A stretch of DNA of 54,399 nt. It comes from Actinomycetota bacterium. Lineage in GTDB: Bacteria; Actinomycetota; Actinomycetes; Actinomycetales; Microbacteriaceae. The notes beneath the pieces were generated by a model. The model saw nothing but the letters and a program-made list of their open reading frames with translations. It ran no database searches and was not told the DNA's origin. This document shows positions 1 to 54,399 of the stretch, in pieces. The stretch spans positions 1 to 54,399 of the forward strand of contig JAFDWK010000035.1 in assembly GCA_018268515.1 (NCBI GenBank), given 5' to 3'. A program made the translations under genes and the position numbers. The number at the start of each line of letters is the position of its first letter. Position 1 is the first letter of the stretch.

Positions 1-211
1 GCTGAACCCGGCCATGATCGTGCTCGGCGGCTTCCTCGGGATCCTGCGGGATCTGGATCCGGAATCCTTCGACCAGGACGTGCGCTCGCGGGCGCTCGCG
101 GCATCGGCCGAGCATCTGGCGATCTCCGCGGCGGCGCTGGGCGCCGATCGTCTGCTGATCGGCGCCGCCGACGCGGCCTTCGAGCGGCTGCTGGCGGACC
201 CGCTGGGCTGA
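1..211 (+). CDS. ROK-family regulator or sugar kinase, C-terminal fragment
   Basis: This is the last 69 or so codons of a gene that begins before the window; the reading frame is codons starting at position 2. The visible protein begins LNPAMIVLGGFLG, which matches the Asn-Pro...(V/L)GG segment near the end of ROK (repressor, ORF, kinase) proteins, followed by alternating Ala/Leu-rich helices and an ending typical of that family. ROK proteins are either sugar kinases or transcriptional regulators with an added winged helix; the N-terminus that would decide this is outside the window. It runs toward the convergent GH51 gene. Family assignment is moderately sure, function undecided. Confidence 0.6.
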   Translation, partial: LNPAMIVLGGFLGILRDLDPESFDQDVRSRALAASAEHLAISAAALGADRLLIGAADAAFERLLADPLG

Positions 212-240
212 TCCGCCCGGTGGATTCCGGGATCGTTGAG

Positions 241-450
241 CGTCCTTCGTCTCGCTTCGCTCGCTCAGGAACCGTCCTTCGTCTCGCTTCGCTCGCTCAG
301 GAACCGTCCTTCATTTCGCGGAGCGGTCCCTCCCGGCACGCCCTTCGTCTCGCTGCGCTCGCCCGAGAACCGGGATGGGGCGTGCTCGCTCAGGAACCGG
401 GTGCTTCAACCGGTCCCTGAGCGAGGAGCGCAGCGACGAGACGAAGGGCG
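241..450. repeat. REP-like direct and inverted repeats between convergent genes
   Basis: Two identical 32-bp copies (241-272 and 273-304) begin CGTCCTTCGTCTCGCTTCGC; a third starts at 305 but degenerates. A related copy lies near 341-372 and an inverted version (GCGAGGAGCGCAGCGACGAG, near 420-440) follows, so the block can fold as a long stem. It fills the gap between two convergent genes and has no convincing coding content. It resembles the short interspersed REP-type palindromes common between convergent genes in actinobacteria, and may also act as a bidirectional terminator. Confidence 0.65.
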
Positions 451-462
451 CGGTTCCCAGGA

Positions 463-1998
463 TCAACCCCGCGCCACCTCGAACTCCAGCGCCGACCACG
501 ACAGCGCCGGGAGCGTCAGGCGCACGGCGCCGTCATCGAGGGCGATGCCGGACAGCGGCCGCAGGCCCACCGCGTCCTGCGCGTCGATGACGTTCGCCGT
601 GAGCCGGTCGCCGTCCTCGGGCACGGTCAGCACTTCGGCCGAGCGCACGGCCGTCGCGCGCAGGCCGTGCAGGTCGAGATCCACCGTCGCCTCCGAGGAG
701 AGCGAGCGGTTCGCGATGAAGAGGGCGAGCCGTCCCGATTCCTCGTCCCAGGTCGCCACGGCGTCGACCTCGTCCACGTCGCCGTACTGCGCGGTCGCGC
801 CCTGGGTCGACGAGATCGCCAGGCGCATGATCCGCCCCTTCGCCATCCGTGCCATCCGGGCGAATGGCCAGAAGGTCGTCTGCCGCCAGGCGGGTCCGCC
901 CTCCTCGGAGCGGATCGGCGCGATGACGTTCACGAGCTGCGCCTGGTTGGCGATCTTCACCCGGTCGCCGTGCCGCAGCAGGCTGTGCAGGAACGTGCCG
1001 ACGACGACCGCGTCGGTGACGTTGTAGGTGTCCTCGATGAGGCGAGGGTGCTCCCGCCAGCCGGCGGCGGCGACCTCACCCTCCTCCACATCGTTGAACC
1101 GGTCGAAGTCCCAGACGTTCCATTCGTCGAACGAGATGCCCACCTGCTTGCTGTGCTTGCCGGCGGCCTTGACGGCGTCGATCGTCGAGATCACGCCGTC
1201 GATGAACGCGTCCATCTCCACGCCCTCGGCCAGGAACGACGCCGCGTCGCCCTTCAGCTCGCGGTAGTACGCGTGCATCGAGATGTAGTCGACCTCCTCG
1301 TACGCGTGTGTGAGCACGGTGTGCTCCCAGGTGCCGAACGTCGGCATCTGCCGGTTCGAGGATCCGACGGCGACGAGCTCGATGCTCGGATCCACGAGCC
1401 GCATCGCCTTGGCGGTCTCCTGGGCGAGGCGTCCGTACTCGTGCGCCGTCTTGTGCCCGATCTGCCACGGGCCGTCCAGCTCGTTGCCGAGGCACCACAG
1501 CTTGATGTCGAACGGATCCGCAGCGCCGTTGCGTCGGCGCAGATCCGACCAGTAGGTGCCGCCGGGGTGGTTCGCGTACTCGACGAGCGCCCGGGCCTCC
1601 TCGACCCCGCGGGTGCCGAGGTTGATGGCCTCCATCACCTCGACCTCGGCCTCGCGGGACCAGTCCATGAACTCGTGCAGGCCGAAGGCGTTCGTCTCGA
1701 TCGTGTGCCAGGCGCCATCCATCCGCACGGGCCGATCGGCGACGGGGCCGACGCCGTCCTCCCAGCGGTAGCCGGAGACGAAGTTGCCGCCGGGATAGCG
1801 CACGACGGTCGGACCGAGCTCGCGCACGAGCTCGAGCACGTCGGTGCGGAAGCCGCGGTCGTCCGCCGCCGGGTGCCCGGGCTCGTAGATGCCGGTGTAG
1901 ACGCAGCGGCCCATGTGCTCGACGAACTGGCCGAACAGGCGACGCGGCACCTCGGCGATCGTGAAGTCGCGGTCGACGGTGATGCGGGCGTGGGTCAT
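463..1998 (-). CDS. GH51 alpha-L-arabinofuranosidase, intracellular
   Basis: A 511-residue protein of normal length for glycoside hydrolase family 51. It has no signal peptide, so it should act in the cytoplasm, releasing terminal L-arabinofuranose from imported arabino-oligosaccharides. The N-terminus has FGQFVEHMGRCVYTGIYEPG, a GH51 signature. The likely acid/base is E173 in CLGNELDGPW and the likely nucleophile is E292 in SFDEWNVWD; the spacing of 119 residues matches characterised GH51 enzymes. The ATG at 1998 was chosen because it starts directly before this conserved N-terminus and has an AAGGA-type ribosome site. It is the last gene of the importer operon, 20 bp after the second permease, which fits uptake followed by intracellular hydrolysis. 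Very sure of family; substrate inferred. Confidence 0.95.
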   Translation of the reverse strand: MTHARITVDRDFTIAEVPRRLFGQFVEHMGRCVYTGIYEPGHPAADDRGFRTDVLELVRELGPTVVRYPGGNFVSGYRWEDGVGPVADRPVRMDGAWHTIETNAFGLHEFMDWSREAEVEVMEAINLGTRGVEEARALVEYANHPGGTYWSDLRRRNGAADPFDIKLWCLGNELDGPWQIGHKTAHEYGRLAQETAKAMRLVDPSIELVAVGSSNRQMPTFGTWEHTVLTHAYEEVDYISMHAYYRELKGDAASFLAEGVEMDAFIDGVISTIDAVKAAGKHSKQVGISFDEWNVWDFDRFNDVEEGEVAAAGWREHPRLIEDTYNVTDAVVVGTFLHSLLRHGDRVKIANQAQLVNVIAPIRSEEGGPAWRQTTFWPFARMARMAKGRIMRLAISSTQGATAQYGDVDEVDAVATWDEESGRLALFIANRSLSSEATVDLDLHGLRATAVRSAEVLTVPEDGDRLTANVIDAQDAVGLRPLSGIALDDGAVRLTLPALSWSALEFEVARG

Positions 1999-2018
1999 GA
2001 GGATCCTTTCGGGTCGGG

Positions 2019-2915
2019 TCACTGACCGCCGAAGCCGCTGGTGGCGACTCCCTTGACGATCTGCTTCTGAAAGATGAGGAACACGATGATGAGCGGCAGT
2101 GCGGCGAGCACGGCCTGGGCCATGACCTGTGCGTACTGCACGCCGTACGCGCTGATGACGGTCTGCAGGCCGACCGGCAGCGTCATCAGGCCGGTGTCGT
2201 TGATCACGAGGAACGGCCACAGGAAGTTGTTCCACGCGCCGATGAACACGAAGATCGCGACGGAGGCGAGGATCGGCCGCGACAGCGGCAGCACGATGGA
2301 CCAGAACACCCTGAATCGGCTCGCGCCGTCCACGCGCGCCGCGTCCTCGAGTTCGACCGGGATCGCATCGAAGAACCGCTTCAGGATGAACACCATCGCC
2401 GGCGCCACCACCTGCGGCAGGATCAGGCCCCAGTGCGTGTCGACGAGGTTGAACGCCAGCATCTCGTAGAACAGCGGGATGATCAGCACCTGCGGCGGCA
2501 CGACGATCGCGGCGATGATGACGACGAACAGCCACTTGCGCCCGCGGAAGTCGAGCCGGGAGAACGCGTAGGCGGCGAGGGCCGAGATGGTGACCGTGAT
2601 CACCGTGACGGCGGTCGCGGTCCACAGGCTGTTCCAGGCCCACAGGTACACGTTGCCCTGGGAGAGGATCGCGGTGAACGCCTGCGCGGTCGGTCCGCTC
2701 GCGCCGATCCAGCCGGGATCTCCCGAGGCGGCGTCGGTCTCGGTCTTGAACGCGGTCGCGACCGCCCACAGGAACGGGGCCAGCCAGCCGATCGCGAGGA
2801 TCAGCAGCACGACGAAGGCGAGCACCGTGAGCACGGTGAACCGGCGGCCGATCGGCCGGCGGGTGCGGGCGCGCACGGCGCCCGGAGCGACGAGGGTGCG
2901 GGTCGCGGTGGTCAT
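2019..2915 (-). CDS. ABC sugar importer permease, MalG type
   Basis: A 298-residue integral membrane protein with about six hydrophobic segments, the first being the run FTVLTVLAFVVLLILAIGWL. The cytoplasmic EAA loop, EDAARVDGASRFRVFWSIVL, contacts the ATPase in this family (CUT1, MalG-like). Its ATG at 2915 overlaps the stop of the upstream permease gene in an ATGA arrangement, so translation is probably coupled. With its neighbour it forms the membrane channel for the sugar delivered by the binding protein at 3862-5196. No ATPase gene is nearby; CUT1 importers in actinobacteria often share one encoded elsewhere. Arabino-oligosaccharides are the likely substrate because a GH51 gene follows directly. 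Confidence 0.92.
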   Translation of the reverse strand: MTTATRTLVAPGAVRARTRRPIGRRFTVLTVLAFVVLLILAIGWLAPFLWAVATAFKTETDAASGDPGWIGASGPTAQAFTAILSQGNVYLWAWNSLWTATAVTVITVTISALAAYAFSRLDFRGRKWLFVVIIAAIVVPPQVLIIPLFYEMLAFNLVDTHWGLILPQVVAPAMVFILKRFFDAIPVELEDAARVDGASRFRVFWSIVLPLSRPILASVAIFVFIGAWNNFLWPFLVINDTGLMTLPVGLQTVISAYGVQYAQVMAQAVLAALPLIIVFLIFQKQIVKGVATSGFGGQ

Positions 2916-3865
2916 CGGGCGTCCTTCCGCCGACGGGTGATCAGCGCCTGGGCGACGCCGAGGATGATGATGATCGCGAAGAACACGTAGGAGATCGCGG
3001 CGGAGTACCCGAACCGGTATCCGACGAAGCCCGTCTCGTAGATGTACTGCACGATCGATCGGGTGGTGTCGCTGGAGAGGCCGCCGAGCATCTGGTACGC
3101 CTGGTCGAAGAGCTTCAGCGATGCGAGGATCTGCAGCAGGCCGATGAGCGTGGTGGCCGGTCCCAGCTGAGGCAGCGTGATCGACCAGAACTGCCGCCAT
3201 CCGCCCGCGCCGTCCAGCGATGCCGCCTCGTACTGCTGCTCGGGGATGTTCTGCAGAGCCGCGAGGTAGAGCAGGAAGTTGAAGCCGACCGTCCACCACA
3301 CCGTCGCGATGACGATCGCGAGCATGTTGACCTGCGGATCCTGCAACCAGGCGATCGGCTCGAGTCCGAAGGCCTTCAGCACGTTGTTGGCCGCGCCGAT
3401 CTGCGGGTTGAAGATCCAGACCCAGATCTGCGAGATGACCGTCGATGCCAGCAGGTACGGCATGAAGAACGACAGCCGCCACAGCCACTGACCGGGCAGG
3501 CCGCGGTCGACGAGCACGGCCATGAGCAGCGCGATGACGACGAGCGGGATCGTCGAGAGCAGCGTGAACCACACGGTGTTGCCGAACGCGCCCCACATCA
3601 CGGGGTCGGTGAGGGCCTCGACGTAGTTCGCGACGCCGACGAAGCCGCCGCCGGATCCGGTGAGGGACTGATCCGTGAAGCTCAGGTACAGCCCGTGCAG
3701 GATCGGCCAGACGAGGAACAGTGCGAAGGCGATCAGGAAGGGCGTGAGGAACACCCAGCCGATCAGCTGCTCGCTGCCGCGGGATCCGCCCGCGTGCCGG
3801 CGGGTGGTGCGGGAACCGATGCGGCCGGTGACGATGGTCGTGGTGGTGGGGGCCGTCGTGGTCAT
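2912..3865 (-). CDS. ABC sugar importer permease, MalF type
   Basis: A 317-residue membrane protein. A Thr-rich N-terminal tail is followed by hydrophobic segments such as GWVFLTPFLIAFALFLVWPI, and the EAA loop EAASLDGAGGWRQFWSITLP lies near the end, as in MalF-like CUT1 permeases. The ATG at 3865 overlaps the stop of the solute-binding-protein gene by ATGA, and its own stop overlaps the start of the next permease in the same way, so the three importer genes are tightly coupled. It is one half of the membrane channel. Family very sure; substrate (arabino-oligosaccharide) inferred from the neighbouring GH51. Confidence 0.92.
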   Translation of the reverse strand: MTTTAPTTTTIVTGRIGSRTTRRHAGGSRGSEQLIGWVFLTPFLIAFALFLVWPILHGLYLSFTDQSLTGSGGGFVGVANYVEALTDPVMWGAFGNTVWFTLLSTIPLVVIALLMAVLVDRGLPGQWLWRLSFFMPYLLASTVISQIWVWIFNPQIGAANNVLKAFGLEPIAWLQDPQVNMLAIVIATVWWTVGFNFLLYLAALQNIPEQQYEAASLDGAGGWRQFWSITLPQLGPATTLIGLLQILASLKLFDQAYQMLGGLSSDTTRSIVQYIYETGFVGYRFGYSAAISYVFFAIIIILGVAQALITRRRKDAR

Positions 3866-5196
3866 TTCCGTGCTCCTTCCGGGTCGGCGGGGTTGGGTTG
3901 GACGAGGAAGCGCTTCACCGCGGCCTCGAAGCGGTCCACGGCCTCTGCCGGGCTGCCGCCGCCGAGCAGCGCGGGCTGGGCTGCGGCGCCGAACTGGCCC
4001 TGGAAGTTGGATCCGGATCCGGTGAACCACGCGGGCGGGTCGTAGCGCACATACTTCGCGGCCTCCGCGTAGTGCGCCTGAGGGAGCAGGTCCGCGTACT
4101 TCGGGGACTGGGTGACCGGGAGGTACGCGGGGATGTGCCCGGCCTCGGCCCAGCCGAAGGAGCCCTTCAGCATGTCGGCGACGAACCGGTAGACGAGGTC
4201 GCGGCTCGCCGCGTCCGGCCGCGACTGGTGCGGCAGCACGAACGAGTGCGAGTCGGCGTAAGCGGTGCGGGTGCCGAACAGCGGCGGGATCATGGCGATG
4301 TCGAACGGGATCTTCGCGGCCTGCATGGTGCGCAGTTCCCAGACCCCGCTCAGGAACATGCCGCTCTTGCCGGTGGCGAACTCGGCGACGGCCGTGCCGT
4401 AGTCGGCTTGCTTGGCCGCGCGCTTGCCGTCCAGCAGCTTCTGCATGAAGGCGAGCGAGGCCACCGCGGCGTCCTTGTCGATCACCGCGGGGCCGCCCTG
4501 CGGCATCTCCATCTCGATGCCGTGCTGCGTGTACAGCGTGTAGAACAGCCGCCACATCTGGGCGCCGTCGCCGAGGTAGCCGTAGGAGAGGCCGTGCCCG
4601 CCGGTGACGGCGGCGATCGCGTCGACCATGGTGAGGAAGTCCTCGGGGCTGGTCGCCTCCTTCAGCCGGCCGTCCGCGTCGAGCACCCCCGCTTTCTTGC
4701 ACACGTCGGTGTTGTACATGAGCACGAACGGGTGCGCGTCCAGCGCGATGCTGAGGCGCTTCGAGTCGACCTCGCCCTTGCGCCAGATCGGATCCGGGAA
4801 GGTCGACGCGTCCACCCCGAGGTCGGCCAGACGGTCCGTGTCCCAGGTGTCGAGGAGGCCGCCGGGCGCCCAGCCGAGCACACGGGTCGCATGCATGATC
4901 GCGACGTCGGGGGCACGACCGCCGGCCGCGGCCATCGCGAGCTTCGTGTAGTACGGCGTGCCCCAGGCGAGCACGGTGGGGCGGATCCGGTAGGCGCCCT
5001 GCTTCTTGTTGACGGCGTCGAGCAGGCCCGACATCGTCACGCCGTCGCCGCCGGAGAGCAGATGCCAGAACTGCAGCGTGCGGGTGTCGGCGGCGGAGGC
5101 CGCGGCGGGGGCGCAACCGGCGAGCAGGGCGGTGCCGGCGGTGAGGCCCGCGGCGCCGAGGAACTGTCGCCGACTCAGATCGAGCGGTGGTGTCAT
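3862..5196 (-). CDS. ABC importer solute-binding lipoprotein
   Basis: A 444-residue extracellular sugar-binding protein (SBP_bac_1 type). The N-terminus SRRQFLGAAGLTAGTALLAG has a twin-arginine motif followed by a lipobox ending in Cys28, so it is probably exported by Tat and then lipid-anchored. The segment TLQFWHLLSGGDGV is a typical first strand of this family. I chose ATG 5196 rather than GTG 5202, because the ribosome site GAAGGAG sits five bases before the ATG and overlaps the GTG. First gene of the operon with two permeases and GH51; a promoter and operator lie just upstream. It captures oligosaccharides, probably arabino-oligosaccharides, outside the cell. Its partner ATPase is not in the window. 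Confidence 0.92.
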   Translation of the reverse strand: MTPPLDLSRRQFLGAAGLTAGTALLAGCAPAAASAADTRTLQFWHLLSGGDGVTMSGLLDAVNKKQGAYRIRPTVLAWGTPYYTKLAMAAAGGRAPDVAIMHATRVLGWAPGGLLDTWDTDRLADLGVDASTFPDPIWRKGEVDSKRLSIALDAHPFVLMYNTDVCKKAGVLDADGRLKEATSPEDFLTMVDAIAAVTGGHGLSYGYLGDGAQMWRLFYTLYTQHGIEMEMPQGGPAVIDKDAAVASLAFMQKLLDGKRAAKQADYGTAVAEFATGKSGMFLSGVWELRTMQAAKIPFDIAMIPPLFGTRTAYADSHSFVLPHQSRPDAASRDLVYRFVADMLKGSFGWAEAGHIPAYLPVTQSPKYADLLPQAHYAEAAKYVRYDPPAWFTGSGSNFQGQFGAAAQPALLGGGSPAEAVDRFEAAVKRFLVQPNPADPEGARK

Positions 5197-5235
5197 CGTC
5201 ACTCCTTCGTGGACGAGATCGGGGGATGGCCAACA

Positions 5236-5264
5236 TCATTACATCGATGAAATGGAGAGCGCAA
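5236..5264 (-). promoter_or_regulatory. Promoter and LacI-type operator of the importer/GH51 operon
   Basis: On the minus strand a TTGCGC box (5259-5264), a 17-base spacer and TAATGA (5236-5241) form a plausible sigma-70-type promoter. The near-palindrome TTACATCGATGAAA (plus strand 5239-5252, CATCGATG core) overlaps the -10 box. A very similar sequence occurs at 6481-6494, in the other intergenic region flanking the lacI gene. The shared element suggests the operator of the adjacent LacI regulator. Promoter boxes are inferred by eye. Confidence 0.55.
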
Positions 5265-5365
5265 GAGGTATCCGAGTTCGGCCGCCGACCGGGCCGCCCG
5301 GCGCGCCGGCAGCGGGACCGTGGACGAGCGGGACCGCGGTGTCCCCGCCCGTGCGGCGGGCCCGC

Positions 5366-6412
5366 TCAGAGCTGCGGCGCCCAGCCCCGCGGGGCGGTTC
5401 CCGTGCTCGCGCGCAGGATCAGGTGATGCGGCACCGTGATCGTGCGCGGTGTGCCGGTCGGATCCGCGATCCGCTCCGTCAGCAGGTCGACGGCGGCTCC
5501 GGCGAACGCGGCCCGGTCGATCTGCACGGTCGACAGCGCAGGTTCCGTGAAGCGGGACAGCTCCACATCGTCGAAGCCGGCGACCAGGACGTCGTCGGGC
5601 ACCCGGATCCCCCGTTCGTGCAGGGCGTGCAGGGCGCCGGTCGCGAGGGAGTCCGTGAAGCCGAGGATCGCATCGAACGGCAGGCCCCGCGAGAGCAGTT
5701 CCGCGGTCGCCTCCGCCCCGCCGGCGATCGTCCAGTCGGCGTGGTTCGCGGTCAGCCGCGGGTCGGCGGGCAGGCCGGCCTCGGCCAGCGCCTGGCGCAC
5801 CCCCTGCAGGCGCAGCCGGCTCGTCGCGGTCGCGATCGCGTGCTGATCGTCCCCGCCGATGACGGCGATCCGCCGGGCGCCGCGTTCGATCACGTGCCGC
5901 GTCATCTCGGCGGCACCGGCCACGCTGTCGATGCCGACGTGGTCGGCGAGCGGCTGTTCGACCTCGCCGATCAGCACCACGGGCAGCCGCCGGTCGTCGT
6001 CGGTGAGCGCACTGTCCTCGAGGCGGATCGGGTTCAGGATCAGGCCGTCAACGAGCTGGGCGCGGGCACGCGAGAGCAGCTCCCGTTCCCGATGCGGTTC
6101 GGATCCGGTCTCCTCGATCTGCACGGCGTAGCCCTTGGCGCGCGCGGCCTGCACGAGGTGGGTGAGCAACTCGGCGGAGAAGGAGGTGGCGAGGTACGGC
6201 AGCGCGACCGCGATCACTCCGGAGCGGCCGTTGCGCAGGCTCCGGGCGCTGAGGTTCGGGACGAAGTCGAGCTTGCGCATCGCCTGCTCGACGCGTTCCC
6301 GGGTGTCCTCCCGCACGAAGGCGGATCCGGTCACGACATTCGACACGGTCTTCGCCGAGACGCCGGCCAGCGATGCGACGTCGCGCATCGTCGCCCGGGT
6401 GTTCCCTCCCAT
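5366..6412 (-). CDS. LacI-family transcriptional regulator, probable local repressor
   Basis: A 348-residue protein of standard LacI/GalR layout. The N-terminal helix-turn-helix and hinge read MRDVASLAGVSAKTVSNVVT (from residue 9), with a periplasmic-binding-like sugar sensor following (SGVIAVALPYLATSFSAELL). The sensor includes the family signature VLVAGFDDVELSRFTEPALS near the C-terminus. It lies between the importer/GH51 operon and the divergent oxidase gene, and both flanking intergenic regions contain a TTACATCGAT-type palindrome, so it likely controls both and itself. The inducer is presumably L-arabinose, an arabino-oligosaccharide or a derived polyol; the sequence does not say which. 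A short in-frame start at residue 9 is possible but has no better ribosome site. Confidence 0.93.
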   Translation of the reverse strand: MGGNTRATMRDVASLAGVSAKTVSNVVTGSAFVREDTRERVEQAMRKLDFVPNLSARSLRNGRSGVIAVALPYLATSFSAELLTHLVQAARAKGYAVQIEETGSEPHRERELLSRARAQLVDGLILNPIRLEDSALTDDDRRLPVVLIGEVEQPLADHVGIDSVAGAAEMTRHVIERGARRIAVIGGDDQHAIATATSRLRLQGVRQALAEAGLPADPRLTANHADWTIAGGAEATAELLSRGLPFDAILGFTDSLATGALHALHERGIRVPDDVLVAGFDDVELSRFTEPALSTVQIDRAAFAGAAVDLLTERIADPTGTPRTITVPHHLILRASTGTAPRGWAPQL

Positions 6413-6422
6413 GCGCTCAGCC

Positions 6423-6458
6423 TATGCCCCTATGCCCCTATGCCCCTATGCCCCTATG
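6423..6458. repeat. 8-bp tandem repeat, TATGCCCC x 4.5
   Basis: Perfect TATGCCCC units at 6423, 6431, 6439 and 6447, then a partial TATG at 6455. The tract begins 11 bp upstream of the lacI start codon, inside its leader or promoter. An 8-bp unit is not a multiple of three, and copy-number change by slipped replication would alter promoter spacing, so it could make lacI expression variable. Confidence 0.85.
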
Positions 6459-6480
6459 CGCCCTGCTCCGTGCTCGAATG

Positions 6481-6494
6481 TTCTATCGATGTAA
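6481..6494. promoter_or_regulatory. Second copy of the TTACATCGAT-type operator
   Basis: TTCTATCGATGTAA; its reverse complement TTACATCGATAGAA matches the element at 5239-5252 (TTACATCGATGAAA) in 12 of 14 positions. It lies 20 bp upstream of the oxidase ATG, and a TAGGAT box at 6503-6508 may be the -10 of that gene. The position fits repression by the LacI protein encoded on the other side. Confidence 0.5.
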
Positions 6495-6514
6495 TCCACG
6501 CGTAGGATGTCGCC

Positions 6515-7762
6515 ATGAGCATCGGGACGAATTGGGCCGGGAACCTCCGCTACGGCGCCGCGACGATCGCGCGCCCGCGCAGCCGCGAGGAGCTGTCCGG
6601 CGTGCTCGCCACAGCCGGCCCGCTGCGCCCGCTCGGCTCCCGGCACAGCTTCAACGACATCGCCGACACCACCGGCACGCTCATCGACCTCTCGGCGATG
6701 CCCGCCGAGGTGGAGCGAACCGCGCCCGACGCCGTGCGGGTGTCCGGCGGCATGCGCTACGGCGAGCTCGGGGTCGACCTGCAGCGCCGCGGGCTGGCGC
6801 TGGCGAACTTCGCCTCACTGCCGCACATCTCGGTCGCCGGCGCGGTCTCGACCGGCACGCATGGCTCGGGTGACGGGATCGGATCCCTCGCCACGGCCGT
6901 CCGCGCCGTCACCCTCGCCGGTCCCGACGGGGAGCGCACCCTGCACCGCGGTGACGCGGATTTCGCGGGGGCGGTGGTCTCGCTCGGCGCGCTCGGCGTG
7001 ATGGTCGAGGTCGAACTCGACGTGGAACCCGCGTACGACGTCGCCCAGACCGTGCACGAGGGCCCGGCGTGGGACGCCCTGCTCGCGGAATTCGACCGGG
7101 CCACCGCGCTCGGCACCAGCGTCAGCATCTTCAGCCGGTGGACCGACCGCGACCGCGCAGACCAGCTCTGGGTGAAGAACCGTGTCGGCGGCCCGGCCCT
7201 CGATGCGGAGCTGCTGGCCCGGCTCGGCACGACGCCGGCGACCGTGCAGCGGCACCCGATCCTCGGTGCCCCGGCCGAGGCGTGCACCCCGCAGCTCGGC
7301 GAGCCGGGTCCGTGGCACGAACGGCTGCCGCATTTCCGGCTGGCGTTCACGCCGTCCGCGGGGGAGGAGCTGCAGAGCGAGTACCTGGTGCCGCGGCGCG
7401 ACGCCGCGCGCGCGATCGAGGCGATCCGCGCGCTCGCCGACCGGATCGCACCGCTGCTGCTGGTGAACGAGATCCGCACCGTGGCCGCCGATGACCTCTG
7501 GCTGAGTCCGTCGTACGGCGAGGCGGCGGTCGGCCTGCACTTCACCTGGCGCCGTGATCAGCCCGCCGTCGAGGCGTTGTTACCCGCGATCGAGGCGGTG
7601 CTGCCCGACACCGCCCGCCCGCACTGGGGCAAGCTGTCCACGCTGGAGCCGGCGGAGGTTCATCGCCGCCTTCCGCGCTGGGCCGACTTCGCCGCGCTCG
7701 AGGCACGGATGGATCCCGCCGGGCGTTTCCGCAACGCGTACCTGGAGCGGCTGGGGTTGTAG
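6515..7762 (+). CDS. FAD-dependent alditol oxidase family protein (AldO/xylitol oxidase type)
   Basis: A 415-residue flavoprotein close in length to Streptomyces alditol oxidase (about 418). The N-terminal FAD-binding half has PLGSRHSFNDIADTTGTLID, in which H44 corresponds to the His that binds FAD covalently in that family, and HISVAGAVSTGTHGSG, the second FAD-contact motif. The C-terminal ALO-type domain contains the conserved HWGKL segment near residue 370. Such enzymes oxidise polyols such as xylitol, sorbitol or arabinitol to aldoses using O2, forming H2O2. It is cytosolic, with no signal peptide. Transcribed divergently from the lacI gene with an operator between them, so a role in pentose or pentitol metabolism linked to the arabinose operon is likely; a sugar-lactone oxidase is the alternative. 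Confidence 0.85.
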   Translation: MSIGTNWAGNLRYGAATIARPRSREELSGVLATAGPLRPLGSRHSFNDIADTTGTLIDLSAMPAEVERTAPDAVRVSGGMRYGELGVDLQRRGLALANFASLPHISVAGAVSTGTHGSGDGIGSLATAVRAVTLAGPDGERTLHRGDADFAGAVVSLGALGVMVEVELDVEPAYDVAQTVHEGPAWDALLAEFDRATALGTSVSIFSRWTDRDRADQLWVKNRVGGPALDAELLARLGTTPATVQRHPILGAPAEACTPQLGEPGPWHERLPHFRLAFTPSAGEELQSEYLVPRRDAARAIEAIRALADRIAPLLLVNEIRTVAADDLWLSPSYGEAAVGLHFTWRRDQPAVEALLPAIEAVLPDTARPHWGKLSTLEPAEVHRRLPRWADFAALEARMDPAGRFRNAYLERLGL

Positions 7763-7862
7763 TCGGCGAGGCGCCGGTGCCGTGGCGACGCCCAGGGCGG
7801 GGCTGGCGCCCGCAACGACACGCGTAGCGAGGCCGGTGCCGTCGGGGCTACGGAATCGATAA

Positions 7863-7891
7863 TTGTATCGTGACGCGATACGCGCTACAGT
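7863..7891 (+). promoter_or_regulatory. higBA promoter with internal palindrome
   Basis: TTGTAT (7863-7868), a 17-base spacer and TACAGT (7886-7891) form a good sigma-70-type promoter. The spacer carries the inverted repeat TATCG-TGACG-CGATA (7866-7880), the expected place for autorepression by the HigA antitoxin. The -10 box ends only six bases before the GTG at 7898, so the transcript may be leaderless. Confidence 0.6.
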
Positions 7892-7897
7892 CGAATG

Positions 7898-8176
7898 GTG
7901 ATCGTGAGCTTTCGACACAAAGGGCTCGAAGCGCTGTATCGAACCGGGTCGAAGAAGGGCGTTCAGCCCGCCCACGCACCGAAGCTCGGCCGTATCCTCG
8001 GAGTTCTCGATGTGGCGCAATCCCCTGCGGACGTCGCGATCCCCGGTTTCCGCTCTCATGAATTGAACGGGGGCCTGGCGGGCCATTGGTCGATCTGGGT
8101 CAACGGAAACTGGCGGGTGACGTTCCGGTTCGTCGGGCAGGATGTCGAACTCGTGGACTATCAGGACTACCACTGA
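7898..8176 (+). CDS. higB: HigB-type toxin (RelE superfamily mRNA interferase)
   Basis: A protein of about 92 residues. It begins (V/M)IVSFRHKGLEALY, the classic HigB start, and contains FRSHELNGGLAGHWSIWVNG and NWRVTFRF, which form the conserved strands of the RelE/ParE fold. HigB proteins cleave ribosome-bound mRNA. Two starts are possible: ATG 7895 and GTG 7898. The GTG gives the usual HigB N-terminus and lies at the predicted transcription start, so I prefer it as a leaderless start. The antitoxin gene follows 31 bp downstream, toxin first, the order normal for hig loci. The promoter palindrome suggests autoregulation. Unrelated to the sugar genes around it. Confidence 0.9.
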   Translation: MIVSFRHKGLEALYRTGSKKGVQPAHAPKLGRILGVLDVAQSPADVAIPGFRSHELNGGLAGHWSIWVNGNWRVTFRFVGQDVELVDYQDYH

Positions 8177-8207
8177 CCATCCCGGCTACCACTGAGAGGA
8201 GATGCAC

Positions 8208-8489
8208 ATGATGAAGAACCCTCCGCACCCCGGCGAGATCATCGGGGAGGACGTCATCGGTGAACTGGGCATCACTGTCGCCGAGGCCGCCGCCCGTCTG
8301 GGCGTGGCACGGGTCACGCTGAGCCGCGTCATCCATGGTCATGCGGGTGTCAGCGCGAACCTCGCCGTGCGACTCGAACGTGCAGGCGTGAGCACCGCCA
8401 GGGCCTGGATGGCCCTGCAGTCCCAGTACGACCTCGCGCGCGAACTCGAGCGCGCGGACCACGACGTCAGGCCGCTCGGCGCAGCCTGA
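8208..8489 (+). CDS. higA: HigA-type antitoxin, helix-turn-helix
   Basis: A protein of 93 residues beginning MMKNPPHPGEIIGEDVIGEL, the standard HigA opening, followed by an XRE-type helix-turn-helix (ITVAEAAARLGVARVTLSRV). HigA binds and neutralises HigB and represses the operon. The ATG at 8208 was chosen because GAGAGGAG ends six bases upstream; the in-frame ATG at 8202 abuts that ribosome site. It is cotranscribed with higB and followed by a strong terminator hairpin at 8519-8552. Confidence 0.92.
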   Translation: MMKNPPHPGEIIGEDVIGELGITVAEAAARLGVARVTLSRVIHGHAGVSANLAVRLERAGVSTARAWMALQSQYDLARELERADHDVRPLGAA

Positions 8490-8518
8490 CTACCGGCTCG
8501 CCCGTCCCTCCGGGAGGA

Positions 8519-8552
8519 GATGCGGCCACCCGTCGGGGGTGGCCGCATCTTT
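8519..8552 (+). terminator. Intrinsic terminator after higA
   Basis: Perfect 13-bp stem, GATGCGGCCACCC (8519-8531) with GGGTGGCCGCATC (8537-8549), loop GTCGG, then TTT. It lies between the convergent higA and GH43 genes and could serve both strands. Confidence 0.8.
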
Positions 8553-8589
8553 GCTCCGATGGCCCGGTTCCCCGTTGTCGGCCCCCGCG

Positions 8590-10926
8590 TCAGCAGGTGG
8601 CCGCGGCGAAGGGCGTGGTCGTCGTGCCGGTGCGTGACGGATCCGCCGGATCGACGCCCTGCACCGAAACGGATCCGGCCGGCAGCGTGGACAGACGCGT
8701 CGTGAAGGTCGCGCTGGTGGCGGCGCCGGGCGCGAGGGCGACCTGCTTGGACCCGTAGGCGCCGGTCACGGTGACCTCGGCCGCGGAGCCATCGAGGTTG
8801 CGCACCGTCGTCACCAGCACCGCCTTGCCCGCCGCGCAGCGGGTGGTCACGGTCGTCTCGATCGCGGGCGGCGCGACCGGGTCGGCCGCGACCGAGGCGA
8901 TGCGATAGCGCTGGCAGTCGTTGTTCAGCACGCTGTACTGGTGCAGGCGGGTGCCGTCGGCGGCCGCGCAGAACGACAGGTCGAGCGTCTTCAGGCTGTT
9001 GCCGTTGCGGAACTCGACGGTGCCGTCGCCGTTCACCAGAACCCGCCAGGTGCTTCCGGTGATGCCGCAGGCGCCCTGCGTCACGGCGATGCTGTCGGCC
9101 GTGGATCCGCCCTGTACGGCGAGGCACTTCGTCGGGGCCGAGGCGAGGTGGATCTCGGACTCGCCGTTCGCCGCCGCGGTGAAGGTCACGCTCTGGCAGG
9201 CGGATCCGGTGTACTCGTGCTGCTGCAGGATCGCGCCGTCGGCACTCGTGCACCCGGGCAGGTCGAACGACTTTCCCGAGGCGATCGACGTCACCGCGAC
9301 CGCTCCCGCCGGGCGCAGCGACCAGTCCTGCACGGCGGCCGTGCCGGGAACCTGCTGCACGACGGCTGCTCCAGCCGCACCGGCTGCTCCGTCGGCGGAG
9401 GCGAGCGCCTTGCCGCTGGTGCGGTTGGTGAGCCGGGACCAGCCGGCTGTCGTGGGCGTGACGCTCCACTGATGGCACCCGGTGGTGCGGAACGCCGACT
9501 GCTGCACCGCGGTCGCGGCCGTCGTCGCGCAGCCCGCCGGCGCGAGCGAGCGCCCACTGACCGCGTTCACGATGCGCAGGTACCCGTCGCCGGTGGTGTC
9601 CATCACGAACCGTGCGCGCGCGGATCCGCAGTCGCCCTGTACCAGCGCCATGTCCTCACCATCGGAGGCGGTCGCCGCGCACAGTCCGGTGCTGCGGTTG
9701 ACCAGGTTCCACCGGCCGCCCTCGACCTGCGCGACGATCGGCGCATTCTCCCCGCTCGGCACGCGCATCGGGGTGCCCGTCGCCTGCGGCACGCCGAAGT
9801 CGGGCTCGCCGTCGGCCGTCCAGTTCACGATCTGGGCCCGTGCGGAGCGCTCCCGCCCGCATCCTCCATCGGCCCGGGCGTTGGCGTGGTACAGGTTCCA
9901 GGTCTCGGTGCCGTCGGGCGAGGTGAAGAAGTCGTTGTGCCCGCTGCCGTACACGCCGTTCGCCTGCGAGAAGACCGGGCCGTCGCTCTTGTGCCAGGAG
10001 GCGGAATCGACCGGATCCCCGCCGGTGTACTCGAGCGTGCCGAGCTGGTAGTCCGCGGTCCCGCAGAAGCTCGCCGAGTAGACGATCCAGGTGCGCCCGT
10101 CCTTCTGCAGCGGGATCGGGCCCTCGTTCACCGGCTGGCCGATCCGCTCCCAGGCCTCGGTCGGCTGGGACAGGATGTTCAGCGGTCCGGTGGCCGACCA
10201 GGGCGTCGACATCCGGGCGATGTAGTCGCTCTGCAGGCCGTCGGGGGCGAATGCCGACCAGGTGATGAAGAGCTCGCCGTTCAGCTGCAGGTAGGAGCCG
10301 TCGATGTTCCAGTCGTCGGTGGGCACCGGGCGGCCCTTGTAGGTGTACGGGCCCATCGGGTCGTCGGCGGCGCTCTCGATCACCTGCAGGTGCTGGGTGC
10401 CGTAGTTCCCCGAGACGCCCATCGTGTACATCAGATACCAGCGCCACCCGTTCGGCCCCTGTAGCCGCTGCAGTTCGGGCGCCCACATGTTGCCGTTGCG
10501 CCCGGCGTTGGTGTCGGAGTAGACGACCACCGGCTTGGTGGTGCCGAGCCCCGCGAGTGTCGGAGCCTTGCGCATCACGACCTTGTTGTCCCAGGTGGTG
10601 GCGACCATGTAGTAGTTGCCGTCGTGGAATTCGATGGTGGGATCCGCCGTGTCGGGGGCGATCGGGTTGGTGAACGTGTCGCCTCCGATCGCCTGCGCGG
10701 TGGGCGCCTGCACGATGCCGGCCGCGGACAGGGCGCCGACGGCGAGCAACGCCACCGTGGCGAGGCGCAGCAGCGCGACCGCACGGACGGCCACCCGCTC
10801 GGACGGGTGCCGCCGTGCGCGGGGTCGGCGCCGCTCCGCGTGGGACGAGCGCCTCTGTGCGCGGGGCGGGCGATGGCGCCGTTGCGGGCGCGGACCGGAG
10901 GCGGGCGCGGGGGCGGTGTCGGTCAT
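8590..10926 (-). CDS. Exported GH43 arabinofuranosidase with ricin-type domains and shared C-terminal domain
   Basis: About 778 residues. A long basic N-terminal region precedes the hydrophobic signal segment LLRLATVALLAVGALSAAGI. The GH43 beta-propeller spans roughly residues 75-390, with the expected triad D95 (TADPTI), D209 (NIDGSYL) and E268 (VNEGPI). The 114- and 59-residue spacings resemble exo-1,5-alpha-L-arabinofuranosidases of subfamily 26. Two beta-trefoil (ricin/CBM13) repeats follow, then the Cys-containing C-terminal domain shared by eleven proteins here (8590 to about 8855). I start at ATG 10926 (GGAGA, five bases upstream); an upstream in-frame GTG at 10992 overlaps the operator and is unlikely. 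Probably releases arabinose from arabinan side chains outside the cell. Divergent from the GH30 gene. Confidence 0.88.
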   Translation of the reverse strand: MTDTAPAPASGPRPQRRHRPPRAQRRSSHAERRRPRARRHPSERVAVRAVALLRLATVALLAVGALSAAGIVQAPTAQAIGGDTFTNPIAPDTADPTIEFHDGNYYMVATTWDNKVVMRKAPTLAGLGTTKPVVVYSDTNAGRNGNMWAPELQRLQGPNGWRWYLMYTMGVSGNYGTQHLQVIESAADDPMGPYTYKGRPVPTDDWNIDGSYLQLNGELFITWSAFAPDGLQSDYIARMSTPWSATGPLNILSQPTEAWERIGQPVNEGPIPLQKDGRTWIVYSASFCGTADYQLGTLEYTGGDPVDSASWHKSDGPVFSQANGVYGSGHNDFFTSPDGTETWNLYHANARADGGCGRERSARAQIVNWTADGEPDFGVPQATGTPMRVPSGENAPIVAQVEGGRWNLVNRSTGLCAATASDGEDMALVQGDCGSARARFVMDTTGDGYLRIVNAVSGRSLAPAGCATTAATAVQQSAFRTTGCHQWSVTPTTAGWSRLTNRTSGKALASADGAAGAAGAAVVQQVPGTAAVQDWSLRPAGAVAVTSIASGKSFDLPGCTSADGAILQQHEYTGSACQSVTFTAAANGESEIHLASAPTKCLAVQGGSTADSIAVTQGACGITGSTWRVLVNGDGTVEFRNGNSLKTLDLSFCAAADGTRLHQYSVLNNDCQRYRIASVAADPVAPPAIETTVTTRCAAGKAVLVTTVRNLDGSAAEVTVTGAYGSKQVALAPGAATSATFTTRLSTLPAGSVSVQGVDPADPSRTGTTTTPFAAATC

Positions 10927-10979
10927 GCGGGTCTCCATCGGCCGGGGCATGGCACCCGCATCGGGAGCGGGCGCACGAT

Positions 10980-10993
10980 TGTTATCGCTCACA
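10980..10993. promoter_or_regulatory. LacI-type operator upstream of the GH43-ricin gene
   Basis: TGTTATCGCTCACA; the minus-strand reading TGTGAGCGATAACA resembles the E. coli lac operator half sites and the regional consensus TGTTAGCGSTAACA. On the minus strand a TAGCAT box directly precedes it, so it would sit just after the -10 of the gene starting at 10926, the same arrangement as other copies in this window. Confidence 0.6.
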
Positions 10994-11090
10994 TGCTAGG
11001 GGATGGGTGAGGTTGCGGGGTAGGGGATCTTTCGCGCCGGGGTGCCGTGCCGCGAGTGCGCGGCCGGCGAGCGCCCGTCTGTACCGCCGG

Positions 11091-11136
11091 TTGACGTGCG
11101 CGCGGGCATTCCCTACTGTGCTTGTTATCGCTAACT
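11091..11136 (+). promoter_or_regulatory. Promoter and LacI-type operator of the GH30 gene
   Basis: TTGACG (11091-11096), 17-base spacer, TACTGT (11114-11119), then the operator TGTTATCGCTAACT (11123-11136) over the expected transcription start. This is the clearest promoter-operator arrangement in the window, and it matches the one at 30573-30620. Confidence 0.72.
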
Positions 11137-11148
11137 GTTGACGTCAAC
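11137..11148. promoter_or_regulatory. Perfect 12-bp palindrome GTTGACGTCAAC next to the GH30 operator
   Basis: GTTGACGTCAAC is a perfect inverted repeat that directly abuts the LacI-type operator ending at 11136 and lies in the 5' leader, 14 bases before the GH30 start. It is unlike the other operators here, so it may bind a second regulator. Function is not known from sequence. Confidence 0.4.
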
Positions 11149-11162
11149 AATCAAGGTGGACA

Positions 11163-14100
11163 ATGAAGTCGTCTCGTCGGAGCATCGCCGCCCTCGGCGC
11201 GAGTGCGCTCACCGCAGGTCTGCTCGTCACGATGGCGCCGGCCGCGCCGTCGGCCCAGGCCGCGGGCACGCCGGTCACCATCGCCCCCAACCCCGCGTAC
11301 GCCTCCGAGCCCTTCGAGGGCTGGGGGACCAGCCTGGTCTGGTTCGCGAACGCGACCGGGGGATACCCCGAGGCGGTGCGCCAGGACCTGTTCGACAAGG
11401 TCTTCGGCGCCGATGGTCTGAACCTCAACATCGCGCGCTACAACATCGGCGGCGGCAACGCCTCCGACGTGCCGTCGTATCTGCGCCCGGGCGGCGCGGT
11501 GCAGGGCTGGTGGAACCCCGACCTCGGGCTCACCGACGCGCAGGGCGCGATCACCTCGTCCTACGCCGACCGCGATCGCTACAAGGCCGCCTGGAACGGC
11601 GATGACCCGGCCGCCTACAACCTGGACGCCGACGCCACGCAGCGCTGGTGGATCGACGCGCTGAAGGACAAGATCACGCGCTGGGAGGCGTTCAGCAACT
11701 CGCCGCCCTACTTCCTCACCCAGAGCGGCTACGTTTCGGGCGGGATCGGCAACGGCAACACCGAGCAGCTCTCCGAGAGCGACATGTCCGCGTTCGCCGA
11801 CTACCTGGTGACGGTCGTGCAGCACCTGGAGGCCACGCACGGCATCCAGTTCAGCAGCCTCGACCCGTTCAACGAGCCCAACACCAACTACTGGTCCACG
11901 ACCCTGGGCGGCAACGGCTGGCCGACGTCGGCGAGCCGGCAGGAGGGGGCCCACATCGGCCCCGCCCGGCAGGACGCCATGATCAAGGCGCTCGCCGCGC
12001 GCCTGGCCGAGCCCGGCACCACCACGCAGGTGCCGATCTCCGCCATGGACGAGACGAACCCGTCGACGTTCGTCACCGACTGGAACGGCTGGAGCGCCCA
12101 GGCCAAGTCCCAGGTGTCGCAGCTCAACGTGCACACCTACGGCACGTCCGACCGCGTGGTCGTGCGCGACATCGCGAAGAGCTCCGACAAGCCGCTGTGG
12201 ATGAGCGAGGTCGAGGGCGACTGGAGCGGCACGGACTTCGACCAGGGCAACATCGACAACGGCCTCGGCATGGCCGGCCGCATGGTCGACGACCTGCGCG
12301 AGCTCGAGCGCCGTGCCTGGGTGTTCTGGCAGCCCGTCGAGGACGCCTACAACATGCAGAAGGTCGAGAACAAGAACTGGGGATCCGTCTACGTCGACTT
12401 CGACTGCAACGCGGAAGGCACGTCGCTGCGCCGGATCGCAGCCGGTGAGGCGGATCCGACCTGCAAGGTGACCACGAACGCGAAGTTCAACACCGTGCGC
12501 AACTTCACGCACTACATCCATCCCGGCGACACGCTGCTGCCGAGCGGCAACGACCAGACCACCGCGGCCATCCCGGCCTCCGGTGACGGGCTCACCCTTG
12601 TGCACGTCAACAGCGACTCCGCCGAGCACGACGTCACGATCGATCTGTCCCGCTTCGGTGCGATCGCACCCGGAGCGACCGTCACGCCGATCGTGACCAC
12701 GCAGTCCTCCGCATCCGACCCCACCGCGAACGCCCTCGTCGCCGGCGCATCCGTCGCCGTCGACGCCGCCGCGAAGAGCGCCAGGATCACCGTGCCCGCC
12801 AAGTCGGTCACCACCCTGCTCGTCACGGGCGTCTCCGGCTCCTCGGCCGACGCCCCGGCGCTGCGCGACGGGCACTCTTACCAGCTGCTCGGCGTGCAGA
12901 GCGGCAAGGCGCTCGCCGCCGAGACCGACGGCATCCTGCTGCGCACCGGCGCGACCACGTCGTCGACGGCCGCCGCACAGACCTGGACCGTGCGGTCGAT
13001 CTCGGGTGAGGGCACCGACCGGCACCGCTTCGCACTGCAGTTCGGAGACGGGCGCTTCCTCGCCGAATCCGCGGGCGGCACGACGCTGGTGACGGCGACC
13101 GCCGAGCAGGCTGCGGCGGATCCGGCTCTGCAGTGGATCTCGTCGACCACCGACGGCCGCACGTTCTCGATCCTCAGCGTCAGTGCGCAGCGCGTGCTCG
13201 ACGTGAACGGGCAGAGCACCGCCGACGGCGCCCGCGTGGGCCTGTGGACGTCGAACAACGGCGCGAACCAGCGCTGGACGCTCGCCGACACGCAGCTGAT
13301 CTCGGTGCGACCGGTCACCGCGACGACCGTGACGGGCACGGCGCCGAACCTGCCGGCCGAGGCGCGGCTGGTCTATGGCGGCGGGGTGGAGCGCACGGCC
13401 GCCGTCACCTGGGATGTCGCCGGGGTGGACTGGAGCTCTCCGGGCACCAGGACCGTGGCGGGCGCGGGCACCGACCTGTTCGGCGCGGCGTTCCAGGCGA
13501 GCGCGACCGTCGAGATCGGGTCGCTGGGATCCGCGGATCCGGTCTCGCTCACCACCTACGCCGGAGCGGCCCTCACCGGCATCCGCGCGGCGGCCCCGGC
13601 CACCGTGCCCGCCGCGGTCGGCGCGACCGGCGCGACCACCCCGGTTCCGGTGGCGTGGGACTGGACCGGCATCGCCGATGCGGCCTTCGCGAACCCGGGC
13701 GTCGTGATGGTTCCGGGCACGGCGACCGCCGCGAACGGTTCCGTGCTGCCGGCGCGGCTGGCGGTGATCGTCACGGTGCCGTCCACCACGAACGTCGCCC
13801 CGGCGAGCACCGCGAGCGCGACCTTCACCGAGAGCTCGAGCTACGGCGTCGACCGCACGAAGAACGGCGTCACGAACGACAAGGGCTGGTCGAACTGGCG
13901 ATCCGGCACCAAGAACACGCAGGACACGCTGACCTACACGCTCGCGCAGAGGGAGCGGATGCAGAGCGCGAAGCTGTACTTCTACAAGGACGGCACGTCG
14001 AACAGCTGGCCGCAGTCGCTCTCGGTCGAGTACCGCACCGGGGACGGCGCGTGGACCTCGGCCGGATCCGTGGACGTGCCGGTGCCGGCCGACGGCACCG

Positions 14101-14771
14101 CCCCGGTCGTCGAGGTGCCGCTGGGCGGCGTGCCCGCCGACGCCGTGCGGGTGGTGCTGAACGCCCGGGCGGCGACGCACATGATCGTCTCCGAGGTCGA
14201 GCTGTACGCGATCGCCCCCGGGGTGTCGACGGTCGCCGACCTCGCCGCCGTCACGCTGGACGGGGTCGCCCTGCCCGGCTTCGCCTCCGACACCACCGCC
14301 TACACGGTGCCGTGGACCTCGTCGATGCTCCCCGTGGTGCGCGCGGTGCCGACCGACAACGCCGCGAAGGCGACGATCGTGCAGCCCGCGTCGGACAACG
14401 ACCGCACCGCGAGCATCGTGGTGACGGCAGCCTCCGGGGCGACCCGCAGCTACACGATCGCCTTCCCGGAGCAGGAAGGGCCGCGGCTGGATGCGACCGT
14501 CGAGACCACGGCGCGTTGCGTCGCCGGCAAGGCGCAGCTGGTGCTGACCGTCGCGAACACCGGCGATGCCGCGGAGGACGTCACCGTGAGCACCGCGTAC
14601 GGCGTGAAGACCTTCGCCGACCTCGCGCCGGGCGCCCGCACCTCCGCGGCACTGGCCACCCGACGGGCGGCCTACCCGGCCGGTGCGATCCGGGTCGTGA
14701 TCGCGGCGCCGGACGGCAGCGCGAACCGTGAGCTGCTTCTCGCCCAGCCGGCCGGAGGCTGCGCGGGCTGA
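11163..14771 (+). CDS. Exported GH30 hydrolase, probable endo-beta-1,6-galactanase, multidomain
   Basis: A 1202-residue protein with signal peptide ALGASALTAGLLVTMAPAAP. Residues about 38-560 are a GH30 (beta/alpha)8 barrel plus beta-sandwich: FEGWGTSLVWFANATGGYPE near the start, likely acid/base E238 in DPFNEPNTNYW and likely nucleophile E349 in WMSEVEGDW. This looks most like the endo-beta-1,6-galactanase branch, which cuts arabinogalactan side chains. Then come a ricin-like trefoil (about 565-710), Ig-like bacterial domains, a discoidin-like carbohydrate-binding domain starting NVAPASTASATF (about 880), a cadherin-like sandwich and the shared C-terminal domain (from about 14490). AAGGTGG lies before the ATG. 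Regulated by the operator at 11123. GH30 is sure; the galactanase call is inferred. Confidence 0.88.
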   Translation: MKSSRRSIAALGASALTAGLLVTMAPAAPSAQAAGTPVTIAPNPAYASEPFEGWGTSLVWFANATGGYPEAVRQDLFDKVFGADGLNLNIARYNIGGGNASDVPSYLRPGGAVQGWWNPDLGLTDAQGAITSSYADRDRYKAAWNGDDPAAYNLDADATQRWWIDALKDKITRWEAFSNSPPYFLTQSGYVSGGIGNGNTEQLSESDMSAFADYLVTVVQHLEATHGIQFSSLDPFNEPNTNYWSTTLGGNGWPTSASRQEGAHIGPARQDAMIKALAARLAEPGTTTQVPISAMDETNPSTFVTDWNGWSAQAKSQVSQLNVHTYGTSDRVVVRDIAKSSDKPLWMSEVEGDWSGTDFDQGNIDNGLGMAGRMVDDLRELERRAWVFWQPVEDAYNMQKVENKNWGSVYVDFDCNAEGTSLRRIAAGEADPTCKVTTNAKFNTVRNFTHYIHPGDTLLPSGNDQTTAAIPASGDGLTLVHVNSDSAEHDVTIDLSRFGAIAPGATVTPIVTTQSSASDPTANALVAGASVAVDAAAKSARITVPAKSVTTLLVTGVSGSSADAPALRDGHSYQLLGVQSGKALAAETDGILLRTGATTSSTAAAQTWTVRSISGEGTDRHRFALQFGDGRFLAESAGGTTLVTATAEQAAADPALQWISSTTDGRTFSILSVSAQRVLDVNGQSTADGARVGLWTSNNGANQRWTLADTQLISVRPVTATTVTGTAPNLPAEARLVYGGGVERTAAVTWDVAGVDWSSPGTRTVAGAGTDLFGAAFQASATVEIGSLGSADPVSLTTYAGAALTGIRAAAPATVPAAVGATGATTPVPVAWDWTGIADAAFANPGVVMVPGTATAANGSVLPARLAVIVTVPSTTNVAPASTASATFTESSSYGVDRTKNGVTNDKGWSNWRSGTKNTQDTLTYTLAQRERMQSAKLYFYKDGTSNSWPQSLSVEYRTGDGAWTSAGSVDVPVPADGTAPVVEVPLGGVPADAVRVVLNARAATHMIVSEVELYAIAPGVSTVADLAAVTLDGVALPGFASDTTAYTVPWTSSMLPVVRAVPTDNAAKATIVQPASDNDRTASIVVTAASGATRSYTIAFPEQEGPRLDATVETTARCVAGKAQLVLTVANTGDAAEDVTVSTAYGVKTFADLAPGARTSAALATRRAAYPAGAIRVVIAAPDGSANRELLLAQPAGGCAG

Positions 14772-14818
14772 TCCGCAGTCCGTCGCACCACCTCGACCCC
14801 TGTGGGAAAGGACCACCG

Positions 14819-16469
14819 ATGAAGACCATTCCCGTTCCCGACCCGGTGTCGGGCGGCCGTGCACGGCGTCCGCGCCGGCGCGCGGCGCTCGCCGCGACCG
14901 TGGTCGGCCTGATCGCGGCAGGGGCGCTGGCGGCCTCGCCCGCCGCCGTCGCCGCCCCGACGGCGCCATCGCCTCGTACACCTTCGACGACGGCACGCTG
15001 CTGACCCAGGCGGGGCGTTCGGTCAGCTCGCCGACGTGTCGCTGGCCGACCCCTCGGTGCTGAAGACCGCGCCGTTCGCGAACGCCGCCGACCGCACGGT
15101 GGTGCTGCCGGTGCAGAGCGGCACCGACGTCACCGCACTCGCGCCCACCTTCGCGGCGGCCGACGGCGTCACCGTCTCTCCGGCCTCCGGAACACCCGTC
15201 GACCTGACGAACCCGGTGACCTACACGCTGACCGCGCCCGGCGGATCGACCACCGCGTGGACGATCTCAGCGCAGGTGGTGAAGACCCCGGTGCTGCCGG
15301 GCCTGTACGCCGACCCGAACATCGCCGTCTTCGGGGACACCTACTATCTCTACGCCACCACCGACGGCACGCCGGGCTGGGGTGGCAAGGACTTCTACGT
15401 CTGGTCGTCGAAGAACCTCGTGGACTGGACGCGCGCGGAGCAGCCGTTCCTCACGCTCGACGGTGCGAACGGCAACGTGCCGTGGGCCACGGGCAACGCC
15501 TGGGCGCCGACGATCATCGAGCGCGGCGGCAAGTACTACTTCTACTTCTCCGGGCACAACCCCACCTACAACCGCAAGACGATCGGGGTCGCCGTGGCGG
15601 ACAGCCCGGTCGGGCCGTTCGTGGCGCAGCCCACCGCGATGATCCTGAACAACGAGGCGGTCACCTCGGGGCAGGCGATCGACCCCGCCGCGTTCCTCGA
15701 CCCGCAGACCGGCAAGTACTACCTGGCCTGGGGCAACGGCAGCCCGGTGATCGCCGAGCTCAACGACGACATGATCTCGGTCAAGGCCGGCACGTTCCAG
15801 CGGATCAACGGCCTGACCGACTTCCGTGAGGGCGTCTTCTTGAACTACCGCGACGGGATCTACCACCTCACCTACTCGATCGATGACACCGGATCCGAGA
15901 ACTACCGTGTCGGCTACGCCACCGCGACCAGCATCAACGGGCCGTGGACCTACCGCGGTGTGATCCTGCAGAAGAACCTCGCGCTGGGCATCAAGGGCAC
16001 CGGGCACAGCTCGATCATCAACGTGCCCGGCACCGACGACTGGTACATCGCCTACCACCGGTTCGCGATCCCGGACGGCGAGGGCCAGCACCGCGAGACC
16101 ACGATCGACCGGGTGCCGATCGGCGCCGACGGCCTGTTCCAGACGATCACGCCGACACTGACCGGTGTGGCGCCGCAGACGATCGCGGGGGCGGCGCCGG
16201 TCTCGGCCGCGGCCACCACCCGGTGCGCGGCGGGCAAGGCCGTGGTCGTGGTGACCGCGACGAACACCGGCGAGAAGGCCGTGACCGTGCGGCTCGCGAC
16301 ACCGTACGGCACGAAGGACGCCGTCGCGCTGGCGGCGGGCAAGAGCGCGAGCACCACGTTCGCGACCCGTGCGGCACAGGTGGATGCGGCGACGGCCACG
16401 GTCTCCGGCGAGATCGCCGGCGTGCCGTTCGCGGTGACGACGGCGGTGCCCGCGGCGACCTGCGGCTGA
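14819..16469 (+). pseudogene. Exported GH43 enzyme, N-terminal region frameshifted twice
   Basis: A start with a GGAAAGG ribosome site at 14819 gives a clear signal peptide (AALAATVVGLIAAGALAAS). The continuing protein is then split over three frames: ASYTFDDGTLL follows in a second frame from about 14955, and FGQLADVSLADPSVLKTAPF in a third from about 15010. Each step equals loss of one base. The rest is intact: an Ig-like segment, then a GH43 propeller with ADPNI (Asp at 15312), IDPAAF and FREGVF as the three acidic motifs, then the shared C-terminal domain. Without the signal peptide the product from an internal GTG (15036) would stay inside. Either a real recent pseudogene or two sequencing/assembly errors. 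It follows the GH30 gene by 47 bp, so it is in the same transcript. Substrate probably arabinan or arabinogalactan. Confidence 0.75.
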
Positions 16470-16488
16470 CACCCACGCACGACCCGCT

Positions 16489-16550
16489 CGGGCCGTGATC
16501 CCTCCCGCCCTTCAGCACCGGGGCGACAGGGGTCACGGCCCGATTCTCTT
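16489..16550 (+). terminator. Intrinsic terminator after the GH43 gene
   Basis: Stem CGGGCCGTGA-T-CCC (16489-16502) pairs with GGGTCACGGCCCG (16530-16542) with one bulged T, then the T-rich ATTCTCTT. Marks the end of the GH30-GH43 transcript. Confidence 0.65.
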
Positions 16551-16585
16551 CGTCCGGAACCGGTCGAGCGAGGGTCTGCGTCGCG

Positions 16586-16666
16586 GGCGTTGCGCAGGAT
16601 CCGTGCGGCGGCCTCCTCGCTGCGCAGCACGTCGATGAGCACCGATGTGTCGATCAGCACCGTCAT
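16586..16666 (-). pseudogene. VapC (PIN-domain) toxin, truncated to its first ~27 codons
   Basis: From ATG 16666 the protein reads MTVLIDTSVLIDVLRSEEAA and continues for a few residues, which is a typical PIN-domain start with the first catalytic Asp (LIDTS). After about 27 codons the similarity ends and the frame runs on into the terminator and the 3' end of the GH43 gene. A PIN toxin is normally about 130 residues, so the active site is incomplete. The start overlaps the vapB stop (ATGA), as in intact vapBC operons. Probably cut by the deletion or rearrangement that joined it to the sugar cluster. Confidence 0.7.
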
Positions 16667-16920
16667 CGGTCGCCCGCGTCCCGCAGGCGCGAGCCGGAGC
16701 GGAGCCGTTCGACGTACGTCTCGCCGTCGACGTCGCGACCGCTCCACGCGCCTGCGGCGGCGTCGATCGTGCGCAGATCGTGGCCGGTGTCGGTGCGCAT
16801 CCCGTATGTGCGCTGGACTGCGTCGCGGATCAAGGCCGATAGGGAACGGCCGGTCCGTGCCGCTTCCGCCTCAAGAAGCGCGCGATCCTTCTCGGTGAAT
16901 GAGATCTGGGTGCGCCACAT
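16663..16920 (-). CDS. vapB: VapB-type ribbon-helix-helix antitoxin, orphan
   Basis: An 85-residue protein. The N-terminus MWRTQISFTEKDRALLEAEA and LSALIRDAVQRTYG form a ribbon-helix-helix DNA-binding fold; the C-terminal tail (GETYVERLRSGSRLRDAGDR) would bind a VapC toxin. Its stop overlaps the start of the vapC remnant. With the toxin truncated it may be a bystander or act against toxins from other loci. The sequence ACATCATGATG-like around its start, TGATGTAG/CTACATCA (16920-16938), is a small inverted repeat and may be its own operator. Confidence 0.8.
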   Translation of the reverse strand: MWRTQISFTEKDRALLEAEAARTGRSLSALIRDAVQRTYGMRTDTGHDLRTIDAAAGAWSGRDVDGETYVERLRSGSRLRDAGDR

Positions 16921-16996
16921 GATGTAGTTCTACATCATCGGGCGAATGCACGCCGCCGTCCGCGGAGAGCACCGCAGAGCGCCCCCGGGGACACGA

Positions 16997-17031
16997 GAGC
17001 GGCCGCCGTCCGTTGAGGACGGCGGCCGCTC
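16997..17031 (-). terminator. Hairpin after the minus-strand GH43 gene
   Basis: Perfect 15-bp stem GAGCGGCCGCCGTCC (16997-17011) and GGACGGCGGCCGCTC (17017-17031), loop GTTGA, just past the stop at 17047. There is no T-run on either side, but the stem is strong and the position right. Confidence 0.65.
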
Positions 17032-17046
17032 GGGGCGGGCCGGGGA

Positions 17047-19938
17047 TCAGCCGCAGGTGCGCGCCGCGAAGGCCCCAGTGCTGGTCGTGCCCGCGACCGT
17101 CGCCGTGACCGATCCGGCGGGCAGCTCCGCGAGGCGCGACGTGAAGGTCGCCGAGGTGCTCGCGCCGGCGGCGACGGTCAGCGTGCGCGATCCGTAGTCG
17201 GACGCGACCGTGACCTCGGCGGCCGCGGTCGAGCCGTTCTTCACGGTGGCGACGACGACCGCCTTGCCCGCCGCGCAGCGGGTGTCGGCGAGCACCGAGA
17301 CGCCCGCGGTCACGGTGACCGTGGCGGTCACCGGCATCCGGGAATCGTCCTGCGCCACGCCACTGACGGTGAACGTGCCCGGTGACGCGTAGGACGCCGG
17401 GTCCACACCGGCCCAGGCCACCGACACGGTCTTGGTGGTGCCGCTGGCCGTGGTGAGGGCGGCCTTCGGCAGCACCGGCGCGGCGCCGGCGACCGTCTGC
17501 GCCGTCAGCGGCGCGACCGAGGCGACGGCGATCTCTGGCGCGAAGCCCTCGAGCACGGTCTGATACTCGGCGCGGGTGACCGGGATCACGGTGCCGTGCC
17601 GGGGCTTGCCGCCGTCGCTGTTCTGCGGCAGGTTGTCGCGCAGCGTGGCGCCCAGCGGCTGCCAGGAGGAGCCGTCGGCGATGTCGGCCGATCCGAACGG
17701 GATGTAGTGGTTCGGGCCGCCGTGGTACGACGGCTGGTCGATGAACAGGTACCAGTCGAAGCCGTTCACGTCACCCGGGTTGGCGGGGAAGATGCTCGGC
17801 CCCTCGCCGCTGGAGTAGGTGCCGCCGGGCTCGCCGTTGGGCAGGCCGCTCGCGACCTTCTCCTTCACCAGTGTCCACTGGTCTGCCGCGCCGGTGGTGC
17901 CGGGGAGGGATCCGGTGATCGTCGCCAGCAGGTTCGTGGACTTCTCCTCGCGGATGGTCATCGACGCCTCGTCCTTGGTGAACCGGTAGTAGGTGCCGTC
18001 CTGTTCGGCGACGGTCGAGTCGATCAGGCCGAGCCCGCTGCCGCGCTTGACGTCCGACCAGACCTGCGGCTCGGAGAACGTGACGAAGTCGTCGGTGGTG
18101 GCGTACATCATCCGGTTGTAGGTGACCGCCGTGCGCGCCGAGGCGTCGGTGCCCGGGTACAGGTTCGACGCCCAGAACACCACGTACCGGCCGATCGCGT
18201 CGTCCCAGTACGCCTCCGGCGCCCAGGTGTTGCCGGCGTACGGGGTGGAGACCTGCACGTGCCGCTGCGCGGACCAGTGCACCAGGTCGGTGGACTCCCA
18301 TACCTCGATCCCGAGGGAGCCGCTCAGCTGCGCGGTCGTGAAGCCGCCGGCGAGCCCGGCGACCTTGAGGTCGGTGGCGAGCATGTAGAAGGTGTCGCCC
18401 TCGTGCGAGCGGATGATGAACGGATCGCGCAGGCCGGTCGTGCCCTGGGTGGAGGTGAAGATCGGCTCCCCGCCGTTGAGGGTGTTCCAGCGCAGCGCGT
18501 CGTCGCCCTTCGAGGCGGCGAGGCTGACGCGCTCGGCGCCGGCGCCCTCACCCGTGAAGAAGGCCCAGACATACGCCTCCGGGGCGCCCGCGGCGGCGGG
18601 CGCCGCGGTGACGTTCAGCGTGAATGCGCGCGTGCCGGTGGCCGCGCCGCTGGTCGCGGTCGCGGTGAGCTCCACCGCGGTGTCGGCCTCGGGCCGGGTC
18701 ACGGCCACGGTCGCCGAGCCCGCGCGCACACCCTCGCGGATCGCCGCGGCGCTGCCGCCCGCGGTGACCGCCCAGGTCACGGCCGAGCCGTTCGCGCCCG
18801 TCGTCGGCACCGAGAAGCTGGTGCGCACCGCGTCGGTGGAGACCGTGAGCGCCGCGAGATCCTGCTCGACCTTGGTCGCCTCGCTCAGCTGCGCCGGCAC
18901 CGTGACGGAGTACGTGCGGGTGACCGACGTCGCGCCGACCGTGAAGGTCGCGGTCAGCACGACCGTGGCGTCGGCGGATCCCGGCGCGGGCCGGGTCACC
19001 GTCGCCGTGCCGTTCTGCACCGTGATCGCGGGGCCGTCGGCGGCCCACGAGATCGTGGCTCCGCTGGAGGCCGTGGGCACGGTGAAATCGGCCGTGGCGG
19101 TGCCGGGCACGGTCACGGCGGCGACGGCGTGGTCGAGGGCGGCGCCCGCGAAGAGCTGCTGCACCTGCCCCGCATCCAGCGCCTGCCCGTAGACGGCGTA
19201 GTCGTCCACATCGCCGGCCCAGTTGGCGTCGTTGTAGGTCGAGCGGCCGAGGTAGGACACCAGGCTCGAGCCGAACGACGACACATCGCGGGCGATGGCG
19301 GTCTGCGAGATCTGCGTGCCGTTGACGTAGACCGTGAGCTTGCCGGCGACGCCGTCGATCACGGTGGTGTACAGCGTCATCCCCGTGGGGTTCTTCACGC
19401 CCGAGGTGGCGGCATTCGTCGCGCCGGGGCCGACCTCGGTGCTCCAGGGCGCGCTCGCGCTCACGGTGTTCGTGACGACCGACTTCACGTAGCCGCTGGG
19501 GTTCGCCGGGTTCAGAAGCCAGTAGCCGCTGGAGTAGCTCGCGCCCGAGGCGACCGGCGCGCCGATGAAGCCCGCCGCGACGTTGCCGGATCCGGATCGG
19601 CTGTTCAGCCAGGTCGACACGGTGAGCTGCTTCTTGCCGACCAGCGCGGCGGTCGGGATCTCGAGATAGCCGGCGGTGGCGCGGGCGCCGCCGGGCAGCG
19701 ACAGCACGCCTCCGGACACGCTGGCGCCGGCCTGCTTGATCAGGCCGTCGTTGCCGTTGCCGGACGTGTCGGGGACGGTGCCGTTCGCTGCGCTGTCGAA
19801 GGCGTAGTGGATCAGGGGGGCCGGGCCGTCCGCGGCGCCGGCAGCCTGGGTGCTCACGGCGCCGAGCGCCGCGACCGCGACGGATGCCGCGACGATCGCG
19901 GCGCCCGGGCGCATTCCTTGCACGAGCTTCTCGCGCAT
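17047..19938 (-). CDS. Exported LamG-Ig-GH43 enzyme with shared C-terminal domain (copy 1)
   Basis: 963 residues. Signal peptide (AAIVAASVAVAALGAVSTQA) to about residue 35; LamG/concanavalin-like domain about 40-250 (IHYAFDSAANGTVPDTSGNG); two Ig-like domains to about 450; GH43 propeller about 455-760 with D505 (LRDPFI), D640 (IDSTV) and E712 (GEGPSIF) as the expected catalytic triad; another Ig-like domain; shared C-terminal domain ending TCG (17047 to about 17290). The ATG has GAGGAG upstream. It lies 127 bp downstream of a paralogue in the same direction and has no operator of its own, so it is probably cotranscribed with it. Likely an extracellular arabinofuranosidase or arabinanase; the exact linkage is not readable from sequence. 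Confidence 0.85.
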   Translation of the reverse strand: MREKLVQGMRPGAAIVAASVAVAALGAVSTQAAGAADGPAPLIHYAFDSAANGTVPDTSGNGNDGLIKQAGASVSGGVLSLPGGARATAGYLEIPTAALVGKKQLTVSTWLNSRSGSGNVAAGFIGAPVASGASYSSGYWLLNPANPSGYVKSVVTNTVSASAPWSTEVGPGATNAATSGVKNPTGMTLYTTVIDGVAGKLTVYVNGTQISQTAIARDVSSFGSSLVSYLGRSTYNDANWAGDVDDYAVYGQALDAGQVQQLFAGAALDHAVAAVTVPGTATADFTVPTASSGATISWAADGPAITVQNGTATVTRPAPGSADATVVLTATFTVGATSVTRTYSVTVPAQLSEATKVEQDLAALTVSTDAVRTSFSVPTTGANGSAVTWAVTAGGSAAAIREGVRAGSATVAVTRPEADTAVELTATATSGAATGTRAFTLNVTAAPAAAGAPEAYVWAFFTGEGAGAERVSLAASKGDDALRWNTLNGGEPIFTSTQGTTGLRDPFIIRSHEGDTFYMLATDLKVAGLAGGFTTAQLSGSLGIEVWESTDLVHWSAQRHVQVSTPYAGNTWAPEAYWDDAIGRYVVFWASNLYPGTDASARTAVTYNRMMYATTDDFVTFSEPQVWSDVKRGSGLGLIDSTVAEQDGTYYRFTKDEASMTIREEKSTNLLATITGSLPGTTGAADQWTLVKEKVASGLPNGEPGGTYSSGEGPSIFPANPGDVNGFDWYLFIDQPSYHGGPNHYIPFGSADIADGSSWQPLGATLRDNLPQNSDGGKPRHGTVIPVTRAEYQTVLEGFAPEIAVASVAPLTAQTVAGAAPVLPKAALTTASGTTKTVSVAWAGVDPASYASPGTFTVSGVAQDDSRMPVTATVTVTAGVSVLADTRCAAGKAVVVATVKNGSTAAAEVTVASDYGSRTLTVAAGASTSATFTSRLAELPAGSVTATVAGTTSTGAFAARTCG

Positions 19939-20065
19939 GTCACTCCTCTGTGATGGGGATGGAAATCGGTGCTGGGGATGGGGGATGGAGGTCTGTGATC
20001 GGGGCCGGATCCGGTCCGCACGGCGCTGTGCCGTGCCGGCCGGATCCGGCCCTCGGGTGCGTGCG

Positions 20066-23047
20066 TCAGCCGCAGCTGCCGGCCGGGATCGGCGCGGGCG
20101 TCTCGGCGGAGACGCCGCCCGCGGTCGCGGCCAGGGTGAACGATCCGGCCGGGATGGACGCCAGGCGGGTCGCCAGCGCGGCCGAGGTCGAGGCGCCGGC
20201 GGCGAGCGTCACGGTCTTGTCGCCGTAGGGCGTGCGGATCGTGACCTCTGCGGACTTGGCTTCGCCGTTGTGCGCGGTGACGACGACCTGCAGCTTGCCC
20301 GCGACGCAGCGCGTGGTGGCGCTCGCGGTCACATCCAGCGCACCCGGGAGCGTCAGCGGTGCCGACGCCGAGGCCGACACCAGTCCGTCCCGGTAGCCGT
20401 CGTAGTTCGCGGTGACGGCGGAGACGCCGGCCGGCACCTCGGTGCGGGCGACGCCGTCCTGCACCGGCACGGTGACGCTCCAGTCGCCGCCGGAGAACGT
20501 CACGGATCCGGCCACGTCGCCCTTGTCGGCTGCGGCGACGGTCGCGGTGACCGTGCGCTTGTCGGCGGTCAGGGTGGTGCTCGACGCCACGGCGGTGACT
20601 CCGGTCCAGTCGTGCATCGCGGTGAGCACCGTCTGCGGCACGCTCACGAAGGCGCCGTGACGGGGGCTCGTCGGCAGGCCGCCGACCGGGCGCACGTTCC
20701 AGCTCGAGCGCTGCGAGAGGCGATCCGACTGGCTGCTCGATGCGATCTCGGATCCGCTGGTCACGAACGCGCGATATCCGCCGGCGCTGTAGTTGTCGAC
20801 GAGGAACACATACCCGTCGCCCTGCGCGTTGTTGTTCGGGTCGCCCGCGTTGAGCTTGACGATCTCGGGGCCCTCACCCGACTGCCCGGTCTTCAGGCTG
20901 GTCATCCGGGTGTCGGTGAGCTGCCAGGTCTGCGACGGATCCGCGTTCCAGTTCGAGGAGGCGGTCGGCGCGGTGAGCGTCTTCGAGCGCTCCAGGAAGA
21001 TGTCCTTGCCGGCCTCGAGGGTGCCCGCGGCGCCGCTCTCCTCGTTCTTGGTGAAGCGGTAGTAGTAGTCGCCGATCTTGGTGACCGTGGAGTCGATGCG
21101 CGCGTACCCGGTGTCCTGCCAGCTCGCCGGCGGGGCGGTGAACGTGCGGAAGTCCCGGGTCAGCACCGCGAACATCCGGGCGTAGAGCTTGTCGGAGTTC
21201 GTGTGCGCGGCGTCGGAGTACATCCGCGAGGCGAAGAACACCACATACGACTGCAGGTCATCGTCCCAGTACGCCTCCGGCGCCCAGGTCATGCCGGCCT
21301 CGGGCTGGTTGACCACGATGCCGGAGTTCTCGCCGTTCGTACGGTCCCAGTGCACCAGGTCGGTCGACTCCCAGACCTCGATCTTCAGGCTGCCGGCCGA
21401 CTGCGCCGGGCCCCATCCGGTGCCGCAGCTGATGCACAGGTCCGTGGCGACCATGTAGTACTTGTCGCCGTCGTGCGAGCGCAGGATGTACGGATCCCGC
21501 AGGCCCTTGGTGTCGGTGGTCGAGGTGATCACGGCGGCTCCGCCGTTCACCGGCGAGAACGTGAAGAAGTCGTTGCCGCTGGTGGCGGCCTGGTAGATCT
21601 TCTCGTCGCCGTCCGACTTGAAGTACGCCGCGGCGTAGCCGGCGTCGGGCGCGGAACGGGCGTGCTCGGCGACCGTGACCGTGAACGAGCGCTCGACGCT
21701 CTGGCCGGCGATGGTCGCGTGCGCAGTGAGGGTCGCGGTGCGGTCACCGGTGCCGTAGGCGGGCCGGGCCACGACGCCGCCGCCGGCGTAGGGGTCGGCC
21801 AGGCCCACGGGTCCTGCGGCGTAGCCGGGATCCGTCGGGGTGATCAGCGCCGGATCCGAGGAGGTCCAGGTGATCGCCGCGCCGTTCACGGAGCCCTTGG
21901 TCACCAGCGGCAGATTCTCGGTGGTGCGCGCAGCCAGCACGATCGCGTCGAGGTCGGCCGACGGCGAGGGAGCGAGCACCGTGAAGTCGAAGCTGAGCGT
22001 GGAGCCCAGCGATGTGGCGACGGTCACCGTGACCGGGGTGTCCTCGGAGATCTCTCGCGAGACGACGCCGGTGTTCGAGATGACGCCGGGGACGGACGAG
22101 GTCCAGGTGAGGGAGACGCCGTTGTAGCTCGCGGGGAAGCTGAGCGGCCGGGTCACGGCGCTGGCCTCGGCGTTGGCGCCGAGCACGGTCGGCAGCAGGT
22201 CGGCGCGCAGCAGTGCATCGGTGGAGGCGGCCTTCTGCGCGGCGGTCGGCATGCTCGCGCCGAGCTGTGCGGGGCTCAGCGCGACATCCCAGAACTTCAC
22301 GTCGGTGACGTCGGCCTTCAGCAGCGCGTCGCCGGTGTAGAGCGAGCGGCCGAGGTAGCCGAGCACGTTGCCGGAGGAGATGATCGAGCTCATCGCATAG
22401 GTGTGCGTGACCGTGGAGATCTTCGCACCGTCGCGGTAGAGCGTCAGGGCATTGCCGCTGCCGACCAGGGTGAGCGTGGTGAAGCCGGGGTTCAGGCCGC
22501 CGCCATTGGGCAGGCGCACCTCGCCGTTCGCGGTGCCGGATTTCACCCGGATGCCGGAGAGCACGGCGTTGCTGTATGCGGACTCGCCGGAGCGCGGGTT
22601 CACGAACACGTGGTTGCCGAGCTGAGTGGTGTTCCACGCGCCCACGCCGTCGCCGATCACCCAGCCGAACTGGTTCGCGGCGGTCTGTGTGCTCACCGTG
22701 TACTCGACGGTGAAGTCGTTGTCGGATCCGGTCACGAGCCCCTTCGGCAGGCTCGCGTAGCCGTCGGCCTTGAACCGCAGCACCGCGTCTCCGCCGGCGT
22801 CGGCGAACGAGGCATCGGTGAACCCGGTGAGCGTGGCGTTGCGAGAGTTGCCCGAGACGTCGAGCAGCTGGTTCCCGGCGTGCGTCATGTCGTAGTGCGC
22901 GGTGGGTGCGGGCGCGTCATCGGCTGCGGCAGCCGGTGCGGCCGCACAGACGCCGAGGACGAGCGCGCCACCGAGACCCGCGGCGAGCAGCCGGCGGGAG
23001 GCGCGGGTGGTGCGCGTTGGTGTGAGAGGGGGGACAGGGGAACGCAT
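20066..23047 (-). CDS. Exported LamG-Ig-GH43 enzyme with shared C-terminal domain (copy 2)
   Basis: 993 residues. Signal peptide with the core LLAAGLGGALVLGVCAAAPA; LamG domain about 48-265; two Ig-like domains about 270-475; GH43 propeller about 480-830 with D518 (LRDPYI), D652 (RIDSTV) and E725 (GEGPEIV); a small Ig-like repeat; shared C-terminal domain about 910-993 ending AGSCG. The ATG at 23047 has GAAGGAG five bases upstream. Same architecture as the proteins at 17047, 23307 and 33033, so these four arose by duplication of one module set. First gene of a two-gene operon with copy 1; a LacI-type operator lies at 23134-23147. Probable arabinan or arabinoxylan-directed enzyme. Confidence 0.85.
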   Translation of the reverse strand: MRSPVPPLTPTRTTRASRRLLAAGLGGALVLGVCAAAPAAAADDAPAPTAHYDMTHAGNQLLDVSGNSRNATLTGFTDASFADAGGDAVLRFKADGYASLPKGLVTGSDNDFTVEYTVSTQTAANQFGWVIGDGVGAWNTTQLGNHVFVNPRSGESAYSNAVLSGIRVKSGTANGEVRLPNGGGLNPGFTTLTLVGSGNALTLYRDGAKISTVTHTYAMSSIISSGNVLGYLGRSLYTGDALLKADVTDVKFWDVALSPAQLGASMPTAAQKAASTDALLRADLLPTVLGANAEASAVTRPLSFPASYNGVSLTWTSSVPGVISNTGVVSREISEDTPVTVTVATSLGSTLSFDFTVLAPSPSADLDAIVLAARTTENLPLVTKGSVNGAAITWTSSDPALITPTDPGYAAGPVGLADPYAGGGVVARPAYGTGDRTATLTAHATIAGQSVERSFTVTVAEHARSAPDAGYAAAYFKSDGDEKIYQAATSGNDFFTFSPVNGGAAVITSTTDTKGLRDPYILRSHDGDKYYMVATDLCISCGTGWGPAQSAGSLKIEVWESTDLVHWDRTNGENSGIVVNQPEAGMTWAPEAYWDDDLQSYVVFFASRMYSDAAHTNSDKLYARMFAVLTRDFRTFTAPPASWQDTGYARIDSTVTKIGDYYYRFTKNEESGAAGTLEAGKDIFLERSKTLTAPTASSNWNADPSQTWQLTDTRMTSLKTGQSGEGPEIVKLNAGDPNNNAQGDGYVFLVDNYSAGGYRAFVTSGSEIASSSQSDRLSQRSSWNVRPVGGLPTSPRHGAFVSVPQTVLTAMHDWTGVTAVASSTTLTADKRTVTATVAAADKGDVAGSVTFSGGDWSVTVPVQDGVARTEVPAGVSAVTANYDGYRDGLVSASASAPLTLPGALDVTASATTRCVAGKLQVVVTAHNGEAKSAEVTIRTPYGDKTVTLAAGASTSAALATRLASIPAGSFTLAATAGGVSAETPAPIPAGSCG

Positions 23048-23133
23048 CGGGACTCCTTCGTCGTTCGTCCGGATCCGGTCGGGGAGTGCGGATCACGGTG
23101 TGCGCCCGGTGGGCGGTTACGGGACAGGGCTGA

Positions 23134-23147
23134 TGTTAGCGGACACA
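23134..23147. promoter_or_regulatory. LacI-type operator upstream of the minus-strand GH43 operon
   Basis: TGTTAGCGGACACA matches the consensus TGTTAGCGSTAACA in the left half and most of the right. It lies 87 bp before the start at 23047 in a divergent intergenic region. No convincing -35 box is seen on the minus strand. Confidence 0.55.
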
Positions 23148-23222
23148 TTTTCCGAGCGCCAGAGGCGACGGGATGTCGGGAAGGGTCTTGCCGATCGACC
23201 CTGGCGGGGCGCCCGCGCGCTG

Positions 23223-23249
23223 TGCTACGGTCTGCGGTTAGCGGTAACA
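23223..23249 (+). promoter_or_regulatory. Extended -10 promoter and LacI-type operator of the plus-strand GH43 gene
   Basis: TGCTACGGT (23223-23231, extended -10 form TGnTAnnnT) is followed five bases later by GGTTAGCGGTAACA (23236-23249), a nearly symmetric operator. The distance from -10 to operator matches the GH30 and WxL promoters. Confidence 0.6.
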
Positions 23250-23306
23250 GTATCCCGGTTCCGCGATCAGCTCGCCAGCGACACCGCCGTCCCCCAGGAG
23301 TCTTTG

Positions 23307-25970
23307 ATGACGAAGCAACTCATCCGTTCGCGCGCCCCCAGGGCGCTGGGCGTCCTCGCCGTGGTGGCGACCGCGCTGACCGGCCTGATCGCCGCCCCGG
23401 CTGCCTCGGCAGACTCCGCCGCCCCGCGCGACGGTCTGCGTGCCGAGTACCTGTTCACGCAGACCAGCGGAACGTCCGTGCCGAACTCCGCCGGCGGATC
23501 CGTCGGCGCCGCCACCGTCGTCAACGGCTCAGACGCACGGTGGACCGGTTCCTCGCTGACGTTCACCGGCGGGGCCAAGACCAGCACAACGGCCGACTGG
23601 GTGCGTCTGCCGGACGGTCTCCTGGCAGGTGCGCAGTCGGCTACGGTCACCGTCGAGACGAAGTTCGACGCGTCGATGGCCTCGAGCTTCCACTTCCTCT
23701 GGAACATCGGCGACGACAGCACCACCTCGTACTATTTCGCCACGCTCAAGGACATGGCCCGCACGGCGATCACGACCTCGAGCAACGGCGGCGAGATCAA
23801 CGCCCGCGCCACCCAGGCGCTCACCGCCGATCGCTGGTACAGCGTCACGTCGGTCATCGACGGGACCGCCGGCACCATCACCTTCTACCTCGACGGGGTG
23901 CGCGTCGCGCAGTCGCGCACCGCCCTCACACCCGCCTCGATCACGAAGCAGACGCTGAACACGATCGGCCGATCGCCCTGGCCCGACCCGTTCTACAAGG
24001 GCGAGGTCTCCGCCTTCCGGGTGTACGACCGCGCGCTCGCCGCCGACGAGGTCGCGGCGGTCTCCACCGCCGACGCGGCGCCGCACGCGAGCTCGTTCCA
24101 GCCCCTCGCTCAGGCCGCGGCCGATGCGATCGCACCGATCTCGATGACCGACGCGACGCAGACGCTGCCCACCGGCAGTGCTGCGCTGACCTGGTCCGCG
24201 CCCACAGAGGGCCTCACCCTGGGCGCCGACGGCACCACCCTGCACGCCGTGCAGCCGCCGGCGGGATCGGATCCGCTCACCGGATCGGTCACCGCCACCG
24301 CGAACGTGCGCGGTGTCACCGTCTCGAAGCAGATCCCGGTGACGGTCGCCCCCGCAGCCGCGGCCGCCGACCCCTACGGCTACCTGATGGTGCACTTCAT
24401 CGAGGATTCGGCCGGCTACGCCGAGAAGATCTACCTCGACGTCTCCCGCGGCGACAACCCGGAGCAGTGGGATCCGCTGAACGGCGGCAAGCCGATCCTC
24501 GCCTCGCAGCTGGGCACCACCGGCGTGCGCGACCCGTACCTCACCTACAACCCCGAGACGAAGACCTACTACATCATCGCGACCGACCTGCGGGTGTTCG
24601 GTGGCGACGGCGGATCCGGATCCTGCACCAGCTGGTGCTACTGGACCAAGAGCGCCTCGACCAAGCTCATCATCTGGCAGTCCACCGACCTGGTGAACTG
24701 GGGCGAGCCGCGCAACCTCGACGTGTCGCTGAACGCCGCGGGGCAGAAGGCTGCGGAGCTCGGCATGGCCTGGGCCCCCGAGGCCACCTGGGTCGATCAC
24801 TACTACTCCGATGGGCGCGGCGCGTTCGTCATGTACTGGTCATCGAACGTGTACCAGAAGGCCGACCACTCCGACGCGTCGTACAACCAGGTGCTGTGGG
24901 GATCCACGACCGACTTCTCGCAGGACAGCTACGCCTACGGCGGCTCGTTCGTGAACACAGGCAAGAACACCATCGACACCACGATGATCCAGAACGCCGG
25001 TAAGACGTACCGGATCACCAAGGACAACGGCAACGGCAATGGCATCTACATGGAGTCCACCACCGCCGCGCGCTGGTGGGAGCCGGGCACCGCGTGGACC
25101 ACGCTGCAGACGAAGATCGGCGCGGCCTGGGCCGGCGGCAACGCAGGCGGCGTGGAGGGGCCCGCGGTCTTCAAGAGCCACAGCGAGGACAAATGGTTCC
25201 TCTACGTCGACGTGATCCCCTCCACCGGCTACCGGCCGATGGTCACCACGAACCTCGACGCGGGCTGGACCCCGCTGAACGATCCGTCGTTCTCGATGGC
25301 GCCCTCCACCAAGCACGGCGGGGTCATCTCGCTCACCAAGGCGCAGTACGACACGGTGCGCTCCGCGGACGCGGCCACCGCGGTGAGCCCCGAACTCGGC
25401 AGTGTCGAGGTGGCGACCGGATCCGACACCGCGGCACTGGCCGCGGCACTGCCGGCGGCGACCGACGTGAACCTCGCCTACGGCCGCGGCACGGCCTCCC
25501 GTCCGATCGTGTGGGACACCTCGGGCGTGACCCTGGGCGCCTCGGGCTCGTACCCGGTCACCGGCGTGGTGAGCACCCTCGGTGCGAACCTGAACACCTG
25601 GGCCGGCGCGGGCGGCTCGACCGCCTGGAACGCCCCGGATCGGGTGCTCGGGCGCAGCACCGCCGTGACCGTGCATGCCACCGTCGTGGTGGCCGGTGCC
25701 GCGAGCGCCCCGTTCACCGTGCAGGCAGAGACCCGCTGCGTGGCGGGCAAGGCCACGCTCGTGGCCCGGATCCAGAACGCCGGATCCGCGGCCGCCGACA
25801 TCACGGTGCAGACCGGCTACGGCACGAAGACCGTCTCGGTCGCCGCGGGCAAGAGCACCAGCCAGACCTTCAGCACCCGCCTCGACGCGGTGCCCGCCGG
25901 CAGCATCCAGGCCACCACCGCGGGCGCCGATGCGGCCACGGCGGACTACGTCGCCCGCAGCTGCGGCTGA
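23307..25970 (+). CDS. Exported LamG-Ig-GH43 enzyme with shared C-terminal domain (copy 3)
   Basis: 887 residues. Signal peptide (ALGVLAVVATALTGLIAAPA) to about 36; LamG about 40-250 (LRAEYLFTQTSGTSVPNSAG); Ig-like about 260-345; GH43 propeller about 350-680 with D409 (GVRDPYL), D557 (TIDTTM) and E617 (GVEGPAVF); Ig-like segment; shared C-terminal domain from about 25720, ending RSCG. AGGAG lies seven bases before ATG 23307. The gene starts divergently from copy 2 with an operator on each side of the intergenic region. The GH127-type gene follows 129 bp downstream with no obvious terminator, so they are probably cotranscribed. Extracellular alpha-L-arabinofuranoside hydrolysis is likely. Confidence 0.85.
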   Translation: MTKQLIRSRAPRALGVLAVVATALTGLIAAPAASADSAAPRDGLRAEYLFTQTSGTSVPNSAGGSVGAATVVNGSDARWTGSSLTFTGGAKTSTTADWVRLPDGLLAGAQSATVTVETKFDASMASSFHFLWNIGDDSTTSYYFATLKDMARTAITTSSNGGEINARATQALTADRWYSVTSVIDGTAGTITFYLDGVRVAQSRTALTPASITKQTLNTIGRSPWPDPFYKGEVSAFRVYDRALAADEVAAVSTADAAPHASSFQPLAQAAADAIAPISMTDATQTLPTGSAALTWSAPTEGLTLGADGTTLHAVQPPAGSDPLTGSVTATANVRGVTVSKQIPVTVAPAAAAADPYGYLMVHFIEDSAGYAEKIYLDVSRGDNPEQWDPLNGGKPILASQLGTTGVRDPYLTYNPETKTYYIIATDLRVFGGDGGSGSCTSWCYWTKSASTKLIIWQSTDLVNWGEPRNLDVSLNAAGQKAAELGMAWAPEATWVDHYYSDGRGAFVMYWSSNVYQKADHSDASYNQVLWGSTTDFSQDSYAYGGSFVNTGKNTIDTTMIQNAGKTYRITKDNGNGNGIYMESTTAARWWEPGTAWTTLQTKIGAAWAGGNAGGVEGPAVFKSHSEDKWFLYVDVIPSTGYRPMVTTNLDAGWTPLNDPSFSMAPSTKHGGVISLTKAQYDTVRSADAATAVSPELGSVEVATGSDTAALAAALPAATDVNLAYGRGTASRPIVWDTSGVTLGASGSYPVTGVVSTLGANLNTWAGAGGSTAWNAPDRVLGRSTAVTVHATVVVAGAASAPFTVQAETRCVAGKATLVARIQNAGSAAADITVQTGYGTKTVSVAAGKSTSQTFSTRLDAVPAGSIQATTAGADAATADYVARSCG

Positions 25971-26099
25971 CCCGAGCCGGCGGCCGTCGCGATCCCCACG
26001 CTGCTGCGGCGGCCGCCGCACCACGAACTCGAGAGCACCACAGGACAACGGCGTCTCGACGGCTGCATGCAGCCATGACGCCCACGAGAAGAGGATCCC

Positions 26100-29000
26100 A
26101 TGGCACGCCGGCATCGCATCGCCGCAGTGGCAGCCGCCACCGCGCTCATCGCCGGGGCGTTCCCGGTCGCCGCCGCCCCCGCGGCGCTCGCCGAAGACAC
26201 CCCGATCAGCATCGAGTCGGGGAAGGTGCTGGACCTGTCCTTCGACGGCTCCCTCGCCGACGCGAGTGCGAGCGCCGCGACGGTCGGCGTGCAGAAGGGC
26301 ACCGCGGCGTACGGCGCCGGCATCCGCGGCCAGGCCTTCGCATTCGACGGGGCGACCGCGCTGAAGCTCGGCACGGCCGCAGCCCTGCAGCCGCAGGACC
26401 TCACGGTCTCGTTCTGGTACAACCCCAGTGCCGCGATGGGATCCGCCGAGCAGGTGTTCGCCTGGAGCAAGACCGTCTACAACTCCGACGGGTGGTACCT
26501 CAGCTCCGAGAACGCCACCACCCCGCTCGCGCTCTCGATCGGGCCGTCGGCCGGCCAGCCGTACAAGGTCGCGGTGGAGGGCACCAGGTCCGACTTCTTC
26601 CCGGCGGGGAAGTGGACTCATGTCGTGGCCACCTACGACCACGCCACGAAGGCCGTCGCGTTCTACCGCAACGGGGTGCGCCAGAATGCGACCGTGAAGT
26701 ACGCGGCAACCGGGTCGGCGACCGGCGTGCTCGGCTCGGAATCGACGAGCGTGAAGACGCTCGGCTACAACGGGCCGACGTACAACGGCGCGCACCTGAA
26801 GGGCCTGCTCGACGACTACACGCTGTACAACGGCGTGGCGACCGTCTCCGACGTGGTGTCCCTCACCCGGCGGGGCACCCCGTCCTTCGATCCGGCGACC
26901 GTGGCGCAGACCGACCTCGACGCGCTGTCGCTGCCGACCAGTGCCGCCTCCGACTTCCCGCTGCCGACGACCGGCGCCACCGGCAGCGCGATCTCCTGGG
27001 CATCCTCCGACACCGCGACCATCGCGGTGGACGGCGCCTCCGCGCACGTCACCCGGCCGCAGGGCGCCGCGCGCTCGGTCGTGCTGACCGCGAGCGCGAC
27101 CTACGGCGGATCGTCCGCCGCGACGCGCACCTTCGACGTGGTCGTGTCGCCCGAGGGCGCGGTCACCTCGCAGTACCTGCTCGATGCGGGCATGGAGAAC
27201 GTCACGGTCACCGACGGCTACCTCGAGAACGCGAACGGCAAGACCATCGACTATCTGCTCAGCCTGGATCCGGAGAAGTTCCTCTACTCCTGGTACAAGC
27301 AGGCCGGGCTCACCCCCACCACCACCAGCGGCTACGGCGGCTGGGAGCGCGACAGCGGCACCCGGTTCCAGGGGCACTTCTTCGGTCACTACATCTCGGC
27401 GCTGTCGCAGGCCTACGCCACCACGACCGACGCCGGCGTGAAGGGGCAGCTGCTCGACAAGCTCACCCATGCGGTCAACGGGCTCAAGGCCTGCCAGGAC
27501 GCCTACGCCGCGGCCCACCCGGGCAGTGCGGGCTACGTGGCACCGTTCGCACCGAGCGTGCTGCCCTCGGGCGGCGATGGGCTGCTCGTGCCGTTCTACA
27601 ACCTGCACAAGGTGCTCGCCGGTCTCATCGACGCCTACGACAACGCGCCCGCCGACGTGTCCGCCACCGCCCTCACGGTCGCGAGCGGATTCGGCAGCTG
27701 GGTGAAGAACTACGCCGCATCGCTGCCGAACCCGGGCGTGATCCTGAACACCGAGTACGGCGGCATGAACGAGGCGCTGTACGAGCTGTACAGCATCACC
27801 AGGAACCCGGCGCACAAGCGCGCGGCGGAGTACTTCGACGAGACCACGCTGTTCACCCAGCTCGCGAACGGGCAGGACGTGCTCGACGGCAAGCACGCGA
27901 ACACCACGATCCCGAAGCTGATCGGCGCCCTGAAGCGCTACACGGTGTTCACGGACGACCCCGCGCTGTACGCCACACTCAGCGACGCGGAGAAGAGCGC
28001 GCTGCCGATGTACCGCACCGCGGCGGAGAAGTTCTGGACGATCGTCGTGAACGACCACACCTACGCCAACGGGGCGAACAGCCAGTCCGAGCACTTCCAC
28101 GGCGCCGACACCCTGTACCAGTACGCCACCAACGGCGTGACCAGCGGCTACGGTGAGAACTCCACGGCCGAGGGCTGCAACGAGTACAACATGCTCAAGC
28201 TCAGCCACGCCCTGTTCGCCGTGTCGAAGGACGTGAAGTACGCCGACTACTACGAGTCGACGTTCATCAACACGATCCTCGCCTCGCAGAACCCCGAGAC
28301 CGGCATGGTCACCTACTTCCAGCCGCAGACCTCGGGCTACGCGAAGATCTTCGGCACGCCGCTGGATCAGTTCTGGTGCGACCACGGCACCGGGATCGAG
28401 AGCTTCACGAAGCTGAACGACTCGATCTACTTCACGGATCCGACATCCGTGTACGTGAACCAGTTCCGCGGCTCCGAACTGCGAAACGCCGCTCTGAACC
28501 TTCGTCTCACCCAGACCGCGAACGTGCCGGACAGCCCGGAAGTCGCGTTCACCGTCGCCGCGCTCGACGGCGGCGCGGTCGCCGACGGCACGGTGCTGAA
28601 GCTGCGGGTGCCCGCCTGGACGACGGCGCCGACCCTCACCGTGAACGGCGAGGCACAGGACGTCGCTGCGCTCACCAGCGGCGGCTACATCGCGCTGCCG
28701 GTCGCCGCCGGTGACGAGATCCGGTACACGCTGCCGGCGACCGTGACCGCGGTGGCCGACACCGAGAACCCGAACTGGGTCGCGTTCAGCTACGGACCGG
28801 TACTGCTGGGCACCGAGCTCAGCCGCAGCAACGTGAACGCGAGCTACACCGCGGGCGTGCTGGTGCAGATGGGCGTAGCCGACAAGTCGCTCTCCTCGAA
28901 CGTGGTCGTCGCCGACGCCGCCGCCTGGAAGGCGAACGCCGCGGCGAACGTCGAGCGGCTCGCGGACGGCGTCAACAAGAACGGGATGAGCACCATGCGG

Positions 29001-30254
29001 TTCGCGCTGCACGGCGTCGACCAGGCCTCGGCCGCGCTCGTCTTCGAGCCGTATTACAGCCTGTACAACGCCCGCTATGCGACGTACATGACGCTCGTGC
29101 AGCCGGACTCTGCCGAGGCGCAGGCGCAGATCCTCAAGACCAAGCAGCAACTGCGCACGGCCGAGACCACGATCGACGCGCTGACCTCGTTCGACGACAA
29201 CAACAGCGAGGCCGACAAGAACTACACATACAACAAGTCCTCCGTGGGCGTGTACAACGGCAACGGCTACCGGGACGGCCAGAAGGCGTCCGACGCGTAC
29301 TTCCAGTACGACATGATCGTGGATCCGTCCCTGCCGAAGAACTACCTCGGCGTGCGCTACTACGGCGGCGACAACGGGCGCACCTTCGACGTGTACCTCA
29401 ACGACGTGCTGCTCAAGCACGAGACCGTCACCAACGCCAACGGCGCGACGAGCTGGTACATCCAGTACGACGAGATCCCGAAGGCGGTGCTGGACGGCAT
29501 CGCCGCGAAGGACAGCTACAAGCGCGACCAGAACGGCGCCTACGTGCGCGACGCGGGCGGGAACAAGATCCCGGTCGTCACCGTGCGCTTCCAGGGCAAC
29601 GGATCCAGCTACGTCGGCGGGGTGTTCGGGGTGTACACCTCCTCTTCGAGTAGCTACGCCACGAACGCCGAGCTGTCGAAGCTCGCCGTCGACGGCGGCA
29701 CGCTCTCCCCGGCGCTCGCGGCGGGCACGCACGACTACACGATCACCGTCCCGAAGGACGCGACGAGCGTGAACGTCGACTTCGACCCGGCCACACCCAG
29801 CGGCCTGGTCTACGTCGGCGGGATCCTCATCGACGACACCGCGCCGCGCACGATCCCGATCGCGGCGGGCGAGGGACCCACCACGGTGAGCGTGAAGTCG
29901 TATGCGCAGGATCACGCCACGAATGCGACGTACACGCTCACGATCGTGCGCGAGACGCCGGCGCCCGCGCTGGCGGTGACGGCGACCGCGACCGCGCGCT
30001 GCGTGGCCGGGAAGGCGACGCTGGTGATGACCGTCACCAACGGATCCGACGCCCCCGCCTCGTTCATCGCCTCGACCGGCTACGGCGCCGCGTCCGGCTC
30101 ACTCGAGGCCGGGGCCTCGACCTCGAAGGCGTTCTCGGCCCGCGCCGCGACGATCCCGGCCGGCGCGGTGACGGTTACCGCAACCGGCACGGTCGGTGGC
30201 ACGCCGGTCACCGCGGAGATCGAGGCGGCCTACCCTGCCGCCCGCTGCGGCTGA
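26100..30254 (+). CDS. Exported GH127-type beta-L-arabinofuranosidase family protein, multidomain
   Basis: 1384 residues. Signal peptide (AAVAAATALIAGAFPVAAAP); LamG about 35-255; Ig-like about 260-345; DUF1680/GH127-type (alpha/alpha)6 barrel about 365-890; beta-rich domain about 1020-1180 (SFDDNNSEADKNYTYNKSSV); cadherin-like sandwich about 1185-1285; shared C-terminal domain about 1295-1384. In GH127 a Glu and three Cys bind zinc, one Cys being the nucleophile. Here E691 and C693 (AEGCNEYN) are kept, but the usual Cys-Cys pair is Trp759-Cys760 (FWCDHGTG). It may thus belong to a related family such as GH146 or an unnamed one. The GAAGAGGA ribosome site supports ATG 26100. Exported by Sec, unlike the Tat-exported GH127 at 45302. 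Probably removes beta-linked L-arabinofuranose. Confidence 0.82.
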   Translation: MARRHRIAAVAAATALIAGAFPVAAAPAALAEDTPISIESGKVLDLSFDGSLADASASAATVGVQKGTAAYGAGIRGQAFAFDGATALKLGTAAALQPQDLTVSFWYNPSAAMGSAEQVFAWSKTVYNSDGWYLSSENATTPLALSIGPSAGQPYKVAVEGTRSDFFPAGKWTHVVATYDHATKAVAFYRNGVRQNATVKYAATGSATGVLGSESTSVKTLGYNGPTYNGAHLKGLLDDYTLYNGVATVSDVVSLTRRGTPSFDPATVAQTDLDALSLPTSAASDFPLPTTGATGSAISWASSDTATIAVDGASAHVTRPQGAARSVVLTASATYGGSSAATRTFDVVVSPEGAVTSQYLLDAGMENVTVTDGYLENANGKTIDYLLSLDPEKFLYSWYKQAGLTPTTTSGYGGWERDSGTRFQGHFFGHYISALSQAYATTTDAGVKGQLLDKLTHAVNGLKACQDAYAAAHPGSAGYVAPFAPSVLPSGGDGLLVPFYNLHKVLAGLIDAYDNAPADVSATALTVASGFGSWVKNYAASLPNPGVILNTEYGGMNEALYELYSITRNPAHKRAAEYFDETTLFTQLANGQDVLDGKHANTTIPKLIGALKRYTVFTDDPALYATLSDAEKSALPMYRTAAEKFWTIVVNDHTYANGANSQSEHFHGADTLYQYATNGVTSGYGENSTAEGCNEYNMLKLSHALFAVSKDVKYADYYESTFINTILASQNPETGMVTYFQPQTSGYAKIFGTPLDQFWCDHGTGIESFTKLNDSIYFTDPTSVYVNQFRGSELRNAALNLRLTQTANVPDSPEVAFTVAALDGGAVADGTVLKLRVPAWTTAPTLTVNGEAQDVAALTSGGYIALPVAAGDEIRYTLPATVTAVADTENPNWVAFSYGPVLLGTELSRSNVNASYTAGVLVQMGVADKSLSSNVVVADAAAWKANAAANVERLADGVNKNGMSTMRFALHGVDQASAALVFEPYYSLYNARYATYMTLVQPDSAEAQAQILKTKQQLRTAETTIDALTSFDDNNSEADKNYTYNKSSVGVYNGNGYRDGQKASDAYFQYDMIVDPSLPKNYLGVRYYGGDNGRTFDVYLNDVLLKHETVTNANGATSWYIQYDEIPKAVLDGIAAKDSYKRDQNGAYVRDAGGNKIPVVTVRFQGNGSSYVGGVFGVYTSSSSSYATNAELSKLAVDGGTLSPALAAGTHDYTITVPKDATSVNVDFDPATPSGLVYVGGILIDDTAPRTIPIAAGEGPTTVSVKSYAQDHATNATYTLTIVRETPAPALAVTATATARCVAGKATLVMTVTNGSDAPASFIASTGYGAASGSLEAGASTSKAFSARAATIPAGAVTVTATGTVGGTPVTAEIEAAYPAARCG

Positions 30255-30285
30255 GCGCCGCCCTGCCGCGGCGGGATCCGGAAGC

Positions 30286-30360
30286 CGAGGCTTTCGATGG
30301 ATCCGGATCCCGAGGCTTTCGATGGATCCGGATCCCGAGGCTTTCGATGGATCCGGATCC
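30286..30360. repeat. 25-bp perfect tandem repeat x 3
   Basis: Unit starts CGAGGCTTTCGATGGATCCG and ends GATCC; copies at 30286-30310, 30311-30335 and 30336-30360 are identical. It starts 32 bp after the stop of the GH127-type gene. A related sequence, GCTTCTCGATGGATGCCGG, begins the gap after the lacI gene at 50759, just before another tandem repeat. Confidence 0.9.
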
Positions 30361-30572
30361 CGCCGTGCACCAGCGTGGTCCCGCGACTCCCGGGCCCGCA
30401 GGACCTGATCCGGGTGCGACGAGCTGCACATCCCGCGACGATCGGCTCACGGATCCCCCGAGGTCGTGTGCAGATCGTTCTGAGACGCGCGCGGCAGCGG
30501 TCGCCGCGGGAGTCGGCGATGGCGTGTTCATCGACGCGCGCGGACGGAAACGCAGCGGAATCCGATCGGGCC

Positions 30573-30620
30573 TTGACGTCGTCCGCGGGGTTCCCTACGC
30601 TGATCTTGTTCCCGCTAACA
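30573..30620 (+). promoter_or_regulatory. Promoter and LacI-type operator of the surface-protein trio
   Basis: TTGACG (30573-30578), 17-base spacer, TACGCT (30596-30601), then TGTTCCCGCTAACA (30607-30620; minus strand TGTTAGCGGGAACA). Same arrangement as at the GH30 gene, which places the surface genes under the same control as the enzymes. Confidence 0.65.
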
Positions 30621-30767
30621 TTGTGGGACGACGTGGTCCGCAGGTGGAGCACGAAAGGCGAGGAAGCCGACCGAGGTCGCACCCCGAGCCTGAGCAAGCG
30701 AACCCGACGGCCATCCGGCCGATCGCAATTCGGCTCGGCGGATGCCGGCGGAGAATCTGGAGGAAAG

Positions 30768-31424
30768 ATGACCACCAAGAAGGCGACTGCGGCGCGCTGC
30801 GCGGCGGGAGTTCTGGGCGGACTGATGCTCGTGGGCGTGGGAACGGCGGCATTCGCGGCGTTCCCCAACGCGGATGATCAGTCCGGCGTGGACGTGAAGG
30901 TCGACATCGCGCCGGTGCAGAACGGCGCGCTCAGCCTGACCGTGGCCGGCACCGAGACCGCGCTGACCGAGAACGGCTCGACCGCCACAGACCGCGTCTT
31001 CACCGGCTCGCTGCCTCAGGTGACGGTCACCGACACCCGCACCGACGTGCCGGCCGGCGTGTTCTGGTACGTGACCGGACAAGCCGGTGACTTCATCGGC
31101 ACCGCCGCCCAGCCGAACATCCCGGCGAGCCAGCTCGGCTGGAGCCCGGCCGAGGTCAAGGACGCCAGTGGTGGACAGGCGGGCGAGGTCGCCGGGGGCG
31201 ACGAGGTCGTGCCGTCCAACGACACTCCGACCCAGCCCGGCAACAACACGGGTCTCACCAGCGGCACCGATCTGCTGTACATGGCGATCGACTCGGCCGA
31301 TGCGAAGGCAGTCCAGGGATCCTGGAGCACCACGGCGGCGCTGAAGCTGAAGACCGCGGCGACCGTCGCCCCCGGCAGCTATACCTCGCTGCTGACGCTG
31401 TCGCTGTTCGAAGACAGCTACTGA
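30768..31424 (+). CDS. Secreted WxL-domain-like surface protein
   Basis: 218 residues. Signal peptide with hydrophobic core AGVLGGLMLVGVGTAAFAAF. The mature part has the pattern of actinobacterial WxL-like proteins: LPQVTVTDTRTDVPAGVFWY, an internal QLGWSPAEV, and an ending GSWSTTAALKLKTAATVAPG then YTSLLTLSLFEDSY, similar to the C-terminal Trp-x-Leu region of cell-wall-binding WxL domains. In Firmicutes WxL domains attach non-covalently to peptidoglycan; here that role is inferred. GGAGGAAAG precedes ATG 30768. It heads a three-gene operon with a DUF916-like and an LPLTG protein, a combination known for WxL systems. The upstream operator ties it to the arabinan regulon, so it may help hold enzymes or substrate at the cell surface. 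Confidence 0.65.
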   Translation: MTTKKATAARCAAGVLGGLMLVGVGTAAFAAFPNADDQSGVDVKVDIAPVQNGALSLTVAGTETALTENGSTATDRVFTGSLPQVTVTDTRTDVPAGVFWYVTGQAGDFIGTAAQPNIPASQLGWSPAEVKDASGGQAGEVAGGDEVVPSNDTPTQPGNNTGLTSGTDLLYMAIDSADAKAVQGSWSTTAALKLKTAATVAPGSYTSLLTLSLFEDSY

Positions 31425-31528
31425 TCGGAAACCCCCGCTCCGCGGTCGGACCGGCGCACGCGACGCCGACCCGACCGCGGAGGTCGTGAACCATCTTGTA
31501 CAACAGCCGCCGCACCTCAGGAACCGCC

Positions 31529-32572
31529 GTGATCCGCACCCGCCTCCGCTCTGCTCTGACCGCCTTCGCCGTGCTCATCGGCATCGGGGCGTCGGCGGCC
31601 ATGGCGGCCCCCGCTTTCGCGGCGGATCCGCCGCCGGTGTCGTGGTCGGTGGTGCCCGCCGACGCCTCGGGTCCGGACGGTCGGGTCTCGGTCGAGCACG
31701 GCCTGGATGCCGGCGCGAGCGTCGAGGACCACTTCGCGGTGCGCAACCTCGGCAAGGAAGAGGTCACCTTCCGCCTCTCCGCCGCCGACGGCTTCTACAA
31801 CAAGAAGGGCCGCTTCGACATGCTGCCCTCCGATCAGACCTCGGTCGCCGCGGGCACGTGGATCACCGTGCCCGAGTCCGTCACGGTGGCCCCGGGCGGC
31901 ACCGCGGTCGTGCCGTACACGATCGCCGTGCCGAAGGGCGCCGAGCCCGGCGATCATGCGGCCGGCATCGCGGCATCCGTGATGTCGGTCAAGCAGGGCG
32001 ATGGCACCGGCGTCGGCGTGGAGAGCCGGGTCGGCTTCCGCGTCATCGTGCGGGTCGCCGGCGAACTCGCCCCGACGCTCGCCGTGCAGAACGTGCACGC
32101 CGACTACACCACATCGTGGAACCCGTTCACCCCCGGATCCGTGTCCGTGTCCTTCGACGTGGCCAACACCGGCAACGTCCGGCTCGGGATCGCGGGCGCG
32201 GTCGGCCTCGCCGGCCGGTCGGTCGCGTTCCCCGCCGACGGCGCACGGGCGCAGGAGATCCTCCCGGGGGAGAAGCACACGTTCACCGTCGCCGTGGATG
32301 GGGCATGGCCGCTGTTCCTGCTCCCCGGCGACATCACGGTGACCCCGACCGCACGCACCGTGGGCGGCGACACGCTCACCGTGCCCACCTCGACCACATC
32401 GCTGTCGGTCTGGGCGATGCCGTGGCCGCAGCTGTTGGTGCTCATCGGCCTCGCTCTCATCGTCATGGCGCTGGTGTGGCGCCGCGGGCGCTCGAAGCGC
32501 CACCTCGAAGAGCTTCTGGAGAACGCCCGCGAGGAGACCCGCGCCGAGCTGCAGGCCGAGCGGGTGTCGTGA
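31529..32572 (+). CDS. DUF916/WxL-interacting-type membrane-anchored surface protein
   Basis: About 347 residues from GTG 31529 (a TTG at 31496 is an alternative with a weaker ribosome-site position). Signal peptide SALTAFAVLIGIGASAAMAA, then PPPVSWSVVPADASGPDGRV and an Ig-like extracellular part (EDHFAVRNLGKEEVTFRLSA) typical of DUF916 proteins, a second beta-domain, then one transmembrane helix near the C-terminus (PQLLVLIGLALIVMALVWRR) and a cytoplasmic tail rich in Arg and Glu. DUF916 proteins bind WxL proteins and are membrane-anchored. Lies 104 bp after the WxL-like gene; its stop overlaps the next start by GTGA. Confidence 0.8.
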   Translation: MIRTRLRSALTAFAVLIGIGASAAMAAPAFAADPPPVSWSVVPADASGPDGRVSVEHGLDAGASVEDHFAVRNLGKEEVTFRLSAADGFYNKKGRFDMLPSDQTSVAAGTWITVPESVTVAPGGTAVVPYTIAVPKGAEPGDHAAGIAASVMSVKQGDGTGVGVESRVGFRVIVRVAGELAPTLAVQNVHADYTTSWNPFTPGSVSVSFDVANTGNVRLGIAGAVGLAGRSVAFPADGARAQEILPGEKHTFTVAVDGAWPLFLLPGDITVTPTARTVGGDTLTVPTSTTSLSVWAMPWPQLLVLIGLALIVMALVWRRGRSKRHLEELLENAREETRAELQAERVS

Positions 32573-32841
32573 CCCCGGCGATCGGAACCCCGGCGATCGG
32601 AACCCTGCTGCGCGCCGCGGCGGACCATGCCGGAGGCGGCGCCGACGACCTGGCGCAGACACCGGTCGGCGTGCGCATCCACGTCGAGATCCTGCCGCGG
32701 GCGTGCGTCGACGCCTGCGCCGGCGGCGAACTGCCCCTCACCGGCGGGGGTGGGGCAGAACTGCTGCTCTGGATCGCCGCAGGCCTGCTGCTCGCCGGCG
32801 CCGCGCTGCTCGCGATGCGTGCGGTACGCCGCCGCGCCTGA
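32569..32841 (+). CDS. Small protein with LPLTG-type sortase sorting signal
   Basis: About 90 residues. The C-terminus is ELPLTGGGGAELLLWIAAGL followed by a hydrophobic stretch and MRAVRRRA, the LPXTG-like motif, membrane segment and basic tail recognised by sortases. The start GTG 32569 overlaps the stop of the preceding gene. The N-terminal part (MTPAIGTPAIGTLLRAAADH) has no signal peptide, which is unexpected for a sortase substrate; either the start is wrong, an upstream part was lost, or the gene is decaying. Two copies of CCCCGGCGATCGGAA at its 5' end suggest a small local duplication. In WxL systems an LPXTG protein commonly completes the surface complex. Confidence 0.65.
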   Translation: MTPAIGTPAIGTLLRAAADHAGGGADDLAQTPVGVRIHVEILPRACVDACAGGELPLTGGGGAELLLWIAAGLLLAGAALLAMRAVRRRA

Positions 32842-32929
32842 GGCGCACGGATCGGGCCGGATCGGGCCGGATCCGCATCGTCGGCGTGCGTGTGGATCCG
32901 ACCCCGAAACGGGGCTGGACGCCCCATAG

Positions 32930-32943
32930 CGTTAGCGCTAACG
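32930..32943. promoter_or_regulatory. Perfectly symmetric LacI-type operator
   Basis: CGTTAGCGCTAACG is a perfect 14-bp palindrome and the most symmetric copy of the regional operator. It lies 90 bp before the GH43 gene at 33033. The rest of the 191-bp gap shows GATCGGGCCG direct repeats near 32851 and a small CCCCG-AAA-CGGGG hairpin (32902-32914), perhaps a weak terminator for the upstream operon. Confidence 0.7.
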
Positions 32944-33032
32944 TTAAGCCACTGCGCGAGTGAGCGGTAACACCGCACCCGTGCGCCCTTCCACGCAGAG
33001 GAGAGTGCGTGAGCACCACCAGGAGGTCATCG

Positions 33033-35657
33033 ATGATCGAACACACCACGGCATCGCGCCGGGCGCGACGCTGGGCCGCTGGGACGGTGGGCGCCCTGCT
33101 CGCCGTCGGCGGCATGACGGCGCTGAGTCCCGCCGCGGGAGCGGAATCGGCATCCTTGCTGGCGTCGTACGACTTCTCGGAGGCGTCGGGCACCGTCGCA
33201 CACGATCTCTCCGGTAACGGTCGCGACGGCACCGTGGTCGGGGGCGAGGCGTGGCGCGGCGGGTTCATGGACTTCACCGGATCCAACTACGTGAAGATGC
33301 CGGACAACCTGCTGGCGGGCAAGACGGCAGCCACGATCGTGATCGAGACCAGCCCGACGGCGCTGTCCGGCGCGAAGTTCCTGTGGAACATCGGCGGATC
33401 CGGTGACTCGTCGACGGGGCAGTTCTTCATCCAGCCGGTCGCTCCGCGCCTGTCGATCTCGAAGACGAACTACTCCGCCGAGCAGACGGTGACCTCGGCG
33501 ACGAAACTGGTCGAGGGCAGGTGGCAGTCCGTCGCGGCGACGATCGAGAAGAACGCGAGCGGATCCACCTCGACGCTGCGGTTCTACATCGACGGCGTGC
33601 AGGTGGGTCAGAAGACCGATTCCACGGTGAATCTCAGCGACCTGGCGACGCACACGATGAACTACATCGGCAAGAGCGCCTACAACGGTGACTCGCTGTA
33701 TCAGGGGCGGGTGTCCTCCTTCCGCGTCTACTCGGAGGCGCTCCCCGCGACCGACATCGCCGCCGCGGCCGACGCCGACGCGCAGGCCGCCGCGACCGAG
33801 AGCGTCGCGGCGATCGACCTCGCCGCCGCCAACGCGCAAGACCTCTCCAAGGTCGAGACCAGGCTGACCCTGCCGACCGCCGGCAGCGTCACCTGGGCCT
33901 CGTCGCCGGCCGGCATCGTGGCCGCGGACGGAACCGTCTCCCTGCCCGCCGAGGACACCGCGGTCACGCTGACCGCGACGTCCACGGTGCGCGGCAAGAC
34001 CGCCACCCGCGACTTCGCGGTCACCGTGCTGCGTGCGCCGACCACGGCCGAGGCGGTTCAGCGCGATGTCGACGCCGTCGTGCTCGCGGACGCCGACGAT
34101 CTCCGCTCCGACCTCACGTTGCCGGCCACCGGATCCCGCTTCGGCTCGACCCTCACCTGGAGCTCCTCGGCCCCGGCGATCGTCGACGCGACCGGAACCG
34201 CGACCGTGGCCCCGGGCGTGGTGCACCGGCCCGCCGACGTCGACACCCGCGTGGTGCTCACGGTGACCGCGACGAGGGACGGCGCGACGGCGAGCCGGGA
34301 GATCCCGGTCACGGTGCGCAAGGCCTACAGCGCACCGAAGACCACCGACTACCTGTTCGCGCACTTCACCGGCACCGAGGGCGGCGCGATGGACGAGCAG
34401 ATCTACTTCGCCACCAGCCACGACGCGAAGACCTTCACCGACACCCGCGCGAACGGCAACCCGGTGCTCAAGCTCACCAAGGGCCAGGGCGACGGCGGTG
34501 TGCGCGATCCCTATGTGCTGCGCTCGCCCGAGGGGGACAAGTTCTACCTGATCGCCACGGACCTCAGCATCTACTACCGCGGCGGCTGGGGATCCGCGAA
34601 CGCGACCGTCACCGGATCCAAGAACCTGGTGATCTGGGAGTCCACGGATCTGGTGAACTGGAGCGATCCTCGCCTGGTGGACGTCGCCGGCGGCATCCCG
34701 AACGCGGGCATGGCCTGGGCGCCCGAGGCGATCTGGGATGACGTCACCCAGCAGTACTACGTGTACTGGGCCACGCGCGCCGACGGCAACACCGAGCTCG
34801 GCGATAGCGTGGACGTGTACCTGTCCACCACGCGCGACTTCCGCACCTTCTCCACCCCGGTGAAATGGATCGACCGGCAGGGCTCCATCATCGACACCAC
34901 CGTGATCAAGGTCGGCGACTGGTTCTACCGCGCCTCCGGCGACGGCCAGATCACCATCGAGCGTTCCAAGAAGCTCGACGCGGTCACCGTGTCCGCCACC
35001 GCCAAGACCACCGGCACCGATCAGGAATGGGTGCTCGTGGGCACGCTGCAGTCGATCCTGAACGGCACCGGCACGTGCGCGGCCGGCACGCTCTACACCG
35101 GGGGATGTCTGGAGGGCCCGGAGTTCTTCGCCTACAACGACGACGACCGCGGCGCGGCGAAGGAGCTGTACGGCCTGTTCGCCGACCAGTACGCCGCGGG
35201 CAAGGGCTACCTGCCGTTCCAGACGACCGACATCTCCTCGACCTCTTCATCGGTGTGGTCCAAGGTCTCCGGTGTCGACATGGGGGCGCTCAAGAAGCGG
35301 CACGGCGCCATCATGCCGATCACCGCACAGGAGTACCAGCGGGTGATGTCCTCGATCGCGGGTGTCGGCACGAACCAGGATCCGAAGGTGCAGATCTCCG
35401 CGACCACCCGGTGCACCGCGGGCAAGGCGACCGTGGTGGCATCGGTGACCAACACCGACACCCGCGCGGCCGACATCACCGTGACCACGGCCTTCGGTGA
35501 GAAGACCCTCACCGGTGTGCAGCCGGGCAAGACCGTCTCGCAGGCCTTCGCGACGCGCCTCGGTGCGATCGGCGACGGCTACACGAACGCGGTATCGACG
35601 ATCGCGGGCTTCACGAGCACCACCGGCGCCGGATACGGGGCGGCGACGTGCAGCTGA
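33033..35657 (+). CDS. Exported LamG-Ig-GH43 enzyme with shared C-terminal domain (copy 4)
   Basis: 874 residues. I start at ATG 33033 because AGGAGG lies six bases upstream; an upstream GTG at 33009 also has a purine-rich site but adds eight residues before the signal peptide (RWAAGTVGALLAVGGMTALS). LamG about 45-260 (LLASYDFSEASGTVAHDLSG); two Ig-like domains about 265-430; GH43 propeller about 435-790 with D492 (VRDPYV), D621 (IIDTTV) and E694 (LEGPEFF); shared C-terminal domain ending AATCS from about 35390. Single gene with its own perfect operator upstream and a strong terminator downstream. Probably an extracellular arabinofuranosidase; exact specificity not readable. Confidence 0.85.
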   Translation: MIEHTTASRRARRWAAGTVGALLAVGGMTALSPAAGAESASLLASYDFSEASGTVAHDLSGNGRDGTVVGGEAWRGGFMDFTGSNYVKMPDNLLAGKTAATIVIETSPTALSGAKFLWNIGGSGDSSTGQFFIQPVAPRLSISKTNYSAEQTVTSATKLVEGRWQSVAATIEKNASGSTSTLRFYIDGVQVGQKTDSTVNLSDLATHTMNYIGKSAYNGDSLYQGRVSSFRVYSEALPATDIAAAADADAQAAATESVAAIDLAAANAQDLSKVETRLTLPTAGSVTWASSPAGIVAADGTVSLPAEDTAVTLTATSTVRGKTATRDFAVTVLRAPTTAEAVQRDVDAVVLADADDLRSDLTLPATGSRFGSTLTWSSSAPAIVDATGTATVAPGVVHRPADVDTRVVLTVTATRDGATASREIPVTVRKAYSAPKTTDYLFAHFTGTEGGAMDEQIYFATSHDAKTFTDTRANGNPVLKLTKGQGDGGVRDPYVLRSPEGDKFYLIATDLSIYYRGGWGSANATVTGSKNLVIWESTDLVNWSDPRLVDVAGGIPNAGMAWAPEAIWDDVTQQYYVYWATRADGNTELGDSVDVYLSTTRDFRTFSTPVKWIDRQGSIIDTTVIKVGDWFYRASGDGQITIERSKKLDAVTVSATAKTTGTDQEWVLVGTLQSILNGTGTCAAGTLYTGGCLEGPEFFAYNDDDRGAAKELYGLFADQYAAGKGYLPFQTTDISSTSSSVWSKVSGVDMGALKKRHGAIMPITAQEYQRVMSSIAGVGTNQDPKVQISATTRCTAGKATVVASVTNTDTRAADITVTTAFGEKTLTGVQPGKTVSQAFATRLGAIGDGYTNAVSTIAGFTSTTGAGYGAATCS

Positions 35658-35775
35658 GCACACGAGGGATGAGGTTCGCGGCGGGTGCCGTGGGCTCGGC
35701 GGGTGCCGTGCGCGCGCCGCTGACCTCCACCGCAGCGTTCCCGGAGCGCACCCGCGGCTGACGTCCGTCGCACAC

Positions 35776-35811
35776 AATCAGGGGCCCTCGCACGCGCGAG
35801 GGCCCCTGATT
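35776..35811 (+). terminator. Strong hairpin after GH43 copy 4
   Basis: A perfect 16-bp stem AATCAGGGGCCCTCGC (35776-35791) with GCGAGGGCCCCTGATT (35796-35811), loop ACGC. Just before it a GCGGGTGCCGTG direct repeat occurs near 35683-35711. It separates this gene from the next promoter. Confidence 0.75.
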
Positions 35812-35838
35812 CGTCCATCCAGCGAAAAGTTTCGAAAA

Positions 35839-35871
35839 CGATTGCGTTAACAGTCGGTTCATAGCTATCGT
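35839..35871 (+). promoter_or_regulatory. Promoter and LacI-type operator of the 36-50 kb operon
   Basis: CGATTGCGTTAACA (35839-35852; minus strand TGTTAACGCAATCG) keeps one strong operator half site. TTGCGT (35842-35847), an 18-base spacer and TATCGT (35866-35871) make a plausible promoter with the operator over its -35. A GAAAACGATTGCG stretch also resembles other LacI/CcpA-type sites, so a second regulator is possible. Confidence 0.5.
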
Positions 35872-35922
35872 GTCCGGGAGCAGCGCTCGCCGCAGAGCGC
35901 CGCCCTCGAGAGGATGGACGAC

Positions 35923-38900
35923 GTGGATCGCAACACCCCCCGGAGCAGGACTCGTGCGCTGATCGCCGCAATCGGCGCGCTCGCGGTCATCGGCAGCTGC
36001 GCAGTCGCGCTGCCGGCGCAGGCGGCGAACACGGACATCGGCTACCCGGTGTTCTCCGGGAGTGCGAACCCGGTGCCCGACACCGGCGTCGCGTACACCC
36101 CGGGCAACCAGCTGCAGGCGATCTTCGACGCCGATGTCGCAGCCGGTGCAGGCACCAGTGTCGAAAAGGATTTCTGGATGGACCGGATGCTGGTGCGCAC
36201 CGGTACCGCCGGGAGCTTCGACGACAACAACCAGTGGCTGTTCACCCGGGGGCGCGCGGCGTTCATGAAGACGCACACGCCGGGAACGCTCGGCTTCGCC
36301 GGCCAGCTCGCCTACTGGGAGGCGATCGACGGCCGCGACGGCTACACGATCACCGCACGGGTCGGCGGGGCCGACGTGCCGCTCACCGAGGACACCGCGC
36401 AGCGCAAGCAGACCCCGAGCTACTGGCGCAGCGTGCACCGCAATGCCGCACAGGGCATCACCGTGGTGCAGACGAAGTTCATCACCGACGCGAACGTGCT
36501 GGTGACCGAGCTCGAGGTCACCGCCACCGGCGGGGCGAAGACCGTCACCCTGCGCGCGACGTCCCCGTACGCCGCGACCGCGGAGGGGGATGAGCTGGTC
36601 GGTACGGTCGCCGCGCTGAACAACCTCACCACGATCCACCCTCGGCTCTCCGGCGACGGCTTCGCCCCCGACGGCGCCGCCCTCACCCGCACCCTCGAGG
36701 TACCCGCCGGCGGCTCGGTCGCGGCCAAGGTGCAGCTGGGCCTGGTCACCGACGAGATCCCGGCATCGCGCACCGAGTACGACACCGTGCGGGCAACCGC
36801 ACCCGCCGACGCCTACACGGCGCACGTCACCGCATACAACCGGTGGTGGGCGCAGAACGTGCCCTACCTGGACACGCCAGAGGACAACATCGACAAGACG
36901 CTCTACTACCGCTGGTGGCTGATGCGGTTCAACTTCCTCGATGCCGACATCCCGGGCAACGACTACCAGTTCCCGACCTCGATGGAGGGCGTGCTCGGCT
37001 ACAACAACTCGATCGTGCTCACCACAGGCATGTTCATCGACGACCTGAAGTACTTCCGGGATCCGATCTACTCCTACGGCCCGTGGGTGTCGGCGGGGGA
37101 GACGTCGAAGAGCTCCAAGTACGTCGACAACCCCGGTGACCCGGCCAACTGGTCGAACAGCTACACGCAGTACATCTCCGAGGCCGCCTGGCGCTCCTAT
37201 CAGCTGCACGGAGGCCCGACCGCGATCGCGGACAATCTCGCCGGGTACGCCGAGGACGACGTCAAGGGTCTGGTGGCCGCGTACGACGGCAACCACAACG
37301 GCCTCATCGAGTACAACTGGGGCGCGATGACCGGCAACGACGCCGATGCGGTGTCGTTCCACTGGAAGCCGGGCAACCAGGACCGTGCGGAGAACGCCTA
37401 CCTGTACTCCAACGCGCTGGCATCCGCGAAGGCCTACCGCTTGGCGGGCAAGGCCGACAAGGCTGCCGAGATGGATGCGTTCGCGCAGAACATCAAGAAG
37501 AAGGTGCTCGAGGTGCTCTGGAACCCGGAGGACAAGCTCATCGAGCATGCGATGGCGAACACCGGCGAGCACGTGCCGTGGAAGGAGACCAACAACTACT
37601 TCCCGTTCACGGTGGGCCTGATGCCCAAGCCCGGCGACGCGGACTACGACGACGACTACGTGCAGGCGCTGCGCCTGTGGGCCGATGACGCGCAGTACCC
37701 GATCTTCCCGTTCTACACCGCGAACCAGGCCGACAAGGCGGCGTCGGCCGCCGCGGGCGAGGCCGGCAGCAACAACTTCTCGGTGATCAACTCCACCGTG
37801 ACGTTCCGGATGCTGGCCTCGGTGCTGCGCGACTATCCGACCGACGCGATCAACGCCGAGTGGTACAAGAAGCTGCTGTACTGGAACGCCTGGGCGCACT
37901 ATCAGAACGGCGGCGACAACCGCCTGCCCGACCAGAACGAGTTCTGGTCGGACGGCTCGGCGGATCCGCAGAAGATCGGCTACCGCTCCTGGATCCACCA
38001 CACCATCCTCGGCGCGACGAACTTCACCATGATCGAGGATGCGATGGGGCTGCGTCCCCGCGATGACGCGAAGATCGAGCTGAACCCGATCGACATCGAC
38101 TGGGACCACTTCACCGCCAACAACATCCGCTACCGCGACCGCGACCTCACCGTGACCTGGGATCAGCCCGGCGACGGCAAGCGCCCCTACGGGGACGCCG
38201 TGCCGGAGGGGTACTCGGTGTTCCTCGACGGCGCGCTCGCCTTCACAGTCGACACGCTCGGCAAGGTCGTCTACGACCCGGCCACCGGCACCGTCGAGAC
38301 GGCCGACGGCGTGCACGTGACCTCGGCCACGGCGAGCTCCGTGCAGGCCCCGCAGGACGTGCGCTTCGGGGACGACGCCCGCGTCGTCGACCTGTTCGCC
38401 AAGGCCGGCGCCGACATCGCCTCCGCCTCGACCGGCAGCGCGAACCTCGCGGAGGGCAAGACCGCCACGGCGTCGTTCTCGGCCTCGGGGCGCGCGCCGT
38501 CGGGCGCCGTCGACGGCACCACGATCAACGAGCCGTTCTGGGGCACCGCCGGATCCCCGAATGCGCAGGACTCGATCACGATCGACCTCGGCGGACCGCA
38601 GACCTTCGATGACGCCAGGGTCTACTTCTACCGCAGCTCCTCGTCGGCGACGGTCGCCGGCTACGCGGAGCCCGCGCTGTACACCGTCGAATACCGCTCC
38701 GGCGGCGAATGGCACCCGGTGCCGGATCAGGCGCGCGCGCCCGCGATGCCGCGGGCGAACCTGAACCGGATCCAGTTCCCCGAGGTCACCGGTGATGCGG
38801 TGCGGGTCACCGTGAACCACGCCGCAGGGATGAAGACCGGCATCAAGGAGGTGCAGGTGTTCCGCACCGGGATCGAGGCCCCGGCCGGCACCAACCAGGC

Positions 38901-41421
38901 GCCGTCTGTGCAGGCCTGGGTGAAATCGGGCGTGCCGATCCCTGGCCAGGCCGACCTCGTCGGCGTCGTCAAGGACGATGGACTGCCCTCCGGTGCGCTC
39001 AGCGCGCAGTGGAGCGTGGTGTCCGCGCCCGAGGGTGCGCTGGCGCTCTTCGACGCGGCGACCTCGCCGTCCACGACGGTGCGCTTCACCGCCGACGGCG
39101 ATTACACGCTGCGTCTGACCGCCACCGATGGCGAGCTGACCACGTCGGCCGACCTGGTGGTCGCCGGTTCCGTCGCCGCGCAGGGCGTCAACGTCGCCCC
39201 GGCCGCCACGCCGACCGCGGAGTACACCGCGGGCTGGAACAACGTCAACGCCGTCAACGACGGCAAGGTCGTGTTCTCCGGCGGTCAGCAGACCGACCTG
39301 TGGGGCACCTGGTCGGGCGACCACCCGTCGACCCGGTGGATCCAGTACACCTGGCAGAAGCCGGTGCGCATCGACGGCACCGAGGCCTCGTTCTGGTCCG
39401 ACCAGACCAGCGCCTCCTCGTCGAACGGCGTGAACGTGCCGAAGTCCTGGAAGGCGCAGTACTGGAACGGATCAGGATGGTCTGACGTGACCGGCGCCAG
39501 CGCCTACGGGGTGGCCCGCACCGAATCGAATCTCACCACGTTCGACCCGGTCACGACCACGCGCCTGCGCCTGGTGCTCAGCGCTGCGGGGAACAACCCC
39601 TATGCGGCCGTCGGCGTCAGCGAATGGCGGGTGTTCGCCGAGGCGCCGACCGCGATCGAGTCGATCGACGTGCGCACCGCCGTGGGAACCCTGCCGACGC
39701 TGCCCGACCGGGTGGACGCGATCTACGCCGACGGCAGCCGTTCCGCCGAGCCCGTGGCCTGGGGGCCGGTGGCGGCCGAGCAGGTCGCGACCGAGGGCGG
39801 GTTCGACGTCACCGGCATCGTGGCCGGATCCCGAGTACCGGCGAAGGCGTCGGTCTGGGTGCGGGCGACCGCGCCGGGGCAGATCAACGCCGTGGATCCG
39901 GTGACGGTGCGCACCCGCACCGGCACGGCTCCACAGCTGCCGGCTACCGTCGGCGTGCTCTACAACGACGGCTCCCGGGAGGACCTCGCGGTGACCTGGG
40001 ACGCGGTGGAGCCGGCGAAGTACTCCTCGGATGGCGTCTTCACGGTGACCGGCGCGGTGCAGACCGCGATCGCCGGTGTCAAGACGGCCACGGCGACCGT
40101 GACCGTCGGCGACGGCGGCTCGGACGGCCCTGACACCACGGCGCCCGTGGCGACCGTGGCGATCGCCCCCGACGCGCCGGCCTCCGGCTGGCACGGCGGC
40201 GCGGTGCAGGTCACGGCCGCGGCGACCGACAACCGGGATCCGGCCCCGCGCGTGGAGGTCTCCATCGACGACGGCGCCTGGACGGCCTATGCCGCCCCGG
40301 TCTCCGTGACCGCCGACGGCGCGCACACCGCACGGGTGCGGGCGACCGACGCCGCGGGCAACGTCTCCGCCGTGGCGTCCGCCGACTTCCGCATCGATGC
40401 CACCGCTCCGGCGGTGACGGCGGAATCGGATCCGGTGGCGCGGACCGTGAAGGCCGCGGCGACCGACGCCGGATCGGGGGTCGCCGGGATCGAGTACCGC
40501 ATCGGCACCGACGGCGCCTGGACCGCCTACACCAAGACGATCCTCGTCGACGTGACGACACAGACCGTGCAGCTGCGGGCCCGCGACAAGGCCGGCAACG
40601 TCAGCGCGCCGCAGAGCGTGGAGCTGCCGGACGGCACGGCCGATCATCGCCGCAACGTGGCGCTGATCGCCGGCGCGACCGCCTCGTTCTCCGCCGGGTG
40701 GAACAGTCCGAACGGCCTGAACGATGACGTGCGGCCCACCTCCTCCGGTGACGTCGCCCCGAGCGACAACGCCCAGGTGTGGGGCGCGTGGCCGCAGATC
40801 TCGGAGCAATGGGTGCAGTACGACTGGGCGACGCCGATGAGCATCGACAGCACCACGGCGTACTTCGTGCACAACCTCGATGCCGCAGGCCTCGGGATCG
40901 CCGCCCCGAAGAGCTGGAAGGCGCAGTACCGCGACGCGGCCGGCCAGTGGGCCGACGTCACGGGCGCCTCCCCGTACACGACCGAGGTGGATGTGTTCAA
41001 CGCGGTCTCGTTCGACGCGGTGACCACCACCGGCCTCCGGCTGGTGCTGCAGGCGCAGGGCACCGAGGAGGGCAAGGGCAGCCTCGGGATCAAGGAGTGG
41101 CAGGCGTTCGAGGTGGCGGGCACGGCTCCGGCTCTGCCACTGATCGCCGAGGTCACCGCGCGCTGCGTGGCGGGCAAGGCGGTGCTGGTCGCCACCGTGC
41201 GCAACACCGGCGGATCCCCGGTCGCGGTCGCGATCGACGGCACCTACGGCACGAAGTCGATCCCGGAACTCGCGGCCGGAGCCTCGGTCTCGCAGGCCTT
41301 CAGCACCAGGCTGGCGAGCATGCCCGCCGGCGCGATCGGGGTCTCGGTCACCGGGCAGGTCGACGGCCACCAGGTCACCGAGAAGCGCCAGGTCGCCTAC
41401 GCGGCGCACCCGTGCTCATGA
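35923..41421 (+). CDS. Very large exported (alpha/alpha)6-barrel glycoside hydrolase with binding domains
   Basis: About 1830 residues. Signal peptide (LIAAIGALAVIGSCAVALPA). Residues about 35-770 look like a six-hairpin glycosidase related to the MGH1/GH63-type fold: RWWAQNVPYLDTPEDNIDKT, FPTSMEGVLGYNNSIVLTTG, EYNWGAMTGNDADAVSFHWK and LPDQNEFWSDGSADPQKIGY. The family is not clear; size, layout and GH127 neighbours recall the GH121 beta-L-arabinobiosidase of bifidobacteria. After it come a discoidin-like domain (LAEGKTATASFSASG), a PKD/Ig-like domain, a second discoidin-like domain, two Ig-like domains, an OmpL47/Y_Y_Y-like pair, a third discoidin-like domain and the shared C-terminal domain ending HPCS. 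GTG 35923 has AGAGGA eight bases upstream; ATG 35914 is the alternative. First gene of the operon. Confidence 0.75.
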   Translation: MDRNTPRSRTRALIAAIGALAVIGSCAVALPAQAANTDIGYPVFSGSANPVPDTGVAYTPGNQLQAIFDADVAAGAGTSVEKDFWMDRMLVRTGTAGSFDDNNQWLFTRGRAAFMKTHTPGTLGFAGQLAYWEAIDGRDGYTITARVGGADVPLTEDTAQRKQTPSYWRSVHRNAAQGITVVQTKFITDANVLVTELEVTATGGAKTVTLRATSPYAATAEGDELVGTVAALNNLTTIHPRLSGDGFAPDGAALTRTLEVPAGGSVAAKVQLGLVTDEIPASRTEYDTVRATAPADAYTAHVTAYNRWWAQNVPYLDTPEDNIDKTLYYRWWLMRFNFLDADIPGNDYQFPTSMEGVLGYNNSIVLTTGMFIDDLKYFRDPIYSYGPWVSAGETSKSSKYVDNPGDPANWSNSYTQYISEAAWRSYQLHGGPTAIADNLAGYAEDDVKGLVAAYDGNHNGLIEYNWGAMTGNDADAVSFHWKPGNQDRAENAYLYSNALASAKAYRLAGKADKAAEMDAFAQNIKKKVLEVLWNPEDKLIEHAMANTGEHVPWKETNNYFPFTVGLMPKPGDADYDDDYVQALRLWADDAQYPIFPFYTANQADKAASAAAGEAGSNNFSVINSTVTFRMLASVLRDYPTDAINAEWYKKLLYWNAWAHYQNGGDNRLPDQNEFWSDGSADPQKIGYRSWIHHTILGATNFTMIEDAMGLRPRDDAKIELNPIDIDWDHFTANNIRYRDRDLTVTWDQPGDGKRPYGDAVPEGYSVFLDGALAFTVDTLGKVVYDPATGTVETADGVHVTSATASSVQAPQDVRFGDDARVVDLFAKAGADIASASTGSANLAEGKTATASFSASGRAPSGAVDGTTINEPFWGTAGSPNAQDSITIDLGGPQTFDDARVYFYRSSSSATVAGYAEPALYTVEYRSGGEWHPVPDQARAPAMPRANLNRIQFPEVTGDAVRVTVNHAAGMKTGIKEVQVFRTGIEAPAGTNQAPSVQAWVKSGVPIPGQADLVGVVKDDGLPSGALSAQWSVVSAPEGALALFDAATSPSTTVRFTADGDYTLRLTATDGELTTSADLVVAGSVAAQGVNVAPAATPTAEYTAGWNNVNAVNDGKVVFSGGQQTDLWGTWSGDHPSTRWIQYTWQKPVRIDGTEASFWSDQTSASSSNGVNVPKSWKAQYWNGSGWSDVTGASAYGVARTESNLTTFDPVTTTRLRLVLSAAGNNPYAAVGVSEWRVFAEAPTAIESIDVRTAVGTLPTLPDRVDAIYADGSRSAEPVAWGPVAAEQVATEGGFDVTGIVAGSRVPAKASVWVRATAPGQINAVDPVTVRTRTGTAPQLPATVGVLYNDGSREDLAVTWDAVEPAKYSSDGVFTVTGAVQTAIAGVKTATATVTVGDGGSDGPDTTAPVATVAIAPDAPASGWHGGAVQVTAAATDNRDPAPRVEVSIDDGAWTAYAAPVSVTADGAHTARVRATDAAGNVSAVASADFRIDATAPAVTAESDPVARTVKAAATDAGSGVAGIEYRIGTDGAWTAYTKTILVDVTTQTVQLRARDKAGNVSAPQSVELPDGTADHRRNVALIAGATASFSAGWNSPNGLNDDVRPTSSGDVAPSDNAQVWGAWPQISEQWVQYDWATPMSIDSTTAYFVHNLDAAGLGIAAPKSWKAQYRDAAGQWADVTGASPYTTEVDVFNAVSFDAVTTTGLRLVLQAQGTEEGKGSLGIKEWQAFEVAGTAPALPLIAEVTARCVAGKAVLVATVRNTGGSPVAVAIDGTYGTKSIPELAAGASVSQAFSTRLASMPAGAIGVSVTGQVDGHQVTEKRQVAYAAHPCS

Positions 41422-41464
41422 GCGGGGCGAGGGCGATGCGACATCAGGGAAGGACATCAGGACG

Positions 41465-42043
41465 ATGAGGAACGGATCCAGGGCGGCACTCGCGCTGGCC
41501 ATCGCGCTCCCGCTCGTCGTCGGCGCTGCGGCGCCGGCGACGGCGGGGGACGGGGTGGCAGTCGGCGCCGCACCCGCCTCCGCCACCGGCGTGGGCGCCC
41601 CGGTGCGGGCGGCGGCGTCGCAACCGGGTGATCCCGTGCTGCACATCGGCGTCCGGCAGGCGGCGGTGGGGGAGCCGGTGCCCGTCACGATCGTCGGCGC
41701 CGCGCCGGGCTCGACCTGGGAGATCCGTGCGGGGGCATCGGGCACACCGCTCGCGGCCCTCACTGTGGGCGCGGACGGCACCGGCACGGCGCTGGTGTCG
41801 TTGCCGACCGCGACCGGCGCGGGGGACGCCGCGCTGACCGCGGTCGGCAACGGTCAGGAGCTGTCCGTGCCGCTCACCGTGGGCTCCGCGACCGCCGGCT
41901 CCGCCGTCGCGCGCGGCCCCGCCCCGACCCCGGAGCAGGGCGTCCCGATGCCGGTGGTGCTGCTCGCGGCCGGAGCCGTGGCGGGCACCGGTGTCGCGGT
42001 CGGCGGGGTGCTGCTGCGCCGCCGCACCCGCGCGGCGCGCTGA
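41465..42043 (+). CDS. Small secreted protein with C-terminal membrane anchor, function unknown
   Basis: 192 residues, not recognised as a family. Signal peptide LALAIALPLVVGAAAPATAG, a low-complexity Ala/Gly-rich part, a beta-rich middle reminiscent of a bacterial Ig-like fold (DPVLHIGVRQAAVGEPVPVT), then PTPEQGVPMPVVLLAAGAVA, a hydrophobic segment and the basic tail RRRTRAAR. The tail resembles a sortase substrate but no LPXTG is present, so the protein is probably held in the membrane facing outward. It sits between the large hydrolase (43 bp upstream) and a GH43 gene in one operon, which suggests a role at the surface with these enzymes. The codons for the basic tail are repeated in the following non-coding region. 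Confidence 0.6.
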   Translation: MRNGSRAALALAIALPLVVGAAAPATAGDGVAVGAAPASATGVGAPVRAAASQPGDPVLHIGVRQAAVGEPVPVTIVGAAPGSTWEIRAGASGTPLAALTVGADGTGTALVSLPTATGAGDAALTAVGNGQELSVPLTVGSATAGSAVARGPAPTPEQGVPMPVVLLAAGAVAGTGVAVGGVLLRRRTRAAR

Positions 42044-42211
42044 CCGGCACCTACGAGCACCGCCGCACCCGCGCGGCGCGAACACGAACACGAACACATC
42101 ACCGACCGCCGCGACTGCGCGGCGCGAGCACATCACGCACCGCCGCACCTGCGCGGCGCGAACACGAACATGAACACGAACACTCACCGACCGCCGCGAC
42201 GGCGCGGCACG
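42020..42211. repeat. Five GC-rich palindromic repeat units spanning a gene end and gap
   Basis: Units like CGCCGCACCCGCGCGGCGCG occur at 42020-42039, 42061-42080, 42107-42126, 42141-42160 and 42192-42211, separated by AACACGAACACGAACAC-like spacers. Each unit can form a CGCCGC/GCGGCG hairpin. The first lies inside the coding tail of the small surface protein, the last just before the ribosome site of the next gene. Confidence 0.8.
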
Positions 42212-42222
42212 AAGGAGATCCC

Positions 42223-45200
42223 ATGGCCCGGCACCCCCGGCTGTCCCTCGCCGCGCTCGCGGCAGGGGCGGCCGCCATCCTGATCGGCGCGCTGCTGCCG
42301 GTCACCGCGTCCGCCGAGACGCACAACCCCCTGATCGGCGACGGATCCGTGTACTCCGCGGATCCGACGATGATCGTCGACGGCGACACGCTCTACATCC
42401 ACACCGGGCGGGACGAGGCCGGTCCCACCACCAACGACTTCGTGATGAACGAGTGGCAGGCGTTCTCGACCACCGATGTCGACTCCGGATCCTGGGACTT
42501 CCACCCCTCGTTGATGCGGCCGGAGACGGTGTTCTCCTGGGCGGACCGGGGGCGCGCCTACGCCGGACAGGTGGTCAAGGGTGGGGACGGCCGGTTCTAC
42601 TGGTACGTCCCGATCAGCGAGAAGGCCGCGACTTCGGCCGACAAGTTCGCGATCGGCATCGCCGTCTCGGACACCCCGCTGGGGCCGTGGACCGACTACG
42701 CGGGTGGCCCGATCGTGTCGCAGCAGATCCTGGGCAACGACGTGCACAACATCGACCCGACCGTGTTCGTCGATGATGACGGCTCGGTGTGGATGTACTG
42801 GGGCAGCTTCGGGAGGCTGCTCGGGGTTCAGCTCGACGCAGACATGAAGACGCTCAAGGGGGCCCCCACCGCCATCACCAGCGGGGTCGGCGGATACTTC
42901 GAGGCGCCGTGGCTGTTCAAGCGCAACGGCACGTACTACCTCGCCTACGCCGCGAACAACGCCGGTCCCGCCAGCGACTGCACCCCGGCGAACTACCACG
43001 CCTGCATCGCCTACTCCACAGCGTCCAGCCCGCTCGGCCCGTGGACGTACCAGGGCCGGATCCTCGCCCCGGTGTCGTCGACGACCAGTCACCCCGCGAT
43101 CGCCGAGTTCCAGGGGCAGTGGTACATGGCCTACCACACCGCCGATGCGGCGGGCGGCAACCACTTCCGGCGCTCTGTCGCGATCGACCGCGTGGAATGG
43201 GATGACACCCAGACGCCGGCCCGGATGAAGGAGGTCGTGACCACCCCGGCGCACGGCCCCGATCTCACCCCGCGCTCGAACGTGGCCCCGTGGGCCACCG
43301 TCTCCGCGTCGAACGAGCCGGTGCCCACGCAGTACTGGATCGCCGCGCTCAACGACGAGGTCGTGCGCCCCAACCCGCTGCCGCCGGACATGTGGGGCAG
43401 CTGGTCGGCGTCGCGTCCCGCGCAGCAGTGGATCCAGTACGACTGGACGCAGCCGGTGCGGGTGGACAGTGCGCGGATCAAGTTCTGGCGGGACACGCCG
43501 CCCGGCACCGGTGACGGCGTCGCCGACCCGGCGTCCTGGGTGCTGCAGTACTGGGATGAGGGCCTGTGGAAGGACGTGCCGAACCCGAGCGGCTACCCCA
43601 CCTCGACCACCGCGGTGCAGAGCGTGTCCTTCGACGCGGTCACGACTTCGCGCCTGCGCGCGGTGCTGAACGCCGCGCCGAACGCCGCCGCCGTGCCGCA
43701 GTACTCCGCGGTCGCCGTGGAGGAGTGGGAGGTGCACGCCGTGCAGCCCGACGCCGTCGAGCCGGTCGCCGTGACCACCGAGGTCGGCGTGCAGCCCGAC
43801 CTGCCCGAGACCGTGACGCTCGGCTACGGCGCCGAGCAGCTCGCCGCCCCGGTGCGCTGGGATGCGGTGGCGGATGCCGACCTCGCCGCGCCCGGAGTGC
43901 GCACCGTGACCGGTTTCGTGCCGGGCTACGCGGCCGGCCGCGTCACGGCCGAGGTCACCGTCGGCGAGCACACCCCGCCGGACGGTCCCGACACCACGGC
44001 GCCGGTCGTGACGCTGACGCCGACCGGCATCGCGGGCGGATCCGGCTGGTACGTCTCACCGGTGAGCATGCGGGCCACCGCGAAGGACGACCGCGATGCA
44101 CGCACCCGCATCGAGGTGTCCGTCGACGACGGCGCCTGGCAGGCGACCGAGAACGCGCGATCCGTGGACGTCGCGCTCGCCGCTGACGGCACGCACGCGG
44201 TGCGTGCCAGGGCGACCGACGCCGCGGGCAACGTGTCGCAGACGACCGCCGCCGAGGTGCGCATCGACACCGTGAAGCCGAAGCTGACGGCCACGCTCGA
44301 CGTCGTCGCGCGCACGGTCTCCGCCGAGGCCTCGGACGGCGGCTCGGGCGTGGCCGCGGTCGAGTACGCGATCGATGCGACCAGCGGATGGCAGGCCTAC
44401 ACGGGTCCGGTCGCCGTCGACGGCGAGCGGCACGTGGTGTACCTGCGCGCCCGCGACGTCGCCGGCAACGTGTCGGCGCTCAGCGGCACCAGCGTCCCGC
44501 TGTCGCCGGACGCGCCGCTGCACGGCAACATCGCGTCGATCGCCACCCCGACCGCGTCGTACACCACCGGGTGGAACAGCGTGACGGCGGTCACCGACGG
44601 CGCCCTGGACGGCGCCTCCTGGGGCACCTGGCCCCGGGTCGGCGAGCAGTGGGTGCAGCTGGAGTGGGACCGGGTGGTGACGCTCGACCGGGCCGGCGTG
44701 ATGTTCTTCCGCGACCAGCCGGATGCGGCCGGGGCCGGGATGATCCCGCCGCGCACCTGGAAGCTGCAGTACCAGGATCCGGCATCCGGCGCTTGGATCG
44801 ACGTCGCAGCCTCCGGCGAGTACGGCCGCTCCTCCACCGCCGTGAACGAGGTCTCGTTCGCGCCCATCACGACGACCAGGCTCCGTGCGCTCATGCAGTC
44901 CTGGGGCGCGGCCGAGGCCGGCGGTTCCAGCGGGATCCTCGAGTTCCAGGCCTGGGCAGCCGAGACCCCGGCACCGGCGCTGGACGCCTCGATCACGGCG
45001 ACCACCCGCTGCGTCGCCGGCACGGCGAGCCTCGTCGTCACGGCGGCGAACGGCTCCCCGGTGCCCGTGTCGTTCGCGGTGACCACCGCATACGGCACCA
45101 AGACGCTCGGCGCGCTCGGTGCCGGCCGGTCCACCAGCCACGCATTCGCGACCCGGTCCACCTCCATCGCGGCCGGCGCGGTGACCGCGGTGGCGACCGG

Positions 45201-45267
45201 TGAGATCGACGGGGCACCCGTGTCCCGCGAGCTCGTCGCCGCCTTCGACGCCCGCAGCTGTGGCTGA
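42223..45267 (+). CDS. Exported GH43 enzyme with discoidin and Ig-like domains and shared C-terminal domain
   Basis: 1014 residues. Signal peptide (LAALAAGAAAILIGALLPVT); GH43 propeller about 40-345 with D47 (SADPTM), D178 (NIDPTVFVDDDGSVWMYWG) and E227 (YFEAPWLF) as the expected triad; discoidin-like carbohydrate-binding domain about 350-510 (SNVAPWATVSASNE); Ig-like about 515-585; a two-part OmpL47/Y_Y_Y-like region about 590-755; second discoidin-like domain about 765-910; shared C-terminal domain ending RSCG. GAAGGAG six bases before the ATG. Unlike the LamG-containing GH43 proteins, the catalytic domain is N-terminal and the domain tail matches the large hydrolase and the non-catalytic protein in this operon. 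Likely an extracellular alpha-L-arabinofuranosidase. Confidence 0.85.
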   Translation: MARHPRLSLAALAAGAAAILIGALLPVTASAETHNPLIGDGSVYSADPTMIVDGDTLYIHTGRDEAGPTTNDFVMNEWQAFSTTDVDSGSWDFHPSLMRPETVFSWADRGRAYAGQVVKGGDGRFYWYVPISEKAATSADKFAIGIAVSDTPLGPWTDYAGGPIVSQQILGNDVHNIDPTVFVDDDGSVWMYWGSFGRLLGVQLDADMKTLKGAPTAITSGVGGYFEAPWLFKRNGTYYLAYAANNAGPASDCTPANYHACIAYSTASSPLGPWTYQGRILAPVSSTTSHPAIAEFQGQWYMAYHTADAAGGNHFRRSVAIDRVEWDDTQTPARMKEVVTTPAHGPDLTPRSNVAPWATVSASNEPVPTQYWIAALNDEVVRPNPLPPDMWGSWSASRPAQQWIQYDWTQPVRVDSARIKFWRDTPPGTGDGVADPASWVLQYWDEGLWKDVPNPSGYPTSTTAVQSVSFDAVTTSRLRAVLNAAPNAAAVPQYSAVAVEEWEVHAVQPDAVEPVAVTTEVGVQPDLPETVTLGYGAEQLAAPVRWDAVADADLAAPGVRTVTGFVPGYAAGRVTAEVTVGEHTPPDGPDTTAPVVTLTPTGIAGGSGWYVSPVSMRATAKDDRDARTRIEVSVDDGAWQATENARSVDVALAADGTHAVRARATDAAGNVSQTTAAEVRIDTVKPKLTATLDVVARTVSAEASDGGSGVAAVEYAIDATSGWQAYTGPVAVDGERHVVYLRARDVAGNVSALSGTSVPLSPDAPLHGNIASIATPTASYTTGWNSVTAVTDGALDGASWGTWPRVGEQWVQLEWDRVVTLDRAGVMFFRDQPDAAGAGMIPPRTWKLQYQDPASGAWIDVAASGEYGRSSTAVNEVSFAPITTTRLRALMQSWGAAEAGGSSGILEFQAWAAETPAPALDASITATTRCVAGTASLVVTAANGSPVPVSFAVTTAYGTKTLGALGAGRSTSHAFATRSTSIAAGAVTAVATGEIDGAPVSRELVAAFDARSCG

Positions 45268-45301
45268 GTGCCGCTCCATCCCCCATCGAAAGGAATCCCG
45301 G

Positions 45302-47614
45302 ATGACCCCCATCATCGGATCCGGCCTGTCCCGACGGCAGATGCTCGTCGGCGGCGGACTGACACTGGCCGGCATGGCTGCGGCCGTGGCGGTGATCGAC
45401 CCCGCCCGCGCGTTCACCGCCGACGCGGTCGCCACTCAGGACGCCGCCGCGTTCCGCGTTCCCGGCACCGCGCGCACGGCCGCGTCGGTGATCGCCGAGC
45501 AGACCGCGGTCTACCCCGACCTGTGGACGGTGCGGCCGTTCTCGCTCTCCTCGGTCACGCTCGGCCAGAGCGTGTTCACCCGCGCACAGCAGCAGCACCT
45601 CGTGCTTTACCGCGCCTACCCCGTCGACCGGATCCTCGCGGTGTTCCGGCGCAACGCCGGACTGCCCACCGGCGGCGCCAACCCGCCCGGCGGCTGGGAG
45701 GAGTACGGTCCCAACCCGGAGCCGCAGCGCTGGGGGCCGCGCGAGTATGTGCGCGGCAAGAATGCCGCGGGCGCCGGAGGGCTGTTGCGCGGGCACTACG
45801 GCGGGCACTTCCTCAGCGGCATCTCCATGGCCTACGCCTCCACCGGCGAGCAGGCCCTGCTCGACAAGGTGAACGCCATCGTCGCCGGCCTCGACGAGTG
45901 CCGCACCGCGCTGGCCGCGCAGGAGTACGAGGGCTCCCCGCGGTACTCGCACCCGGGCTTCCTCTCCGCCTACGGCGAGTGGCAGTTCTCCGCGCTCGAG
46001 GAATTCGCCCCCTACGGTGAGATCTGGGCGCCGTACTACACGCTGCACAAGATCCTCGCCGGGCTGCTGGACGCGCACGCCCTGGCCGGGAACGCGAAGG
46101 CGCTGGAGCTGGCCGAGGGGATCGGGCACTGGGTGCACAGCCGCCTGTCGAGGTGCACTCCGGCGCAGCTCGCCCGGATGTGGGGCTCCTACATCGCCGG
46201 CGAGTACGGCGGGATGAACGAGGTGCTCGTCGAACTGCACTGGCGCTCGAGCGACCCGCAGAAGGACGAGTTCCTCGCGGCGGCGAAGCTGTTCACGCTG
46301 CAGACCCTCGTGGATGCGTGCGCGAGCGGCACCGACACGCTCGACGGCAAGCACGCCAACCAGCACATCCCGCAGTTCCCCGGCTACATCAAGCTCGCGG
46401 CGGCGACCGGCGATGCGCATTTCCTCGATGCGGCGCGCGGGTTCTACGACATGGTGGTGCCGGGGCGCGCCTACGCGCACGGCGGCACCGGCGAGGGCGA
46501 GCTGTGGGGCCCGGCGAACACGGTGGCGGGCGACATCGGCCCGCGCAACGCGGAGTCCTGCGCGGCCTACAACATGCTCAAGGTCGCCAGCTACCTGTTC
46601 TTCACGGGACAGGATCCGAAGTACATGGACTACTTCGAGCGCACGGTGCTCAACCACATCCTCGGCGGGCGCCGCAACCAGGAATCGACCGCGGGGCCGG
46701 AGAACCTCTACATGTTCCCGGTCAACCCGGGCGCGCGCAAGGAGTACGGCAACGGCAACATCGGCACCTGCTGCGGCGGCACCGGTCTGGAGAGCCACGT
46801 GAAGTACCAGGAGGGGATCTATTTCCGCTCCGCCGACGAGCGGCACCTGTACGTGAACCTCTACATCGCCTCCACGCTCACCTGGGCCGAGACCGGCCTG
46901 GTGCTGGAGCAGACCTCCTCCTACCCGGAGGGCGACACGTCGACGCTCACGGTGCGCAGCGCGCCGAGCGGGCCGCTCACCATGCACCTGCGCATCCCCG
47001 GATGGTCCACCGGCGTCGAGCTGTTGGTCAACGGCGCGCCCGCAGGGGTCGAGGTCGTCGCCGGACAGTACGCCGCGATCGAGCGCTCCTGGGTCGAAGG
47101 CGACACCGTCACGATCCGGATCCCGCTGGCACTGCACGCGGAGGGCACGATCGACCGGCCCGACATCCAGGCGCTCATGTACGGACCGGTGGTGCTCTCG
47201 GCGACCAGCTCCGCGACGAGCTATCTGAAAGTCTCGCTTGCGAACCGGCTGGGCCTCGCCGGCAGCATCACCCGCGGGGTGTCCAAGACCGCGGCCAACG
47301 TGTTCACGATCGGCGGGCTCACCTACGAGCCCGCGTACAACGGAAAGGACGTCGCGTACCACATGTACTTCCAGCGCAACGAGCCCACGGTCGCCTTCGC
47401 CGGCGAGGACTCCGGCGTCGCCAACCCGAAACGGGCGGGCCGCACGCTCCTGGACGAGGTGTGGGCGCGGGCGCCGTTCGCGTCGCGCTCGGCATTCCTC
47501 GGATCCGTGTCCGAGGTGACCGGGTCCTACCTCGGCGACGGACTGCTCTCCGCGCGCAACCGCCAGCGGATCCTGCTCGCCGCAGGGCGTGCCCCGATCG
47601 ATGCGGAAGCCTGA
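45302..47614 (+). CDS. GH127 beta-L-arabinofuranosidase, Tat-exported
   Basis: 770 residues. The N-terminus MTPIIGSGLSRRQMLVGGGL is a twin-arginine signal, so the protein folds, probably with its metal, before export. The rest is a GH127 (DUF1680) (alpha/alpha)6 barrel with beta-domains: EYGPNPEPQRWGPREYVRGK near the start, E418 and C420 (NAESCAAYN), and C490-C491 (GTCCGGTG). These match the zinc ligands and Cys nucleophile of the bifidobacterial GH127 enzyme. It releases L-arabinose from beta-linked arabinofuranosides such as those on hydroxyproline-rich plant proteins. It is the only exported enzyme here without accessory domains or the shared C-terminal tail. The next gene, 28 bp downstream, encodes just such accessory domains. 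AAAGGA precedes the ATG. Confidence 0.9.
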   Translation: MTPIIGSGLSRRQMLVGGGLTLAGMAAAVAVIDPARAFTADAVATQDAAAFRVPGTARTAASVIAEQTAVYPDLWTVRPFSLSSVTLGQSVFTRAQQQHLVLYRAYPVDRILAVFRRNAGLPTGGANPPGGWEEYGPNPEPQRWGPREYVRGKNAAGAGGLLRGHYGGHFLSGISMAYASTGEQALLDKVNAIVAGLDECRTALAAQEYEGSPRYSHPGFLSAYGEWQFSALEEFAPYGEIWAPYYTLHKILAGLLDAHALAGNAKALELAEGIGHWVHSRLSRCTPAQLARMWGSYIAGEYGGMNEVLVELHWRSSDPQKDEFLAAAKLFTLQTLVDACASGTDTLDGKHANQHIPQFPGYIKLAAATGDAHFLDAARGFYDMVVPGRAYAHGGTGEGELWGPANTVAGDIGPRNAESCAAYNMLKVASYLFFTGQDPKYMDYFERTVLNHILGGRRNQESTAGPENLYMFPVNPGARKEYGNGNIGTCCGGTGLESHVKYQEGIYFRSADERHLYVNLYIASTLTWAETGLVLEQTSSYPEGDTSTLTVRSAPSGPLTMHLRIPGWSTGVELLVNGAPAGVEVVAGQYAAIERSWVEGDTVTIRIPLALHAEGTIDRPDIQALMYGPVVLSATSSATSYLKVSLANRLGLAGSITRGVSKTAANVFTIGGLTYEPAYNGKDVAYHMYFQRNEPTVAFAGEDSGVANPKRAGRTLLDEVWARAPFASRSAFLGSVSEVTGSYLGDGLLSARNRQRILLAAGRAPIDAEA

Positions 47615-47642
47615 GATGTCCCGGACGGTTGAGAGGAACACC

Positions 47643-49601
47643 ATGCGCACACTCGCCTCCGGTCGCACCCCGGTGCGCCGGATCGCCACGGCGATGGCGG
47701 CGGCGCTCGCGCTGCTCGCCGCCGGGGCCACGGCGCTGCCGGCCGCCGCCGCGGACGAGCGGATCAACGTGGCGCTGGCCTCCGGCGAGAATGCGCCGAC
47801 GACCGAGGTCAGCTACGTCACCGGCTGGAACTCGGCGGCGGCTCTGAACAACGGCGCGACGGCCGCGACGAACACCTACACGCAGATGTGGGGCACCTGG
47901 GGTGCGCCGGGGAATCCGGCCCAGGACACGGCGTCGTACACCTGGGAGCGCCCGGTCACGGTCAGCTCGTCGACGCTGTACCTGTGGCAGAACCACCTCA
48001 CCGGCGACTCCGGGGTGATGCTCCCCTCGGCGTGGTCGATCCAGTACCGCACCGCGGCGGGGGAGTGGGCGCCGGTGACCGGTGCGTCGCTGTCGTACCC
48101 GCTGCCCGTGCTGGATCAGGCGGCACCGGTATCGTCGCTGCCCCCGGTCAAGGCGGACTTCGACGCGGTGACCACGACGGGCGTGCGCCTGGTGCTGGAC
48201 CGCGCCGTGGTCGGCGGTGAGCGCAAGGCCACCAGCGTCATCGAGTGGCAGGTGTGGGGCGTGCACGCGCCGGAGACCGGGCCGGGCCCGGATTCGGCGG
48301 CGTTCCTCGACGTGCAGAAGCCCGCGGTGCGCACCGTGACCGGCACGGCGCCGTCCCTGCCGGCCGAGGTGTGGGCGATCGGCGAGGACGGGCCGCTGGT
48401 GTACGTGCCGGTGGACTGGGCCGACGTCGCCCCGTCGAGCTTCGCGGCACCGGGTGCCTTCGAGGTGACCGGATCCCTGCGCGGCCACGACGGCGAGAAG
48501 ACGACCGCGACCGTGCACGTCGCGGATGCACCTTCGACCGAGATCCGCTCGCTGGGGTACTCCGCGACCATCACCACGCCCGGTGCCGCCCCGGTGCTGC
48601 CGCGCGAGGTGCGGGCGCGCTTTGCCGACGCCACCGAGGGTGACGTCCCGGTGACATGGTCCGCGATCGAGGCGCCGCAGTACGCCGAGGCGGGCATGAT
48701 GTTCGACGTCTCCGGGGCGGTCGAAGGCTTCGCCGGCGCCGCGGTGGCGACGGTGTTCGTCGTGGAGCCCGCGGGCGCGAGCGCCCCGCTGGTCTCGATC
48801 GGCCTCGACGCGGCGCCGGAGGGGTCGGGCTGGTACACGGCCGCGCCCACGGCGACGGTCACCGCGGAGTCCGCGGGGGCGATCCGCAGCGTCGAGTACA
48901 GCCTCGACGGCACCACCTGGAAGCCGTACGGCGAGCCGTTCGCGGTGGACGCGCAGGGTGAGATCACCGTGCACGCCCGGGCGACCGACGCGGCCGGCGC
49001 AGTCGGCGAGGCCTCGGAGACGGTCAGGGTCGACACGGTGGCACCGGTCACCGGGGTGTCCTTCGACGTCGTCGGCGGATCCTCGGCGCGGGTCACGCTG
49101 ACCCCGACCGACGCCGAGCCCGGGTCCGGGGTGACCCGCACGGTCTGGTCGGACGGACCCGACTCCTCGCCGACCGGCGAGGCGAACAACATGTACGCCA
49201 CATACGAGGCGCCGTTCTCGGTGCAGCTCACCGAGGAGCCCCGCTACGTGCACGTGCAGACGCAGGATGCCGCGGGCAACGTCGAGCGGTACGTCACGGT
49301 CGAACTGCCCGCGCGCGCCGCGGGCGCGCTCGCGCTGGACACCTCGGCCACCGGCCGGTGCGTGGCGGGCAAGGCGCAGCTGGTGGTGACGGTGAGGAAC
49401 ACCGACACCGCTGCGGCCGACGTCGAGCTCACCACCCCGTACGGGAGCAAGACGGTGGCCCTGGCGCCCGGCAAGGGCACATCGAGCGCCTTCAGCTCCC
49501 GTGCCGCGCAGTTCGCGGCAGGCCAGATCACGGTGTCCGGCTCGGCCGGGGACCGCAGCTACACGGGCTCGCTCGGCTACGCCGCCGTGACCTGCGGCTG
49601 A
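47643..49601 (+). CDS. Exported non-catalytic binding protein: discoidin, Ig-like and shared C-terminal domains
   Basis: 652 residues. Signal peptide (ATAMAAALALLAAGATALPA); discoidin-like domain about 45-220 (VSYVTGWNSAAALNNGATAA); two Ig-like domains about 225-390 (VRTVTGTAPSLPAEVWAIGE); OmpL47/Y_Y_Y-like pair about 395-555; shared C-terminal domain ending VTCG. I see no catalytic domain. This order equals the C-terminal half of the large hydrolase and of the GH43 at 42223, but here it is a separate protein right after the Tat-exported GH127. ATG 47643 with GAGAGGA upstream is preferred to the in-frame ATG 47589 inside the previous gene. It probably binds carbohydrate and may work with GH127. 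Confidence 0.78.
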   Translation: MRTLASGRTPVRRIATAMAAALALLAAGATALPAAAADERINVALASGENAPTTEVSYVTGWNSAAALNNGATAATNTYTQMWGTWGAPGNPAQDTASYTWERPVTVSSSTLYLWQNHLTGDSGVMLPSAWSIQYRTAAGEWAPVTGASLSYPLPVLDQAAPVSSLPPVKADFDAVTTTGVRLVLDRAVVGGERKATSVIEWQVWGVHAPETGPGPDSAAFLDVQKPAVRTVTGTAPSLPAEVWAIGEDGPLVYVPVDWADVAPSSFAAPGAFEVTGSLRGHDGEKTTATVHVADAPSTEIRSLGYSATITTPGAAPVLPREVRARFADATEGDVPVTWSAIEAPQYAEAGMMFDVSGAVEGFAGAAVATVFVVEPAGASAPLVSIGLDAAPEGSGWYTAAPTATVTAESAGAIRSVEYSLDGTTWKPYGEPFAVDAQGEITVHARATDAAGAVGEASETVRVDTVAPVTGVSFDVVGGSSARVTLTPTDAEPGSGVTRTVWSDGPDSSPTGEANNMYATYEAPFSVQLTEEPRYVHVQTQDAAGNVERYVTVELPARAAGALALDTSATGRCVAGKAQLVVTVRNTDTAAADVELTTPYGSKTVALAPGKGTSSAFSSRAAQFAAGQITVSGSAGDRSYTGSLGYAAVTCG

Positions 49602-49607
49602 GCGCTC

Positions 49608-49647
49608 GGATCCCGGGCGTGGCGCCACGGCGCCGCGCCCGGGATCC
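49608..49647 (+). terminator. Hairpin at the end of the large operon
   Basis: GGATCCCGGGCG (49608-49619) pairs perfectly with CGCCCGGGATCC (49636-49647), with GGCGCC pairs inside the loop. No T-run follows. It lies just after the stop at 49601, before the next regulator gene. Confidence 0.6.
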
Positions 49648-49721
49648 TGCGTGCTCAGCACGGGCAGAAGCCGCTACCCTGTTGATGTTCGCGGTCTCAT
49701 CGGCGGGAAAAGGGGGAGCCA

Positions 49722-50747
49722 TTGAGTGAAGGTGCGGCACCGGGGAACGGCTCGGCGCGGCCGAGCATCTACGATGTGGCCGATCGCGCCGGCGTCTCGC
49801 ACATGACGGTCTCGCGCGTGCTCAACGGGCATCCCAACATCCGGGAGGCGACGCGCAAGAAGGTCATGGACGCGATCGACGAGATGAACTACACGCGCAG
49901 CTCGATCGCCCGTGCGCTCGCGACCAAGCGCTCCATGCGCATCGGGGCGATCGTGGACAACCCCGGCTACTTCGGCCCCAGCAGCACGCTGCGTGCGCTT
50001 GAGGAGGCGGCGCGCGAGCACGGATACGCGGTCGCGGCCTACACGGCCGGGGAATCGCCGCAGCGGCGGATCGATGCGGGCGTGATGGATCTGGTCACCC
50101 AGGGCGTCGACGCGCTGTGCGTGATCGCGCCGCGGGCATCGTCCGTCGACGTGCTGCGGCAGCTGTCGACCGGTCTGCCGATGCTGGTGATCAAGGAGGA
50201 GCCCGACGCGCAGATGCACACGGCCGCGGTCGACCAGCGCGCGGGCGCCGTCGCGGCGGTGCGCCACCTGATCGAGCTCGGCCATCGTGAGATCCTGCAC
50301 CTGGCAGGCCCCCCGGACTGGTTCGACGCCAAGGCGCGCACCGAGGCGTGGCGCGCGTGCCTGGTCGAGGCGGGCCTCGTCGTACGGGAACCGGTGATCG
50401 GCGACTGGTCGTCGGACTCCGGGTACGATTTCGGCAGCACCGTGCAGCTCGGCGCGGCGACGGCGGTCTTCGCCGCGAACGACCAGATGGCGCTGGGCGT
50501 CATCCACGGCTTCGCCGACCGCGGCATCCGGGTGCCGGAGGACGTCAGCGTGGTCGGTTTCGACGACGTGCCGGATGCGCGTCACTACCTGCCGCCGCTG
50601 ACGACCGTGCACCAGGACTTCGTCGCCCTCGGGCGCCTGGTGATCGGTGAGCTGCTCGCTGCGATCGAGGGCGGCGAGTCCGGGCATCGGGAGCTGATCA
50701 TGCCCACCCTGCAGGTGCGCGCCTCCACGGCGGCGCCGCACGGCTGA
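49722..50747 (+). CDS. LacI-family transcriptional regulator
   Basis: 341 residues starting at TTG 49722, with AGGGGGAG just upstream. Helix-turn-helix SIYDVADRAGVSHMTVSRVL and hinge; sensor domain with GAIVDNPGYFGPSSTLRALE and the family signature EDVSVVGFDDVPDARHYLPP. The NPGYFGPSSTL motif is like regulators of galactoside or arabinogalactan genes. It sits directly after the enzyme operon. One of this gene or the next LacI gene probably binds the TGTTAGCGSTAACA operators; a weak copy, TGTTCGCGGTCTCA (49686-49699), lies 23 bp before this start and may mean autoregulation. The inducer is unknown. Confidence 0.92.
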   Translation: MSEGAAPGNGSARPSIYDVADRAGVSHMTVSRVLNGHPNIREATRKKVMDAIDEMNYTRSSIARALATKRSMRIGAIVDNPGYFGPSSTLRALEEAAREHGYAVAAYTAGESPQRRIDAGVMDLVTQGVDALCVIAPRASSVDVLRQLSTGLPMLVIKEEPDAQMHTAAVDQRAGAVAAVRHLIELGHREILHLAGPPDWFDAKARTEAWRACLVEAGLVVREPVIGDWSSDSGYDFGSTVQLGAATAVFAANDQMALGVIHGFADRGIRVPEDVSVVGFDDVPDARHYLPPLTTVHQDFVALGRLVIGELLAAIEGGESGHRELIMPTLQVRASTAAPHG

Positions 50748-50796
50748 GACCGGCCGGGGCTTCTCGATGGATGCCGGGGCCGTTCGTCGCGCCTGC

Positions 50797-50904
50797 ACGG
50801 GCGGATCCGGCTCGACGCCGGACACGGGCGGATCCGGCTCGGCGCCGGACACGGGCGGATCCGGCTCGGCGCCGGACGCGGGCGGATCTGTCTCAGCGCC
50901 GGGC
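50797..50904. repeat. 27-bp tandem repeat x 4 reaching into the lacI 3' end
   Basis: Unit starts ACGGGCGGATCCGGCTCGAC; copies at 50797, 50824, 50851 and 50878 (the last diverged), period exactly 27. The last unit covers the final codons of the convergent lacI gene (stop at 50893-50895). It fills the gap between two convergent regulator genes. Confidence 0.88.
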
Positions 50905-51918
50905 GATCGTCGAGCCGCGGATCACCAGGCGCACGGGCTGCGGGCGCACGCCCGAGGCGAAGCGGGCGTCGGAGCCGTCGATCGCCTCGAACACGCGCTG
51001 GGCGGCCTGACGGCCCAGCTGCTGCAGATTCGCGTCGATCGAGGTCAGCTCGGGGCGGGAGTTCGAGGCGAGGATCTCCCAGTTGTCGTAGCCGATCACC
51101 GCGAGGTCCTCGGGCACCCGGCGGCCGAGATCGCGGGCGGAATCGAGCACGCCTCGGGCGATCTGATCGGATCCGCAGAAGATCGCATCGATCTCGGGGT
51201 GCCGCTGCAGCAGCAGCGCGCCGGCGTCGCGGCCCCAGTGCTCGGTCCACTCCGAGAACATCGGCTCTCCGATGAGCTCCAGTCCCGCATCCGCCAGCGC
51301 CGCGCGGGCGCCGAGAAGGCGGTCCTGGGCGGCCGCATAGGCGGGGTCGCCGGAGATGTGCGCGATGCGGGTGCGTCCGCAGGCGAGCAGATGCTCGACC
51401 GCCAGCCGCCCGCCCGCGACGTTGTCGGGCGTCACCGAGAGGTCGCGCGGGTCATCGGAGGGCGAATACGCGTACACCACGGGAACCGGGATGTCCTGGC
51501 CCAGCGAGCGACGCGGGTCGGTCTGCCGGCCGACCACGATGATCCCGTCCACGCGGCGGCTCAGCAGGGCGCGCAGATGGTGCTGCTCGCGGATGGAGTC
51601 GCCGCGCGCGTCGCACAGGAAGACGTTGACCTGGCCCTCGCCGAAGGCATCCTCCGCGCCCATCAAGATCGGGATCACGAAGCGCCCCTCGAGGTCGCTG
51701 GTGAGCAGGCCCACGGTGCCGGTGCGCCCGGCGAGCAGCCCGCGCGCCATCGCGTTGGGTGTGAACGAGAGCTGCTCGGCGACGGCGAGCACGCGGGCCC
51801 GGGTGGTCGCTGCGACATCGTCGCGCGCGTTCAGCGCCTTCGACGCAGTGGAGATCGAGACCCCCGCAGCGGTGGCGACATCGCTCAGTGTCACCGTGCG
51901 CATCGGCGCGTCATTCAT
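50893..51918 (-). CDS. LacI-family transcriptional regulator, divergent from the second importer
   Basis: 341 residues. Helix-turn-helix RTVTLSDVATAAGVSISTAS with hinge MARGLLAGRTGTVGLLTSDL; sensor domain with IDAIFCGSDQIARGVLDSAR and LAVIGYDNWEILASNSRPEL. The AGGAGG four bases before ATG 51918 confirms the start. It is divergent from the solute-binding-protein gene at 52068, the usual place of a local importer regulator. A partial operator (CGTTATCGGAAAG, 51936-51948) is upstream of its start. It is a candidate for the repressor of the whole TGTTAGCGSTAACA regulon. Confidence 0.92.
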   Translation of the reverse strand: MNDAPMRTVTLSDVATAAGVSISTASKALNARDDVAATTRARVLAVAEQLSFTPNAMARGLLAGRTGTVGLLTSDLEGRFVIPILMGAEDAFGEGQVNVFLCDARGDSIREQHHLRALLSRRVDGIIVVGRQTDPRRSLGQDIPVPVVYAYSPSDDPRDLSVTPDNVAGGRLAVEHLLACGRTRIAHISGDPAYAAAQDRLLGARAALADAGLELIGEPMFSEWTEHWGRDAGALLLQRHPEIDAIFCGSDQIARGVLDSARDLGRRVPEDLAVIGYDNWEILASNSRPELTSIDANLQQLGRQAAQRVFEAIDGSDARFASGVRPQPVRLVIRGSTIARR

Positions 51919-51953
51919 GCTGCCTCCTCAGAGAACGTTATCGGAAAGTGGCC

Positions 51954-51982
51954 TTGACGGTCACACAATACTGCGCTATACC
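51954..51982 (+). promoter_or_regulatory. Promoter of the second importer operon
   Basis: TTGACG (51954-51959), 17-base spacer, TATACC (51977-51982). It is followed by the AT-rich segment GGTTTTCGATTTGTTTCGAA (51994-52013), which contains TTCGA repeats that may bind another regulator. Confidence 0.65.
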
Positions 51983-52015
51983 TGAACGAAATGGTTTTCG
52001 ATTTGTTTCGAAGAT

Positions 52016-52029
52016 TGTTAGCGGTAGCA
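52016..52029. promoter_or_regulatory. LacI-type operator in the leader of the second importer operon
   Basis: TGTTAGCGGTAGCA differs from TGTTAGCGSTAACA in one position. It lies 34 bp after the -10 box and 38 bp before the start codon, further downstream than at the other promoters, so it may act as a roadblock. Confidence 0.6.
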
Positions 52030-52067
52030 CCGCCGCCCCCCTCGATGACGAGCCAAGGAGACATCAC

Positions 52068-53366
52068 ATGCCCATCCCCCGATCCCGCACCGTGATCCGC
52101 ACGGCCGCCGCGCTGGTCGCGGCGGGCCTGCTGGCCGGCGGCCTCGCCGCCTGCTCGACGAGCGCAGGCGATTCGGCGAACGCCGCGCCGATCCCCGCCG
52201 ACGGCACCGACGACGGATCCACGCTGAAGCTGTGGACCAGGGCGCCCCTGGAGAAGCAGGCGAAGCTGCTCGTCGCCGAGTACAACAAGACCCACAAGAA
52301 CCAGGTCGAGCTGACCGTGGTCCCCAATGACGACTACGTGGCCAAGGTGGGTGCCGCAGCCGGATCCGGCGGGCTGCCCGACCTGTTCGCCGCCGACATC
52401 GTCTACGTGCCCAACTGGGTCAAGCAGGGTCTGTTCACCGACATCACGGCGCAGGTCGACGGACTGAGCTTCAAAGATCAGATCAACAAGGGGCATCTCT
52501 CCGCGGGCACCCTGGACGGCAAGGAGCACGTGCTGCCGTTCGTGCTGGATCTCTCGATGCTGTTCTGGAACAAGGAGCTCTTCAAGGAAGCGGGTCTCGA
52601 CCCGGAGAAGGCGCCGTCCACGCTCGCCGAGTTCGCGGACGCGGCCAAGAAGGTGCAGGCGCTGAACAAGCCCGACACCTACGGCACCGCGACCGGCCTG
52701 AACTGCGGCGGCTGCCTGGTCTTCACCTGGTTCCCGCAGATCTGGGCGTCCGGCGATCAGGTGATGAACAGCGCCGGCACCGAGTCGAAGCTGAATGACA
52801 AGAATGCGCAGGAGGTCTACAAGACCTGGGCCGACCTGCAGAAATCCGGAGCAGTGCTGCCCAGCTCGGCCGATGAGACCGGGCCCACCTGGACCGCGGC
52901 GTTCAGCGAGGGCAAGGTCGGCACCATGATGTTCCCCGCCACGCTGCTGTCGTCGCTGAGCTTCGACGCGGGCGTGGCAGGCATCCCCGGCGTGGACGGC
53001 GGCGCCTCGACGTTCGTCGGCGGCGACGGCATCGGCGTCTCGAAGGATTCCAAGAAGGCCGCGCAGGCCTGGAACTTCCTGAACTGGATGATGTCGGAGG
53101 ATGCCCAGGTCGGCGTTCTCGCGAAGGACGATGACGCGGTCTCGCGCGCCGACCTCGCGAACAACCAGTACGCCGCGAAGGATCCGCGCATGGTCACGAT
53201 CAACGAGGTCGCGGCCAAGGGCGAGACCCCGTTCTCGCTGAACTTCCAGCAGGCGTTCAACGCGCCGGGCAGCCCGTGGCTGACCCTCGTGCGCAACCAG
53301 GTGCTCAAGGGCAGCGGCAACCTCGACGCGGACAACAAGGAGATCACGGCGGTGCTCGGGCAGTAG
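52068..53366 (+). CDS. ABC sugar importer solute-binding lipoprotein (second importer)
   Basis: 432 residues, SBP_bac_1 type. Lipoprotein signal AALVAAGLLAGGLAACSTSA with lipid-attached Cys29; no twin-arginine motif, unlike the first binding protein. The mature part starts SGSTLKLWTRAPLEKQAKLL-like (DDGSTLKLWTRAPLE), with the family pattern GLPDLFAADIVYVPNWVKQG and GKEHVLPFVLDLSMLFWNKE. AAGGAG lies eight bases before ATG 52068. It heads a CUT1 importer operon with the permease at 53482 and the next gene cut by the window end. The upstream operator matches that of the exported enzymes, so it probably imports their products. Confidence 0.93.
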   Translation: MPIPRSRTVIRTAAALVAAGLLAGGLAACSTSAGDSANAAPIPADGTDDGSTLKLWTRAPLEKQAKLLVAEYNKTHKNQVELTVVPNDDYVAKVGAAAGSGGLPDLFAADIVYVPNWVKQGLFTDITAQVDGLSFKDQINKGHLSAGTLDGKEHVLPFVLDLSMLFWNKELFKEAGLDPEKAPSTLAEFADAAKKVQALNKPDTYGTATGLNCGGCLVFTWFPQIWASGDQVMNSAGTESKLNDKNAQEVYKTWADLQKSGAVLPSSADETGPTWTAAFSEGKVGTMMFPATLLSSLSFDAGVAGIPGVDGGASTFVGGDGIGVSKDSKKAAQAWNFLNWMMSEDAQVGVLAKDDDAVSRADLANNQYAAKDPRMVTINEVAAKGETPFSLNFQQAFNAPGSPWLTLVRNQVLKGSGNLDADNKEITAVLGQ

Positions 53367-53387
53367 CCCGCGCCGACCGACGGAGGC

Positions 53388-53424
53388 GCCTCGCCCGGAG
53401 CCGGCATCCGGATCCTGGCGAGGC
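53388..53424 (+). terminator. Hairpin between binding-protein and permease genes
   Basis: GCCTCGCC (53388-53395) pairs with GGCGAGGC (53417-53424), with a long loop and no T-run. Such hairpins after binding-protein genes often stabilise the upstream mRNA or partly stop transcription, giving more binding protein than permease. Confidence 0.4.
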
Positions 53425-53481
53425 CCCCGTGACTCGACCGGGCGCATCGGCGCCCGCAACACTCCCACCGATTGGATCGAG

Positions 53482-54381
53482 ATGGCTCTCACCGCCTCCG
53501 CGCCGCGGCGCACCCGTCGCCGCTACGGCGGCCCCGTTCAGGGCTGGCTGTATGCGGCTCCCACGGCGCTCTTCGTCGCCGGCCTGTTCATCGTGCCGCT
53601 GCTGCTGGTGCTGCAGATGTCGGCGTCGGACTGGCCGCTGCTCGGCGGCAATCAGGGTCTGAACCTGCCGAAGAACTTCACCGCGGCCGTCTCGCACCGG
53701 CTGTTCTGGGAATCGGTGCGGTTCACGCTGCTGTACACGGTGATCACCACCGTGATCCTGATCGGCCTGGGCCTCGGCCTCGCCCTGCTGGTGCAGGAGT
53801 CCACCCGGTGGAAGGGGTTCCTGCGCACCGCGTTCCTGATCCCCAGCGCGCTGGGCCTGGCCTCCGCCTCGCTGCTGTTCTACGTGCTGTACTCGCCGAT
53901 CGCCGGCCCGTTCGCCGCTCTGATGAAGTCGTGGGGGATCACCTTCCTCGGCACGCCGGAGGGCGCGCTGTGGTCGACGGTGTTCCTCATCGTCTGGCGC
54001 TACGCCGGCTTCTACATGCTGCTCATGCTGGTGGGGCTGCAGGGCATCCCCGACGACGTGTACGAGGCCGCGCGGATCGACGGGTCCAGCACCTGGCAGA
54101 CCTTCCGGCACATCACGGTGCCGCTGCTGAAGCCCACCTTCGCGCTCACCACCATCATGTGCGTGACCGGATCCCTGCTCGCCTTCGAGCAGTTCTACAT
54201 CCTCACCAAGGGCGGCCCCGACAACAGCACCCTGACGATCGTGCAGCTCATCTACAACGTCGCCTTCCAGGGGCAGAACAGTCTCGGCATCGCCGGCGCG
54301 CTCTCGGTGATCGTGCTGCTCGCCCTGATCGTCATCAACGTCTTCCAGCTGCGCCTGTTCCGCAGCCCGGACGAGAACTGA
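53482..54381 (+). CDS. ABC sugar importer permease, MalF type (second importer)
   Basis: 299 residues with about six membrane segments (GWLYAAPTALFVAGLFIVPL near the N-terminus) and the EAA loop YEAARIDGSSTWQTFRHITV. It matches CUT1 MalF-like permeases. It lies 115 bp after the solute-binding-protein gene and ends 13 bp before the next start. No ATPase gene is in the window. With the following gene it forms the membrane channel of the importer. Confidence 0.93.
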   Translation: MALTASAPRRTRRRYGGPVQGWLYAAPTALFVAGLFIVPLLLVLQMSASDWPLLGGNQGLNLPKNFTAAVSHRLFWESVRFTLLYTVITTVILIGLGLGLALLVQESTRWKGFLRTAFLIPSALGLASASLLFYVLYSPIAGPFAALMKSWGITFLGTPEGALWSTVFLIVWRYAGFYMLLMLVGLQGIPDDVYEAARIDGSSTWQTFRHITVPLLKPTFALTTIMCVTGSLLAFEQFYILTKGGPDNSTLTIVQLIYNVAFQGQNSLGIAGALSVIVLLALIVINVFQLRLFRSPDEN

Positions 54382-54394
54382 ACCGGAGCCGATC

Positions 54395-54399
54395 ATGAC
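54395..54399 (+). CDS. Start of the next gene, probably the MalG-type permease
   Basis: ATGAC at the very end of the window, after CCGGAGCCGATC (GGAG at the right distance). By operon order this should be the second permease, but only five bases are visible. Confidence 0.35.

What the first reader, a model, noticed from the sequence alone, without database searches (positions are those of the whole stretch)
8590..49601. Unnamed C-terminal domain shared by eleven exported proteins
Eleven proteins of different catalytic type (GH43, GH30, GH127-type, large six-hairpin hydrolase, non-catalytic) end in one ~85-residue domain. All have RC(V/A/T)AG(K/T) at the start, then VTVxNxxxxxxxVTVxTxYG-like strands, a G-x-(S/T)-x-S-x-x-(F/L)-x-(T/S)R turn, often PAG, and a Cys one to three residues from the C-terminus. 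Approximate starts: minus strand 8855, 17290, 20340; plus strand 14490, 16195, 25720, 29965, 35390, 41137, 44980, 49330. Both Cys are kept in all eleven, which suggests a disulfide joining first and last strand of an Ig/CARDB-like sandwich. It is always the very last domain, as expected of a sorting, retention or substrate-binding tail, yet there is no LPXTG or transmembrane helix. I recognise no named family.
Basis: partly seen in the sequence, partly recalled or inferred. Interest (0 to 1): 0.88.

Follow-up and report, generated by a model that had tools for sequence, protein, structure and literature searches.

The report
Docking tail for surface enzyme complex
Eleven secreted proteins of one bacterial gene cluster, mostly sugar-degrading enzymes, end in the same small unnamed domain, which in related genomes usually sits beside genes for a wall-anchored protein platform; it may be a snap-on tag that holds many enzymes on the cell surface.

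Summary
Confirmed: eleven proteins end in one ~85-residue domain with both cysteines in 11 of 11. The genome's other match is partial and borderline. No strong Pfam, NCBIfam or PDB match. AlphaFold2 gives a seven-strand sandwich, pLDDT 97.7. In fetched loci it is C-terminal in 220 of 222; cysteines occur as a pair (203) or not at all (14) of 217.

New: mid-cluster lie three genes resembling the Lactobacillus csc/WxL surface complex: free WxL-like protein, WxLIP/DUF916-like membrane protein, LPLTG stub. In 100 same-genus WxLIP loci the WxL-like domain was free (42 loci, tails within 10 kb in 41) or fused to a large protein's C-terminus (52, tails in 2), mixed 2, not found 4. Of 299 same-family genomes all 18 with a free-type match have tails, but 20 others have tails without it.

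Best reading: the tail replaces the covalent enzyme-WxL link and docks many enzymes on one wall-anchored platform. Linkage, fold and paired cysteines are supported; binding is inferred. The free form is one clade, so loci are not independent.

The parts
8593..8871 (-). tail of GH43 / ricin-B-lectin protein (ORF 8590-10992)
14484..14768 (+). tail of 1202-aa protein (ORF 11163-14771; ricin-B, Big_4, F5/8C; GH30C only at E=0.19)
16191..16466 (+). tail of GH43 protein (ORF 15036-16469; no signal peptide in this frame)
17050..17310 (-). tail of LamG / aBig_2 / GH43-like protein (ORF 17047-19938)
20069..20341 (-). tail of aBig_2 protein with sub-cutoff GH43 match (ORF 20066-23047)
25704..25967 (+). 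tail of LamG protein (ORF 22902-25970; signal peptide begins at the Met some 135 codons in)
29967..30251 (+). tail of GH127 protein (ORF 26100-30254), the tailed gene just upstream of the WxL-like gene
35379..35654 (+). tail of LamG / aBig_2 / GH43-like protein (ORF 33009-35657)
41131..41418 (+). tail of 1835-aa protein with MGH1-like glycoside hydrolase match (ORF 35914-41421)
44977..45264 (+). tail of GH43 protein (ORF 42223-45267)
49326..49598 (+). tail of 670-aa Big_4 protein without a catalytic match (ORF 47589-49601)
30768..31421 (+). standalone WxL-like secreted protein, 218 aa, no Pfam match; proposed platform protein (CscB-like slot)
31529..32569 (+). WxLIP/DUF916-like protein, 347 aa, PF06030 23.8 bits (cut-off 27.3), C-terminal hydrophobic helix; the only such match in the genome at E<=0.001 (CscA-like slot)
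32566..32838 (+). 91-aa protein with V-x-I-x-V-x-I strand, LPLTG, hydrophobic stretch and R-rich end; Gram_pos_anchor 18.1 bits (cut-off 20) (CscD-like slot)
45302..47611 (+). GH127 protein with a Tat-like leader (read by eye) and no tail; a cluster member outside the tail set

Best explanation
The tail is a disulfide-stapled Ig-like docking module that keeps many secreted enzymes and lectin-like proteins on the cell surface by binding a wall-anchored platform encoded among them: a free WxL-like protein, held by a WxLIP/DUF916-like membrane protein and a sortase-type stub. In sister loci the same WxL-like domain is fused directly to the C-terminus of the large protein; in the tail system that fusion is split, so one platform can serve many tailed proteins, as cohesins serve dockerins. 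Supported by calls: domain, C-terminal position, paired cysteines, predicted fold, conserved linkage, complementary architectures. Inferred: that the tail binds the platform, which platform protein it binds, and surface retention itself.
For: (1) 220 of 222 tail domains with a stop in view end within 12 residues of it. (2) Of 100 same-genus WxLIP regions, tails lie within about 10 kb in 41 of 42 with a free WxL-like gene, 2 of 2 mixed, 2 of 52 fused, 1 of 4 with none found; 17 of the 60 genomes hold both kinds. (3) In 299 family genomes, 37 of 39 strong (>=133 bits) WxL-like matches have a listed tail within 10 kb, 27 with a same-strand tail <=800 bp upstream; all 18 genomes concerned have tails. 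(4) The same neighbourhood is seen in named records of Frigoribacterium, Glycomyces and a Bifidobacteriaceae MAG (tail beside WxLIP-like in the last). (5) Tails sit on unrelated enzymes: GH43, GH127, GH95, GH53, phosphatase, amidohydrolase, PQQ propeller (44 of 83 eligible proteins scanned). (6) The best-conserved residues concentrate at one inferred pole (2.42 vs 1.49 bits; 2 of 91 circular shifts as large). (7) All eleven window tails have computed pI 8.0-9.2; the 14 WxL-like proteins carry net charge -14 to -29. (8) The 10-row WxLIP clade holds nine tailed loci, in which all 12 scored tails are Cys-less; among the other 32 tailed rows only one tail (of seven in L115) is. (9) The genome has one sortase match and two LPXTG-anchor matches, one of them this stub.
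Against: No binding, localisation or complex prediction was done. All free-type loci form one WxLIP clade (100/100), so they reflect one origin kept by descent and transfer. 25 of 65 tail-bearing genus genomes lack a WxLIP of the tail type, and 15 of the 65 lack any WxLIP match at E<=1e-5; 20 of 38 tail-bearing family genomes lack a strong free-type match. One genome (G122, L139) has free WxL-like, WxLIP and stub but no tail; L136 and L141 have a WxLIP of the clade but neither; L247 has the WxL-like gene without a tail in 20 kb; L245 has three tails in a row without the set. Tail and WxL-like or WxLIP profiles show no significant relation. 20 of 94 tails are net negative.
Confidence: 0.62

Rival explanations
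1. The tail is a carbohydrate-binding module that tethers the enzymes to their substrate; the wall platform is merely co-regulated with a polysaccharide-utilisation cluster.
For: Eleven copies lie in one cluster of GH43, GH127 and lectin-type proteins; one of 94 members gave a weak CBM_35 match (best E 0.00078); terminal CBMs are common (recalled).
Against: Tails are also on phosphatases, an amidohydrolase and a PQQ propeller. Trp, a usual glycan-stacking residue (recalled), occurs in 6 of 94 tails. The linkage follows the WxL-like architecture: fused loci, which also carry esterases and GH30 enzymes, had tails in 2 of 52. Many tailed proteins already have lectin or CBM domains.
Confidence: 0.17
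2. The tail binds another envelope component (peptidoglycan, a secondary wall polymer or a different protein) and the WxL-like set is a separate surface device of the same lifestyle.
For: Tails occur in genomes without the set: 20 of 38 in the family sample, and at L245 three in a row. Tails are basic while walls carry anionic polymers (the latter recalled).
Against: Tails without the set are mostly single and weak; of 37 genus genomes with a tail below E=1e-20, 35 have the tail-type WxLIP, and the two without are 88% and 81% complete. It does not explain the free/fused complementarity.
Confidence: 0.16
3. The tail is a folding or protease-protection cap without a specific partner, spread with enzyme genes by duplication.
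For: Compact fold with paired cysteines at its two ends.
Against: Conservation is concentrated at one inferred pole, and a cap needs no linkage to a surface-protein operon.
Confidence: 0.05

Closest known systems
Csc clusters of Lactobacillales (CscA-D; Siezen et al. 2006, PMC1534035: abstract and two sections seen)
   Same: DUF916-type membrane protein, small acidic WxL-slot protein, very short LPxTG protein and large multidomain secreted proteins with a shared C-terminal domain, some ConA-like; proposed there as a surface complex for plant polysaccharides.
   Different: Here the large proteins end in an 85-residue Cys-paired domain instead of WxL2, eleven serve one set, the small protein lacks both Trp-x-Leu motifs, and the host is an actinobacterium.
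WxLIP / DUF916-DUF3324 (Hassan et al. 2023, PMC10599100: part 1 of 4 and passages seen)
   Same: Secreted Ig-like domains plus C-terminal membrane helix beside WxL-type genes; 347 aa against 337-365 there.
   Different: PF06030 match is under the cut-off (23.8 vs 27.3 bits).
Cohesin-dockerin cellulosomes (recalled)
   Same: One receptor type, many enzymes carrying one small terminal module, in one gene cluster.
   Different: No dockerin match in the scans; the fold is an Ig-like sandwich, not a calcium-binding helical pair (recalled).
Chaperone-usher pilins (CfaB, FimA)
   Same: Best Foldseek matches of the WxL-like model, whose conserved first strand is unplaced in the monomer.
   Different: Weak: best E 3.5e-3, TM-score 0.37-0.42; model from 14 sequences, pLDDT 82; no chaperone or usher was sought.

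Membership tests
WxL domain (is the tail a WxL domain?) | two Trp-x-Leu motifs in about 130-190 residues | tested here: not met
   Tail is about 85 residues; Trp occurs in 6 of 94 tails; Pfam scan of 94 members lists no WxL family at E<=0.01.
WxL domain (is the tail a WxL domain?) | C-terminal position on large secreted proteins of a DUF916-type cluster | tested here: met
CscB / small WxL protein (window 30768-31421) | small acidic secreted protein beside a DUF916 protein | tested here: met
   218 aa with leader, pI about 4, next to 31529-32569.
CscB / small WxL protein (window 30768-31421) | two Trp-x-Leu motifs; Pfam WxL match | tested here: not met
   The conserved Trp are in WYV and LGW contexts and the end reads LTLSLFE; 0 of 14 members listed WxL at E<=1.
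WxLIP / CscA (window 31529-32569) | PF06030 domain over its cut-off | tested here: inconclusive
   E=4.7e-5, 23.8 bits against 27.3.
WxLIP / CscA (window 31529-32569) | 320-380 residues with leader and C-terminal membrane helix | tested here: met
   347 aa; leader and hydrophobic helix read by eye.
CscD short LPxTG protein (window 32566-32838) | 90-140 residues, LPxTG, hydrophobic helix, basic end | tested here: met
   91 aa, LPLTG; Gram_pos_anchor 18.1 bits, cut-off 20.
CscD short LPxTG protein (window 32566-32838) | N-terminal signal peptide | tested here: inconclusive
   None obvious by eye in the window ORF or in several relatives; start codons uncertain.
CARDB (PF07705) | significant Pfam match | tested here: not met
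   3 of 94 members at E<=0.01, best E 0.002; full-length protein 14.6 bits against 22.7.
Dockerin-like function | specific binding to a platform protein | not testable with these tools
   No complex prediction or binding assay was available; only linkage and complementary architecture were shown.

The most novel reading that the evidence does not exclude
A cellulosome-like system of Gram-positive actinobacteria built from other parts: a universal 85-residue disulfide-stapled Ig tail plugs any enzyme into a free WxL-like platform that is an incomplete pilin-type sandwich closed by a donated strand. The donor may be the membrane WxLIP or the sortase-type stub, whose V-x-V-x-V-x-I-x-P strand resembles the unplaced first strand of the WxL-like protein. 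The system arose once by splitting an enzyme-WxL fusion into a tag and a shared receptor.
Probability: 0.35. Interest if true: 0.9.

Novelty: new variant of a known kind. Interest (0 to 1): 0.74.

Why it matters
Csc/WxL clusters were proposed in 2006 as surface complexes for plant polysaccharides (PMC1534035, sections seen). Here up to a dozen enzymes of one cluster share a tag next to the presumed receptor genes, and sister loci show the same platform domain fused directly to enzymes. That makes the idea testable with two or three small soluble proteins, would name a domain that sits on many secreted enzymes (220 distinct terminal examples in the loci held here), and could give a modular display tag for actinobacteria.

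Tried and rejected
Named-domain search: Pfam, NCBIfam and PDB profiles gave only weak hits. The best Pfam hit was PLipase_C_C in 7 of 94 at E<=0.01, best E 5.6e-4. The PDB match to a designed Ig (E 7.2e-5 with 11 rows) fell to E 0.27 with 94 rows and was dropped as compositional.

Tail as a shrunken WxL domain or a copy of a WxLIP domain: profile comparisons gave probabilities of 0.4 and 1.5 percent; not supported.

Tail cysteine as a mixed-disulfide anchor: rejected. The cysteines come as a pair, a whole subclade lacks them, and the stub's Cys pair is absent from many relatives.

'Enzyme-WxL intermediates' L238-L240 turned out to be free WxL-like proteins with a longer linker.

Mantel test of WxLIP against nearest-tail distances: r=0.53, 0 of 5,000 permutations as high. 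I give it little weight because linked genes inherit together. The strict Cys test of that call misjudged a few offset tails; one search replaces it. In one search one tail (protein 6) was cut wrongly; its pI is taken.

Searches use Fisher tests that ignore shared descent; the p-values (5e-23, 1e-18, 6e-18) are not probabilities for independent events. The cut-offs (220 bits; 133 bits; E<1e-65) were set after seeing gaps in the lists. Free/fused was assigned by a signal-peptide pattern and spot-checked on 13 loci; the 39 matches were not each checked.

Rows dropped: three of 100 loci (L149, L152, L185) from the tree; three N-terminally cut tails from the Cys count. Of the WxLIP matches listed the 80 best after the window's own were all fetched, then 20 picked from the rest.

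Full report
WHAT IS THERE. Eleven ORFs end in one domain. Aligned, they share 12 invariant columns, among them R11-C12, A14-G15 and C90, at 41-49% identity to the first. Shuffled C-termini never match (0 of 2,200). The bodies are diverse: GH43 (8590, 15036, 42223; weaker at 17047 and 33009; below the cut-off at 20066), GH127 (26100), an MGH1-like hydrolase match (35914), LamG alone (22902), ricin-B/Big_4/F5-8C (11163) and Big_4 only (47589). A second GH127 gene, 45302-47611, has a leader that looks like a Tat signal and no tail. In the whole 3.7-Mb assembly (96% complete) the only other match at E<=0.01 is partial, 18.3 bits.

NO NAMED FAMILY. Each of 94 tails was scanned against Pfam: at E<=0.01 only scattered weak hits (PLipase_C_C 7, CARDB 3, DUF7407 2, and CBM_35, Big_9, DUF5719 1 each; best E 5.6e-4). 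NCBIfam with the eleven: six unrelated single hits, best E 0.0018. PDB by sequence with 94 rows: best E 0.012, a ribosomal protein. AlphaFold2 from the 94-row alignment: pLDDT 97.7, pTM 0.86, seven strands. Foldseek against PDB: no match at E<=0.001; the best are Ig-like domains in unrelated proteins.

POSITION AND CYSTEINES. In the loci held at that stage, 224 distinct tail domains were found, never two in one ORF. A stop is in view for 222; 220 end within 12 residues of it. The exceptions are one internal domain (L152) and one apparently broken frame (L125). Of the 220, three are cut at the N-terminus; of the other 217, 203 have both cysteines (one found by eye at a shifted position), 14 have neither, none has one. 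Paired gain and loss is what a disulfide predicts. The Cys residues lie at the end of strand A and just after strand G.

THE NEIGHBOURS. Between tailed genes lie 30768-31421 (218 aa, secreted), 31529-32569 (347 aa, C-terminal hydrophobic helix, PF06030 E=4.7e-5, under the cut-off) and 32566-32838 (91 aa, LPLTG, hydrophobic helix, Arg-rich end, Gram_pos_anchor under the cut-off). PF06030 has one match in the genome, this one. The genome has one sortase and two LPXTG-anchor matches, one being the 91-aa stub. The set has the make-up of csc clusters: CscA with DUF916 and a membrane helix, CscB small and acidic, CscC large with a C-terminal domain, CscD a very short LPxTG protein (PMC1534035, section 8). 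Its authors proposed a surface complex for plant polysaccharides (section 15). WxL proteins are reported mainly from Lactobacillales and Bacillales (PMC9772566 section 3.2; PMC10599100).

LINKAGE TEST. With the window's WxLIP-like protein 72 of 149 same-genus genomes match at E<=1e-5, often several times. I fetched 20-kb regions around 100 matches: the 80 best after the window's own, plus 20 of the rest. Of the 47 scoring >=220 bits, 44 have a tail; of the 53 below, two. The neighbouring WxL-like domain explains the break. It is a free small secreted protein in 42 loci (tails in 41), fused to the C-terminus of a large protein in 52 (tails in 2), both in 2 (tails in both) and not found in 4 (tails in 1). 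Five of six fused proteins scanned are esterases or GH30-type with clear scores, and the sixth is GH30-type too. Seventeen of 60 genomes hold both kinds. A wider sample of 299 same-family genomes gave 38 with tails in 17 genera and 39 strong WxL-like matches in 18 genomes: 37 of 39 have a listed tail within 10 kb, 27 a same-strand tail at most 800 bp upstream, and all 18 genomes have tails. In a phylum sample of 396 genomes six have tails, all in the window's family; named records add Oerskovia, Glycomyces, Tessaracoccus and a Bifidobacteriaceae MAG.

LIMITS OF THAT TEST. In a tree of 97 WxLIP sequences all free-type loci (with the four unassigned) form one clade, support 100/100. The association is therefore one origin kept through wide divergence, not many independent events, and Fisher p-values overstate it. 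Counter-examples are told: 20 of 38 family genomes and 25 of 65 genus genomes have tails without the partner, mostly single weak tails but including four tails in G014 and three in a row at L245. L139 has the set without a tail, L247 the WxL-like gene without a tail, and L136 and L141 a WxLIP of the clade with neither. L241 and L242 have weak Cys-less tails 2-3 kb from a fused-type set.

SUBTYPES MATCH. A 10-row WxLIP clade (99/93) contains nine tailed loci; all 12 tails scored there lack both cysteines. In the other 32 tailed loci of the tree only one tail (one of seven at L115) does. L152, not in the tree, also has a Cys-less tail. Genome G058 carries both subtypes, each with its own set.

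HOW IT MAY WORK. Where the fused protein carries its WxL-like domain covalently, the tailed protein carries the tail and the WxL-like protein is separate. The simplest reading is that tail binding replaces the covalent link. The body does not determine the tail: 44 tailed proteins (of 83 eligible, one per locus) include GH43 (13), LamG (17), GH127, GH95, GH53, metallophosphatase (3), amidohydrolase, PQQ propeller and phosphodiester glycosidase. Window tails are basic (11 of 11, pI 8.0-9.2), the WxL-like proteins strongly acidic (14 of 14), but 20 of 94 tails are net negative.

THE PLATFORM. The WxL-like model (pLDDT 82, 14 sequences) leaves its first 23 residues below pLDDT 50, although they hold the invariant V-x-V-x-I strand. 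Its best PDB matches are pilins assembled by strand donation, but with TM-scores of only about 0.4. A sortase-type stub was found by pattern near 27 of 44 free-type loci (23 with a V-x-V-x-V strand) against 2 of 52 fused-type. In Firmicutes AlphaFold2 places a WxLIP strand into the WxL sandwich (PMC10599100, passages). Strand donation by the stub is my speculation.

VERDICT. I found no paper describing it in the searches (open-access library only). The one paper naming both WxL and Microbacterium mentions DUF916 as a neighbour of another domain (PMC12537917, passages).

Noticed in passing
window 14760-15120: The ORF 15036-16469 lacks a leader; a signal-peptide-like stretch and a LamG-like stretch lie just upstream in two other frames, so the gene is either broken or the draft has errors there. 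Not mended.
   Followed up: partly
window 45302-47611: A GH127 enzyme inside the cluster has a Tat-like leader and no tail; whether Tat substrates generally lack the tail was not tested.
   Followed up: no
window 32566-32838; stubs at L117, L119, L120, L128, L131: Several LPXTG-type stubs show no obvious N-terminal signal peptide, only a short N-terminus, the V-x-V-x-V-x-I-x-P strand, the motif and a hydrophobic helix: possibly leaderless sortase substrates.
   Followed up: partly
window 30268-30350: About three direct copies of a CGAGGCTTTCGATGGATCCGGATCC-like unit lie between the tailed GH127 gene and the WxL-like gene; other loci have other repeated intergenic elements (seen translations).
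   Followed up: no
L139: Genome G122 has free WxL-like, WxLIP and stub genes next to a LacI-type regulator and sugar-transport genes, but no tail at E<=1e-6 anywhere; its large partner, if any, is unknown.
   Followed up: partly
L165, L166, L169, L177, L187, L195: Fused-type loci: esterase (PF00756) or GH30-type enzymes end directly in the WxL-like domain next to the WxLIP gene.
   Followed up: partly
window 49722-50744 and 52068-53363: LacI-family regulator and extracellular sugar-binding protein downstream of the cluster, the usual make-up of a carbohydrate-utilisation locus.
   Followed up: no
window 6515-7759: FAD-dependent oxidase with a D-arabinono-1,4-lactone oxidase domain next to the cluster.
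   Followed up: no
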